A stretch of DNA of 64,000 bases from Mesodorylaimus sp. YZB2_4 (taxonomy: Eukaryota > Nematoda > Enoplea > Dorylaimida > Dorylaimidae), in NCBI GenBank assembly GCA_030248295.1, contig JASANH010001283.1, forward strand, positions 457,240 through 521,239. The letters run 5' to 3'. Position 1 is the stretch's first letter; the number at the start of each line of letters is the position of its first letter. Under the pieces are notes generated by a model. That model worked only from the letters and a program-made list of their open reading frames with translations, was not told the origin of the DNA and made no database searches. A program made the translations under genes and the position numbers. This document shows, piece by piece, positions 1 through 64,000 of the stretch.

Positions 1-255
1 ATCGCAGGTGTTGCTTGCACTGGTGTTGTTAATGAGAACTCATCCGGAAATTCCTCAAAAGTTGGCCATATTCACCCTGTCGACATACCAGCCTTAAATT
101 TTTTTACGTTACGCGGAATGAGTCCCCAAATAGAGTTTTAACAACAAACTTTCTCTGAACCTTCACATACTCCCTTGTATTTGTGTTTGTCAATCAAAGG
201 CAAAGAATCGCACAGAGAAATTATATTTTTGCGTGTAAACATGAGTCTGAAATTT

Positions 256-3180
256 TTAATGAGACAAAATTAGCATCAAAGAATTTATGAAAGAAGCCCA
301 TAATCCAAGCTTCGCTTTTGTCAGTCCGCCATCGGCTCCCCCCACAAGGGCAAACGCTTTCTTCATTTCTTTATCATCATTACACGAGTCTCCAGAATCG
401 CAATAGCATTGCCCGCACTCAGCGACGCTGCCAGAGGTTGTCTGTGACACTTTTTTGCATCCAGCTTTTTCATTTGGTTCACATTCAAAATGTAAACTGA
501 AAGCCCCGACGTCTAAAAGAGCGTTCAGAGTATTTTCTGACGAAAACTAGTAAAATTAGCTGCACACTCTAGGGAAGCAGGTATGTTTGACCAAGTAACG
601 TTATTCGATGTTGAGGAGGAGAAGCCATTGCAGATTTGATGTGAGTTCTGACCCATGCAAGCGAATCGAGCACGTTGCCTCACGATCAATGCAAAGAGTC
701 CTCACAATAAAACTACAGGGCGAAAAGATGGATAAGGTTTGTTGGGGCACGTAATTGTGAGATACACAGGTGATGGACCCACATGAAATAAAACTTGGCT
801 AGTAAAAATTTCAAGCCCATGATTTATTGAGCTTTTTTAAGTTCTCTGTGTCTTTATCGCTAAGCTTGTTTATCTTCACGCCTGGGCTCCTTACCACACA
901 AAAATTCAAAAATTCTTTCAAAATTTTTCATAAAATGCTTTCCAGCATATTTGTAGGATATTTTAACCATATCTAAGTACCCGTATATTTTTTCTGAACT
1001 TCATATCATTACTGATCGGAGAAGACTTTCACAGAAACCCCTTTCGAAGTAGCTAGGTAGATTCAGTTGCTAGTAGATAGCGGGGCCGACATATACCTAC
1101 TGCACGGGGAATTGGCCGTCGCATAAGTCCCTGGATAGCGCAGCAAACAGGCACCCAACGCGACTGTACTTTCTACCTGCAGTTGTGGATGCTGCTGCGC
1201 ATACCCCTACAGCGCAGACGTTGGATTCGCATGTCGAGGCCGCGTTGCAATCCGAATTAAGAATTTCTTCTTTGTCATTTACGAATCGTACTTGTTCAAT
1301 GCATTTACGACATTTTAGACTGCTGCACATTTGGCCTATAATGAAAAAAGCAGGAAACACCAGAATTCTATTCAGCGACCTCTTCTTCAATTAGTCTATG
1401 AGCTCGATAAGGATAAATAGTCGAGCTTCCAATAGGAGAAACGGCTTTCGGTCCTTCACCCTTCCGTGCACAATTAACAATCACCTCTGCTTCTGGGTTT
1501 TCAATTTGTTCCAGGCAAAACCCTCCGGCGACACTCGTCGGTCGACACAGTGCCGATCAGGCCCGGCGATGAGTTAGCCCGAGTCATTCGAGGTCATAGA
1601 TGGAACTTTTTGGAAGGCTAGACAGCACTTCACAGCAGTACCAGAGAGACAGGAACGGCCACAACAAAACACAAAGCGGCTGCTTCGCTGTGGGGCTTAC
1701 CTATCCATAACATTACTTGTTGTAATACTTGTTAGTAGACTAAGGCGACCTTACTTACCTGGCCTAGGGCCAGGACTGTGACAGGGAGGTTACGGGCAAG
1801 GGCCACAGATATGGTATTTCCCATTTAGGGATACGGTTGGTAAAAATACTTCATTCCAGAGACTTTGCGTATGCTTATGCGTATACGCAAAGGAATGCGT
1901 ATGCGTATTGCGTAATACGCAAATTGCGTACCCCACAAAGTATGCATACAAGTTTAGCGTATTGCGTATTTTTTTTCAGTCAGTTCCTAGCCCCAAACTG
2001 TGACTAATTATGTACCCTCGACTAAAAATATCAACGATCATAGCAGCTGCAAGGTCATTTTGGCATGGCAGTACATTTCGCTGCCGCTTATGGCAGGCTG
2101 TAAACGTAAAAATAGAAAAATTCCTGTCAGCTTCGATCATGGATTCTTTCCAAGCACTCTTATCTCCCACCCAATCGGTGCCTTAATTGTCATGAAAAGT
2201 TTCAGCGCGGTAGTTTTTTAAACACTCGTTCAGCGAGGGCGGAAAATGGTGGCGGCGACGGCTACGAGGGTACAAGGTAATATTTAGCTTTATATAATCC
2301 AAAAACCTAGTACAGACTTTGGCTTTGAGGCAGCAGACCTGAATGACTGACCAAGTATCTTTGACATAACATTATTGACCCTATTCGATGATGAAAGCAA
2401 GTCTTTTTCCAGCACTCCGTATTATATATACACCGCTCTGCAGAAGCGCAATTCACTGGCTGCCCGATTATGTGAAGAAACATGCTGTAGACGCTTCCTT
2501 GGCATTTTCCTCATACAGTACGTAGGCTCGCTTTGAGAGGATCATCATTGAGCAACCTCAGAACTACTAACTAGTGAATCATTTCGCGGAATCGAATACA
2601 AATTCCTCCACCCACCCCGCTTGGTCTCACACAATGTACACACACACACACACGTACTGTACCTTACTGAGGAGGCTAAATAAATTACCTTAGTAGCAAA
2701 CTCGCTACAAACGATTATACTTACTTCTTACTGTGAAGCCTGGATAGGGACCAATGCATGCAAACGCGCAGGGGCTCTTGCGCTAAAAACTTCTCTTTAT
2801 GCTGGGGGCTTAATATGAGGCTTTCATGAGAGCTTTATTGCGACATTAGGATAATTTAGCTCAAGCTGCTTATATTGGCGCACCCATTATATATATTGCG
2901 TACAAGCCAGTTTGCGTGTGCGTACACGCGTACATCGGTTAGAATGCGTCTGCGAATGCGTACGCGTGTACGCATCCAAATCTCAATGCGTAATACGCAA
3001 ACTTTGCGTGTGCGTATTTTTTACGCAACCAACTGTATTTAGGGTCTGGTTTATTTGCAACCAGAGGAGCTAAGATTTTGGAGATCTGGTAGGCAGCAAT
3101 AGCAGGGAGTAATAGCACAACAGTTTTGTTTCTCCGGCCATCACACCTAGCCCTGTAGAGTGTGTCAATTTCCTTATTCT

Positions 3181-3228
<48 letters not shown>

Positions 3229-4203
3229 CTGTGTGTCCCCGCATTCTAGCAGACAATAGATTCTCGTTGCACACGTACAGGACTCAAATTTGAATATGCT
3301 ATCTGGCATCTACTAATTTATCATGTTCGGGATCACAATAATCAGGACTAATTGATAATTAGGTGATTTATTATACATAGTGATAAATGGGTGATCAGAG
3401 TGACCAAGGGATTATCAAAGTGAATCAGAGTGATCATTGAGGGATCAGAGTGATCAGTGAGTAATCAGAGTTATCAGTGAGGGATCAGAATGATCAATGG
3501 ATTATCAAAGTAAATCAGTGAGTGACGATCAGAGTGATCAGTAAGTGATCGGGGTAATAAGTGAGGGATTAGAGTGATTAGTGAGTTGTCAGAAGGACAG
3601 GGAGTTTTCAGCCTAGGCCTAGTCTAAAAGGAAGAAGCAAGAGCTCCTTCTTTCCTGCTAGTTTTGTTCTGGCATTCTCATAAGCTTTATTAGTGCCTGC
3701 AATCTATATTGGCTTATTTGATGGTATCAACCTGTATGGGTTGTGCTAGATTGAAGCATGCGGAGCTAATTGCCTTGCTAGTAAGGGCATACACCGCCAT
3801 AGTAAACAAGATTGAAGAAACTGCAGTTTCTGTATGTTAATAAAGCTTCACCAAAGCTGACACCAAACTTATAATTGTTTAAATGAAGGAGAATAAGTCT
3901 TTCTTCTCAAGTTAAATCACATCAGGTGCCAATTGATGGCTGGGGTGGTACACGTGAGACAATGAATAATCACACTATGTGAGCAAATAACACCGTAGGT
4001 TGAAAGTTAGCAGATAACAAGGCTATGAGAACTTGAACAGGCCAGACCCACGACATTTAAAGAGAGTAGATTCAATTCTGTCATTTTTCTCCAACCTGGT
4101 CAGCTTTGTTCCAGAACAGCTGGCTAAGCAACATTGGTAAAAAATATGCTCGCTTACGTGAAGACACCAGAATGATAAAGAATAATAACGACTTGTACTT
4201 CAT
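256..4203 (-). CDS. Ly6/LU-type cysteine-rich secreted protein, array gene 1
   Basis: Three exons on the minus strand: 4203-4158, 1335-1177 and 512-256, joined by two phase-1 introns with GT..AG ends (donors GTAAGC and GTAGAA; acceptors CATTATAG and TTTTAG). The lengths sum to 462 nt, giving 153 residues and a clean stop. Exon 1 encodes a signal peptide (MKYKSLLFFIILVSS). Exon 2 has six cysteines spaced C-x2-C-x17-C-x5-C-x4-C-x4-C. Exon 3 has six more, C-x6-G-C-x13-C-x2-C-x-C-x5-C-N-D, then a hydrophobic tail ending at the stop, as in GPI-anchored proteins. The cysteine layout and terminal CN suggest a three-finger Ly6/uPAR-like domain displayed on the cell surface; the ligand is unknown. Intron 1 holds a GCGTA-motif element, a GT microsatellite and a minisatellite. 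Family assignment is by pattern only; the gene structure is strongly supported by three paralogues in the window. Confidence 0.82.
1831..3038. mobile_element. TIR element with GCGTA-motif arrays at both ends
   Basis: Both ends carry degenerate GCGTAT/ACGCAA arrays (about 1868-1975 and 2895-3025). Outside them lie inverted termini ATACGGTTGGT (1831-1841) and ACCAACTGTAT (3028-3038), with one mismatch, followed on both sides by TTAGGG (1825-1830 and 3039-3044), which reads as a 6-bp target duplication. No transposase is visible, so it would be non-autonomous. It lies in intron 1 of Ly6-like gene 1. The boundaries are inferred from this single copy. Confidence 0.5.
3187..3226. repeat. (GT)20 microsatellite
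   Basis: About 20 uninterrupted GT units. The long frames reading Thr-His repeats on the minus strand are products of this run and are not genes. Confidence 0.95.
3363..3600. repeat. Degenerate GATCAGAGT minisatellite
   Basis: Roughly 240 bp of irregular repeats around the motifs GTGATCAGAGTGATCAGTGAG and ATTATCAAAGTGAATCAG. It contains no open coding frame and sits in intron 1 of Ly6-like gene 1. Confidence 0.8.
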
Positions 4204-5319
4204 GGCATCCACCAAATGCAATTAATTCTTCGCGGCTGATAACACTAACCAAATTGAAACTCCTAAAATTGGTGCAACTAAATTTCGTTATCAGCATTTG
4301 GTAATTAACTTATGAATCTCGTGCTGACTGTACATAAATTTATTTATCGTTTATTTATGAAGCGGTCATTGCCGCCAGAATGTAGTTACACACAAGTCTA
4401 CTGCGCCGCTGCTCGACCTCTTCGCACGCTTTGATTCTCTTTAAGAATACGGTATATTCGTTTCCTTTAAGTATAGATTCATAGTCAGCAACAGAGCTTA
4501 ATGATCAGATGATGTGAGATGCCCATGAGTTTCGTTCCGCTCTTATCGCGAAAGCGACTTTTACTGTACTGCCCCTAAATTTCTGCGCACCATAGCGTCG
4601 CCAAAATCCGCGATGCAACAGCATGCTTCTTTGCTAATTATAATTCACACAACAACCCGGCGGCTAATCTTATCGAACCAGGATTGAAATAAGCGACATT
4701 TTGTTGCCGCTAGTCAGAACCAAACAAATTGTAGCAAAGCTCAACTGGCTGTTCTATTGCAGCGAAGATCAAGAAACACCCACAATAATTCTAGGTTTAT
4801 AAATGTTATTACAACACAAGCCGTTTTGACTAATAACTTTTTTATTTTCGCACTGTTAGTTGATGCGAAAGGATTTAAGGCACGTGGGCTGGTCCTATTT
4901 TGGTCCTAGTTTGGCTCCGAAACGCTGATCACTGTGTTTTGGATACTTTCAGTTCGGTCGCGGTTCGGTTTGGCTGCTTGGTCGAAGCTGGCACGCAGCA
5001 GTTCCATTTGCGTTGGAATGCTTGGCATGCGTAGGAGAGAATACTACGAACCGAGATTGTCCGCGTCGATAGTCATCAGTGGTCAGGCTGAAATACTAAA
5101 TTGACAGACTCATGCTCCCGAGCCGGAGAAAGTCAACATTCTGACTCGCCACCTAAGCGTTCTCATAGGGATTATTCACCAGTATTTGAAACTTCTTTTG
5201 CTGACAGTGTCCCTCATTTTGTACTCGAGGTTTTTTTAAAATTTTTGCCGGTTGTGTATCGGTGCAGTATAGCACAGTTATGGTTGGTAACAATACCCAA
5301 TTGGAATGTGTATGTATGT

Positions 5320-5505
5320 TGTGTACAAATATACAAAAGCTTATAGATGTGTATGTATATTGTGCAAATACACATTTTGTGTATTTCCAAAGTATTGCAT
5401 ATTTTTTGTATATTGTATATATGGACTAGCCATTCACATTTTGTGTATTTCCAAAGAGCTGTATATTTTTTATATATTGCATATATTTTGCATATTATAG
5501 ACCAG
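5320..5505. repeat. AT-rich tandem repeat, unit about 65 bp
   Basis: The block CACATTTTGTGTATTTCCAA occurs at about 5370 and again at about 5436 within TGTATAT-rich sequence. This is a short degenerate tandem array. Overlapping frames rich in Tyr, Ile and Cys are artefacts of the composition. Confidence 0.65.
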
Positions 5506-5639
5506 CCAACCAGACGCCTAATGCTGAGGGACGATTTTCGCCGGCTAACAACTCGAAACCGGTTGGACGGTTGGATGCTGTTTCACATGAGCAACCAAAA
5601 CACGCCAAAGCTGTAGCGCTGCGAGGCTTATATATGAAA

Positions 5640-6600
5640 TGTGATGTGTATACCCCGGATTGGGTCGGGTATATTCGGGTCGGGTCCCTTCACCCTCGAG
5701 TGCGCATAAGCGTTTGGTGATGTGGTAAAACATGAACATGATGGGTCGGGTCACTTTTTTTGAAAGGCTGGGTGAAACGTGTCAAAAATACAGCAATTTT
5801 GCTAGTTTCTACTATTTAGCAGTATTACAATGTTTCGATTCCTTGTATTACAATGTTTCGATTCTGCGTAACTTTTAGGAATGTCAGACAAATTGCAAGA
5901 TGTGACAATGACCGAATTTTCCGAGTAATTTCTGCAAAAAGAAAGGTCCATATCTCAGAGCTCCTATTAATTGTCTTAGCAACACTGATAAATGGCTGGG
6001 ACTAGCCATAGTCTGAGAAGGATTTGATAATCTTTGATAACAGGTCATTGGAATATCTGCAATCACATTTGATTTCTGAATGTGACAAGTAAAGTCTTGG
6101 GACCTGGCTGGAGAAGCCTGCTATTCAGTCTGATTCCAAACCACAAAAAATTGAACAAATAATAGTCCCCTCGACCACCATTCACGTTAGTATTGCGAAA
6201 CAGTTCGCTTGTTCAAAAGTCTTAGTACCTTCCACTCCTCCATCAGTAGCAATGTTATGACGAGCCATATGACTCCAGCACAATAGGACTTTGTAAGCAG
6301 TACCTTCTGTGACGACTGAATGCACACTCTTGGGTGGCTTAATATCTGTTTAGGTAATTTTATATTTAGCCAGTATAGCCTGTCTGATTGCAAAATTTAT
6401 GCAAGTAGTCAATATTATTTGGATTGCTTAAATCTTGCTAAAGACTAGCAGACAGACTTTAGTCGCTTTCAGATCTACCAAGGTATTTTTCAAATAATTA
6501 GACTACTATAGTCGTAAAGATGAAGGAATGCTGTTTTGGAAGGTGAACTAGGGATAGCAAAAAATGAAAATTCGGGTGCGTATAATCAAAACCCTTTCAT
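5640..6600 (+). repeat. Segmentally duplicated block, copy 1 (partner 21920-22330)
   Basis: GGTCGGGT-rich sequence, then a stretch with CAAAAATACAGCAATTTTGC and later GACTTTAGTCGCTTTCAGATC and GAAGGAATGCT. The same order appears at 21920-22330 upstream of Ly6-like gene 2. The copy here is longer because it has acquired inserted sequence. It lies upstream of Ly6-like gene 1 and is part of the duplicated gene unit. Confidence 0.6.
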
Positions 6601-6744
6601 CCTTTTCACATGGTCACCTTTACAGCAAAATCACCGCATATTCCGAGGATTTGTGCAAGGTTTTTATGTTCGGGAACTTCAGCTGCTATAGCGAATTCGG
6701 GTCAACCCGACCCGTCGGGTTCAACCCGACCTGATCCGGTGTCT

Positions 6745-7110
6745 AGTGATGTGGCTTATCGTTACATGCCTAAGCCTAAACCCCCCTTCTTCCAACTTTA
6801 TGTCCATGCTCATGGTTTATAATACCAGCAATGAGCCGCTCGAGGATGAATGGACACATGACACAAAACGATTTCCCTTTTCCGCGAGTCACACTCGCTA
6901 CTAACGATAAGATCAAGCGCCAAAACGCATAGCCCGTGAGTTAGACACTCCCAGCCCACTATACAGTATAGGCCACGAGCACAGGGTTACAGGATCCTCT
7001 GCTCATTGCCAGGATCAGTCGTCCTGTTGATATTCACGCAGAAAAACCCGCTTATGCTCAGACATTTTTCTTAATCTGTGGTTGCGCTTAGCAGAGGCCG
7101 AAAAGACCAG
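6745..7110 (+). repeat. Dispersed repeat, copy 1 (partner 20150-20530)
   Basis: Shares long similarity with 20150-20530, for example GGACACATGACACAAAA, GAGCACAGG and GATCAGTCGTCCTGTTG in the same order. It contains no convincing ORF. Sequence just beyond it (about 7195-7260) also resembles 59333-59395. Confidence 0.65.
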
Positions 7111-8269
7111 CCATTCTAATCGTAAGCCGGATCTAACAAGTGGTCCTCTACGGCGATCAGTTTTTTTCGGAAAGACATACTGCCGCATGAAAGAGATTTT
7201 CATCCTACTATCTGTTTTCTTTCGGAATGTATACGCGGCGGTATGCGGCAACGTGGTGGGCGTGCATAATGTACAGCAAATTAATTTCGCGGCAAAAAAG
7301 TTTCGCGGCTTTCCAATTTTGGCCATGTTCGCCGAAAGAATATTTCGCGGTCCCGTGCTTCATCCAACTTTTCTTATTTCGTGGTGCTGCAGTGAGGTTG
7401 ACGAATTGCCTATCCGAGTTTAGCGCGCGAGCTGACTTGTGTCTGTTTGTGCGCGGCGAATGTAACCCTCGTGCCTGGTGGGCCATAACGAGTGGGAGAG
7501 AGTAATCGATACTCTCCCCTGGCTGGGAGACGTCAACCCCTCGGGTTGATGTTTCAGCCGTAGGTAAAGTAGCGAGACCTGACTGCTCCAGTTGGAGACC
7601 TTATCCCGCCGTCTTTGGCAGGCCGCCTCCCTCCTACGCCTGCCAGGCTTGGTTATACCCGGCCAGCCTGGCGCTGTGCACCGTAATACGTTCAGACTGA
7701 TGGTGAGTAATCCGACTGTAGTCAGTCTTGTTTAATGCCTGCTCGTGTGCTCTTGCAGCGTCATCTCTACATGCTATATTCCTTGACGCTAACAGTTTCA
7801 GCAGAGGGGACTTCGTTGTCCTGAAAATGATTATGGATGGAATATTTATTCACGGAGCAGGCAAAATTCTCTTCGGTCAAAATTGCTCGAAGGAACTGCG
7901 CCAATAACGCACGGCCTGACGCGCAATGTTTAGAAATCGAGGGTAGCATTTAGGCTGCAAATTTATCAGAGCAAGAGCTTGTTGTTTTTCCGCAGGAGGC
8001 TAACGCTTCCATGCAATCGCTTATCAAGCTTGAGCTTTTAACTATTTTGAATGAGGCTTCCACACCCAGCCTTAAAGCATGGCTACGCGCAGACAAAGTA
8101 TCTGTGCTGACCTGGCTGGCAAACATCGAAAAAAGCACAACATGAAGCGCAGCTGTCTTGATATTTTCAGTGAAATCCTGTTTTATCCATGTTACAAGTA
8201 CATTATGATTGCTCTTATCGTTAGTTCAAGCAGAAAGAAAAAAAATACTCACCCGACTTCGTAGAGCAG

Positions 8270-8900
8270 GGCGAGGCTGCACTGGGCAAACTGGAAAATG
8301 CACCGCGTCGATTTTCGGGGACTTGTTTTGAATTCCCGATCCTGATGACGTGAATATCGTATTTGGTAGGTTCGATTCCACCTGACTGGACTAAACCACT
8401 GCCGACGGGAGCAATGCTGAGATTCTGTTGCTCTCGAGCCGAGCCGCCGGCCGCCTGCCGTTGGTGTCTTCCACGTCTGCTATCCACGTCTGCGAATGCT
8501 TCCGAGATAGCCGGCAATCATAAAAATTGACTGTAGTTATATACGAATTTTAGAGTTTACGCTATAATCAATAGAAGCCATGTCGCCTCGATTAGCCGAC
8601 TTGGTTCGAAACGATCGTCGATCGCATGCCTGGCAGTGCATCATACAGAGTCGAATCGAACATCCGAAATGGAGGCGTCTACACGATTTTGTGCCCCCTT
8701 GCTTTGAATAGACTAAGCTGCGATTATCCGCTGGATTCTAAAACAATTTTGATCCTTTCTGGTCGATGATTTTTCGAGCCTTCACACTGAGATGTAAAGG
8801 TTCGAAAACTACCGATTTTGAACAACGGAAAGTGCCTTCAAACCGCTTTGACGTGAATACCCATAATTTTTGAAATTGGGAAGGGAGGACGAGTCACTAT
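8270..8900 (+). repeat. Repeat R, copy 1 (upstream of Ly6-like gene 1)
   Basis: First of four same-orientation copies (also near 22930, 42520 and 58640). Shared landmarks in order are TTCGATTCCACC, GACTGGACTA, TTGCTCTCGAGCCGA, GGCAATCATAAAA, CGACTTGGTTCGAA and GGCGTCTA, then GATTTTGTGCCCCCTTGCT. Each copy lies 2-4 kb upstream of a Ly6-like first exon, so it travelled with the gene duplications. No conserved long frame survives in all copies, so it reads as non-coding. Confidence 0.75.
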
Positions 8901-9107
8901 GCACAGATTCTTAGATTCGTCATACTTTTTTACTTCTGTCACCACAAGTACTCATACATACATGTAGCCGTGAGGCTACATACATTTGCAATAAGGTCAG
9001 TTGCCAGACAACACATGGCTAGTCCAGGCACTATCATTTCGTGTAAAACATGTCCCTTCACCCTCGTGTGCGCATAAGCGTTTGGTGATGTGGAAAAACA
9101 TAAACAT

Positions 9108-9290
9108 CTAGTGTTGCAAATGACGTCGGTTTTTCATTTTGACTTTGACGCTGGCCCCGACAATTTTTTGACATTGACTTTGACGGGGGGTGGGGGGTGG
9201 GGGCAAAATTCTTTTGACTTCGACTTTGTCTTTGACAGGGCAAAAAAACTTGATTTTGACATTGACATTGACTCAAAATTTTAATTTTAA
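9108..9290 (+). mobile_element. TTGAC-motif repeat element with TAGTGTTGCAA terminus
   Basis: It starts CTAGTGTTGCAAATGACGTC and continues as a degenerate array of GACTTTGACATTGAC units. The same terminus is seen at 25743 and 52464, and reversed at about 13900. The far end is not recognisable here. Confidence 0.5.
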
Positions 9291-9496
9291 AAAATTTTTA
9301 CAAAGGCCTCGTGGCTCACATGTCGCTCGCCCGGCATCGACTGAAGTGAACCTTACCAAGCCTTTCCTCAAAGGCTCACTGAACCGGGCTCACTGAACCG
9401 AACCTGAACCATACCGAATTCAGCAGATTAAAACGAACCTACATTAACCTACCGACCTAACTAAACCGAATTTCCTGTGTCATCCTACATACACGC

Positions 9497-9610
9497 ATTT
9501 CCCATTTGTTTTCTTACTAAGATCTTTGCTATTTTTCTCGCTAAGTCTTCCCAATTTCGTTGCAAAGATCTTTGTCAGATTTTGAACAGATCTTACTAAG
9601 AAAGCCGTGA
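9497..9610. repeat. AAGATCTTTGC-rich dispersed repeat, copy 1
   Basis: TTTTCTTACTAAGATCTTTGC with repeated AGATCTT motifs. A second, longer copy starts at 17427 directly upstream (minus sense) of Ly6-like gene 2 exon 3. It has no coding potential. Confidence 0.5.
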
Positions 9611-9802
9611 TGCCGACAGAAAGACTTACTACATTATTGCCAAGAGCAACCTAAAATTCTGAATCTATTTTTTCATATAACTAGTTACTCTACAGTTTTA
9701 TCTGCTTATTCACTTCATGACGCGGGAGAAAAAAATACAAAAAACCTGCGGAATACTGTAAAGCAATAATGAAAAACGGAAAGAAGCTCAAATCTGATCG
9801 CC

Positions 9803-11703
9803 TTAATCATCGCGCTCACTGATAAACGTGGCCATCTCAATTTCGTTCAGATCGATCGTGGCGAGCTTCAATTTCACCATTTGCTTGTACATTGACGACA
9901 AATCCGTTGGGAACGAGCGTTTTTTGAATTCCGTTGGCGTGGCGTTGCATGATTTTACTTCGTCCCAAATCGTCCAATTATAGTATGGCTTGCCGACTTT
10001 CTTTTCGAGCGTACTCCAGTAGAAAGATTTTTCTTCGATTGGCCACCTAAAAAAATGCTGATTATGAGGATTGCCAGGACTGACTGAGGGACTTCGTAAA
10101 AGTAGTGTTAAAAAACCGAAAATAATTTTTCCAGGTTTTACAGAAAAAAAGATCGGTTTCTATCCTGATTTTTTTCACTGTTGTAGAATTATTCGATTAA
10201 TTTTAGCACAAACATCCAGAACGACTGAAATGTAACCTGGAAATTTGACACTTCATCACCGAGCCTCTTACTTATTCTCCCCGACTTTGGCACAAAAACC
10301 CGTCTTTCCGACTTTCCCTGGCACTTATTTGATTGCCCAGCATTTCCAGGCACTTCTAGTTTACCAGATTTATGATAACAAAACCAGCTCACTTTGTTTT
10401 TTTAATATCATTTCTAGCTGACTGTGCAGTTTCCATGACTTGGACCACTTCTTCGTTTCCGATTAGCAAAGCTCGATAATTTTCCACCCGCGAAGTGACC
10501 GTTTCCTCTGGTTCACCATCGAGTTCACACCGTCTGGCCACCACGCGCATTTCCACAATCATGCGTTTCAAGATATCTAAAAACGATAATTAATTCGAAA
10601 AAATCTAAAATTCAATTTAACGCTTATGTTTAATGATCTGATCGCCGACAGGGTCTCTGTTGCTGTAGTCTTCGCGGGCGCTTTTGCTGTTCCGAGCAGA
10701 GTAAGTAATTCGATAATTTGAAAGATTATGCGCGCCCAAGAATCTGACCAAAAACACGACGAGCAATGATGCTTGCTTTGGATAAGTCGACTCGGAGGGA
10801 GGCAACGTTTAAATCATCCAAGATTTAAATCATCCAATTAACGCTCATACACTCGAATGAATGCTAAATTTAAAAACTAGTTCACAGAGAATTTTAGATA
10901 ATGAAAACCAATTCACCTCTTCTTTTTAAAAAAATTGAATCCCAAACGACCATGTTTGCTTGCCAGTGTTCGATACCATCGAATCATCGTTTTTGGTGCG
11001 GAAAGAGAATTCCTAAAAAATAACCTCCAGAGAAATTTTCTGAAAAGCAAGTGATAAAGACACCATACCTTTATCCAGCAGGTATGACTCAATATTGCTA
11101 ACGCGCTTCTCCAGGACTCTAAGTTGAGCACCTAGCTGCTTTCCAATAAGGCCGATTTGGTTAACAATCGAGTCATTCATCTCCTTCAGCACGGCCAGAA
11201 CAATTTCTTGATTGGTCTGAAACAAGTTTTCCAAAGGATTAAAATTCATTTCAGTTTACATTACCTTACCTCACTTTGCGATGTAAGCACATCAGCATTA
11301 ACATTTTCAGGGGGTGATTTCTTTTTTCGGGAAGCTTTTGCTGAAAATTTATGTGAAATATAAATGTGAAATGGCAACTGCAAAAATTTGCGGGGTTCTG
11401 CCACTCCCCCAGCTTACCAGAAGGAAAATATTCTGGATCCTCTTCTTGAATATTTCGACGTTTTGATGGCGATAAAGGAGAGGTACAATGTGGGGCACCG
11501 ATTTTCCGTTTTAATCTCATGCTTTCACACGCATTGATCTCGGTGGAAAAGCTGGCAATCGAATTGATTTCATGGTCTTCCACTTCATTATCGTCCATAA
11601 TTTCGCCAAAACACTCATCTTCATGACGAACCAAATCTTCTTCATCCCCTTCTTCGGCATTTTCATCTTCTAATAAAAATGCTGAGCAATCGGACATTGC
11701 CAT
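9803..11703 (-). CDS. Six-exon gene, predicted nuclear coiled-coil protein with weak BEN-like segment
   Basis: Exons on the minus strand: 11703-11418, 11340-11270, 11216-11064, 10790-10622, 10576-10393 and 10046-9803. All introns are GT..AG (77, 53, 273, 45 and 346 nt). The phases match at every junction, and the total is 1107 nt, or 368 residues plus stop. Exon 1 is acidic (an Asp/Glu-rich stretch near residues 10-45) and ends with basic RLKRKIG and SPSKRR; exon 2 adds KASRKKKSP, so nuclear targeting is likely. Exon 3 is a heptad-like coiled coil (VLKEMNDSIVNQIG...LRVLEKRVSNIESYLL). Exon 4 (RFLGAHNLSNY...NRDPVGDQIIKH) loosely resembles the BEN DNA-binding fold. The last exon has aromatic WPIEEKSFYW and NWTIWDEVK and is not recognised. 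A different donor 5 nt upstream in exon 3 (ending at 11069) would break the frame, which is why 11064 was chosen. The function is unknown; a chromatin or transcription role is inference. Confidence 0.72.
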
Positions 11704-12900
11704 AACGAAGGGTCCTCTCTTGTCAAGCCTGCAAAATTTCCATGGACCCTTTATGAAAAGCACTGAAACAAAGGAAGAGGCTGCACACTTACAATGACGA
11801 AAAAATATAGCTTCACTTATTCGTTTGCCATCGCCATGTGCAGTATACTGTATGTAGTTTATCATCATCTACACTGTTGTTACAAAATAGTTCAAACGCA
11901 AAATCTTTTAACCATTTTTGGAATTCAGGTTTTGAAGTCAATGAATACAGAACCACGTGCTTTCACTTTTGTTCTAGCCGTGAGAAAAAGAAAGCTTGAC
12001 TTGATTTTCGCTCCCATGGTGAATGGTATTTGATAGCTGTATGTAATGTGAACTTGATGACGTGAGAGAGAAACGGTTGAGTTTTGTTAAAATCCGACAA
12101 TAGACAAAAGTGATGTAAGGGCGTGAGAGATCATATGCGAATCTTCAATGATTCACATCGCATAGCTCACTCAGATACTTTGGTCACTCGAGTTCTGGGT
12201 TGACTTGGTCGCTCACCCCTGAAGTACTGTTCAGTTAAACTTCCTAGTGACCCTGATTTTTGGTTGGCGCTTGGGCTAACTTCATAACCGATTTGGTTCA
12301 ACAAGTTGATATAATGTATGCATGCTTTCCTGTATATTGTATCGGGTGTGCCATAAAGAATGACCCTCTAATGATTCGCTTTCTACCAGCCTTACTAACC
12401 AAGTTATCGCAGTAACTTTTATACCATAAATCACATGCTTTGTACATGCTGTGAGATAGCTGCGTAGATAAGGCTTGCTGACAGTAAATTTATGAAAGAA
12501 AAGTGGTGCTTGGGGTTTTTTCACAAAAATTTATTTCAGGTATAAACAAGCGTTATTGTTTTCAATTCTAGATTAAAAAAATGCAAATGCTTTATTAGGT
12601 ATATCAATCATGCCATTTCTTAGCTGATCCTAATCTTCATTTGCAGGACCTGATCTATTCAGACTGACGGCTCAACTCTTTGCGCTGCCTCGCATTCATT
12701 TAAGAAGTGCAGAATAATTTACAAAAACGTTACTTTTTTTAGCTACAGCAGGCCAAACAGTTTAGTCTTGTCGCTGAGGGTATGACATGCCTGTCGTATC
12801 CTTATTTGCAATGATCTTAAGTGACTCTGTATTGAAGGTTTAAACGATTTCAAGCAGCATTACGATGTGCAAGAATATATTGTGCGCGCGAGGCATATAT
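11704..12900. other. Intergenic, no feature recognised
   Basis: No splice-consistent exon, known repeat or RNA gene is seen. The promoter of the minus-strand six-exon gene should lie at the low end of this stretch, but no clear TATA box is apparent. Confidence 0.5.
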
Positions 12901-12927
12901 ATTTCTATATTTCTTGCTTCCTTCGAT

Positions 12928-13070
12928 TGTTCGTATTTATCGATCAGAGGCAAAAATTGTATGAAACTGGGGAAAAATCGCAGTGCTGTGTTTCATGTCT
13001 GTCAAGTGATCATTGGAATCGAACGGAAATTGAAGCAATGATTATGGTCGTCCAAAGTCCAAACATTGCT
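12928..13070 (-). pseudogene. Orphan C-terminal tail of a fifth Ly6-like copy
   Basis: About 140 bp closely match 17060-17196, the end of Ly6-like gene 2 and its 3' flank. In minus sense, 13069-13010 still reads an intact tail, AMFGLWTTIIIASISVRFQ plus stop, matching the gene 2 tail. The homology stops abruptly at 13070, and no exons 1-3 are found between here and 16.6 kb. Most likely this is a truncated duplicate. An ATTAG at 13073-13069 could act as an acceptor, but the phase would differ from the other genes. Confidence 0.65.
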
Positions 13071-13712
13071 AATCATGTTTAAAGGGCAGAAATTTTTATC
13101 CACGTATTATTTGCTTAAAAACGAATACCAGCGGCTGAATGATTGGATGTGGGGCGCGGATGTAAGACCACAGTAAGATCTTTCATATTTCAGTTTTCCA
13201 AAATAATGACTGGCTTGGTTGTTTGCAGTAAGACGTTTTATTGGCGGACGTCGTCGTTGTTTAGACGTATGGTTACGTCTTCGGATTTCAAAAAAGCCAG
13301 CTAATTACGATCCGCAACGCGAAACTGAATGGCGCCAACAACTATTGGCTGCGAAGAAGCATCCTGAACGTCCAGACGATACTGTGCTGCCAGAATTACG
13401 CCAGTAAGGGCTGCACGCAAACGTTGCGTTCGTACTTGAGTTTATAACCAACAACATCATTAAGTGGCGTTAGACTTTCTTTTTGCTTTGCGTCACCATG
13501 TCGTGACTTTGGAGATGGTTTTTAGATGCTTAGAAGTAAATCAATGGTTGCATGGAGTCTAAATCACTAATTACGGTTAGGTGGTACACCACACTGAAGG
13601 TCGAAATTCCAGCCTTCGGTGGGATGGAAACATGCGTGGATCCAGTCAAAATTTAATCGATTCCACATGGATTCTCTGCCACTTCTGCATTGGATCCATC
13701 TGGACTCCCATG

Positions 13713-13905
13713 ATTTCCATCGATTCCCATGATCCCATGACCTGACCTCTACCTTGACTGACCCCTCAGAAGATTTTCTGACCTGACCCTGACCTTGACT
13801 AGACCCCAAAAAATTTTCTGACCTCGACCCTGACTTTGACCGTCGGTCAATCTGGGTTTTGACAGAATTCTGACCTCGACCTTGAGGTCATTTCCAACAC
13901 TAATA
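13713..13905 (-). mobile_element. TGACCT-motif element with TAGTGTTGGAA terminus
   Basis: An array of TGACCTGACCC and CTTGACC units with AAAAATTTTCTGACC spacers. On the minus strand it begins TTAGTGTTGGAAATGACCTC at about 13903. It belongs to the same family as 9108 and 52464. Confidence 0.5.
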
Positions 13906-14371
13906 TCCTCTTAGAATCGACGTTTCTTCGATAAAACAATGAGATCGACGAAGTCGGGTGTAATTTTTGCCATAAGCCATAGACGCGCACACGCGCAAAC
14001 TAGCATACATGGTTATGAAGCCATTAATTTTAGTTCTATTATTGTGGCTCGCTGTTCTCAAAGTCATCAGCCACGTAACAGTCAAAAGTTTATCTACTTA
14101 TTTTATTCCTTATTGAAATAAGAAATTGCAACTTATAGCAATTCATGCTCCTTGAATTATCGGCCTTCCCTCTTTCCCTCTTTTGGTCGCCATATCACTG
14201 CTGAGGGTCGGGGCAGTTGATGATGGCTTATACCATTCTTTGTTTGAGGATGCGAGCCTATGTCGTGGCTGAATTTCTATAGCTCATGACAGGTTTCGCT
14301 TGTTGCTTACGCTATTCTTCAACAGTTGCTGGCGCAGCTCATATCTAACATTTACCAAAAAGTTCGGCATT

Positions 14372-14426
14372 TTGGAAGTCTATACTGGAAGTCTATACTG
14401 GAAGTCTATACTGGAAGTTCTGGAAG
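14372..14426. repeat. 15-bp tandem repeat, about 3.5 units
   Basis: Unit TACTGGAAGTCTATA is repeated in tandem without change and then decays into TGGAAGTTCTGGAAGTC. It is a short local minisatellite. Confidence 0.85.
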
Positions 14427-14429
14427 TCT

Positions 14430-16630
14430 TGGCTAACACAGACTTGTATTCGTATTTACTATTTTCTCAAACCATTTTCGCTTCTCGATTTTCAAATGTT
14501 TGAAAATTTACCACATGAATTGTTTTCGAGTATGGCAACGAAATGGAAGGAAATGGTGTAACTGATCAAAACATGCTTTGCACTAGCACTGTTTCGGTGT
14601 TGGAGCTAGGGAACGTACGGCCTATGGCGCTTTTCACCAACACGACTGTCGGAGGTAAGTTCAAGGAGTGAGAGAAGGATCTGTTTTCTTTTTCTCAAGT
14701 CTCTAGCGCTCCTGTACGATGTCGCGAAAGATCACTCATATCGATCAAGTAGCAAAAGGCCTCGGCCACGCCCGCGGTATCGGCCCAGTTCTAGTTTTTC
14801 ATTATGAGAGCGCGGCTTAATATAAGACCTCGTGTCTTATAACCGAACAGGCCTAACATCTGATCCGAAATTCTAAGGGTGCTTGGAATAACCGCTGGCT
14901 AGCTATTGCGCGATTATTCTCTGACCAGTTTAGCGTAATCAGTCACGATACAGTATCATCAACAAATGCTGGGGCAACAATCTCTTTCAGCAGCATATGT
15001 CCGATGTATTGTTTTGTATGATCTTGCCTTGACTGCAATGCGCATATCGTGCACTGATCAGCAGAAGGACGCATAATCAAAATGTAAACCAGATGTCTCA
15101 AGGACCAGAAAAGATGTCTGCAGAAGGAAGGACTTCTTGGAAGTTTATCGATTTGCTTAAGAAAGATCAAAGCGTCAACGAGCACAAAATCTTGCAGTAC
15201 ATCGCTGGTCATCCTCCTGTTCCCTCCAGGAGACGATATCGTGACTGCGCAGAAAGAATTTCAAGCATTGTTGGCCGCTGCAATCACGAATGCTTGAACG
15301 CGGGTGGAAATGGGGGCTTATCTATTATCTCAGAGGATTAGCTCACAACTTCGACTTCTAATCTGAGTGCTCAATTTTTGCTCTTCTTGCTGATCCCTAA
15401 TATGATCTGATGACGTGCTTTATTCTACGTTATTCTGTTCTCAGTATTTTGCTCAGGACAAAGGAAATTCAAACAGTTTAGCACTTGAGCCCCTCAGCAA
15501 AACAACGCTGGTAGGACATTTTAGGTACACTGGAGTCCACTCATAGTCACACCTCATGTCACAGTCTGGTTACTATCACAGGTTTTCGAAGCCCCGAATT
15601 TTTCCCCTATACTTTGTGTGTATTTTGAGTTCGCTTATTATCACGCTGAATTTTCCCAGTCCGCTTACTGTCACATAAATTTCTTGGCCAGGCGGGATAA
15701 GTCTTGAAAAAGAGTCTTATTTACGCTCTTGGCAGTCTGCAAAATCGTCAAAAACAAGGATTTCTCCCAAGAAAACGCTTGCATGAAGGCGCATGGCACC
15801 TTTTTGCTTCAGCTTTGATCTGACTGATCCTCATAATTTGGATTTCTTTGGTTACAAAAGCTTTTAAAACGCGAGGAATATATGAAAATGATACGAAATG
15901 GCGGTAAAACGCATAAAAGTGAAGTTTTAGCCATTTTATACTGTACTTCGGTTTTAGTCACAGTCCGGATATTGTCACATTTTCTTTCCTTCCGGAGCTG
16001 GTGATACTAAGTGGACTCGACTGTACAGGTTTTTTGTGTCGAGGACAAAATGTTCAGAACATTTTGTTGAGGATATTATTTTCATGCCGTTTTGCACCAG
16101 GGCAGCTCCACGATTTCTTCAGGGCATTTTGCTCAGGATATTCTGTGGTGACACTGAGGAGGATGAGGTTGGAGACGACGATATCGTGCATATTGACTGA
16201 ACTCGGTTGTGAGCAGCGAGAATACGGGAAGAGAAATATTGAAATAAACAAAGTTATTAATACTTTTTTGGAAGTTAGACTGTCTATCTTTCTATAACTG
16301 ATATCTATGTAAAGAATAGTTTCTTTCTGGCACCTGGAGAATGTTTGAGTTTTATTCTTACCCTCTGGTTATTCTCCCCGTCTGGGATCCTTAAAAAAAA
16401 ATTCCTTTGCCAGGGAGAATTTCGAGGAAATTACGGTAGTTACAAACTGGAGCTGAAACTGTATCTTCTGTCAGAACTGTAACAGCGGTAGGCTCAGCAT
16501 GTTTTGGAAAGTTATGCCCGACACTTAAGCGTGCTTCTTGAAATAAGATACCCAGAGATTTGCAGGAGACACTCAACTTGACTCTTGGTCTGGGACTCGC
16601 GGATCTGCACAGAACTGCATGCACAAATTT
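14430..16630. other. Intergenic, no gene recognised
   Basis: Short frames only. None shows splice-consistent continuation, a known domain, or similarity to the Ly6-like exons, which were specifically looked for here because of the orphan tail at 13.0 kb. Confidence 0.45.
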
Positions 16631-16639
16631 TCAAAATTT

Positions 16640-16720
16640 TTTGACTTCTCGCGAGATTTTTGACATTGACTTTGATTTTTGATTGGGGCCAAAAATTTTC
16701 TGACTGAATTTGGACGGAAT
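16640..16720. repeat. Short TTGACTTTGA-motif array
   Basis: A small degenerate block (TTTGACATTGACTTTGATTTTTG...GGGGCCAAAAATTTTCTGAC) of the same TTGAC/AAAATTTTCTGAC family as 13713-13905 and 52464-52650. Confidence 0.5.
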
Positions 16721-16887
16721 TTCAGAAACGTACGATGAAGGCGCAAAAAAGGAAGTAAGCCCAACCCAAGCCTGTCGGGCAGCCAATTCCGTTCTTTGAA
16801 ATCATGGAGCAAGATAATTCTATGTAAGAACCAAGATTGAATAAAGCCTAAGCAAGAAAATATTATTCCACATTTTGCAGCACTTAC

Positions 16888-16893
16888 TTTATT
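16888..16893 (-). promoter_or_regulatory. Putative poly(A) signal of Ly6-like gene 2
   Basis: AATAAA on the minus strand about 240 nt past the gene 2 stop. It lies in a block similar to the 3' flank of gene 3 (ACACTTTGCAGCACTT near 29550), where AATAAA is also present. Confidence 0.4.
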
Positions 16894-17135
16894 CAAGGAA
16901 CATTTTGATCACATTTAAAGAAGCCAAGATCAGCAAATTGAGATCATTAAAGCTTAGTTAACTTATCAGCTGCGTAATCAATTACATCTGACATAATTAT
17001 TTGATCATTTGGCGACAGTCCTGCCAAAAGATGAGCCTATTAATCTCTTTTGTTCGTCACGTTATTTATCGATCAGAGGCAGAAAATTATGTGTCATCTA
17101 GGAAAAAATCACAGTGCTGTGTTTCATGTTTGTGA

Positions 17136-19860
17136 TCAGTGGAACGAAACGGAAATTGAAGCAATGATTATGGTTGTCCAAATTCCAAACATTGCTTTTC
17201 TTCCTACACTGTCTGGGAGCAGTTTGACCGCTTCATCTAATTGTTTATCATCATTGCATTTGTCACCCGAGTTGCAAATGCACAGTGCGCAAGTAACGAC
17301 CACGCCAGACTCCGTCTTAGTTGAGCTGCTGCATCCCATATTTGTCTCAGTCGCACAGTCGAAAACGCCCGTGATAGCTGACACGTCTAAAACAGCATAT
17401 GTACTGCACCCCATTTCCCAAATTAGCGTTTTCTCACTAAGATCTTTGCTATTTTCTGAATAAGACTCCGTGAGTCCGTGCTGAGATCTCGGTCAGATTT
17501 AGCCCAGATCTTAGGCAGAGCAGGGAAATCCTAGGGACGTTTTTAAGCTTCTGACTTAGATCCTTACATTTCCCTAAGATTGCTCACTGGCGCTTAGATT
17601 TTGCTCAGACTTTGTGATAAATACGTGAGATAGGAAATACAAGTGTGCACGATTTTGTCTTGGGATAGGGCATAGGGTTTGTCACGATTTTGTCACGAGT
17701 CCATGCTGGTGAGCATATAAGATCAGCAAACGATAATTTTAATCTCCAGCTCCAGCTTCCAGCAAGTGTTAGAACTGATTAATACAGGCAAATTAAGATT
17801 ATAAGTTATTGTTTGTGCGAAGTAGTCTTCACAGATGAAAAAGTCGCAAGTTAACTAGCAATAGATAACATAGGCAAGGCTTTCTGTAAATGCGGACCAT
17901 ATGAAAATTGCATTTGAAGTAGAGTATAGTTGTTGTAGGACATGGGCATTTTAAATTAGCTGACCAGGCTATATTCAATGAAAAAATTTCATAATACAAA
18001 ACTGAAAGGCTGCAGATGTGGTTTAATGCGCCTCTGGAGCAGGCCGGTTCAGGCTGACAAATGGTGATCAGGAAAGATCCTGCCTGGCTATTGGCTGGTC
18101 ACATGTATTCGCAGTTTTGGGGTTGACAAGTAGACCATAAAAACTAGCCTCAGTGACGATACCAACTTGCGGAGAGTGGCTGAAATCAGAAGACTGGTTA
18201 CCGATACCATAGCTTTAACCTCCATGTCCATGTCCCATAGCCATGTCTGATTTTTGTAAAAATATTGCAGGTGCTCTTATTTCCGGCAGAAAAAAAACGC
18301 AAAAAATTTCTCGGCTGAATTGTGTCGAGAAGACTTTTTTTTAAAACCTAATGAGCTCGAGGAATCATTTTCAAAAACTCTTTTCTTAGAAAATCGTTCA
18401 ACTTTGAACTATGTCATTGACATCAAAGTATGTTCAGTGAAAATTTTAGTCATACGCCACCATACATTATACACCTAACACCAAACCACGCTCAAACCAT
18501 GGCTTTGATTTGATGCTGTGCAATGAAATCTGCGAGTCTCTTGAAGTTGAGAGAAAGATTTTCTTTAGAATTGAGTTTTTGTGATGTAAACGCATTGGTA
18601 GTTTGCATACTTCCCAGGTTATAGTCTCACGTCACTTGCTTACGCACAGCTTATGGTCAGGCTACCGCAAAGGGTACTTCTGCGAGAATGTTACCAGCTT
18701 CTAGCACTAGCTAGCGCGCCTGCTCTGCTTAATATCGACAAGTAAAGTAGTTGTCTACTAGGGTCTTTAACAGTGTTAAATTTTTCAAATTCCCCACAGA
18801 CACCTGGAATATTGAGAAGTCGATCCATGTTTACCTTTCCAGATAGCCCAACCAACCCCGTGCGGCTTGCAAGATAAACTGTAGCTACTTCTTACCGTGT
18901 TTCCCGGATGCTCCTCCACATACCAGTACTGAGCAGGCACTGCCATCGCATTTTGCTGCATCCGCGCAAGTATCATGGCTTGCTTCTTTGTCACCTTTAC
19001 TAACTATAGCCGAGGAGCATTGATTACATTTCAGACTGTTGCCCAGGTGACCTGTTAAAGAGAGATGGCGGGAAAAATTATTTGAACAAAAATTTAATCA
19101 ATAATCATTTTGTCTGTATGCTCGGCGTCAATCATCACACATTATAATACAAATCAGGGCCGAGATACAGTTTCCTAGCTTTGTCAAGAAAATTAAATTT
19201 TTTGTCGTAACGCTCCAAGTTTTCGCTGGGTAAGTTCGCAGTCCTAAAGCTTTCGCGCGTTGAAGCACCCTTATCAATGGAGTGATCATCTTATATACTG
19301 TATCTGTTTTGTATATTATTTCCAAGCGTCAAAAATTTTGTCAGACTGATGTGTCATTTTTCAGCAACTTTGTGGAATGGAATTTTAATAAAAGCCATAT
19401 TTTTACCAAACAAATCAGCATATTGTCCGAAAAGATTGCGAAGGACACACACATGCGTCAGGCTTATCCGAGTCCGAATGAGGCAACCTAACCAGCAGAA
19501 GCTATATATATCAGGAAAGCCATTTAACCAAGATTTGACGCCCTTCAGGAGCCAACCCGCTGCCTAATTTCGGGGAAGCCATAGATGGACTACGCTGATG
19601 TGCTTGGTCAAAGGTGTCGGACGAGAACATGAGTAGATCAGCGCAGTGTCATGCATTCAGGGGTTTATATATGGGCTGGTAGTGCATAGCTTCTTCCTTG
19701 GTAGCCTATATTTTTTCCTGCAAACCTTGGCAACAGAAAGACTGCCGAGGCAGACCAACAGACATTGTTAATGATAGCATATTGAACAAGAATGAGCTCA
19801 CTCACTAAAAGAAACTAAGAAAATAAAAAATAATAACGACTTCTTTGTCACCGAATCCAT
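17136..19860 (-). CDS. Ly6/LU-type cysteine-rich secreted protein, array gene 2
   Basis: Exons 19860-19806, 19051-18896 and 17386-17136 on the minus strand. Both introns are phase 1 (donors GTGAGT and GTAAGA; acceptors TTTAACAG and TTTTAG). The total is 462 nt, or 153 residues. Exon 1 is a signal peptide (MDSVTKKSLLFFIFLVSF). Exon 2 has C-x2-C-x16-C-x5-C-x4-C-x4-C. Exon 3 has C-x6-G-C-x13-C-x2-C-x-C-x5-C-N-D, followed by a GPI-type hydrophobic tail (AMFGIWTTIIIASISVSFH). This is the same architecture and tail fusion as gene 1. Intron 2 carries a copy of repeat C (18015-18148). A frame remains open upstream of the ATG to 20247, but that region is a dispersed repeat and is better read as 5' flank. 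Surface display via GPI is inferred from the tail. Confidence 0.83.
17427..17620. repeat. AAGATCTTTGC-rich dispersed repeat, copy 2
   Basis: CACTAAGATCTTTGCTATTTT followed by several AGATCTT/AGATCTCGG/TAGATCC motifs, matching the start of 9497-9610. It lies in intron 2 of Ly6-like gene 2, just 5' (minus sense) of exon 3. Confidence 0.5.
18015..18148 (+). repeat. Repeat C, copy 1
   Basis: About 135 bp shared with 49291-49426 (same orientation) and 50947-51110 (inverted): ATGTGGTTTAATGCGCC, then GCCTGGCTATTGGCTGGTCA and GACAAGTAGACCATAA. Similarity to the 49-kb copy continues a little further (GAGAGTGGCT). It has no coding frame. It sits in intron 2 of gene 2. Confidence 0.8.
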
Positions 19861-20149
19861 CAGAGAACTGAAGCTGATGAATGATATTAATCGACAATTC
19901 GACCTCCTAAAAAAGAATTTTTTCATCAAACGGTGAAAATTGATTTGAAATAGAGACTTCGATTTATTTCCAATTGGTACTATGTGTACGCTGGTGCTGG
20001 AACAAGAGCAGCTATCAGTATTATTTCCAAAAAAGTCCATGCTTGTCTGCTGTGTACTGCTGCTGTTCAAACAGTCTCCCCAAAGGCAGCTGTGCTTTTC
20101 CTCACGAGCAACCTGCATACTGTATCCGTATGCTAAAACTGTAGCGCTG

Positions 20150-20530
20150 CGAGGGAAGTGATTTGGCTTATTGTTACATGCCTCAACCTCGAGAAACACT
20201 CTCAACAATCCTACCTCCCCTTCTTCCAACTTTGTGTTCATGCTCATGATTCATCATATTAGTGATGATCTGCTCGAGGATGATGGGACACATGACACAA
20301 AATGATTTACCTAGCCGTGTCTTGAACATTACCCACTATGAGCATGTGCGCGCATACTGAGAGTCAGACACTCCTAGCCCACTAGTAGACCCCGAGCACA
20401 GGATCACTCCTCTGCTCGTGGCCACGATCAGTCGTCCTGTTGGAATTCATGCAGATAAAGCAGCTTCTGCCCAGATATTTTTCCTAAACCGTGGTTGTCT
20501 TAGCAGTGGCCGAGCAGACCAGCCATTCTA
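20150..20530 (+). repeat. Dispersed repeat, copy 2 (partner 6745-7110)
   Basis: Matches 6745-7110 from GGCTTATTGTTACATGCCT through GGACACATGACACAAAATG to GCAGACCAGCCATTCTA. Here it directly abuts the 5' side of Ly6-like gene 2 exon 1. Confidence 0.65.
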
Positions 20531-20879
20531 AGCCCTGGCTCCACTGTGTGCATTGGCTGGTCTAAAAGTTTCGAGTCTGTCATGAGACTTTTTTGGCAAT
20601 GATAAGACCGTTTTTCTTTTTTGCTAGAAACTAGTTTGTCCAAAACACCTCACCGATCGATCATTTCATACTAGTCAGAAACTCTTACTGATGAAATGCA
20701 CAGATTTTTTTAATATGTACTAAAACATACAGCCGACAGGAAAAACAGCAAATTAAGTACTCCTTTTATGCACCGGTCACGCCTGAAACCTTATCTCTTA
20801 CTGGGCAAAAAGTCAAGGACCACCCTCATATTCCATGTTCACAATTACGTTTGTCTGTCTTGTGGAAAGACGAGAACAA

Positions 20880-20955
20880 AAGCCAAAAATTCTAATCCGT
20901 GAAGGAGTCGAACTGAAAGCCTCGTGGTCGAAAAACAAAAGTGCCATTCTCTGCC
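20880..20955 (-). other. tRNA-like segment, probable tRNA-derived repeat remnant
   Basis: On the minus strand it contains CAGTTCGACTCC, close to the RNA polymerase III B box (GGTTCGANTCC), and an A-box-like GAGGCAGAGAATGG about 45 nt upstream. I could not fold a complete cloverleaf, so this is not called a tRNA gene. Confidence 0.25.
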
Positions 20956-21919
20956 TCAAACAAAATATGCTCTAAATAATCTATGCAAAAAGGGGCACCC
21001 TATCGGAGACTAAAGCCAGCCTAAAAAGAACTGGGTCATGCTCGGGGTGATCTGAACTTCTGTTCCCTCAGGAGCTGAAATTTAGGATCCGCAACGTTTG
21101 TCAAGTTATTATTCGCTAGAATTTTTCTCAACGATATTACGTCCGCATCAAATAAAATATGTGCTGCCCACGGAAACTCTTTCCACATCATTTATATTCG
21201 TTCACATATTCTCAATTCATTATCGGCAACTTTATTGCTGTGCACCAAACCCATCTTCCTTAGAGCCCGCTGATTGTGAGCCTAGCCAATCAGTGGCTGC
21301 GCGCCTCAACCCGTTCAGTTGATGTTTCTAAGCTCCGCGCCGGAAATGAAAAAACAGAAACACCAGCGCCAACTACACTTGATAGTCGATAACTCAAGAA
21401 TGCCTGAGCCGAAAAAGTTGGCATTTCGCACGCTTCGCAAGATAGGTCAGATCTGCAACTATGTCAATTCATATCGAAATCCGTCAAGTACCTGACGAGC
21501 GACGGATGAAAAAAGCTGAAAGAGGGACTATTTTAAGGAATAACTTCTCGGAAATTGACGCTTCAAAAAAATGACCGTCAAAAGGCAGAGTCCAAAAATT
21601 TCAGCTTTCATAAAACCTAACATTTAAAAGTGTACGACCTCTGGTTATTGATCTGGGCACATGTTGTTCCTCCTTCTCGTCTTCTCCCCCTGAACAAGAA
21701 ATCGCGTATTCTGGAACTCGACGACGGCCGGACGGATTTCGATACAAATTGGCATGATTGTAGATTCGGCCGATTCTGCTACGTGCGCAAAAAAATCAAA
21801 AATTTTCGTCGAACCGTTCTCGAGTTATTGGCCGGCGAAAAACCTCCTTTAGCATTAGGCGTCTGGTTGGCTGGTCTAAGCAGGCACTACCGTTCCTGCT
21901 GATATCCTATCCCTGATCG

Positions 21920-22330
21920 AATACCTAGACTGTGGGTCGGGTCAGCTAAATTTCGGGTCGGGTTGGGTCACTTTTTTGAAAGATCGGGTCAAAAATACAG
22001 CAATTTTGCAAGTTACTGCTATTAGCAGCCACAGAAACCTTTTCACAGCTGTGCGAATCCAGGATATGCTTCATGCATGCATGCATAAAGTCTTTTATTC
22101 CCCGTTTTTATTTTGCGTAACTTCCAAGAATGCCAAACAAATTGTAAGCTGTGAGAATGACCAAGTTATGACAGAGTTGAATCTATTTTTCACGCCTATT
22201 ATTCTGATTGGTTAAATCTTGTCTCCAGTGGACAGACCCTAGTCGCTTTTAGATCTACTAAGGTTCCTAAAGAATTATTCGACCACTATTGTGGGAAATA
22301 TGAAGGAATGCTATTTTATTAACTAGGGAC
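21920..22330 (+). repeat. Segmentally duplicated block, copy 2 (partner 5640-6600)
   Basis: GGTCGGGT stretch, CAAAAATACAGCAATTTTGC, then TCGCTTTTAGATCTACTAAGG and GAAGGAATGCTATTTT in the same order as 5640-6600. It lies between Ly6-like gene 2 exon 1 and repeat R copy 2. Confidence 0.6.
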
Positions 22331-22929
22331 TAACAAACGATGAAAATTCGCGTGCGTTAGATGTCTCCATCTCATATTTTCTGTCGATTGTCGATACTGC
22401 GCAACAGTTTTTAGGGGGTGGGCGGCCACAAAAGATGCGGCAGCATGTGATGAGTGATAACACAACCAGTGAGTTTTGTCAAAGCCATCGGGCCAGCTAA
22501 AGACCCTTTGCAGCCTTGTCCAAGGCTCTATCAATTCAGGCGGCTTATCCGCGAGCCCGAACACTCCATGGACTCGACTAGGCTTTCGAAAAATTAAGAG
22601 TCAAAGGTGGACAAAAGCAATCATGCACTCTTCGCGGCGGCCAATCGGAGCAACCAAACACACTGCCCTCTCCTCCGCCCGCGTACATTACTGTTAACCT
22701 CTACTGGTGCTTGAGTGCTTTTGGCTTATGTGGCCCAAACCACACCTCTCATGAGCGATATGGTCGTTCGCAGCAAAGACATACGGCGAGTTTTCACTTC
22801 TTCGAACCTGCTCACATTCCACAGAGAACCTCGAAGCATGGCTACGCGCCTGCACAGCACCACGAAGAACAGTGGTTTTGCAGTGAAGCACTGTTCACCA
22901 TAGCCAACAAGCAGCAAGCTTCCAAGATA

Positions 22930-23580
22930 AAACACTCACCCTGGACTGAATGCACCGCGTCGAACCAGTGGCCTTGACTTCTGACACACCTCTCGATATT
23001 GACAGCTTCGATCTCTTATTCGGTAGGTTCAGTAGGTTTGATTCCACCCGACTGGACTACAGCGCGGACGAAGCGAACACTGACGAGACCTATTGCTCTC
23101 CAGCCGAGCTCAATGGGCGTATTTCACGTCAGTCATCCTGGATGCCACGTCCGCGAATGCTTCTGAATTTAGTCGGCAATCATAAAAACTGACTGGGCGT
23201 CTATACGAATTTTTGATTCTATGCATTAAAAGCACAGAAGCTAGGTCGCCTTGACCAGCCGACTTGGTTCCAAGCAATCGTCGATTGCATACCTGGAATT
23301 CCGTCATTCGCGGAGTCGACCAGATTTTTGAAGTGAAGGCGTCTATACGATCTTGTGCCTTTTTGCCACGAATACAGTAGGTTGAACTCTACGCTATCCG
23401 CTGAAATCTAGGAGGATTTTGTGCTTCCTGGCTAGTACCTATATCAAATTCATCGAGCCACCCACATTGCGCTGTGTTGGACTTTGAACTGCGGGCGCTG
23501 CTATCACAGCACTATGACGTGAAGAGACGCGACTATTCATGACTTTGGAATTCGAACAGTGTTAGACAAGTTACTATCTT
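22930..23580 (+). repeat. Repeat R, copy 2 (upstream of Ly6-like gene 2)
   Basis: Landmarks CACCGCGTCGAACC, TTCGATCTC, TTGATTCCACCCGACTGG, GGCAATCATAAAA, CGACTTGGTTCC, GGCGTCTATACGAT match copies 1, 3 and 4. The order and orientation relative to the neighbouring Ly6-like gene are conserved. Confidence 0.75.
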
Positions 23581-23654
23581 GGATACCATCATGCCATGTC
23601 ATTTCTATCCCTTTACGAGGACTCTAGCGTGAGGCGAAATATCATGGCCAGATC

Positions 23655-23740
23655 GGATCGGATGCCGTGATTTATAAATCACAATCCAAAAATTCGGATC
23701 AGATCATACGATCTGAACCACCCGATCCGACGATGTATTT
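23655..23740. repeat. GGATCGGATC-motif array with internal palindrome
   Basis: CAGATCGGATCGGATG at one end and CCCGATCCGACGATG at the other, around TGATTTATAAATCA. Similar arrays occur at 44927-44990 and 61285-61303 and at the ends of the repeats at 30415 and 48065. Confidence 0.55.
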
Positions 23741-24411
23741 GGTGTTTTGGTATTAGGTATTTCTAACAAAGTCTGTTCACACACAACAAGCAGCCCAACT
23801 TCGCCTCATAAGCTGCGTATACTCTGTGCCATAATGAAATACTGTTATAAGACAGATTTTGTAAGAAATACCAATACCCATTCGCACCTGTGGTCGGGTT
23901 GGGGAGAACCAAAATAGTGTTTTGTCCCAGCCTGTTCTTGAATCTATCTTTACACCGGTGCCACCACTCAGATATTTAATGGCCACCTAATCGTAAGAAG
24001 CCCTACTGCAAATCAATCACACCAACTCACTTACACTACCGTTCGCCTCGGTGCCCGCTGATCCGACGCGCACCCAAGACGCTGAGATGAATAAGGGGCT
24101 ATGCTCAAGAGAGCCCTTGTCCCGATCCGTCCCGTCCCCGTTCAACGTCAACGCCACGCGCTCGTCCAGTCCAGTCCAGTCGTTCGCCTCGCTGCACCGC
24201 CTTGTCGCCTCGCTGATAAGGCGAATAAACCAATAAGACAAGACGAACTCGAAACGACTGAATCTGATACCGATCTTCTTACTGAACTGAAGTAAACTGT
24301 ACAAAATCAGGCACAGTGCACCAAAAGGCGGGTCATCATCATCATAGATCTTCCAATCATATCAAATCTCGCGGGGTCTTCACCGGTAACGAGCGCCCTC
24401 TAATTCGTCCG

Positions 24412-25044
24412 CTAGCCGCTGGTCTTGCTCTCTCCGAGGTGGTCGCTGGTCGACATCTTGGGCACGTGAACGCCACCCGCTGAGCTCGAGGTCGTGGCGA
24501 CGCCCAATGCTGAGGCGGCGAGTATGTCCCGACTGCAGCACGTGCCCCGTCCAGGCTCACCACACTCGGCATAGGACTTGCTCGTACCGTTCATGCTGGT
24601 CTCGACCTCGCGATCGCCGCTCGGCGGTGCCGCCGCCCAGCTGGTCTCCACGGCCATTGTCCAACTTCCAAATTCACGACCTTGTTTTGATCGCCGGGCC
24701 GCCTCTAATCCATCGCCTAATCCGTTTGTTTTCGCCAAATTCGAATCGTCCATGGGCGGGAAGACGAGCACTGTACCAGGATAGTACATTCGCAACAATA
24801 GACCGAATTTATCGTCCACTACTCGGTTGACGCAAGCTTCGTATAGAAAAAGTTACCGCCTTTTATTAAACTGTATGCTACTGAACATCACTTCTACTCA
24901 CGTGTTATCTCTTTTCTGCATTCCGGCTCCCAGAGCTTTTCCCTCAATCTGGCTATTCCTTGGTATTTTCTCTCCCAGGCCAGTTTAGCTGCTTTTTCCA
25001 TCTCCACCGGTAACAAGACTTTTCCCTGATATTTGGGTTCAACT
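24412..25044 (-). CDS. Candidate two-exon (partial) gene in a GC-rich island
   Basis: Exon A, about 25044-24902, reads ...EPKYQGKVLLPVEMEKAAKL...RKEIT (Met at 25001) and ends in donor GTGAGT, phase 1. Exon B begins at 24836 after acceptor TATACGAAG, in matching phase, and reads CVNRVVDDKFGLLLRMYYPG, then about 120 mostly polar residues to a stop at 24412. The intron is 65 nt. Exon B may instead end earlier at a GTGAGCC donor near 24560. Local GC is clearly higher than in the flanks. The start of exon A and any upstream exons are unresolved. There is a very faint MBT/Tudor-like look to the exon junction region, too weak to name. I do not recognise the protein. Confidence 0.4.
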
Positions 25045-25496
25045 CCTCTCACTTTTCACGCGAAGTTTACTTGCACACAAGATTCTGTTCATTCCAGTCC
25101 CGCTGTGCATTTTGTACCAGTGATTTATTCACCTCCTTCTATCGCTTCCAAGAGGCATCCAAACAACAATACAAAAATTTGTCAAAATTAAGAACTCGCC
25201 ATATCTGGCACGCTTTTACCTTCTGCTATAGTCTTGAGACGGCATTTTCCAAAGTACTGTACAGGCGTACTGTGCACGTATTTTCTTCGAGTCTATCAAA
25301 TCCTGATGACCCTGGCTAGGCTTCTAAAGCGCTAAGCGAGGAGTGCACGCATCAAATACAGTATAACGATGCACAGCCAGCTTGGCAACCACAGGAAATA
25401 CTCAAGATCAGTGCACTATTTAAAAAAGAAAACTGATTTTCAAGGCACATATCGAAACGATCAGCCTAAAATGCATTACTTAAGCTGGGAGTATAG

Positions 25497-25608
25497 TTCG
25501 ATGGGATGCGTCAAATAAGCTTGCGATGCGACGTTTTAGGCACCTTTTTACATTGTCAGTTGACCCAAAAGTGCCGCATCGCACGCTTATTTGACGCATC
25601 CCATCGAA
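25497..25608. repeat. Long hairpin (34-bp arms, 44-nt loop)
   Basis: Arms 25497-25530 and 25575-25608 are inverted repeats with one mismatch (GGGATGCGTCAAATAAGC...). It could be a miniature foldback element or the stem of a small-RNA precursor. No target duplication is evident at its ends. Confidence 0.8.
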
Positions 25609-25742
25609 CAATACTTTGGGCTTTTAACGTATCAACTAAAAAAACAAAACACGCTTCTCACAAAGCACTGAGGAAAGCAATCAGCCGTAAATGCAACCGG
25701 CCATAAAAAAAACAGACAAGAAGCTACACACATGTTTACTCT

Positions 25743-27180
25743 GGTCTAGTGTTGCAATCGACGTGAATGTCAAAGTCAAGATCCTGTCAAATCGTATGTT
25801 CATCAAAATCCCATCAAAGTCAATATCTATATCAAAATGAATTTTTGGCCTTGGTCAAAGTCAATGTAGCTTTGATACAGTTTTGGAAAAAAGATTCAGT
25901 TTCAGTTTTAACTAAAAGTTAACTGAATCTCCGAATAGAATCAGTTTCAGTTACAGTTGACAGGATCTCAAAAGATTCAGTTAACTGAATTTAACTGAAT
26001 GATTCAGTTTTTTCTTAAGAAGCATTTCGCATCAAGATGTGAAGACTTGACGAGAACAATCTCCACTTTTCTGTATTCAAATAACTACTCTTCCGCATTT
26101 CAGACTCGCAGCTCACAATGCGCAGTTAAGACCAAAGTCAACACCAGAGGGTCCCCAGAGAGCACAACGATGCACGACCGTGTCTCAACAGTCCACCCAC
26201 CAACAAATCCGCAGACAGACCAAGTACCTGGACCTTGTAACTGTTCTAATTCTAATGCCATAGCTCATGATTGTAATTTCTTTTGGTCCAAAAGAAAGCT
26301 CTGCGCAAAATATTTAGCTCGTTTGGGCAACTACTCAGCAGAGGTCAGCGGCCGATGTCCTGCAAATTTTTGGAAACATTCTCGCTTCATCGGGTCTTCT
26401 GTGCAAAACAATTCAGAACCAGAAGCCTGGAAAACGGATCCAAAGCCCATAGCCTGGACAGCGAGTTCAGAAGAGCCCTGCGAGTCTTTCTCAACTTTCT
26501 GTCGCCTCGCAACACACGAATTTAAGAAACCCGCAAGATTTTAGGAGCCGACCGCTGCTGACGATAACATGAAGTAAGCATGTCAAGTTCAACTTACTGG
26601 TTGGTAAAGCTTTCTAAGATCAAGAAGATGTAACTTCAAAATGTTTGTGATAAAATGATTGAAACTGAAGAAACCCTTTTTCATAAACTGTAGTTACTTT
26701 TATTTTATGATACTGTACCGACTGCTTTTCAACATGGACCTCGCCCTTATAACTCTGTCACTCGGCGCTAGCCCGCAGGAAATGATGAAGCACTGCAATA
26801 TTCGTGGAGATTTTGCAACTTTTCTTCACATTTGGACCGAAATTCGAATAGATCGATTTTTTTAAAAATAACTAGCGTTTCAAGAATAACAGAATACACC
26901 TCTAACTCGCGATTAAGATGATTCCAACCAGCAATTTGTCTAGCTGCCTTTCGTTTCTTTTTGAAATCTGCACGAAAATCCGCAAACAGATTACTAATTT
27001 TCAAAACCGTGGTAGCTCGAAAACTGAACTTAACTAATTCTAAAAAGATTCAGTTACACTTAAATTCAGTTTTGGCGAGGAGATTCAGTTTCAGTTTCAG
27101 TTACAGTTAACTGAATTAAATAGATTCAGTTAACTGATAGATTCAGTTTCAGTTTCAGTTAACTGTAACAACGCTAAGTC
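25743..27180. mobile_element. Composite element: TTGAC array plus TTCAGTTAACTGAAT arrays
   Basis: The left end CTAGTGTTGCAATCGACG opens a TCAAAGTCAA array (to about 25870). This is followed by AGATTCAGTTTCAGTT arrays at 25890-26010. A matching array at 27045-27165 ends ACTGTAACAACGCTAA, whose reverse complement (TTAGCGTTGTTA) resembles the left terminus. The 1-kb core holds a 181-codon frame (25999-26544) with no recognisable domain; a shorter frame there (QKKALRKIF) is faintly LINE-like. Another TTGAC block at 27175-27270 abuts it, suggesting nested insertion. Confidence 0.45.
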
Positions 27181-28534
27181 AATGTCGAAGTCGAAGATTT
27201 CTTGGAGCCCCCTATCAGAGTCAAAGCCAATGTCAAAAATCTCGCACGACGTCAAAAAAAGTTGACATTTTGCGCGCGCATAAGGGTAAGGTTTTTTGCT
27301 TCCAACCAGTTCCGACATTAGGTACCAAATCACAAAACCCCACCCATTTTTTGGTTTTTGGGTTGGGTTGCTGGGTCGGGTTTTCAAACGGTAGATTGGA
27401 GTTGTGGAGGTTGACCTTTTTTGAACTGTACTAGGCGGAGTAGCATTACATGGGAGAAGATACCGCGGGGAGAGATGGATTCAACAACCCTCCCCGCAGG
27501 ACACCTAGTCGCAGGTGCCTGAGACATCAACCCGACGGGTTTCAGCCTCGCCTGGGTACTGTTTCACCACAGCTTTCGCAATGCTAAAAGCAATGTTTCA
27601 CGTTTCAGCGATTTCGGGCCATTTTTTGTTCTTTAATTCATTCGTTACAGAATTCGTCAACGCTCCCAATAATACTGTCTTGTTTTCCTCGATAAGGCGA
27701 AGTATAATCAATTTTTGATCGAGAGACAACGGCATATTGCTAAAAAAATAATATAATAAAGAATTTTCCTTCTTGAACGACTACATCTTCTAATTATTGA
27801 TTTTCTTGGTCATCTCTTCACGTTCCACCTATTTTTTTGATTAGAAAGTCTAGCAGACATCTACTATGCACCTGAAAATGACATTCCGTGGATAAACTTT
27901 CTAGCGAAAAGCAATGCTGAAATCCAATAGCTTTTAACAATCCGTGGTGAAACACAGATATTATCTATTGCTTGAAAAGCATTGCTAAAGCGGTTGACTA
28001 AAAGCATTGCTAATCGCTTTTTGGTGAAACAGTCCCCCTGGAGCGTATGGAGCGACCAGCGGAGACAACTGATACGCTGTATGCGGCGGCCAGTCAAGGC
28101 AACCACATATTGCTCAATGCGTAAGGCGGCCAGCTAAGGCGACCAGATACAACATTCTCCACAGGCCAAACACACCTGCCACGCAACCCAACCTAAAAAC
28201 CCACTTTTGCACTTGGTATGCCTTATTCGTAAGCATGAGTATGTGGTTGATTGGCGCAGCGTTTTGAAGCTACTGCGACATGATGTCCGTTGGTTTCGAA
28301 TCGCCAGATCCTGGTGTTTCAAAAACGTACCCAGTGCCCTTGGCAAGTCCAATTCGACATGTCAGTCTGACTATGACGCAACTGATAAATCGTCTGTCAA
28401 GCAGATAAATCGAGCTGTTGACTTGATCTCTTGTCGACTCGCAGTCAGAAATCAGGCCAGTTAGGTCCTAGTTTGAAAATTTGGTCAGAGTCTATGAAGA
28501 TCTTGCAGTTTGGCAGGAGGTGGGCTTGAGTTTT

Positions 28535-28955
28535 TGGATCCCTATCCCAGTCGGGATGGAAGTTGCGGAGTTCTTTCAGAAGGAATGGGGAGACTGAATC
28601 TATCAGTTAAGTGAATCTATTTAATTCAGTTATCTGTAACTGAAACTGAAACTGAATCTCCTCGCCAAAACTGAATTTAACTGTAACTTTCAGAAGGGAA
28701 AGGGGGAATATTTCCTCAGAAGGGAAATCAGGATCTCGGCGGCTGACTTAAAGAATAAAAAGGAAGGGAGGGATTTGCTTGTTTGTTTACTCGATTGATT
28801 TTGAATACAATGATAAATATTGTGCTGCAAATTATTAAAGGACTTGACTGTATATTTGATGGCTAGCCAGAATGGGGTGTGGGTCATTTACGCGAATAAT
28901 CAGGAGTCCTGATCCTGGTTGGGATTTAGAGAGTCCGATCCCTATCCAAACGAAC
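28535..28955. mobile_element. GGGATC-motif TIR element, copy 1 (degenerate)
   Basis: The core (GGGAAAGG...GAGGGATTTG...TTTGAATACAATGATAAATATTG) matches the core of 61505-61966. The ends carry GGATCCCTATCCCAGTCGGGAT on the left and, reversed, CGTTCGTTTGGATAGGGATC on the right. A CTGAAACTGAATCT array is inserted at about 28585-28690, another example of nesting. Confidence 0.55.
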
Positions 28956-29573
28956 GATAAATAAGCGAGGCCATGAGGTAACCAGCTCTCGTGGCATCTT
29001 CCCTCTGTTCGTCTCCGCGAGATGCACCTCCACCAAGGTCATCCTGTGCCAACACCAGAGTCCCAGGATGATACTGGGCGAGAAGGTGTTTATAGAGTCA
29101 GTAATGTGAATAGATTGGGCGTACGAAAAGGCTCGACCATGATTACTTGGAAGATTGAAATATGAGATATGAGACTCGGACTATGAGACTATATTCCACC
29201 TATTTGGTGAGCAGGCTAGGGAATTGATGGGTCAAGGTTTTTCATCTGTCTGTAATTGACGTGAGATACCATGTGATGGAGACAGTAAAGGCTCATTTTC
29301 ACTGATCAGGCAGGTTCACCCCAGGCCACAGTAGTCCATGATGATTTGTTTAAAGTTACAGCGCACTTTCCTCTCTAAAACATCCTTTGGAATTGCCAAT
29401 GCGCGTAAGTCAGGAAGTTAGCCCTACTGTAGACTGCACTAAGGCTGATTCATTTCGCCGCAGCTCATTTTCACACAGATTGGAACTGTTAGAGTAGGGA
29501 ATCTCAAAGAACCAAAGTTCTTACGAGCAGAAGCAAGAGATCGTTATTTCACACTTTGCAGCACTTTATCCCC

Positions 29574-29579
29574 TTTATT
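29574..29579 (-). promoter_or_regulatory. Putative poly(A) signal of Ly6-like gene 3
   Basis: AATAAA on the minus strand about 205 nt past the gene 3 stop at 29784, in a 3' flank that resembles that of gene 2. Confidence 0.35.
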
Positions 29580-29783
29580 TCATTTAAAGCAACTAAAATT
29601 AATGGGCAGCGATCATGAATTTTTTGTAGATATAATCAACTATACATAATCACAGAAGTATTTGATTGGAAAACAAGTCTCCACCAACAAGTGCAAAACT
29701 GCTTAGTCGATTAGTCTACTTATCAATCCAAGGCGAAAAATTCCGAATAAAATTAAATTGTGCGCTTTGTCTCCGTCGAGTGA

Positions 29784-32700
29784 TTAACGAACCAAAACAA
29801 GAATTAAAAAAAATTTAAAATTAACCCATATGCCAAACATGGCTTTAATCGCTCCACTTGTTTTTTTTTCAGGCGTCGCCTAAAAAATATCCTCTTCTGG
29901 TCAGAATTAAGAAGGCGTGTAATTATGTAGACTCCGTCAGACGACATCAAGCCTGGGGTTTGACTTTGTTTTACCTAGTCTGATTTATAGGTCCCGTGAC
30001 GATTCCCCCACTTGGTCAATTCCCCCACTGAGACGATTCCCCCACTGTGTCGTTTCCCCCACCGTGCCTGGTGGGGGAATCGACTCACTGAGACATGTGA
30101 CGTTTCCCCCACCGTGTCGTTTCCCCCACCATAATTTTTCGCCTGATGTGCTAACCTGACTTGGGTTGCAACAGGCAGTACGAGTGTGATAGGCTTGTAG
30201 AATGTGGGCGGCGTGAAGTAAAATTTCGGTGCTGCAGCTCATGTGCAAGGTATTCAGGCTACGAACTTTTTGAACTCCTTCGAGTATTTCAGGAAGGATA
30301 TTTGACACGTTGCCAATACGAGTGAATGTAAGACCAGGCCAGTTTTCTCTGCTTATCAAGGCAGCGGTTCAAATTGCAAATGTATGTAAAAACCCGATCT
30401 GAGGGGTGAATCAGTTCTCGATCCGATCCGACTGCTGGATCGGCAGCATTGGCAACTGGAATTTTCGCTCTGTATATGCTGAAGAATAAGGTTTGGCATA
30501 CTATGATGAGAAAATCCCGTTTTTCTCTCAAATCAGCATTCAGTCCCACTTTATGCTCTGCTTATCTCTCACCTGTGTCCTTCGGAGTAGAGAGAGTGAC
30601 AGCGAGAAAACAGAGCAGGTTGGCGAGGACGCAGTGCCAAGTACGATATCCCCATTAACTTAAAATTTTTTGAAGCGGATCCGATGGATCGGATCGGTCG
30701 ATGCTGCCCTTGGACCAGGCGAGAGTGACTTAAGGAGCAAACGTTTTAAGGACGCTATAACAGCATGGCATTTGCATGGCAATCGAATAATAAAACAAGA
30801 TCGCGAACTATTTGAGGCATATTTCAATCTTCTAGGAGTTATGATGATAATTTGCGCATGAATGCTATATTCTTGGACGAAGGCTCAAAATTTTGAATGG
30901 CCGCAGTTTCTCAAAACTGATGGTGGGGGAAACGACACGGTGGGGGAATCGTGTCATAAGGGGGGGGATCGACGCATGTATCAGTGAGTCGATTCCCCCA
31001 CCAGGCACGGTGGGGGAAACGACACAGTGGGGGAATCGTCACAGTGGGGGAATCGACCAAGTGGGGGAATCGTCTCACAATCGATTTATAGGCGGAAAGG
31101 GAGTTAATGCCGGATTTTCATTCGTTTGCAGTCTTACTAAATGGAAGGGGAAGGTGTCACTTCTCCTTGCCCACATCTTTTTCTGATCGCGCCACATCTC
31201 CACCCGAACCATGTCATTTCACAACAAGTTTGCGGCCATGGCCGACCGTTACCGATATGTTTGCCCGTACCCGTACCTGAGGCCTGGTACGGCCCGCACC
31301 AACGATAAACGGGGGAAAAATTGCCGTTGGGGATACACGCAAGAAACTTGGAAACTGGGAGGGAACGGTCGACCTTTTCGGATGGCCCCTATCTCATAGC
31401 AGGTGTGTCCGGCGGAGCGTGGCGAATAAGACTAGAACGTGAAAGGCGGGCGCAAAGCCAGTTTTCTTTTTCTAGGACCTGGGCCCGGTTCCTGAATCGC
31501 GATTAACTTTAACCGGGCAGTCAAGATTAACTGGTTGGTTAAGTGCCTTAACCGGGCAGTTCACTAACTGGGCAGTTAAGGCAGATTTAACTGGCGTTCC
31601 TGAAATCTAGTTAACCAGGCGGTTAACTAACTGGCCCGCTAAATCACTAACTGTGCCGAGCCAACTCATATTTCTGTACCATAAGACCGCCTCAGTTTCA
31701 AGTTGTTTTGAGAATTTGTATCAGAAGGCAATCTGTTTGAAGTCTGCTTATTTTGACTGTGAATAAAAGTCAAAAAAGAGTGACTCATACTAACCCTAAA
31801 ATTATGGATGACGGAAATTAACATTAAAAAGCGCTACCAAACCGCCTCAAGTGCCCTCATGATCGCTGATACCCCAACCAAAAATTTTGATTGAGTGGAT
31901 GCTTGCGATTGTAGTAGATGTGTCTTTGATCACCCTGCCCATGACCATGATGTATCCTGATGCCAAAATCTTTTTTGCGAGCAATCTATGGCGCCAATAA
32001 CGCAAGGAACATTCCAAATATGAAAGAATGCTTTTGTAATTTGCCTTTTTTCTTTTGACAACTTGACAAACTTATTCAGCTTACGACATATAGCTAACGA
32101 AACAGCATGAACCACTTGGCTAACCCTCTATTTTGACACTGCCATTAAAAATGTCCCCAATCACTTTAAAGACAGGGCTTCTGTGAGGGTCGAGTTATCC
32201 TAATCCCAAATTAGGGACGATCAGCATGTGCGGAAGCAAAGTCATGATGGTTTTTACATTATAAGCTGCGCCGCAGCGCAAAAAATGGGATAACCGGCTA
32301 GTTAATCTACCTCTCGAGGTAGGTTAGATTTGGGCGGTCAAGTCGCCCGGTTAAATTTTCCAGTTAACTTTAACTGCGACTCAGGAACGCCAGTTAAAGT
32401 TGACTGCCCAGTGATGGTAGATTTAACTGCCCAGTTAAAGTTAATCGCGATTCAGGAACCGGGCCATGGTCTGCTTCTGATTTAAGGGCCGTCAACATTG
32501 CACCTCGGCTGCCGAGCCCGCCGAGCTGAGCCAGCCGCGAGCCGAGCCAGCCGAGCTTGTCAGCTGAGGTGTCGTTCACATTGCGACTATCAGCTGAGCC
32601 AGCTGAGCCCGCGGTCGGCTCGGCTTGCGGCTGGCTCGGTTTGTGGCTTGCGGTTGGCTCGGCTTGGCTGGCTCGGCTGGACTGTTCACATTCAGCTCGG

Positions 32701-35700
32701 TCTGCGGCTCAGGCGCTCGGCCAGCTCGGCTGGAAAAGTTGAAAATTTTCAACTTTTCTAGCCGAGCTAGGAAAAATCGTTCTGGAGTTATCAACAGGAC
32801 AGTAGCCAATCTCGATACAAATATGGATTATGATTAAATTATTCAATTATTGTGAACTTATGAAACGGTTTATCGGTTCTAGCTGCTAGAAATCTCGAGA
32901 ACTGCAAGGTTTAAACCAGGGAACTTGGTAAAAAAAAGCGGATAGTCTGATGGGAGTCGGCATCATTTGTGTGCTGAGGGAACGTGTGGGACTGAGGTGT
33001 CAAATTTGGCATTGTAATCCAAAACGGGATTAGAGAAATGGTCCCGAGGAAGTCCGCTAAATAGTGCGATTAAAGATTTACAGAAGGCACGCTAATTGAA
33101 TTTAGAAACGAGCAACTACAGTAGAGTTGCCCAACCCAGCCCTATAGCCCAGTCCAGCCAGGAGTTGCCCAGCATATGCGTCGATGATGGTATTACTAAA
33201 AATGGCAATAGGTGAACCGATTCTAGCAAACCTGTTAACTACTGTAGGTAGATCAATTACTGTTCCTTCTCATTCTGATCATTAAAGATAGAACTGTTTA
33301 ACTGATACTTCATGTGCCTACTGATTTAAAAAATATGCTCGTTCGTCAGTGCACGTATGCGTGGTTGGTATATCTGAGATGCTAAAGGTAAGTTGATGCA
33401 ACACGTTGTGCATAGGTCATATACTGCTCTTTCGTTCAGCAGACCAATAGCAGCCATATTTTAGTTTCATTTTTTTGATTTTGACGATGATTATTCTCTG
33501 CAATAGTCGTGCTCCTGGGGAAACTTTCCGCGAGCCGAGCAAACCGAGCTCCTCAGCCGAGCCCGCCGAAAAGCAGACAGAATGTTTCAATCGGCGTCGC
33601 GGCATCAAATGTGAACGACCCAGCCGAGCTGAGATGACCGCAAGCCGCAAACTGACGATGAGCCAGCCGCAAGCTGAGCCAACCGAGGCATGCAATGTGA
33701 ACGCACGTCAGCTCAGCTGACAGCTCGGCTGGCTCGGTTAGCTCGGCAGCCGATCAGCCGAGGTGCAATGTGGACGCCGCTTTAATGGTCAGACAATTCA
33801 TGACAGGGAATCAGACGTCAGACGTCAACTTCCCTCAGAAGAGGTGAAATTTAAACCAAGACTTTTTTCGTGGTCTTACAGAGTCTTATTAGACTTCTTC
33901 TTACCGTTGGCCCGACGGAAAAAATTTCAGGTGGTAGCGTCGTTATCTCTTTCCCTCCGTGTAGTTTGTCCATCGCCATCTTAAATTGGTTTTCATCGTT
34001 GCATGAGTCACTCGAGTCGCAAAAGCATAGTCCGCAACGAAGAACCTGCGATTTATTTTCACTTCTGCATCCCGTAGTGGTCAAATTCGAGCAGGAAAAA
34101 ACAGTATAGAGAGTAGAGTTTTCTAAAACAGTGTATGTAGCGTTTTCTTGCAGGAATAATAAAAAACCGACTCCCAACTTTTCTGACAGGCCCGTTGCAT
34201 TTAGGGGGCGCCCCCCCCCCCCCATGTTGCGCATATTGTGCCACACCAAGAACGATATCTCAACAGCCTGATGTCGTAAGGCGATGAAATTTCGTTTCTT
34301 GGTGTAACTTTACACTAGACAAAGTTACATTTTGACAAAGTCACAAAAGAAAGGCAAAGTCACAAAGTTACATAGTTACAGGAATTTTAAAAAATCTATC
34401 AATTCAGGCTCCATTCATACTAGGGGTGGTTATTTTCGCTAAGACTTGCGAACCGTGTGCCAAAACCGATGAAATTTTGGCGTGGAAAGACCAATAGTTG
34501 GGGAAGGCGTGATGCAAAAATCTTTTCAAAATCTCTGCTATCGTTCTATGTATGTAGATAATTATGTGCTATTTATGTGCTACGAATGTATTGACCCGCA
34601 AGATCGGGAGCTGTGTGCGAGTTGGGGATCCAGCTGTATGTTTAAACGACAGGGTAGAATCACTGCTGGTGCCTTTTGGTGTTAATTTTGACTAGGTTTT
34701 GCCCTCTGTTTAGCCCTTCGTAACTACAGTACGTCTGTTGAGCGTTAAGGCACGGTGTCGTGCGTGCTCGACATAATTTTACTGCGCAGAGGGTAAAGAG
34801 ATAAGACAGCCCAATAATAGTCATCGGATGGATGATGAACCTCATCAATTTTCCAAATAAGGTTCGGTTTTTTAAGTGTAGAGTCATTCGCCTTATTCTG
34901 TCCGCTCCCTCCAAGCTTCGACTATAGGGCCTCCGAAACGACAATGAGTGTTATATACATGTGTGGTGCCGCAAACGATACTATTTTGCACATGCTGGCG
35001 TCCGGCAAGGCGCCGTGGACTAGATTCACTAGTATACTAGGTGGTTCAAAACAAAGAATTAGTCTAATTCGTGCATCATCGTATTCCTGTATTTCGTTTG
35101 AAAAAACCAATAGACAGCATTTATGATTATCTTGATGCGCTCTTCGTTCATCGACTACGTAGAGTCCGGATTTCGTGCGAGCTCCAGAATTAATTCTCCT
35201 AATTGATTTCAAAACCAAATTTCGAGCGTTTCAAGCAAAGTTTCTTATATATTTTTGGAATTCCTTGCCACACGATGTGCTACTCTTACAATCAGTTTTG
35301 CATCTTTTCGTGACTCCATTTCGAGGTTGATGTTTGACTGACGAAGTATGGTTTTATCTTTTTATCTTTCTATTTATCCATTTTATCGAGTGATGTTTGA
35401 ATTCCGAATCCATTGTACTTGCTCTTTTGAGTGCGCATTTATGTGGTTAGGTAAGAGTAAAATAGAAATACAAATGGGTTAGACACGAGATCAACAATAT
35501 CGGCCTGGCAGCAGCGCGTGAAACAGGAGCGATTTTGGATCCATCCATGCCTTCATCAATGACAAGGGCGTGATTCTATAATATGATACCGCTAATATCG
35601 TTACCTAACCGATTCAGGAAATCTTGGGTCTCCAAGCCTGCAGCCAGCAGAGAGTCTGGAAGGGTATCCAAATTTGGTGATCGAGATGTTTGGTGAAACC

Positions 35701-38700
35701 ACACCAAGGGCCACTGGGCGATCAAACGCGTCAGCAGCCGGTGTTAGTGACCAATGAAGAAGCAACTCCTGCTTTTGGCCAGGATTGTATTGCAGCGTTC
35801 AAAGTGGCCCCAGTCAAATTCACATTCGCGGATCTCTTCAGCGACAACTTGTCGCATCAACGCGAACTGTTAGCTTAGTGTTGAATGTATACGATCTGTT
35901 CGAATTACTATCACTAGTAGCTGCGGGGACATTTGCGGGGACCAGGTACCCACCGAAACCTTTGCTTTGTGTGACTTAATGGAAAAGGTTCGTTCGCCTA
36001 GTTCGCCTAGTTCGAAGTGAAAGAGTTCGTGAACGGTCAGGTTGCTTATGTGGGAAGATTCGCCACGTCATAATCCTGGCTTGGTCCAAGGCCACAAAGC
36101 GGCCATCCTCATGTCCGACGCGTTTCCAAAGATGCCACGTCCAGTGCCACTGTCGATTCGATCAGCGGCGGACGCAGAAATCGATCGGTTGGCAAAAGAT
36201 GGAGTCCTGGAGACATTAGATTCTACCGCAAGAATGTCGACTGGTGGCACTCTTACTTTGCTCCCGAATGCGCGGGGCGCATTGCGCTCAGGCAGTTCTT
36301 TTGTTAGCAGTAACACTAAAAGTAAGATTCGGAATCAGAGTCGCGCGCTTCTGTTCCTTCTCTGGGTGGGCTTCTGCTGTGACCGCAGCGAAAGCAGAGC
36401 GCGAAAACGACGGAGTAGTAAAACAGTTTGCAGGGAGTTCTTGCTCACAACTCAGCTTAGCGCTCGACGCAGCAGTGCCAACAGTATATGTGCATGTCAT
36501 ATCATGTCATGTCATACTTTATCCATAGCCAAGCACCGTACTGGGCACTCGAGGACTGAGGAACACATATTTTACAATCATTTCTCTGAGGCGGGAGTCG
36601 AGCCCTGCCCTCGAGGTGCGCACCCAGCGTGAGATGCAGACTCCTTAACTCGATAGGACACAACCCTGGGTGAGTATACAGGACTCCGACATGCGAGTCG
36701 ATTTTCAATTGCGTTACTATCCTCCAACCATCAGGAAATGTAGTCCAATCTAGAAGTTCAAAATGAGCGCCGAAGGCGCGATCTGAGGGCGCGAAGCGCT
36801 CGGGAGAGGCTGGGGTGCGGTAAAGAGTGACAGTAAAGAGAAAAGACCCTTCGTTCCTGCGTCCTAACACGATAAGCAGCTTAGCGGGTGTAAATTATTA
36901 TCTGTTGTCCTTCTTTACATCACTCGCGGTTGCTCTCCAGTCCGCGACAGCCGTTGGCCCAATGCAACCCCTTGTGCGCGCCACTGGGGTTCATCCCTGC
37001 ATCCCTGCCTAAGAAAATTTTAATCTTGCACTCCGAAAACACATAATGTGTTGAGTGGCATGCACCGAAATAGCCCTAAGTTATCAAAACATCTTCTGAA
37101 ATCGCTACCACTTTCTGAAATATCAAAACGCTGGTCCTCTGATTTAGAGTTTGGGCTTCTTTGTCCCCGACACTATGTGTTGAGTGGCATGCACCGAAAT
37201 AGCCCTAAGTTATCAAAACATCTTCTGAAATCGCTACCACTTTCTGAAATATCAAAACGCTGGTCCTCTGATTTAGAGTTTGGGCTTCTTTGCAAGTTCT
37301 GCCTCGATCTGTCACAAGTCGCCCTCTCTAAGTCTCCTCTTTTACTGTACAAGAGCTGGAAAAATCGTGGTGAAACGCTCATCCATTGTGCTTGTGACTT
37401 GATATATTTCTACTGTATATACTTGCAACGTGTTTCTACTGGAGGGTTCACAGGTATGTACAGATATCTGATTACCTGCTGGCATCTCTCAGGCCTTCTT
37501 TTCTAACTTGCGATTTTGTTTGTGACGAAACGCGAGTACTAATAAAGTGCCTCGGCGAATCTGGGCCGTGAGCTTACCAATTCAACCAAACGCAGCTCGG
37601 CAAGAAGATGAATCGGTCTCTTGATTCCTTTGACGGACTTCTAACTTCTTCACAGAAACTATGGGTATATTTCTAATGGACGAAGAATCCTCTAAAGTCA
37701 AGTCATTTATCAGGATATTGCTCTCAAGGACTTCAGATCAGCGCAACTCTGTCTGTGTTTTACCATTGATGCAATTAGCAACATCATGAAAACCCTTTGC
37801 GCAGGACAAGTGATGCGATGTTTTTTTTATCTAAACATGTATAATTGATCCCCAAACTGCGCAAGTCTAGAAGTAGGTGATCCTGGCCTTGATGGCTAAA
37901 TTAGGACATCATTATCTTTTATTTATTAGACTGCGCTTGCATGGTAGCGGCTCTTTGGGAGGACCTACACTTCCAGTCGATGCATTTCACTTTTTAATTT
38001 CGCAATCTTCCCGAATCAAGACCCTATATATAGGCTTGATGTTTTTGGGTACGGTACTAACTAAGTCACATAAAAACATTTTTTCCGGAAATTACAAGCA
38101 TAATTTTCAATAAAGAGCGCAATTAAGGGCCGCTCGAGACTTGGGATTATTTGCTTATGTTCTGAGGATTGCGGGACAAGCCATTTGGGAGGTACCAGTA
38201 ATATAGCGCAAGCAGCACGGCTTTGTATACTCATTATGAGTTGGAAATATCGATTACTTTATATTATTTCATATTTAATAACGTGAAAGTCTTAGTTGAC
38301 CTTCGTAGACACCCAGAAAATTGTAAGGCTGGAAAAAGTCGATATCCCTGATTCTCTAAATGGTCCAGCCATGCAGGTGACTTACTCGGTAAGCCTACTT
38401 CTTACCATGGCTTCTTACCTGTTAAGCAAGCAGCTGTTCCGCAGGTTCGGTCTTCGCAAATCTTTGAAGCATCGCAGTCTGAGCGAATTTTCTCTTTTCC
38501 GTCTTCTTTTGCAATCTCAGTGCAATTACGGCATTTCAGACTGTTGCTCATGTGACCTAAATAAAGACAACTGGCGCGATAAAATAAGAACAAATTTGAA
38601 CAAACAAGCTGCAAGCGACAATAATCATAGACTTTTTATAAGCGAGTGTATTCGCCTCCACGGTGTCGGCGTTCACCCATTTCCAGTCTGTGCCCTGAAG

Positions 38701-39396
38701 GGGCCCCGGGTTCGAGACTCTTCCGCCCCAAAAGGCCTCCTCGTTTATCGACATGGAGGGATGAGGGATGAGTTAACCACCACCGAGCTTGCAAAAAGAA
38801 CTTCAACAAGCTCTCAGACGGCCAGATTTGAACTCAGTCAGAGCCGACTGGCTTCCAGCTCTGCCGAGCAGATTGGACACAAAGCTTCCAACTTGACAAC
38901 TTGACCCTCTCACCGATACACCGAAGCTTCAAACTTGAACCTGCAAGCTTCTACTCAAGTGTGGCCTGTGCTTTGCAACTCGATAACTGCTGCTTGCTCA
39001 GTTCTGTCTTTTCATTGCATTCTTCCAGGGAAGCACTAGCTCAATTCTGCCACAGAACCATTGGCACCATGTCACACGTAACTTGCCTAGCTCAATTCTC
39101 TCATTTGATCTCATGACAGAATTTGAGCTATATGGTCCTCAAACTGCAAATTTCAGATCCATACTGTAAGCTTCGACTTTTGACCCCAGTTTCATTTGTT
39201 ATGTTGGTGCACAAATGAGAGATGACACGTTTAGTGATGCGACACTCCTTCTAAACCCAATGTTCAAGAAATCATCAGCTGCGGGGCTTTGATGGCCGCA
39301 GACTTATGTTCAGACGTAGCATATTAGTAAACAATAATGCGCATACTCACTAAGAGACACTAGAATAATGTACAATAATACGGACATCCTCACCAT
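29784..39396 (-). CDS. Ly6/LU-type cysteine-rich secreted protein, array gene 3
   Basis: Exons 39396-39351, 38556-38419, 34122-33905 and 29879-29784 on the minus strand. Introns 1 and 2 are phase 1 and intron 3 is phase 0; all are GT..AG (donors GTGAGT, GTAAGA, GTAAGA; acceptors TATTTAG, TTTTAG, TTTTTTAG). The total is 498 nt, or 165 residues. Exon 1 is a signal peptide (MVRMSVLLYIILVSL). Exons 2 and 3 carry C-x2-C-x15-C-x5-C-x4-C-x4-C and C-x6-G-C-x10-C-x2-C-x-C-x5-C-N-D, with NST, NLT and NKS glycosylation sequons. Exon 4 is the GPI-type tail (IKAMFGIWVNFKFFLILVLV). Without splicing at 33905 the frame runs 18 codons to a hydrophilic end at 33851, so a non-anchored isoform is conceivable. 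Intron 2 holds a SINE, a Ty3/gypsy fragment and a 129-bp tandem duplication; intron 3 holds three DNA transposons. Pairing of exon 4 with this gene is inferred from phase and order. Confidence 0.75.
29992..31082. mobile_element. MULE-like foldback element with GATTCCCCCAC-array TIRs
   Basis: Both ends are about 140-bp inverted repeats made of CGATTCCCCCACT and CGTTTCCCCCACC units (29995-30131 and 30921-31080), flanked by the direct repeat GATTTATAGG (29982-29991 and 31083-31092). The 10-bp target duplication and long inverted ends fit Mutator-like (MULE) foldback elements, which normally make 8-11-bp duplications. The interior (30131-30921) encodes no transposase and contains a GATCCGAT-ended repeat. 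It is inserted in intron 3 of Ly6-like gene 3. The paralogous place in gene 4 (about 47280-47315) lacks it. Confidence 0.85.
30415..30715 (+). mobile_element. GATCCGATC-ended repeat, copy 1 (inverted partner 48065-48365)
   Basis: Ends carry CGATCCGATCCGACTGCTGGATC and GGATCGGATCGGTCGATGC; between them lies sequence reverse-complementary to 48065-48365 (GGCATACTA, GAGAAAATCCCGTTTT, TGTCCTTCGGAGTAG, GAGGACGCAGTGCCAA). It is nested inside the MULE-like element, so it inserted later or is carried as cargo. Confidence 0.65.
31482..32465 (-). mobile_element. PIF/Harbinger-type DNA transposon, decayed
   Basis: The 40-bp terminal inverted repeats (31482-31521 and 32426-32465) match at 39 of 40 positions and begin GGCCCGGTTCCTGAATCGCG. 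Subterminal regions are filled with TTAACTGGGCAG-type motifs in both orientations. Flanking trinucleotides are CTG and ATG, an imperfect version of the 3-bp duplication expected for this superfamily. The interior carries a minus-strand Harbinger nuclease remnant (separate entry). Confidence 0.85.
31862..32115 (-). pseudogene. PIF/Harbinger DDE nuclease fragment, frameshifted
   Basis: The minus-strand frame 32115-31930 reads FFHIWNVPCVIGAIDCSQ, the first catalytic Asp block of Harbinger nucleases (consensus V-x-GAIDG/C). After a frame change, 31921-31862 reads IYYNRKHPLNQ, matching the conserved YxNRK block that follows it. The spacing and order are as in the family. The N-terminus, the remaining catalytic residues and the Myb-like partner are missing, so it is inactive. 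Confidence 0.8.
32486..33780. mobile_element. GCCGAGC-motif TIR element with TTTAA target duplication
   Basis: A 1295-bp element whose ends (32486-32775 and 33525-33780) are GC-rich inverted arrays of GCCGAGC/AGCTGAGCC. Outermost inverted sequences are CAACATTGCACCTCGGCTG and CAGCCGAGGTGCAATGTGG. Both sides are flanked by TTTAA (32481-32485 and 33781-33785). No transposase is visible in the AT-richer core. It begins 20 bp after the Harbinger element and ends 124 bp from the exon 3 donor of Ly6-like gene 3. The superfamily is not assigned; a TTAA-type (piggyBac-like) target is one possibility. Confidence 0.85.
34237..34480. repeat. Dispersed repeat, inverted partner at 51637-51873
   Basis: GTGCCACACCAAGAACGATA, AACAGCCTGATGTCGT, GATGAAATTTCG and GTGTAACTTTACACTAGA reappear reverse-complemented at 51782-51873. 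CGATGAAATTTTGG and TTTCGCTAAGACTTGCGAACC reappear at 51645-51690. The middles differ. Confidence 0.65.
36042..36255 (+). pseudogene. Ty3/gypsy reverse transcriptase N-terminal fragment
   Basis: The frame from 36042 includes GHKAAILMSDAFPKMPRPVPLSIRS..AEIDRLAKDGVLETLDS. This is the segment that opens the reverse transcriptase of Ty3/gypsy elements (RPVP-hydrophobic, then LxxLxxxGVIEPVxSS). The expected W-A-x-P-I-V-x-V-x-K block is lost after the STGGTL stretch. No LTRs are seen. It is a decayed fragment in intron 2 of Ly6-like gene 3. Confidence 0.7.
36493..36665 (-). mobile_element. tRNA-derived SINE, copy 1
   Basis: In minus sense it starts with a tRNA-like head: GAGTTAAGGAGTCTGC, anticodon-arm-like ATCTCACGC, and B box GGGCTCGACTCC. 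A unique body follows (TATGTGTTCCTCAGTCCTCGAGTGC), then a tail of TATGACATGACATGACATG repeats. The head and body match 57421-57590. Pol III promoter boxes plus a short repeat tail are the hallmarks of SINEs. Confidence 0.75.
37046..37292. repeat. 129-bp tandem duplication, two identical copies
   Basis: About 118 bp (GTGTTGAGTGGCATGCACCG... to ...GAGTTTGGGCTTCTTTG) are repeated exactly with a period of 129 bp, and an 11-bp spacer lies between the copies. The period is a multiple of three, so the 152-codon frame at 37048-37506 stays open. That frame has no recognisable domain. The exact identity implies a very recent event or an assembly artefact. Confidence 0.9.
38900..39300. other. Intron 1/upstream sequence, nothing recognised
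   Basis: The sequence within intron 1 of Ly6-like gene 3 shows no repeat family or exon that I can identify. Confidence 0.4.
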
Positions 39397-39824
39397 TGGA
39401 TCCGACGATGCACTCAAATATGTGCTGCTTTGATGCTGACTAAATTAAATTCCTAAAAAAGGTGCAAGTCGATTACGTTTTCATCAAAGCGGACCAGATA
39501 ACTTTCATACTGGACATAAATATAATAAAGGAGTATTTTAACTATTTTCAGACGATTTTTACGAAAAAACCATGACACCGTGAATTGGCGCTCGAATTAC
39601 GTTTCAGTCCTAAATCTTTCCTTATCGTTCTCGAATATGCCAGCCTGTCTAGACCCTAGATGAAAATTCTGTCTTCCTTGTGGACTTTAGGCAAACATTG
39701 TGATCAAAGCCAATGGTCTGCTTATTGAAACTTAGAAAAAGCGTGATGGGTGACTTTCCATCATAAACGTTTTCGCTGTAACACTGGGCAGGCACATAGA
39801 AAAATGTTGCGACTGACGATCCTG

Positions 39825-41180
39825 AGGCCGTATTCCAGAAGCGTTTTCCAGCGAGATTTTGCAGTGAGGTGACTGGATTCTAGTGAGACGGCTGCGTTTG
39901 CTATTACAGAAACAATTACAGTCACATAGTTCCAGTCACTGAGCCCGATAACACAGTCACTGCGCAAAAAATACCTGAAAGCTATTCCATAAAACTTTGT
40001 CGCTTGGAAAGTCCAGTGAACTATCGAAGGTGGCTGAGAAAAATCTTTAGGTGCTCTCGATCGCCTGAAACTGTTTTCCAGCGAGCTTTTACCCTATATA
40101 AACAGTAGAGTTTTGCTGTGAGTTGTCCCAATTGCAGAGCAGAGATATGGCGGTCTATGCGAGGGAGGATTTTTTTAGGTTTCCAATGAAAGTAAGGAGG
40201 TGCGGAAATTTTAGGACCACAGATAAACACTTCAGACAATTTCAAAAGTGTATGATTCCCCAATTGATTGAGCACATGCTATCGATGTAGCAAGTGCGTC
40301 TTTAGCACCAGTTCGGATGTGACTGTAGAATAAAAGAAAGACTGATCGTTTTACATCCACATACTGTAGTGTAATGTTTGTTTCGCATGATTTTCTGCCC
40401 GGCCACAGTGGTATTCAGCTTGGTTTTGACATCGATCGGGCGATCCAAGTAGTGGGTGGTCAACAGTCAAGGCAATAGACAGATTCTCTGCACTTCAAAA
40501 AGAGGAAGAGCTTCCACCTTTGATGACAATTTACACGTGATAAGCACGGGCGCAATCTCTCACCCAGCTCCACAAGCATAGCATCCCGTAGATTCCCTTC
40601 TACCTCACAGGAGAAGTTTCGAGGGGCTGGCTACACTCCTGTGCATATACTCTTGAGATGGAACATTCGTACTTTTGTTTGGCACTTGGAGCTCTCCTAG
40701 AAGCGTCATCAAAAAGGAGAGGAAGTCATGTAAGAAGGTGCAAAAATTCAGGAAAATGAATGTACGCCTAAGAAGTGCAGAAGTAGGAAGGAATAGAGAG
40801 GGGGGGGGGGGGGTAAGATAGAAGAAATCATGACCTGCAATTTATTTTCTCCACTTTTACCTGACATTCACACTCATCTCTCTACAGCCGCTTCGAACAC
40901 CCCTGAAATCACTATTGCGGGGATGCACTCAGCGTGGGTATCTGTGTAGAAACCGTAGGTGACAGCAAATGCACGCGGAAGTCGCTGGAATATGCGAACC
41001 TTGTCACCAGAAAATCACAACGACCCTATTTTGTTTCTGGAATAGGCGCAAAAAGTTAGGCCTTTCTACATTCACCACAATCGACTTTCACAGCGAGCTC
41101 AGTGGAATAAGTCACAGTCACCTCGCTGGAATTTTCCTTTCATGTCACTATTTTCCAGAGGGCTTTCTGGAATACGGCCT
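39825..41180. mobile_element. Harbinger-like MITE with AGGCCGTATTCCAGAA termini
   Basis: The 16-bp inverted ends (39825-39840 and 41165-41180) are perfect. Inside them are subterminal CCAGCGAG, AGTGAGGTGACTG and TTTTCCAG motifs on both sides. The terminus resembles that of the Harbinger element at 31482 (GGCC..TTCC.GAA). No clear target duplication or transposase is visible, so this is a non-autonomous copy. Confidence 0.65.
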
Positions 41181-41350
41181 ATTGGACGCGGCACTAACGA
41201 GCAGGATGTGTTTCATACAGCGCACAGGTCTGATTTCGATGTCTGTAGCCGCGTACTGCGCAAACATTGGAGCTTTTACCGCGCAGCTGCGATTGTGGCT
41301 GCGAATGTGGGATAAAATCTTGCTTTATTTCGAGGAAAATTTTTTGTGGA

Positions 41351-42083
41351 ATGAGTATTGAATCGAGAAAGAATCATATATGCAAGGTTTGCAACGCCGA
41401 ATTTTCTAACAGGTCCGGCTTATCGAAGCATAACAAGAAGCTGCATCCAGGACCTGTTACAAGGCTCTTCGCCATTTTAGTCATCCGACTTTGCTTTGTG
41501 GAATATGTCAGGAGTCAGGCAAGAACATGCATCTGATTTTGCCATGCTTTATGCATCCTCTTGAGGTCACATCATCGCCGATGAGAGAGATCACTATCAA
41601 TCGAGCCCAATAGATGAAATCAACGAAGAGAGCGAGCAGGTGGTGGGCGTCTTGCCAGTGAACGAGAACTTGGCCATAAGCGAGGATATGCAAGATCAAC
41701 AGCAACAACAATTTGCAAAACAGGAATATCAGCGTTTATTAGCCGAGGAAATGCATTATTTAAATCAATCGCCGGTTTTGGACAAGCCAAAATGGCTAGC
41801 AATCACTGCGAAGCTCAGAAAAACCCGTATATCGAGGCAGTTATCAGAGGGATCTGCGGTTACGGATCAACCTACTTTATCTGAGAAAGCTGGCCCAGTA
41901 AATAAAAAGATCAACGTCTTAATGGTTTTAGAAATTGCCAGATCTTGTAACTTGCTCTCTCTGGGCTCAGTAATATGTCAACTTGTGAACGGTCTGGTTA
42001 TATTCGTTTGTTCATCAGCGAGAAAATTTGTCTTGCGCTTACATGACACAGATAACACTTGCGAGTTCGGATCTGGAACCTGA
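41351..42083 (+). CDS. C2H2 zinc-finger coding segment and downstream open exon, partial
   Basis: From Met 41351 the frame reads MSIESRKNHICKVCNAEF, then a classical C2H2 finger C-x2-C-x12-H-x4-H (41381-41446), as found in DNA-binding transcription factors. This frame closes at 41536. A second open stretch, about 41565-42083 in another frame, is hydrophilic with a Gln run (DMQDQQQQQFAKQEYQRLL) and looks like real coding sequence. I found no splice pair joining the two: the only short GT..AG option is 25 nt. Either an intron is missed, the gene is broken, or only the finger is genuine. A second finger-like LLCGICQES piece lies at about 41490. Confidence 0.45.
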
Positions 42084-42519
42084 AGATCAGACCTGTTCGC
42101 TGAAGGAAACACATCCTGCTCACTAGTGCCGCGTAGGTTGGTAGGACTGAACACTAAGGAGGGTCTCGACTGCACTCATACATCAACCAGATAGTTTGAC
42201 GTTACCTATCCACGGGGGTCCAGGAAAGCGATAAACAAAGGCCAGAAATCGACCGTCTCCTACTGTAGACCGACCAGGATAAGTCGCAAAAAAAAAATAT
42301 GCGTGGACGGAATCATAAAACCTAAGGGCACTTAGATGTTTGCGACCTTGATTACCCTATTCCCGTGCCGCCCCACCCCCATCTTGTGCGCGCACACACA
42401 TCACTCTTTAGGCTTGAAGCATGGCTGTGCGCCTGTATGGCACTATTTCACAGTCAACACCCTTTTACGGACTAGCTCTTCACAAAAACTTCTGAAAAAC
42501 ACTTACCCGACCTTAGGAT

Positions 42520-43160
42520 GGCACTTCACCACAGGGTTACTTGATGCACGCGTCGATTACCACGGGTCTTGACTTCAGATGGCTTTCTCGATATTGACGG
42601 CGTTGATTGGTAGGATCAGTAGGTTCGATTCCACCCGACTGGACTACACCACGGCCGATGTGAGCACTGCGATGTTCTGTTGCTCTCGAGCCGATCTCAA
42701 CGTTGGCGTATCCCACGTCTGCTATCCTGGATGCCACGTCCGCGTAAGCTTCCAAATTCAGTAAAGAATCATAAAATTGGCTTCTATGCGAAAATGGCGC
42801 CTATACGAATTTACACAATGCTATAATCGACTGTTAGCTACGTCGCCTCGACCAACCGACTTGGTTCGAACTGGAGCATTTTGAACCATTTATCTTGCAC
42901 AGAATCGAACCAAATATTTAAATGTAGGCGTCTATGCGATTTTGTGCCCCCTTGCTGGGAAAAGACGGAGTTATCCAAAAAAGAATGTGAAACGGTTTTA
43001 ATCCTTCCCGGCCGGTATATCAAAATCTTCCAGCCCACCCACATGTCGATGTGTTGGACTCAAAACTATGGGTATTGCCATCGGACCACTTTGACGTGAA
43101 TGTAGATGGAACTGTTCATAGCTTTAGAATTTGAGAAGGGTTAGGACGAGTAATTACACA
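42520..43160 (+). repeat. Repeat R, copy 3 (upstream of Ly6-like gene 3)
   Basis: Contains GTAGGTTCGATTCCACCCGA, CTGTTGCTCTCGAGCCGATC, AATCATAAAATTGG, CGACTTGGTTCGAACTGG and GATTTTGTGCCCCCTTGCTGG in the family order. It starts 3.1 kb upstream of gene 3 exon 1. Confidence 0.75.
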
Positions 43161-43241
43161 CAGATTCTCGGATATCATCATGCTTTGCTGTTCGTTCTCC
43201 TGTATTCTATACTCTAGTGTATGCACATGTAACTTTTTTAC

Positions 43242-43322
43242 CTCACAACGTAACGCTTGAAATGTGCATGTACACCAGCTAAGCAATAGTGCAAGTGCTA
43301 GCGCAAGACCTACCAGAAGCAT
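43242..43322 (-). CDS. Possible signal-peptide or membrane first exon (weak)
   Basis: The minus-strand ATG at 43322 opens MLLVGLALALALLLSWCTC, a strongly hydrophobic leader, and the frame meets a GTAAAA donor after 27 codons (phase 0). No partner exon was found below it, so this may be chance. Confidence 0.2.
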
Positions 43323-43426
43323 TTCTTCAATGACGGATAACTTATGGACACATTTTGTAACCAAGATAGAGTAAAGGCTACAAAACAAAACTTTTCATGT
43401 GCACGCAAGCGCTTACCATAAGGCAA

Positions 43427-44730
43427 GAGACTACGTCTGACGCGACTAGGGTTGTCGTTGGTGATGGACGCGTGTTTTGTTTGCAGGGGAGGCGTGGCGA
43501 AACTAGCAATTTGTATATAAAATTCTTGCGAACCTGCCGTACTCTACGACAGTATTATCTATCTTCTTTGGAAATATACACGCCTTTCGCCCATGGTGCG
43601 AGCCAGCTCTGGCGATTCACTTGGATCGTGGATCCCTGATCCGAACCACTTATCGCATGGCAGAAACGATTGTCTACTCCTTAGCTCGCTTACATTGTTC
43701 ACTAAACAAGATATATATATTAAGAGTCAAGGCATGCTGAACAACTCACCAGTAAACGACATGCCTCAGCGGTGCAAGGAAATTATTAATGGGGATGGGA
43801 AAATCGTCATTAATCATATATTCCCAAAGTTCAAGATACAATCTACAATAGCTAGTGCCGGTTTTTTTGTGTCTTAGTAAATATTTTCACACCTACATTT
43901 GTGAATGATGGGAAAATGAAGAGCGCTGCATTGTCAAGCTGGTCACAATCACTTTAGTCGTTCTATTACACTTTATTTGCAGTATAAATCTATTTTGCCA
44001 GGGCATAACACGTGAAAAATTGCAGATTTTGAAAATGGCGTGTTTTGTTATAAGTGGTTATGTAGACATTGCGTGGCGATCTAAGTGTTGCTGCCAGCCT
44101 AGGATCGCCGACGGTGCCGCTTGTACATTCCCAAAGAAAACAGATATTACAGCGACGCCACCTTACGATTAGGCCTGGACGCGACTGTATGTCTAACGCG
44201 AATAGGTTGTTGTTGGTGATAGACGCGTGCCTTGTCTGCAATGTAGGAGTAATGAGGCTGCCTTTATATAAACAATTTTCGCGAACCAACCTGTTGTGTC
44301 GTCGGATTTAAGCTTACTGCAAACCTAGCGCGACAAGCATTAGATTAAGCAGGTTCATTCGTCCTGAAAACTACCAAATGAAACGAGCCATTTGCCCATT
44401 AGTCATATCAGTCTGAAACACGACTCGAACAGGTTTCTGGCAACGCCGTACGTCTAATCAATTAAGACTACCTGGTGCGTTAGTCTCTAAATATCACTCT
44501 ATCACACAACCGTACACTACGACAGTGAAGCGACACTATCTTGGAACTAGAGACTACGTCTGACCCGATAATAGGTTCTCATTAGTGATGGACGCGTGTC
44601 TTGTGTGCGATGCCGGAGTAACGAAGCTCAGGCTTAAAAAGGAGGGAGATAATGGATATAATAGGGTTTATATATAAAATTCTAGTGAATTAACAGTACT
44701 ACGACAGTAGAGCAAAAAGCCTAATTCCTG
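43427..44730 (+). repeat. Three spaced copies of a 130-150 bp repeat
   Basis: Copies at about 43427-43555, 44165-44310 and 44550-44715 share GACTACGTCTGACGCGA, TTGGTGATGGACGCGTG, TTGTGTGCGATG, a TATATAAAATTCT-like stretch, GCGAACC and TACTACGACAG. A fourth partial tail is near 44508. Copies diverge by roughly a quarter. They have no coding frame; the fixed TATATAAA block at the same internal place is notable. Confidence 0.65.
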
Positions 44731-44856
44731 TGTCCCATCATGATAACTAGTTTACAAGGGAAGATCTCCTATCTCCAATTGTAAGTCGAACTTTGGAGAA
44801 CCGAAAATTGTAATATGTTTTTAGGTGCAAAAGAGAGCTCCGTGCGAAATATTAGA

Positions 44857-44990
44857 GGCGTCTGGCCTAGTGGTCAGCAGTGGTCAGTGCATAGAGTACA
44901 GTGGAATTAGCCAAGACTGACTGCCAGATCGGATCGGATCCCATCCATTCGGATCAGATCTGATCCGATCCGATCCAAAATTCCGAGCCA
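44857..44990 (+). other. tRNA A-box-like motif followed by GATCCGATC array
   Basis: TGGCCTAGTGGTCAG is a near-perfect Pol III A box, but no B box follows. Directly after it lies CAGATCGGATCGGATCCCAT...TGATCCGATCCGATCC. This is probably a 5' SINE head joined to another repeat. Confidence 0.35.
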
Positions 44991-45390
44991 ATGGTGTTCA
45001 GAAAAGACACCTTTTTACCGACAAAGTGGTTACAAATGAGTAGTATCGTAATAGGCAATTTCTTTCCGCGCTTTAGAAACCTCCCAATAAGCAGCATTAT
45101 TCTGAAAGCACAGATTGTCATTCCTACGTTAGAATAGTCCAGGACTCCCTGTTCTTGTTCATTTTTAACAATAGTTCATTCACCATACATATTGACGCTT
45201 GCTGGGTGCCAGAGGTAACTGTCAATTTTTCTTTTCATAAACCTGTGCAAGTCACCTTCTAGTCCGGTGCTTGAGTACGCGTACCAGATCAAGGAAGATA
45301 TGGCGCACGTATCTGCGGTTTCTGGCTTCTTGGAACACTTCTCCATACCGACAATGTTTTCCTCGCTAGAGCAGAGTCTCACGGCAGAGG

Positions 45391-45830
45391 AAAGATTGGT
45401 TAGACGAGTATAACCTATGGCTCAACATCAAGAAGATGGAGTATCTGGAGGGTTGCCCCAGAACGATGGCGCCATCACAATCGATCATGAATAGCTAAAG
45501 AAGAATGAGGAATTCTAGAACCTGGGCTCAATCATGGCACGACTAAAATGTTGCGGGCGATGTTCGAGCAAATACAAGCAGCTTGGATCAAGTGGCGCCA
45601 GGTGCTTCTGTGACCAACGGATGCTAGACGAGGTCGAGGGAAAGATCCGCCCAGTGACCCTGTATGGGTCAAAATGCTACTCTGCTCTGTCCGCCCACAA
45701 GCAGGTCTTCAACATCATAAAAATGCGGATGATCCAGTGGATCTCCGGGTTGTCGCGACTCAGTAGCCAGGACAGCCATGCGGCTCGACCACATAGGACC
45801 CCCTCCAGAGAAGCGAAAGTTAAACTTAAA
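45391..45830 (+). pseudogene. RTE-type LINE reverse transcriptase C-terminal fragment
   Basis: The frame at 45400 reads LDEYNLWLNIKKMEYLEG, and a second frame from 45534 reads VEGKIRPVTLYGSKCYSA...IKMRMIQWISGLSRL. These match the conserved LxxYNLxLNVKKTEYL and VxRPVLxYGxECW...EMRMLRWMxGxTRLD blocks at the end of RTE-clade reverse transcriptases. They are separated by a stop and a frame change, so the copy is dead. The endonuclease and catalytic core are absent. Confidence 0.8.
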
Positions 45831-45899
45831 AAAACCATTGCCGCCGTACATTCCGCAAATTCACACTGATCGTTACAACAACATGACTGAAACTGATGG

Positions 45900-46990
45900 G
45901 AGCAGCACAGCAGGTAAAATTGAGGAGGATGATGATAAATTCTGATTGCTACCAGTAAATTTTGTTCATCTTTGGAAACAAAAAGAGCATTAACTTTGGG
46001 GAATAGTCACATGTTACCGTTATGCGCCTAGAAGATACAGGAAACAAAAAGGTGTGACATAGAACCTATGCGCTGGAAGTCATTGTGGGGTGAATATGAT
46101 ATGTAGGTACGTTTGATCAACTAATTAACAGGCCGAGAGCTTATTAAATCGGCATTTCAGGGTCCAAAAAACTTTTTAACCATTCAGGAATTGAATCATC
46201 AAATTTAAAACCAAGAGCTTTTTGTTTCCGTAGGGGCGGTCATTTAACTTTGGTTGCAATTATCTTAAAATCAGGTTATCCTCACGCATGGCCATTATGT
46301 ATGGAATCCCTCACCCACTGAGGAAACTTTTTTCCTTTCTAACTTTTATATGAATTCAGAGCCTGTGCTGTGATAGGGAGGATAGATTGTTTGCATTACT
46401 GTATTCCAGGTTCAGGAACCTAGTACACAGGACTGCTTGCGCAGTTAGGACTGCTTGCCAACTGGTTCTCGTCGCTAGTTCCTGGTTCGAGTGAGGCTCA
46501 AGTTGGCCAGCCGAGACGAAGGCCGACTTCTACTTCTTACAGTACCGCTACAGAGTTAAGTGGCGCCGTCTATCTCATCCTTGTTCATGTGACTAGAGCA
46601 GCACTCTGGATAAACTTATAAATTTTAAACGACAGTCAATTTTTTCCACAGTAATTGCAAAGTTTTCTACAAATTTAAATCTGCGACGCGTCAGAATGAA
46701 ATTAAGGAAATTATCTGAGAAAATCATGTATTCTCTGTGATTATCTCTGGTACACTCCTAGGAGCCGCAGTGGCATGGTTCATTGAGGCGAAGTTTTTCA
46801 CCTCGCTTGGATCAGCAACCCCGTAGATTCGCGTGGCGGAGCCTAGGCAGATCGCACTAAATTTTTCCTGACATCAGATGTGAACATGAACAGCGGCGTA
46901 GTTGCACCCACACTTGATTCATGGCGAATTCGACATGTCTACTTCCATTTGCATTTGAGGGGGAAGGGCGTCGAAGTTTGCTAATTTCCA
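45900..46990. other. No gene recognised; weak tRNA-like boxes near 46440
   Basis: CTTGCGCAGTTAGGACTG (A-box-like) and CCTGGTTCGAGTGAGG (B-box-like) lie about 50 nt apart at 46437-46490. The arms do not pair into a full cloverleaf. The rest shows nothing identifiable. Confidence 0.3.
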
Positions 46991-47025
46991 TATGACTTCG
47001 AGTTTAAATTGGCCAAATTTCCCTT

Positions 47026-47031
47026 TTTATT
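47026..47031 (-). promoter_or_regulatory. Putative poly(A) signal of Ly6-like gene 4
   Basis: AATAAA on the minus strand 80 nt past the gene 4 stop (47111). Confidence 0.45.
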
Positions 47032-47110
47032 CGTACTCATCGATCCAGAGCAAAGAATTATTGCACAAATCACCAATTGAATTGCACGGTTTGTCTTCCT
47101 CAAGTGTTTT

Positions 47111-50100
47111 TCAACAAACAAGAGCGAGAATTACAGCAATCATAAAATTAGCCCATAATCCAAACATGGTTATTTTGCCAACAGCTGTTTTTCCTTTTGT
47201 CGGCTGAAAATACTTTCTTTTAGTCAGAGGTAAGAAGGCGAGTAATCAGAGGCGCTGTCACGCGACATATCAGAAGGGCTTGGTCTGATTTAACTCTTTA
47301 TTTGTAGGTGAGAGGACCTGACGTCTGATTTTCATTCATTAGTGGTCTGACAACTTTTTATAACTAATTAGAAAAGGATCGTGCAGATTCTCTTCCACAT
47401 TATATTTGTCTAACCACTCAATTTCCCCACCCAGCTCTGCCATTTCTCCACTACTTTAATGTTACTTTCACAAAAGGAAATATAGACCACAGCTGCCATA
47501 TATCCCCTCCGAAAATTGATCACGAATCGATTGGCAATAGTGAACAAGCGGGAATCCTGGAGAGACGGACGTCGGTTGCAACTGTCAGAACGACATCTTA
47601 TAAAACATTGAACCGAACCGACCGCTTTCGTCATCGTACGATATTGCTGATATTAGAATGTGGAAAATTGTTATAGGGGATACGGAAACTGAAAAACTCA
47701 GAAAGGTCGTTCATTCTTTACTGATCAATCTCAGGAGAAGTGATCTTAGCATATTTGTTTTACTCAGAACTCCACTCTGAGAGATGAGCTCTCCTTACTC
47801 CTCCCTTGGCTTCCCCTACCTCCAGGTAGCTACATGAACTCTTAAAGTTAACCTTACGATGAATCATTTTTGAGCAGCTGAGTGAGTCGTGCGCAGAAAA
47901 AACCTAACACTCGCATCTTTCATCTACCTTCAGAATGATCTCTCCCTAGAGTCATGGGTAGATCGGTTCTGCTCAGTCGGTTTGGTTCACGGTTTGCAGG
48001 AAACAACCCAAAAGAGGTGGAACCGAAATTTCGGTTCTGCACCGAAAAAATTGTTTTGGTTCCATGGCAGCCCAGCATCGACCGATCCGACCCTGGGTCT
48101 GGATCCCAAAAGAAGATAGATGGGGATGACGTGTTTGGCACTGCGTCCTCACCAACCCGCAACGGCTCCTCGCTGTCACTCTGTGTTAAACTACTCCAAA
48201 GGACACAGGATAATTAACCAGCGTCTAAAAATGGGCTTAAAAATGCTGATTTGAGAGATAAAACGGGATTTTCTCATCGTAGTATGCCACATTTTATCAT
48301 TTTGCAGCAGATGAAGTGCAAAAACTTTTAGTTACCAATCCGGCTGATCCAGCAGTCGGACCAAATCGAAGAGCTCGAGGTGTGGGAGGCGGGTGGTGCG
48401 GTGACTGCTACATATGTTCCCTCCTCGCGTTTTTATACCCTCTAACATTAACGGAAACAAAATGTTTGTTTCGGAATTTTGGGTCCGCCAATGTCAATAA
48501 CTTATAAGGCAAACGATAGGACGTTAAAGCGGAAACTCTTGCTAAAAAGTTCAACCTGTTTGGAATTATTGAAACGAAAATTCATAAGTCGATATGTGAT
48601 GATGAAATTGCGATACCTGGTTATTCTGTTTTACGTGCCGATCGAGTCAAAAGGGGCGGCGGTATTGCTATTTATTTCGAGTCGTCAATACGACATTGAA
48701 AAGTCGCATGTCTACGCAGGCCGCCTCATTTTAAACGATTGAAAGATTACATGAAAAAGCAAGCGATAAGTTTCATTGCTAATTGGCCTCAGCAAAGTCC
48801 AGATTTAAATCCTCTCGAGAATTTGCGGGCTTATTGCGCGAAAAAACTGCGTGATTTTCAGTTTTCGAATATGGATCAACTGTGGCAACGCTTAAAAGTT
48901 ATTTGGGAGAACGCGCCGTTCGAACTGATTAAAAAATTGATTGCCAGCATGCTCAGTCGTCTCGAGGCAGTTATCAAGAGTGAGGGGGGAACTACTCGTT
49001 TTTGAATGCTGATAATCGCTAGAAAACAGTTGATAAGAAAATAAACGTGTCTGTTTGGTCAGAATGGCGGATCTGATAAACGCATTTCTATCTGGTCCTA
49101 TTTGCCACTAGATGCCAAAACATAAAACCTCAAACTGAATTATAGGTTTTGCGCACCAGTGTACATCGGAAGAGGTTAACAAGAAATGTAGCTGGTCTTC
49201 GCTTTACAGTCGGCGGAAGCATTTGAAATAGAGGCAATTTCACAAATTTTATTAGCAAAAAACTCATGAAATGAAACTTGGAAGAGTAGTACATGTGGTT
49301 TGATGCGCCTTCGGAGAAGGCCGGTCCAGGCTGAAAAAAGGTGATCAAGAAAGACCCCGCCTGGCTACTGGCTGGTCACATGTACTCGCGGTTTTAGGGT
49401 TGACAAGTAGACCATAACAACTAGTCACATTTATGTCACCAGCGAGGGGAAAGTGGCTCCTAGAAGATGCTCTCATCTGCACTTCTTGCATAGTGCATAT
49501 TAAGGGACTATGTTATGCAAAATGCTATTACTCAGGACAGCGCTTTCAATTTCATCATCTCTTGCTTCAGGCAGGAATTTTGAGGAATCTGCATCTTCGC
49601 TGGACTTTCTTGCAGCTATTGGGCGCATCGAGTTTTCGAACGCAGGGATGTACAGTATCGCATGCCTGTCACTTTCGAGCCGATGCATGGAGTTTATGCT
49701 GATGAATATTTGTACCTTTTCTTTAAAAGTAAATAAGGATTTGCTAAATCATTGCAAGAATGAGTTTTAATAGCCTTTAATGCAGATTTTTTTCACATTT
49801 TTAAAATTTATTTGGCGGCCATCCAAAGCTGAATAGATAGGTCAATGAGCTAGGATATAACACACGCTTGAAATGGTGAACGCTCAGGAGGAATCTTAGA
49901 AGACATCATTTTTACGTTGCACAACTCGGGAAAACATTTTTTGTCAATCGCACTGGTAAGGGTTAGGCTTACACTTGCAGTCATAGTTGTTGTAGTGAGT
50001 TTATCAGTTCTGTCTTCTGTCCTATTGCCTAAGAACATTGATATGCGACGCTGGGTGCGGAAATTATGTGCGAAATTTATTACGAATTGCTATCAGAACT

Positions 50101-53100
50101 GCTCATGAAAGTTAGCTCCATCTCTATGACTCGGACATGAATGAATCATGTGTATATGTTGGGCGGACAAACGTGGATAAGCCTCAGCCGGTATGTCCGT
50201 GCAAGCCCTCAGTGACACTGCTTATAACACTGAAGCAATCGAATTTCCGTTGCCTCGTGTCGGTGGGACGGGATAATCTTGTCCTGATCTACATTACCAT
50301 GCTTTGCTAAACCAGTTTTTTCATGCTTATGTAGTACTTGTTTGGTAGCAATTTTTAAACTCTGGGGCTCAATGCTAAAACGTCGTGATTTTGTTGCACT
50401 GTGATCCAGTTTATGATAAGGCATAGGGAGATCATGAAACAAGCTCTCTCCTCGCTCTCAAACCATTTTGCTTTGTGCGAATGCTAAGTGCGTACCTTCG
50501 AGGCCTGGTCAGTCAAGAGCACTAAGCTAAATCTAGGTACATTATCTGAACATTTTTGAGACCAACATTTTTGGAGTGTTGGACGGGTGTGCACCTTTTG
50601 GGGTCTATCGTCAATGAGTGACGATATTACTTCCCTGGTGCCAAATGCTGTATTGTAAAATTCGCATCCTTGGCATTCTCAGAGAGCGAGTGAACATTTG
50701 ACCAAATTGTTGGTGATGGCAGAGAAGGAACTATGGCTCAGTAAACTATGAAATGCGCATTCTCCGATGTTTTAGATGGGCTTATTCCACGCAAAATAAG
50801 GTGCCGCATTTACTTCTTGTGATTGATTATTATCATTAGCCATCAAATACAAGGCATGCAAGATCCTCGATTCTATGAACAATCTGCATGCAATGTCATT
50901 CAAGGTCTAATGAGTAGCACAAGCCGCGCCCGGTGACATAAATAAAGCTAGTTGTTATGGTCTACTTGTCAACCCAAAAACCGCGAGTACATGTGACCAG
51001 CCAGTAGCCAGGCGGGATCTTTCTCGATCACCTTTCGTCAGCCTGGACCGGCCTGCTCCGAAGGCGCAGCAAACCACATGTACTACCTTTCCTAGTTTCA
51101 TTTCATGAATTTTTCGCTGATTTCACTTCTTTTTTAGTCCTGACTCTTCTCCACCTGCCCACGACAACCCCCTTGAGGACTGGCCGCGTTCGAGCACATG
51201 CAATCTCGAGTGCAAACAGAACCATTTTGCAAAATCTGCCGCCCTCCTCCCAATCTTCCTCTAAATTTCTCAGTGTGACATTAGCTTGACTAAGATGGTG
51301 CCCTGCGCCTCTCTGACGGTTTTTGAGAGGACTAAAAGGCCAAAAAATGATAATTTTGCCTGAGTGGACATCCTTCTGAGGACCCTGCAACAATTTGAGG
51401 CAATACGTGGTCAAAATCAATGCCAAAAGGCACCAGCAGTGATGTTACCCTGCCGTTTGAACATATAGCTGGATTCCCCGCTCTTCCACAGCTCCCGATC
51501 GGCGCTGTGATCTATCGGGTCCATACATACATACAGTACATACATGTATGACGCGGGCACGTTTCTGCCGATGAAAGGATAACCAGTAAAGATTTCGGAA
51601 AGATTTTTTAGAACGCGCCTTCTCTAACCAGTCCCCTATGTTGAAACCAAATTTCATCGGTTTTTGGCTGCATGGTTCGCGAGTTATAGCGAAAACAAGA
51701 AACCTGGTCGGGTTTTTCGCCCTCGCACTCCTAGTATTAGTGGGGCCCGAACGGAAAAAGATCCTGCTAATTTCTTCAGTAAAACTCAATCTAGTGTAAA
51801 GTTACACTAAGAAACAAAATTTCATCGCTTCATGACATCAGGCTGTTGAGATATCGTTGTTGGTGTGGCACATGTACTACATGGACCACACTACCGCGCC
51901 CCCATGGATGCTGGTTTTTACGACTACTCAAACGTGGACTTGCGAGGAGGTGTTCCTGGTGAAGACACGCAGAGAGACGCTGCTTTGCGTGCCAGTGTCC
52001 GCATAGCCCTGCTTAAAAGGTTTGACTGCTGGTAGGCTATGGGCAAAACGGGCTTCGGGTCAAGGAATGAAAAAATATACAAGTCTACGCTTTTTTCTGA
52101 GACCTTGCGAGTTTATGAGCCTAGACCGCTTTAAAGGTCTTGTTAATACGTCCTGCAACGCTCGGAAATGTCGATGCCCTGATATGGTACAGTAGGTGTA
52201 TAGTGGGTTATATTTGCCTCATATTAATAATCAGGCTTTCTAGTGCTTTCTAGTGACCGCGAGTCGACAAGAGATCAGGTCAGCTGACAGCTGTTAGCAG
52301 ATGATATTGAGCTCTATGATCTGATACTGATTTTGAGCATCTGCTAACTGACGATTTGTCAGTTCCATCATCGAATGAGATTATCTGAGGCCACTGGGGA
52401 CTCAAGCAGGCATGGCCTTCGATCTGTTAACGGCAGATCGGATGATCTAAGAACTGAACACTGTTTGCGCTAGTGTTCCAATGACCTAGGTTTTTCACTG
52501 TCTGACCTGACCCTGACCTTGACCTTGACCAGGCCCCAAAAAATTTTCTGGCCTGACCCTGACCTTGACCGACCCCTCAAAAAATTTTCTGACCTGACCT
52601 TGACATTGACCGAACCAAAAAAAATTTTCTGACCTGACCGTTGACCTGCTAGGAAATGTAAATTTTCTGGTTATCTTTGACAGTGATCGGTCGAAAAATT
52701 TTTCTTAACCGACACCAGCAACAAAGCTTCTCTGTGTTTGCAATTTTACCAAGAAAATCCACTACAGCTGACAATTTTCTGGCATTACGTGAAATTTTGC
52801 GGGCAGACCAAGAAACTGAATTTTTATCAAGCTCAAAAATATATGCATAGCTGTTTTCACGGCTTTGGGAAAACTAGAGAAGCTGACACCCATTGAAAAT
52901 CAAAGATAAATCTCATTCGTTATACGTCAATTCCTGCTCAAACTGCTTGCTGCATGATCGATTTCTTTTCGCCGTAATCCGAGAAAAGGCGCCTTACCAG
53001 GCTGAAAGTGGCTGGTACAGCCAGAATACCTCGCTCCAATGACGCCAAGTTTGGATATGAACGAATGGGAAGAGAGAGTGGCTACCACGGATGGATGGCA

Positions 53101-56100
53101 TTCGCTGGCACACCCTAGTCTATGCAGCTGGGCTGGTAGGTGACTGGACGAGTGAGACAACTGCAATAGCACAAGACTCACAAACAGCAGGGGCCAGTTT
53201 CACAGTGCGATTCTAATTTTTCACAGAACGAATTAAGGGCACTATTTCGGACAGCAACTTGGGGCAACGCTTAGACACCAATTTGGGGCGCTTCACAATA
53301 GCTGTCCTAGAGGTGCCTTACCCGTAGATTTGGGCACGTCCTGAGACAGGTCTCATCTTGTTTCATAATTAAAAAGGATGACCGAGACATTTTAGCAGAC
53401 CACTAAATTTAACGCGGGAAATAAATACTGTACGTGTAAGCTGGGCATCCATTACTGGTCGAAGTATGCTGTGCGATTACATTTGAATAATTTTACTACG
53501 TCACGAGGATGCCTTGGCCAAGGAAGGCTGGTCCACATTATATGAGCTCTGTAAACGTGCCACATTGAGTTTATTTTAGTGGGTTTTGTATTTGGGAGTC
53601 CTCCTCTTATGCACAGAATCTGACCGTCATGTCAGAAGACTGCGTGAACCACATCATTTGTTTTTTCCAAGTCATAATTTGGAGTCCACAGAGTTTTGTG
53701 TTTTCTGCGACTGTTTCACGGGATTCTTCCCTATGGGATCATGCTTGCTAGTGACTCTGTCACGCGTACAAGTTTTAATTAACACTGTGTCCCCCCTCCC
53801 CTATCAAGTGCATGTATTTGCTTGGGTAAAGATGGAGTAAAATGATGATAATGGGATTCTGTCGTCCCTTTTTGGCCTCAATAGTTAAAAAGGGACGACA
53901 GAATTTTAGTTCAGCTGCAAAAGAACAATTTTTACGGCTCGAAAGGGCTAAGGCAGAATGCCACAATCTCACGACGCCCAAAAAGTTGCTCTACAAAGAT
54001 CAGCTCGAAATTGCTATAGATTAAGGGACATTGCCCTGTGCCTGACAGCGCTGCTGTGAAATGAAGACATCAGGAGTGTCTTAAACTTACTGTGTGACTG
54101 CCTGGTGTCCTTGGGTGGGATACCAAGCTGATTGTGAAATGGCTTAGGACTGTCCCAGAATTCAGGACATGCCTTGGGATTTTAGAACTGTATAACTGCC
54201 CCCCAGATCCCTACTCAGGAATGCAGGAGCTTGAAATGTTTTCATCAACATTTCACTAAGTTTACTTTCTTCCGCTGTTCGAAAAAAAGTCAGCCGCCAC
54301 AACCCCAAGCCACTCGGTCTAAAAATCCAGCGCAACCAAACCAAAAACCCCAAAACTGGGTCGGGTTATGTAACCCAATGTTGGGCCTGGGTACTTAGTA
54401 CACGACAAGGCGGACGAAATGCTTCTCACACTGCCAGTTTTCTTCCTCCTAGACCCTCCCCTACCCCTGATTTGATGGTAAGACTTTTAACGACAGAAAC
54501 TTAGACATTCAGTTAAACGACTTAGCCCTTTCCCCTTTAAAATTAGAAACAGTGAAATTCAGATCAAGACCTTTTTCGACGTCTGACAGCGTCTGTTTAG
54601 AAGCCTCCTTACTTTAGTAATTGGGTGCTGTCCGTATAGCACGCCAGCCGCTTTATTGCGTAGTTGTTCATTATCACTGCAATTGTCACTCGAGTCGCAG
54701 ATGCACACTCCGCAAAAAAAAATCTTATCCGCCTCCGTTCTGTTCTCAGCTAAGCATCCAGTTTTTGTATTATTATAGCAGGTGGATGCAGTAATAAAGG
54801 AGCCTAAAAAACATTTAAAGCATTTTCTTACGGGAATTCTACAATGTCCCTGCTTGTCTGGTAAGCATTTCAGATACGCTCATGATAATCTTAGTTAGTG
54901 CTAGAAGCACAGCGGGTAAAGCATCTGTTACAGCGATCCAAGCAAAGGATCGAGCTCGTTGCTTATTACTGGTGCGATAGAGTCGTCAAATCAACGAAGC
55001 AAGTCATGGATGGGGCAGCTTAATTTAGACAGGGTGGCTGTAAGTGTCGACCAAACGAATATTAACTCGGCGTCACAGCTACTCGTATTTCGACCGGTGG
55101 GTATTACTTTATGCAATGCGCCATAGGTTCCTGATGTCAAGGAAGTTGAAAATTGTTTCCACCGCCATTTCTCGGAAAATTCATTGAAATAACCGCTGAT
55201 GTGAAAGGGGCGGATTATACAAAATTCCAGGCACCAAACCTTGAGGCGAAAAACTTTTCATCACCATTAAAGTTTTTCTCCTAGCTGTTTTCAATATGCT
55301 TGACAATATAAGAGACAAATGCATTAAAATAAACTGCGGAGTCCAGTTATGATCGAAATTCAAGAATGCATTGACCGAAATCGAAAATTTTACATCTACT
55401 GTAGAGCGCACTGCTTGGAAATAGGCAATTGTCCTACAAAATCGTTTTCCCATCAAGCGTATGAGCCGTATGAGCGGACTTCTTCTGACTCCTTCAGCGA
55501 TGGTGACCTTGCAGAAGCAAGGTTATAATCCATCTCCTCATGCCATGAAGAATTCTCCTGGCCAATTCTCAGAGACGATGGGTAATAGTTATACTCGACA
55601 GGTCGTTCATTATCAGTAAGCATGGAAAACAGGTGAAGGAAAGATATCGAATCTTTCATTCGTGGAAATAAGAGTCGAATGCTCACAGACACCCGGATAA
55701 TCATAAAGTCGATATGCCTGATTCTCTCAAAGGCATAGCCAAGCAGGCGACTCAATAGATATAGACACCTGTGCATAGGTGCTTCTTACCTCCTGGTTGT
55801 GATTCGCATGCAGCAACTGCACAGGTATCGCCATCACAAAGCTTTGTGACATCATTTTCGCAGTTCGATGAGACGTTTAATGAGCCATCCACATGAGTTA
55901 CAGTCGCCGAACAATCACGACATTGCAGACAACTGCACGGTTGGCCTGAAAAGAAAATGGCGCGATCGAACAGCTTGAACAAACGGGCTGCGAGCTAGAA
56001 AACAATCTGTAGGGGCCTACACAGTTTGATTTTACACTTGATTTTTATTTGTGAATTATATGCGTCTATAATTAGTGATAAAGAAGCGACAGTTTTTTCT

Positions 56101-56583
56101 CTAACCCTCTTTTCACGTCATTTAAAACAACACTTTTTCTCGGGAATGGTTTTGCATTACTAGCAATAACTCGCTCACTTTCCAGTTTCTAGTTTTTTGC
56201 GATCAGCAACACACCAGCGCGGTCGCGAAAGAATGCGGATTGGAATTTTAGCCACAAAAAATTTCTATTCCTTGCCTATATCCAGATATATATATATATC
56301 GCTAATGTGAATGATGGCCTCCCACTTGACGGCTTCTACGCATACTGGCCAAGAAGGGTAGGACTTGAGGTCGGAAGTGTGGGACAAAGCAATTTTGAAT
56401 TGATCGAACAAGCGGTGTGCCATGAGGGGCTTATAGTCTTTGTGGGGCTCACAGTTTTTATCTCCCAGCAGCTGGAGGATACTAATGGGCACAGACGCAG
56501 AAATGGCATAAAAGTAAAAAAGTACGTGCTTACTTACTTAGAGACACTAGAATAAAAAACAATAATATGAACTTCCCCACCAT
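47111..56583 (-). CDS. Ly6/LU-type cysteine-rich secreted protein, array gene 4
   Basis: Exons 56583-56538, 55945-55790, 54803-54613 and 47203-47111 on the minus strand. Intron phases are 1, 1 and 0, with GT..AG ends (donors GTAAGT, GTAAGA, GTAAGG; acceptors CTTTTCAG, TTTTTTAG, ATTTTCAG). The total is 486 nt, or 161 residues. Exon 1 is a signal peptide (MVGKFILLFFILVSL). Exon 2 adds two extra cysteines before the common C-x2-C-x16-C-x7-C-x4-C-x4-C. Exon 3 has C-x6-G-C-x13-C-x2-C-x-C-x5-C-S-D and NNT/NRT sequons. Exon 4 gives the GPI-type tail (MFGLWANFMIAVILALV). Unspliced read-through at 54613 ends 17 codons later in a basic tail like that of gene 3. Intron 3 is 7.4 kb and contains the Tc1 remnant and two copies of repeat C. 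Assignment of exon 4 rests on phase, order and paralogy with gene 3. Confidence 0.75.
48065..48365 (-). mobile_element. GATCCGATC-ended repeat, copy 2 (inverted partner 30415-30715)
   Basis: The reverse complement of 30415-30715: AGCATCGACCGATCCGACCC, GGCACTGCGTCCTC, ACTCCAAAGGACACAGG, AAAACGGGATTTTCTCATC, ending ATCCAGCAGTCGGACC. Two copies with conserved internal order and inverted GATCCGA-rich ends suggest a non-autonomous DNA transposon. Confidence 0.65.
48739..49163 (+). pseudogene. Tc1/mariner transposase C-terminus and probable terminal repeat
   Basis: The frame 48739-49005 reads WPQQSPDLNPLENLRAYCAK, the diagnostic Tc1 motif containing the second catalytic Asp and the third acidic residue (D34-type spacing region), and ends MLSRLEAVIKSEGGTTRF, typical of the family C-terminus. 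The expected upstream DNA-binding and first-Asp regions are not readable in any frame. Past the stop, GGTTTTGCGCACCAGTGTA (49145-49163) looks like a Tc1-type end next to a TA site. This is a truncated, inactive copy. Confidence 0.85.
49291..49426 (+). repeat. Repeat C, copy 2
   Basis: ACATGTGGTTTGATGCGCC...GGCTACTGGCTGGTCA...GACAAGTAGACCATAACAAC, closest to the inverted copy at 50947-51110. It lies in intron 3 of Ly6-like gene 4. Confidence 0.8.
50947..51110 (-). repeat. Repeat C, copy 3 (inverted)
   Basis: Reverse complement of copy 2, with similarity extending to TAGTTTCATTTCATGAAT, which mirrors ATTCATGAAATGAAACT next to copy 2. Together the two form a 1.8-kb-wide inverted pair that could fold in RNA. 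Confidence 0.8.
51637..51873. repeat. Dispersed repeat, inverted partner of 34237-34480
   Basis: AAATTTCATCGGTTTTTGG, GTTCGCGAGTTATAGCGAAAA, AAGTTACACTAAGAAACAAA, ATCAGGCTGTTGAGATATCG and GTGTGGCACATG match the 34-kb copy in reverse. Confidence 0.65.
52464..52650 (+). mobile_element. TGACCT/AAAATTTTCT-motif element
   Basis: It begins CGCTAGTGTTCCAATGACC and continues with three 50-60 bp units of CTGACCTGACCCTGACCTTG plus CCCAAAAAATTTTCTG. Same family as 9108 and 13713. Confidence 0.55.
53856..53904. repeat. Perfect hairpin, 18-bp arms, 13-nt loop
   Basis: ATTCTGTCGTCCCTTTTT (53856-53873) pairs exactly with 53887-53904. Neighbouring sequence gives no target duplication. It lies in intron 3 of Ly6-like gene 4. 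Confidence 0.85.
54860..54960 (+). other. Weak tRNA-like segment
   Basis: AGCACAGCGGGTAAAGCATC resembles a Pol III A box and AAGGATCGAGCTCG a poor B box about 40 nt later. It lies in intron 2 of Ly6-like gene 4 and is probably a decayed SINE head. Confidence 0.25.
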
Positions 56584-57420
56584 TGTTTCCGTCAATGCAC
56601 TCAAATCCGTGCTGCTATGATGCATATGAATTCTAAAAAAGCAAGTGGATTGCGTTTTTATCAAGGCGCGGCGAATAAATTTGACCCTAGAGTTTAATTT
56701 GTCGAAAATCATGTATTGAATTAAAATTCTAAAACCTTCCAACAGGTTAAATTTTTTTTAAAGGTTTTTTACAAAGTCTTTTTGCTACCCGAATTCTGTT
56801 TTGGTCCTTGATAATCGCATTTCCCAGCCGTTCTCTAATATTCCAGCCCGTCCGGACATACTGTAGCTAAAACTTTGGCTTCCCCATGGACACTTCGGGC
56901 AATCACAGTGGCCTAACCCAAAAGTCCGCTTAGTTGAAGAAGGTGACTACATGCAGATATGACTACTGGACTAGAAATATTTTAATTTGATGCAGGTTCT
57001 GTGGCCAGGAGTCTTCGCATGTGGCAACACTGTGATTAGGCCGCCTTACTTTCACCCAAATCCATAATTTTACTTCGCGCTGAACACTTCGCTCTAACAC
57101 TGTCTGGCAAGCGCAGGAAAAAGTATTGCCCTCATTGTCAGATCAGTAGGATTGAACTCCAATTGAAGGAAGAATGGTCTCGACTACGGCTAAAACATAA
57201 CCTGGAGAGGTTTAGGTTACCCATACAGGAGGTATCTAATGCTCTCTGACATAATCCACTAAGCAGTACGGATACATTTTTCCTATGGGGAGTGAAGACC
57301 ACATCGTAATTCTTCGAAGATGCCCTTGAATCGACGGAGCCTTGGTTGGCGCCAATGTAAGCGAGCCAATATAACCATGCCTGACAGGCACAGAAGAGAA
57401 CGCTACTAGGCGGCCAGTAA

Positions 57421-57590
57421 CTTGGTCGTGGCCTAGCGGGTTAAGGAGTCTGCCTCTCACGCTGGGTGCGAAGGGGAGTGTTTAACTCCCGCCTGTGTAA
57501 AAAATGACCGTCAAAGTATGTGTTTCCCGGCCCTCGAGTGCGCCGCTTAGTACTTCGCTTTGAACGAAGTACGTATGACCACATCATACA
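57421..57590 (+). mobile_element. tRNA-derived SINE, copy 2
   Basis: Head GTGGCCTAGCGGGTTAAGGA (good A box), GCCTCTCACGCTGGGTGCG, then a decayed B box GTTTAACTCCCGCC. The body TATGTGTTTCCCGGCCCTCGAGTGC matches the copy at 36493-36665. The CTCTCAC loop is the same as in tRNA-Glu(CTC), so that tRNA is a possible ancestor. The copy ends near ATGACCACATCATAC. Confidence 0.75.
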
Positions 57591-58403
57591 GTAATGCTGC
57601 TGTGCGTCGAAGTTTGTTTGTCCGTACTTTAACGTAGCAAGCACTGGGGTTATTTCTAGCCCTAGTACCAGCGATTGTAAACTGCAAACCCGCGCTGACA
57701 TCGCAAGGAAGGTGCCGGGGGATTCAACCTGACAGGCGACTTAGCCATTGAAATCGCATAGACCGTTGAGTGCGGTTACATAATTTATAGCCCCAAAACC
57801 GCCATTTGTTGAGTACACACATCAGACAGACGCATTACAGCCTCACCATGCCTGACAGGCACAGGAGGCCTGGCGTGGATGATCTGCATGGATCTGGCAG
57901 GTGTAAGCTTCACATATCCAGGTGATGTTTCAGCCGCAGGCAAGTCGAGCTTCTGCAACCGTCTCGCTGACGAACTGCACCAGCTTAAAAGCGCAAGGGA
58001 CTGGAAACTCTGCCGGAAGCTGGTGGGTGGGAATGACTCAGAAACAACGTACGTTCGAACAATTTTTCGTAGGCTCAGTTCACTCCAGCTATGCCCGTTA
58101 CGCCTGGAGTGGGCCACTGAAATCGATCACGCACTTACTGCAAACCCCTCCGATGGACCGACAGAGGTGTCTTGAATTTGGTTTTACAACTGATCGCGAG
58201 ATGGTCTGCTGGTTTGGCACGCGGAGAGCCTCGATGGCACCAGGTGAGTAATCCACAGCATAGTCGACGAGGTTTATGTTAAGCAGTCAACATCCATGAA
58301 ACTAGGACGAGCCCCATCCGCTGCAACCAAGCAATATGGGCAACCGAAACCAGAACGGCTAAGAATACTTCGATAGGTGTGGCCTTCGTTACCCTAGTCT
58401 CGA

Positions 58404-58419
58404 CCCCCCCCCCCCCCCC
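58404..58419. repeat. Poly(C) run of 16
   Basis: Homopolymer; similar 13-14 base G/C runs occur at 34211-34223 and 40800-40813. Confidence 0.95.
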
Positions 58420-58639
58420 AGCCACACTAGTGCGCCCCGCTCCTTTAAAAAAAATGCCCTGAAGTTTTCACTTTTCCGGCAGGCACACATTACCCTAAAG
58501 CTTAACCCTAGGATCCCCAGCGGGCGATTTTTGTATCGCTCACAGTATTATTGCAGTACTAGTTAAAAATTTCTTACGCAGTTACGCAGAAAACACTTAC
58601 GCAACCTCAGGTTACACTACACCAAAGAGTGAGTGGATG

Positions 58640-59130
58640 CACTGCGTCGATCCAGCCGTCTTGTCTTCGCACGATCCTTCTCGATATGGACAGCGTCGAT
58701 CACGTATTCGATAGGTTCAGTAAGTGCGATTACACCCGCCTGGACTCCTCCTTCCACGGACGAAGTGAGCACTGGCGAGATTCTGTTGCTTTCGAGCTAA
58801 GCTCAACGTTGGCGTCTTCCACGTCAGATATCCTGGATGGCACCTCCGCCAACGCTTCTGAATGTGGTCGGCAATCATAAAATTTGACTAGACCTCTATA
58901 CGAATTTTTGATACTGCGTCATAATCAACAGAAGCTATGTCGCCTTTATAGGCCGACTCTGTTCGGAACAATCTTTCATCGCATGCCTGGCAGTCCATCA
59001 TACACAGAGTCGAACCAAATATTCTAAATGTAGGCGTCTGCGGTTCTGGGCCTCTTCGCTTGAAATAGGCTAAACTATATGATCCGCTGCTGTCTGAAAT
59101 GATTTTTTCAAACCCTTCTGGCAGGTATAT
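58640..59130 (+). repeat. Repeat R, copy 4 (upstream of Ly6-like gene 4)
   Basis: ACTGCGTCGATCCAGCCGTC, TATGGACAGCGTCGATC, ACACCCGCCTGGAC, GGCAATCATAAAATTTGAC and GTAGGCGTCTG follow the family order. It starts 2.1 kb upstream of gene 4 exon 1. Confidence 0.7.
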
Positions 59131-59418
59131 CAAAGTCTACGAGACACTCGCATCTCGGTATGTGTCAGTAGTGTATACGCATCAATTTTAATGCACTTTT
59201 TTTCTATGTCAGCCCTCCAGTACGCCTGATTGGCTGATGGGCGTGGTCACCCTTGACTTGGCCACCCCTCCTCGTTCTAATTGGTCGGTCGCGGCTGGCT
59301 AGCCGCCCCCTGCGTTTTCTAGCTGTTTGTGTGTTAGTATCATCTGTTTTCTTTGCGAATGTACTGTACACGCGCGGCAACGTGGAGGGCGTGAATATTC
59401 TCAAGGAAAACAGGTTAT

Positions 59419-60081
59419 GTGCAATATGAACTACACGTGCACATGCATCGTGCTTCAGCAATGAGCGATATGTACCATAGCGACGCGAATGAAAGTTATC
59501 AGTGTTTTTTAGCTGTACACAGCTACCTCACACAAAGATTCATGAAAAAGGCCATCGAGACTGTCGGGTTTGCGGTGGGTCTTGTTAGGTGGTCTCTTTG
59601 TGGGATGGCCGAACCAATTAAAAAAACCATTTCAAGCGAGTTATGTGGTTTATCAAACCATCTTATCCCATTTCATTTTACTACACTCGGGGACTTTGCA
59701 ATGTTTCACTTAAAAACGGATTCGCTTCTTTTCAAACACCAAGTTTGCCCGGCGTTGGTTGGGTGGGTCCATTCCCAGTCTCTTAATCGTAAAAGTCGCC
59801 TTGGCATTGCTAGCTGCAGATTCAAGAAGCTTCAGGGGCTACAAATGCTACGCCGACCTGTGCCCCAAGTCCAGTCCAGTCTAACGATAAGATTCCATCG
59901 ATATAGTGTCCGCTCTAACCTAAACCCAGCCAGCCTGTCTCTTTATCTACAGTGTATACAGTATATCCAACCGCTAATCATCTATCCCTTGGTAAAAATA
60001 CCTGTTTCGCATCGAATCATCATCTATCTGTTTCGAACCCAAACATTTTCGTTTTTCTTTTGTAGACGTTCCTTTCCCTGA
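59419..60081 (+). other. Longest open frame in the window (220 codons), unrecognised
   Basis: It starts at a non-ATG codon; the first Met is at 59461. There is no domain, signal, or repeat structure, and composition shifts to Ser/Ile/Tyr-rich towards the end, where the DNA is AT-rich. No flanking splice sites give it partners. It may be chance; I give it little weight as a gene. Confidence 0.15.
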
Positions 60082-60899
60082 AGCTTCCATTCTATTCCTC
60101 TTAGCTAAGTATAGCTTTATTGAAGGATAGTATATTTTTTAGCGCAATGAATGACTTGTGTTTACTCGTGTAGGGAAACTAAAAAGACGACTGTTAGAGA
60201 ATCTTTTAGCTCGTTGGCGCTCTTCCCTGTTTACTTTCATCACAAACAGCAACCGCTCATGTTCATCATGAGCTCATCGATCACGCTCGCCCCTCCATCC
60301 GCTGGAGTTACATCCGATCCGGATGCCTGCACAGAGCAGACCAAAGGATGCGTTAGCAAGAGGTCTTCACCACACGCCTCATCCCAGTCTTCGCCATATT
60401 CGGCGTAATTATTCTGGAACTCCCTGTGATGCCTATGCCTGGCATTCGCGTGGTCTCGGGACCCCCGAAATCTGTTTCTACCCGGGGCACCTTCTTGTCT
60501 TCCCTGCCTTCCTGGACTCTCCTGCCAAGAGACATTATGACACATCCGTGCACTTTAGATTTTAGTAGGATTTTAAAATTCTTATTATGGTCCCCAAAAG
60601 ATGAGGTACGTAGATGCAGATATGCATTTGCGACAGAGTTTGTTATCGATAATCTCTGGATATGAATAGTCATTTAGGACAGAAACAGATACAGGTCGAC
60701 ATCAACACCATCAAAGCTCTCCGCTATGAAAGAAAAGTGTCCCACAAGACAGCGCGGACATGCATACATAGAGATAGCCTTGAAAATCGACTTTATACAG
60801 TGGCTATTACATGTAAAAATATAGATGTCACTTGGATGGCCACAGTAATGAGTGTTTTTCAGCTTCAACGTCGCGTCATTACAGCGATATTTATATATA

Positions 60900-60902
<3 letters not shown>

Positions 60903-60931
<29 letters not shown>
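60903..60931. repeat. (TA) microsatellite
   Basis: About 14 uninterrupted TA units. Confidence 0.9.
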
Positions 60932-60934
<3 letters not shown>

Positions 60935-61504
60935 CGTCTATATATTTAAATATACAGCGGTAGTGAGTCATATATTCTATAGCTTTTCGAGTGCACATAA
61001 AATTAGCTCTGACGGAGCAAATAATATATTATCGAACAAAGAGCCAGTGAGCTTACCATGATAATCTCTCGAAGCCATACTGTATATGGGCATACTTTTG
61101 TGAAACACTACTCGCCGCTGCAACTACCACGAGTCTTCTACTGCTGATGTACGTTAAAATGGGGTATTTTCATATAGTTACATTTCTTACAATTTATTGC
61201 ACCGACGTATAAATCTGCATATAGGAAAAAAGTTGTTTAAAGCGATTCTCACAAAACACCGCTCATGATAGCATAGGATAGCTGCGGATCGGATCGGATG
61301 ATGTGAAATACTTGCAATTTTCGGACAATTTTTGTCGAAAGGTTGCGCCCCTTATTATATACATACAGTATTTATTATTATGGTTCAATTGTATAAGCAG
61401 CGCTTCTTTCAAAGATTTGCCATACTGCTCATCATCAATTTGCATTCCACCAACCGTGCTAACTCACAATCAGATGTTAGCGGTGCAAAAGTATCTAATG
61501 ATCC

Positions 61505-61966
61505 TAGCGTTCGTTCGGGATCCCGATCCCGATCCCGATCGCGGTCGGGATCGCCCCTACCGAACCCGATCCCGATAAAAAATGGTCGGGATTGATTGTT
61601 GCGGAGATGTGTGAAGAAGGGGAAGGGGAGAGGAAGGGATCGGGAAGGGAGTGTTCCCGAAGGGTAAGCTGGAAAAACTTTGGTGGATGATTGAACTGGT
61701 GAAGATGAAGTGAGGGATTTGTTTGCTAATTGGTGACTAATTCTAGGTCTTTTTGCTTGCACGATTCTGAATGCCATGATAAATACTGCGCGAAAACGTT
61801 TTTAGCTCTATATTTGCTAAATACTTGGGGCGGGTTGTAAGTTACCTATATCGAATTAAAAGTGAAAAAAAAACATTCTAAAAATCCCGATCCCGGTCCC
61901 GATCCCGGCCGGGATTGAGCGAATCCCGTTCCCGATCCTGAAAAAAGTGATCCCGAACGAACGCTA
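61505..61966. mobile_element. GGGATC-motif TIR element, copy 2 (intact ends)
   Basis: Inverted termini TAGCGTTCGTTCGGGATC (61505-61522) and its exact complement (61949-61966) are followed inward by CCCGATCCCGATC arrays on both sides. If the outer TA is the duplicated target, the element is Tc1/mariner-like in insertion, but no transposase is present. The core is shared with 28535-28955, so the family is dispersed. Confidence 0.75.
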
Positions 61967-63213
61967 ACTGATCCCCAATGCTGTATATGTATTCCCAAGT
62001 CTGTGGATTTTGCGCTGGCAGCTTCGACGTCTAGGACATGGTGCATACATAGATTTTTGCCTCTTCTTTGATCGTGAATATCATAAAGGCTAGCTTGTCG
62101 ATATCGTCGTACTTCAAACGTGCCTAAAATTCTTTTGAATTCTCGCAAGACTAGAGTTCATGCTTTTCGATTTATGTTTATGTTTATGCCAAGACATCAT
62201 TCCAAAACTGTGTTATTTCCGAAATTGCCCAGAAGTCGGAGTCGAACACTGGGCAGTCAAGAGGATCGCTACACTTCGCATCTGCGAACTCCTTTTATGA
62301 TTAGGGCAGCCCAGTCTAGCGCTGGCGCAACAATATTTGCAAAGGACGTTTTTGAGCTCCCCAGGATAGTCTTACATCAAACGTGCTTGAAATTCCATTC
62401 GCCCTGACTCCTAAAATTCACCCTGAAAATGCCAAAAGAACATTCCTGAAATCACTGTGCATCGAGATGACCCAGAGTTCAAAGTCGAATACAAAATGAG
62501 TCGGCGGACTCTTTCATATGAGCTGAAAGGTCGCTTATTTTTTCGGGAACGCAGAATCTGACAGCATTCAAGAAGCTCGTATAGACGCCTACGATTTATC
62601 AGTTCGATCAGAAATTCAATCCTAGATTTAGAATCAACGCTAGACTCGGGGAGTAGTGCAAAGCTGGCAAGTTTGGAAAGATACTACAATTTTTACGACG
62701 TGTGCTCCAAAAATAAATTTGTGGGCGATGCTACGTTTTCTTGTTATTTGATCTAGAGCCGTTCAGGACGTGGCATCGCTCGGATGTGTGCCGCCTACTT
62801 TGTCGCCCAGATCGCGCCATCCAGTGTTATCTGGGCCGAGCTTATAAAACAGGCAGTCCGCGAGTGGCTGATCGCAGTCTGCCGCGAAACGTCGACCACA
62901 CTGGTTGGTCCAAGCCCTGTCGAGCTCTTCAAGTTGTTCGACTCATCATCAATATCAAAGAGCAGCCAAACAAGGCGAACCAGATCAGGGCGTATCATCG
63001 TGGTCAGTAAGCTTTTTTGTGTGAGAATCTGGTTTTTCGAGAGAGTGGAACCCACATACGTACACTATCTCCTGTCCAGTCTAGACGGGTGGGAGGGGTG
63101 AAGCTCCATGGGCGTGTCTTCATTTTAGATGGTTCCAAAACCTGCCCATATGCCGATGTACCGCAGCCTTTAGAAATCAGCCATTGCGGTCTTGTTTGGC
63201 GAAGACATGACGA

Positions 63214-63270
63214 CAACTAAAGTCTGCCCTTGCCCTCCTTTGCTCGGAGGGCGAGGGCAGACTTTAGTTG
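63214..63270. repeat. Hairpin with 25-bp arms, 7-nt loop
   Basis: CAACTAAAGTCTGCCC... (63214-63238) pairs with 63246-63270 with one mismatch. It lies about 300 bp past the MULE transposase fragment (minus sense). It could be a terminal structure of that element or a fold-back of its own. Confidence 0.8.
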
Positions 63271-63564
63271 ACTGTTCCGATTTTGCCGCAGCGTTGAAGG
63301 TGCTCTAAACCACTCGCTCCAATTAGGCCGAGAGTCGCACAGCACAGGTACTGTACTCGTTACGTATTTAGTATCGATAACGCGAAGCGCCTGTAGATCG
63401 CACTCTGGCTTACTGTATGCAAGCGCATACTATGATGCGACTCTTGCATCATACTTGGATCTACGGTCATCAATACTATCTTCAATGGTATACTTGTGGC
63501 CATAGCATACTGTAGCAAACAGCACGACTGGTCAGAAAATCGCTGTAATGACGCGAAGTTGAGG

Positions 63565-63930
63565 CTAAAGCACTTGTGACCAACGTACAAGCTCTCTGCA
63601 CACGCGATCGCGCGCAGCAATATTTTCGTCAAGCCTGCGATAAACTGGGTCTCGGGCTCGTGGCAGTTCGCCAGCCATCAGCTGTCGCATCCGAACTTGA
63701 TTAACATGGTGGGATTCCTGCAGCCACTGAAAGAATCTGTTCAACGACGGATGTGGATGACCGAAGTCATGATTGAGTCGACTATGCCAGCCCTCCGCAT
63801 GGTTTGTCGTTCTTGGACCAGGTAGCGGAAATTGCAGCTGCCAAACTGGTACCACTGTTTGGTTCTGTTGCCAGTCGTTAGTGAAGTGGTTCCACAACAC
63901 TATTTCGTAACGCCCATGCATCCACGTCTC
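63565..63930 (-). CDS. MULE transposase C-terminal exon (partial, runs off window)
   Basis: An exon from acceptor TCATTGTAG to the stop at 63565 reads ETWMHGRYEIVLWNHF, then PRTTNHAEGWHSRLN and NRFFQWLQESHHV. RTxNxxEGWHxxLN is the block that follows the catalytic domain in MULE transposases widespread in invertebrates, often paired with FLYWCH zinc fingers. The catalytic DDE exons would lie beyond 64000 on this strand. The exon itself is intact, so this could be an active, recently dead, or domesticated copy. Confidence 0.75.
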   Translation of the reverse strand, partial: ETWMHGRYEIVLWNHFTNDWQQNQTVVPVWQLQFPLPGPRTTNHAEGWHSRLNHDFGHPHPSLNRFFQWLQESHHVNQVRMRQLMAGELPRARDPVYRRLDENIAARDRVCRELVRWSQVL

Positions 63931-64000
63931 CTACAATGACTAATTCTCGTTAGGTCAAGTCAGTACTATGATTACTAATTCTTTTTACCTCAACGTTATC

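Follow-up and report, generated by a model that had tools for sequence, protein, structure and literature searches.

Four minus-strand genes and their neighbours

The stretch of DNA analysed here (the window) covers 64,000 nucleotides of the nematode Mesodorylaimus sp. YZB2_4, and on its minus strand four complete genes (g1–g4) were rebuilt from 14 exons, all of which could be found and joined (Table 1). The coding lengths of g1, g2, g3 and g4 are exactly 462, 462, 498 and 486 nt, as given in the original prediction of four such models, which had also assigned phase 1 to introns 1 and 2 of every gene; we found this phase in all four, with GT-AG borders at 10 of the 10 introns. Intron 3, of phase 0, belongs to g3 and g4 only. 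The genome gives 133 matches to cuticle collagens, as fits a nematode. An acceptor-like TTTTAG is present 46–59 nt before each ATG. The SL1 sequence of C. elegans, used as an exact query, had no match in the assembly.

Table 1. Exons and related features of the array, in positions of the window
Feature	Positions	Strand	Basis
g1 exon 1, signal peptide	4158..4203	-	ATG to GT donor, phase 1
g1 exon 2, six domain cysteines	1177..1335	-	AG/GT, phase 1
g1 exon 3, six cysteines and hydrophobic tail, stop	256..512	-	gene model
g2 exon 1, signal peptide	19806..19860	-	gene model
g2 exon 2	18896..19051	-	gene model
g2 exon 3, hydrophobic tail, stop	17136..17386	-	gene model
g3 exon 1, signal peptide	39351..39396	-	gene model
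g3 exon 2	38419..38556	-	gene model
g3 exon 3, six cysteines	33905..34122	-	gene model; phase-0 donor
g3 intron 3, 5' end: in-frame read-through, 17 codons and stop, like that of g4	33851..33904	-
g3 exon 4, hydrophobic tail, stop	29784..29879	-	gene model
g4 exon 1, signal peptide	56538..56583	-	gene model
g4 exon 2	55790..55945	-	gene model
g4 exon 3, six cysteines	54613..54803	-	gene model; phase-0 donor
g4 intron 3, 5' end: in-frame read-through, 17 codons and stop	54559..54612	-
g4 exon 4, hydrophobic tail, stop	47111..47203	-	gene model
Orphan last exon, hydrophobic tail and 3' flank, resembling the end of g2	12927..13071	-	alignments

The domain spans 79–89 aa and holds 12 domain cysteines in each gene; the last of these is followed by N in g1–g3 and by S in g4. 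A common two-part cysteine signature had been proposed: the exon-2 and exon-3 signatures (the latter with a spacing of x8-14, slightly wider than the x10-13 of the original prediction) each occur four times in the window, and neither occurs in 60 dinucleotide shuffles or in the 220 kb left of the window. When profiles made from three genes were used to search for the fourth among 10508 ORFs of 284 kb, exon 3 was recovered at E values of 9.1e-13 to 3.1e-17 and exon 2 at 3.4e-5 to 8.9e-10.

The array is not confined to four genes as had been supposed, but continues to the left of the window, where a divergent fifth gene (gene 5) lies at a distance of about 4–8 kb and carries 12 cysteines ordered as in g1–g4. 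Its exon 3 matches the profile of the four-gene family at E 0.00013 and also matches Quiver/Sleepless (QVR, PF17064), an ecdysozoan family of the Ly6/uPAR (LU) type in Pfam, at E 0.0018 and 19.7 bits, which is below the cut-off of 27.3; g1–g4 themselves, in contrast to gene 5, give no QVR match. The QVR score drops to 14.7 bits when exon 2 of gene 5 is added, and this exon by itself finds in Pfam only a zinc-finger match (E 0.031). Three filters were used to look for a signal-peptide exon of gene 5 over about 4.5 kb, and none was found. Gene 5 as modelled is, like g1 and g2, without intron 3.

The orphan last exon at 13.0 kb contains 65 nt that are 91% identical to positions 17132–17196, and a search for upstream exons of its own found none. 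Its use as an alternative last exon of g2 was ruled out, because an in-frame stop lies just upstream and the sole AG between this stop and the ATG gives a junction that is not of phase 0, unlike those of g3 and g4. The window also contains a sub-threshold fragment of a transposase. The best explanation for this arrangement is growth of the array by tandem duplication with loss and gain of exons.

Probable relationship to the Ly6/uPAR superfamily

We consider it quite probable that the array consists of nematode genes of the LU (three-finger) superfamily, whose products would be GPI-anchored and have the canonical ten cysteines plus an extra pair. The review PMC6600238 describes LU genes as clustered and as built from a signal exon and two domain exons that phase-1 introns generally border, with a GPI signal in exon 3 and the inner intron placed at the loop 2 tip, and g1–g4 have the same build except that the tail of g3 and g4 is encoded in a fourth exon. 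In all four genes the sixth domain cysteine stands before intron 2 and the seventh after it, which places this intron between C5 and C6 (the fifth and seventh cysteines in our mapping) and thus at the tip of loop 2. Among the published LU criteria, C1-x2-C2 and at least ten cysteines in 60–110 aa apply to every gene, and for the published spacings of 0–1 (C8-C9) and 3–5 (C9-C10) the values here are uniformly 1 and 5, with C10-N in three of the four. Of the two cysteines beyond the canonical ten, the first follows C5 at a distance of five residues and the second precedes C8 by three; these positions suggest a sixth disulfide.

The single-domain GPI-anchored LU proteins (PF00021; PMC6600238) share with g1–g4 the signal exon with two domain exons, the phase-1 introns, C1-x2-C2, C8-x-C9-x5-C10-N (with the N exception noted above), the hydrophobic C-terminal signal and the clustering. 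The differences are that g1–g4 have twelve cysteines, give no Pfam match and, in g3 and g4, use a fourth exon for the tail.

Searches of the four proteins against the Pfam LU families (PF00021, PF17064 and PF25152) gave no match up to E 10, the sole Pfam match in this range being that of g2 to an unrelated family (E 0.18), and a profile search of PDB gave three matches, all to one unrelated protein at E 0.8–1 and none relevant. The Pfam result bears on recognition by a model and not on any feature of structure. With hhalign, the family aligned to LU-like proteins that this genome encodes at E 4.4e-6 (signal peptides included) and 2.2e-6; for the mature domain only, the alignment was modest (E 0.0026, score 21.4) and covered 27 columns at the C-terminal end. 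One of these LU-like relatives exceeds the Pfam UPAR_LY6 cut-off (26.0 versus 24.8 bits). QVR gives 39 matches in the genome up to E 10, of which two are above the cut-off. Up to E 0.01, the related C47 exon gave no match to LU. A six-frame search with UPAR_LY6 at E 0.001 was uninformative, as it gave no match in this genome or in 14 control genomes. Our genome searches with single proteins, rather than an alignment, as queries also gave a weak match to C70 (E 0.15) and, with gene 5 as the query, a match to C8 (E 0.047); a weak match to C111 (E 0.021) was dropped, as no such protein is present in its three forward frames.

The lack of a Pfam LU match and of a relevant PDB match for the four proteins, together with 12 cysteines instead of 10, would fit a separate disulfide-rich family that is non-homologous to LU and has converged both on CxxC...CN spacing and on a 1-1 arrangement of introns. 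The mature-domain score of 21.4 is also only slightly above that of the best cysteine-keeping shuffle (20.0); however, the real score was reached by none of 100 shuffles of either of two kinds. Gene 5 ties g1–g4 to QVR, and the phases and position of the introns, C8-x-C9, C10-N (3/4), the clustering and the tail all fit LU, so that we regard convergence as unlikely. With the four proteins unrecognised by Pfam, membership of the four genes in LU is likely, not proven. The description of the locus as a Ly6-like tandem array is well backed by gene architecture, cysteine spacing, an intermediate neighbour gene and profile comparison, but not by a Pfam LU match of the four proteins.

Hydrophobic tail and probable membrane anchoring

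The C-terminal hydropathy peak is 1.90–2.62 across the four genes, with the reservation that a mid-protein stretch is almost as hydrophobic in g1 (1.71 versus 1.90 for the tail) and g2 (1.91 versus 1.96). The tail, which begins with FG[IL]W or LGLW, is kept in all four genes and in the orphan exon. GPI signals end where the hydrophobic stretch ends, and the tails of g1–g4 stop likewise. The proteins had been described as secreted; given the hydrophobic C-terminal tail, this is less likely than GPI anchoring, and the sequences suggest that g1–g4 are probably anchored in this way.

In g3 and g4, the frame of exon 3 runs on for 17 codons into intron 3, and between the two genes 11 of the 17 residues are identical, the stop is at the same codon and no gap occurs over 54 nt. 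The resulting 17-residue tail is basic and holds one more cysteine. This would suit LU-type proteins that are secreted, either because the main transcript lacks the tail (intron 3 of g3 and g4 being retained) or because the tail is part of the folded protein. Since the tail is kept in every gene and in the orphan exon and ends with its hydrophobic stretch as GPI signals do, and since intron 3 is absent from g1, g2 and the modelled gene 5, secretion appears quite improbable and GPI anchoring is preferred. Another idea is that g3 and g4 switch between two forms, GPI-tethered when intron 3 is spliced and soluble when it is retained. Conservation past the exon-3 donor is not unique, because intron 2 also has conserved pockets, and the two-form idea therefore stays speculative and improbable; if it is true, a single gene supplies the nematode with one three-finger protein both as a decoy and in anchored form.

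Divergence, proposed role and meaning

The dN/dS values are 0.38–0.61 and thus below 1 in all six gene pairs, as expected of coding sequence. The upper bootstrap bound is also below 1 in five of the six pairs, that of g2–g3 being 1.02, and dS is high across the pairs (0.83–1.55). Between g3 and g4, dN at non-cysteine sites of the mature protein is 0.62, whereas the distance of the flanking introns is 0.48. The coding sequence is constrained yet quickly diverging. The genes had been likened to fast-evolving surface or defence families, of which the fast evolution holds; positive selection, sought by dN/dS among the six pairs of the four paralogues, was not detected, and with values below 1 neither it nor a defence role is supported. 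The orphan last exon, the transposase fragment and a gene 5 lacking a recognisable first exon could point to an array that is wholly or mostly decaying into pseudogenes without expression, but with four open frames, splice sites intact across 14 exons and the above dN/dS values this is very improbable.

Under the LU reading, each gene would encode a small protein in which a signal peptide precedes a single LU-type domain, followed by a hydrophobic signal at the C-terminus. This hydrophobic signal would be removed in the ER and a GPI anchor put in its place, and the protein would be displayed on the outside of the cell, its loops perhaps binding a partner there. The extra pair would have one cysteine each in fingers 2 and 3 and would form the sixth disulfide within a three-finger fold. 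By analogy with other invertebrate LU proteins, the likeliest kind of role would be to modulate a receptor or cell-surface trafficking.

Among known proteins, C. elegans ODR-2 is a nematode Ly6-related protein, to which the array is likened by description, not by sequence. Passages of PMC4492491 name ODR-2 as a Ly6 protein and describe Schistosoma mansoni SmLy6A-K, which resemble the array in being Ly6 genes of a worm whose products have signal peptides and are predicted to be GPI-anchored, and for which the authors inferred recent duplication and rapid divergence; unlike the array, they have the ten canonical cysteines and belong to a flatworm, not a nematode.

The four genes look like a real subfamily of the known LU kind, not a new system. 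Because none of the four proteins has a Pfam LU match, annotation relying on Pfam would miss all of them. The array shows clearly how genes can multiply in tandem, lose and gain exons and diverge rapidly while their cysteine frame stays fixed. It suggests that this nematode has an LU branch of its own, marked by two additional cysteines, and this pair provides a concrete structural prediction.

Gene models and their support

We rebuilt the four minus-strand 12-cysteine genes of the window (g1–g4) base by base, and all ten introns have GT-AG borders. The coding lengths of 462, 462, 498 and 486 nt and the phase-1 introns 1 and 2 of the original prediction were reproduced exactly in all four genes, and g3 and g4 have an extra phase-0 intron 3. 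Protein identity to g1 is 39, 39 and 35% for g2, g3 and g4, and the alignment of the four has 24 invariant columns, 11 of which are cysteines; the twelfth conserved cysteine, third in order, is misaligned in g2 by a gap. N-x-S/T motifs number four each in g3 and g4 and are absent from g1 and g2.

The cysteine signatures of exons 2 and 3, predicted to be shared, occur four times each in the window, and neither was found in 60 dinucleotide shuffles or in 220 kb of sequence left of the window, the exon-3 spacing being set slightly looser in this count than in the prediction. When each gene was searched among 10508 ORFs with a profile of the other three, exon 2 was recovered at E 3.4e-5 or better and exon 3 at E 9.1e-13 or better; the top non-members were a 20-residue piece (E 0.0024) for exon 2, and gene 5, a divergent relative left of the window (up to E 2.6e-6), and an orphan last exon (up to E 6.2e-5) for exon 3. 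The array is one of genuine genes.

An acceptor-like TTTTAG precedes the ATG in all four genes and could belong to an intron in the 5' UTR or serve in trans-splicing. The exact SL1 leader had no match in the assembly. In g3 and g4 the frame stays open for 17 codons past the intron-3 donor; the two genes share 11 of these residues and the position of the stop codon, and a soluble isoform is possible.

Features of the array and its surroundings (C63, contig carrying the window; C47, another contig)
Feature	Location	Strand	Remarks
Gene 5 exon 2	C63:453007-452876	minus	ends read by eye from printed sequence
Gene 5 exon 3	C63:449606-449317	minus	ends read by eye from printed sequence
Gene 6 (LU-like)	C63 ~322.1-322.6 kb	plus	exon joins our own; Pfam CD59 21.0 bits, below cut-off 33.9
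L043 exon	C47:668990-669340
Orphan last exon	window 12927-13071	minus
TTTTAG of g1, g2, g3, g4	window ~4262, 19906, 39452, 56632	minus	46-59 nt 5' of ATG, counted by hand from printed sequence
Intron-3 read-through, g3	window 33851-33904	minus	stop TAA
Intron-3 read-through, g4	window 54559-54612	minus	stop TGA
ORF pair L028/L027	C63:276310-277233, 286025-286948
ORF pair L025/L024	C63:301954-302574, 313499-314119
DDE transposase-like fragment	window 48700-49002	plus	DDE_3, E 0.00076, below cut-off
Dispersed repeat family	window 23022-23187, 42609-42776, 58811-58882		2-3 copies, 81-86% identity
123-nt unit, tandem x2	window 37041-37292		98% identity

Relation to the Ly6/uPAR superfamily

Pfam gave no match of the g1–g4 proteins to the Ly6/uPAR three-finger (LU) superfamily, and a PDB profile search with the family returned only an unrelated protein (E 0.8-1). 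In hhalign comparison with gene 6, L040 and L042, all LU-like proteins encoded by this genome, E was 4.4e-6 with signal peptides in the alignment, 2.2e-6 with gene 5 added, and 0.0026 (score 21.4, 27 columns at the C-terminal end) for the mature domain only. This last score was reached by none of 100 full column shuffles (best 17.8) and none of 100 cysteine-keeping shuffles (best 20.0, E 0.0051), and the reversed control gave 9.4 (E 0.51). L042 exceeds the PF00021 cut-off (26.0 against 24.8 bits), L040 and gene 6 lie under all LU cut-offs in Pfam, and a fourth protein, L039, exceeds that of QVR, the Quiver (Quiver/Sleepless) u-PAR/Ly-6-like domain model (37.2 against 27.3), which has 39 genome matches at E up to 10, two of them over cut-off and several near one another on contigs C5, C132 and C184.

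According to PMC6600238, a typical LU gene has one exon for the signal peptide and two for the domain, generally with phase-1 introns on either side, an inner intron at the loop 2 tip and the GPI signal in exon 3, and such genes are frequently clustered. In PMC4492491, schistosome Ly6 proteins were selected for C1-x2-C2, C10-N and a minimum of 10 cysteines within 60-110 aa; its eleven members have spacings of 0-1 between C8 and C9 and 3-5 between C9 and C10. Compared with both, and taking the hydrophobic tail as the probable GPI signal, g1–g4 show the same features with two exceptions, namely S after C10 in g4 and a tail in the fourth exon of g3 and g4. By our own mapping on LU anchors, with gene 6 as ten-cysteine guide, one cysteine of the extra pair lies five residues past C5 and the other three ahead of C8. 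Some LU domains are known to carry additional disulfides, among them those of long-chain neurotoxins, of LYPD6 and of the type II receptors of the TGF-beta family (PMC6600238). The array is most likely a new variation on a known sort of gene, and we found no description of a twelve-cysteine nematode Ly6 array among the matches listed for nematode Ly6, Ly6 gene clusters and cysteine counts, in titles and abstract openings mostly outside subscription journals.

Extent of the array

The predicted tandem array of four stands as to the genes in the window, and it reaches beyond it: gene 5, likewise on the minus strand, lies further left. Gene 5 has 12 cysteines in the order of g1–g4, with 10 of the 12 cysteine columns invariant in a five-row alignment; a signal-peptide exon was sought and none found. 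Its exon 3 matches the g1–g4 profile at E 0.00013 and QVR at E 0.0018 (19.7 bits, below the cut-off of 27.3), exons 2 and 3 together score 14.7 bits against QVR, and exon 2 alone has only a zinc-finger match in Pfam (E 0.031). Along 60 residues the L043 exon is 40% identical to gene 5, with which it shares the ending C-x2-C-x-C-x4-C-N; Pfam assigned it to no LU family at E up to 0.01.

In a genome-wide search, a query made from the profile consensus of g1–g4 hit eight loci at E 10 or below, all being their own exons 2 and 3, so that the close subfamily is restricted to this array at that sensitivity. The assembly has 145 Mb in 1067 contigs; the N-terminal domain of nematode cuticle collagen matches it 133 times at E 0.001 or below, which marks the host as a nematode. 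Because the window closes its contig on the right, the array could extend past the assembly on that side.

Over 65 nt the orphan exon has 91% identity with the end of g2, the alignment running into the 3' flank; orphan exons and pseudogenes are described in LY6/three-finger-toxin clusters (PMC10421932). Left of the window are two ORF pairs of equal length, identical within each pair in the first 60 residues, suggesting recent duplication, and the second may be a lipocalin-like gene. A transposase-like fragment and two kinds of repeat lie in the window.

Divergence and probable role

Nei-Gojobori dN/dS, a check proposed with the prediction, is 0.38-0.61 across the six pairs, ratios that are rough because dS is high (0.83-1.55); the bootstrap upper bound is below 1 in five pairs and 1.02 for g2-g3. 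Between g3 and g4, mature non-cysteine positions show a dN of 0.62 (dS 0.95), compared with a Jukes-Cantor distance of 0.48 for the flanking introns, and the coding sequence evolves about as fast as the adjacent introns while the cysteines are retained. Since the tail is in exon 3 of g1, g2, gene 5 and gene 6, the last two by our own models, intron 3 was probably gained on the lineage of g3 and g4.

The signal peptide would direct the proteins into the secretory route. C-terminal hydropathy peaks at 1.90-2.62, and the hydrophobic tail is probably a GPI signal, despite near-equal mid-protein windows in g1 (1.71) and g2 (1.91); the mature protein is probably a three-finger domain at the cell surface, where it may bind a partner. 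Drosophila LU proteins have a septate junction role, and the targets of Quiver/Sleepless are a nicotinic receptor and a potassium channel (PMC6600238); by analogy with these roles, partner binding at the surface is a natural guess for g1–g4.
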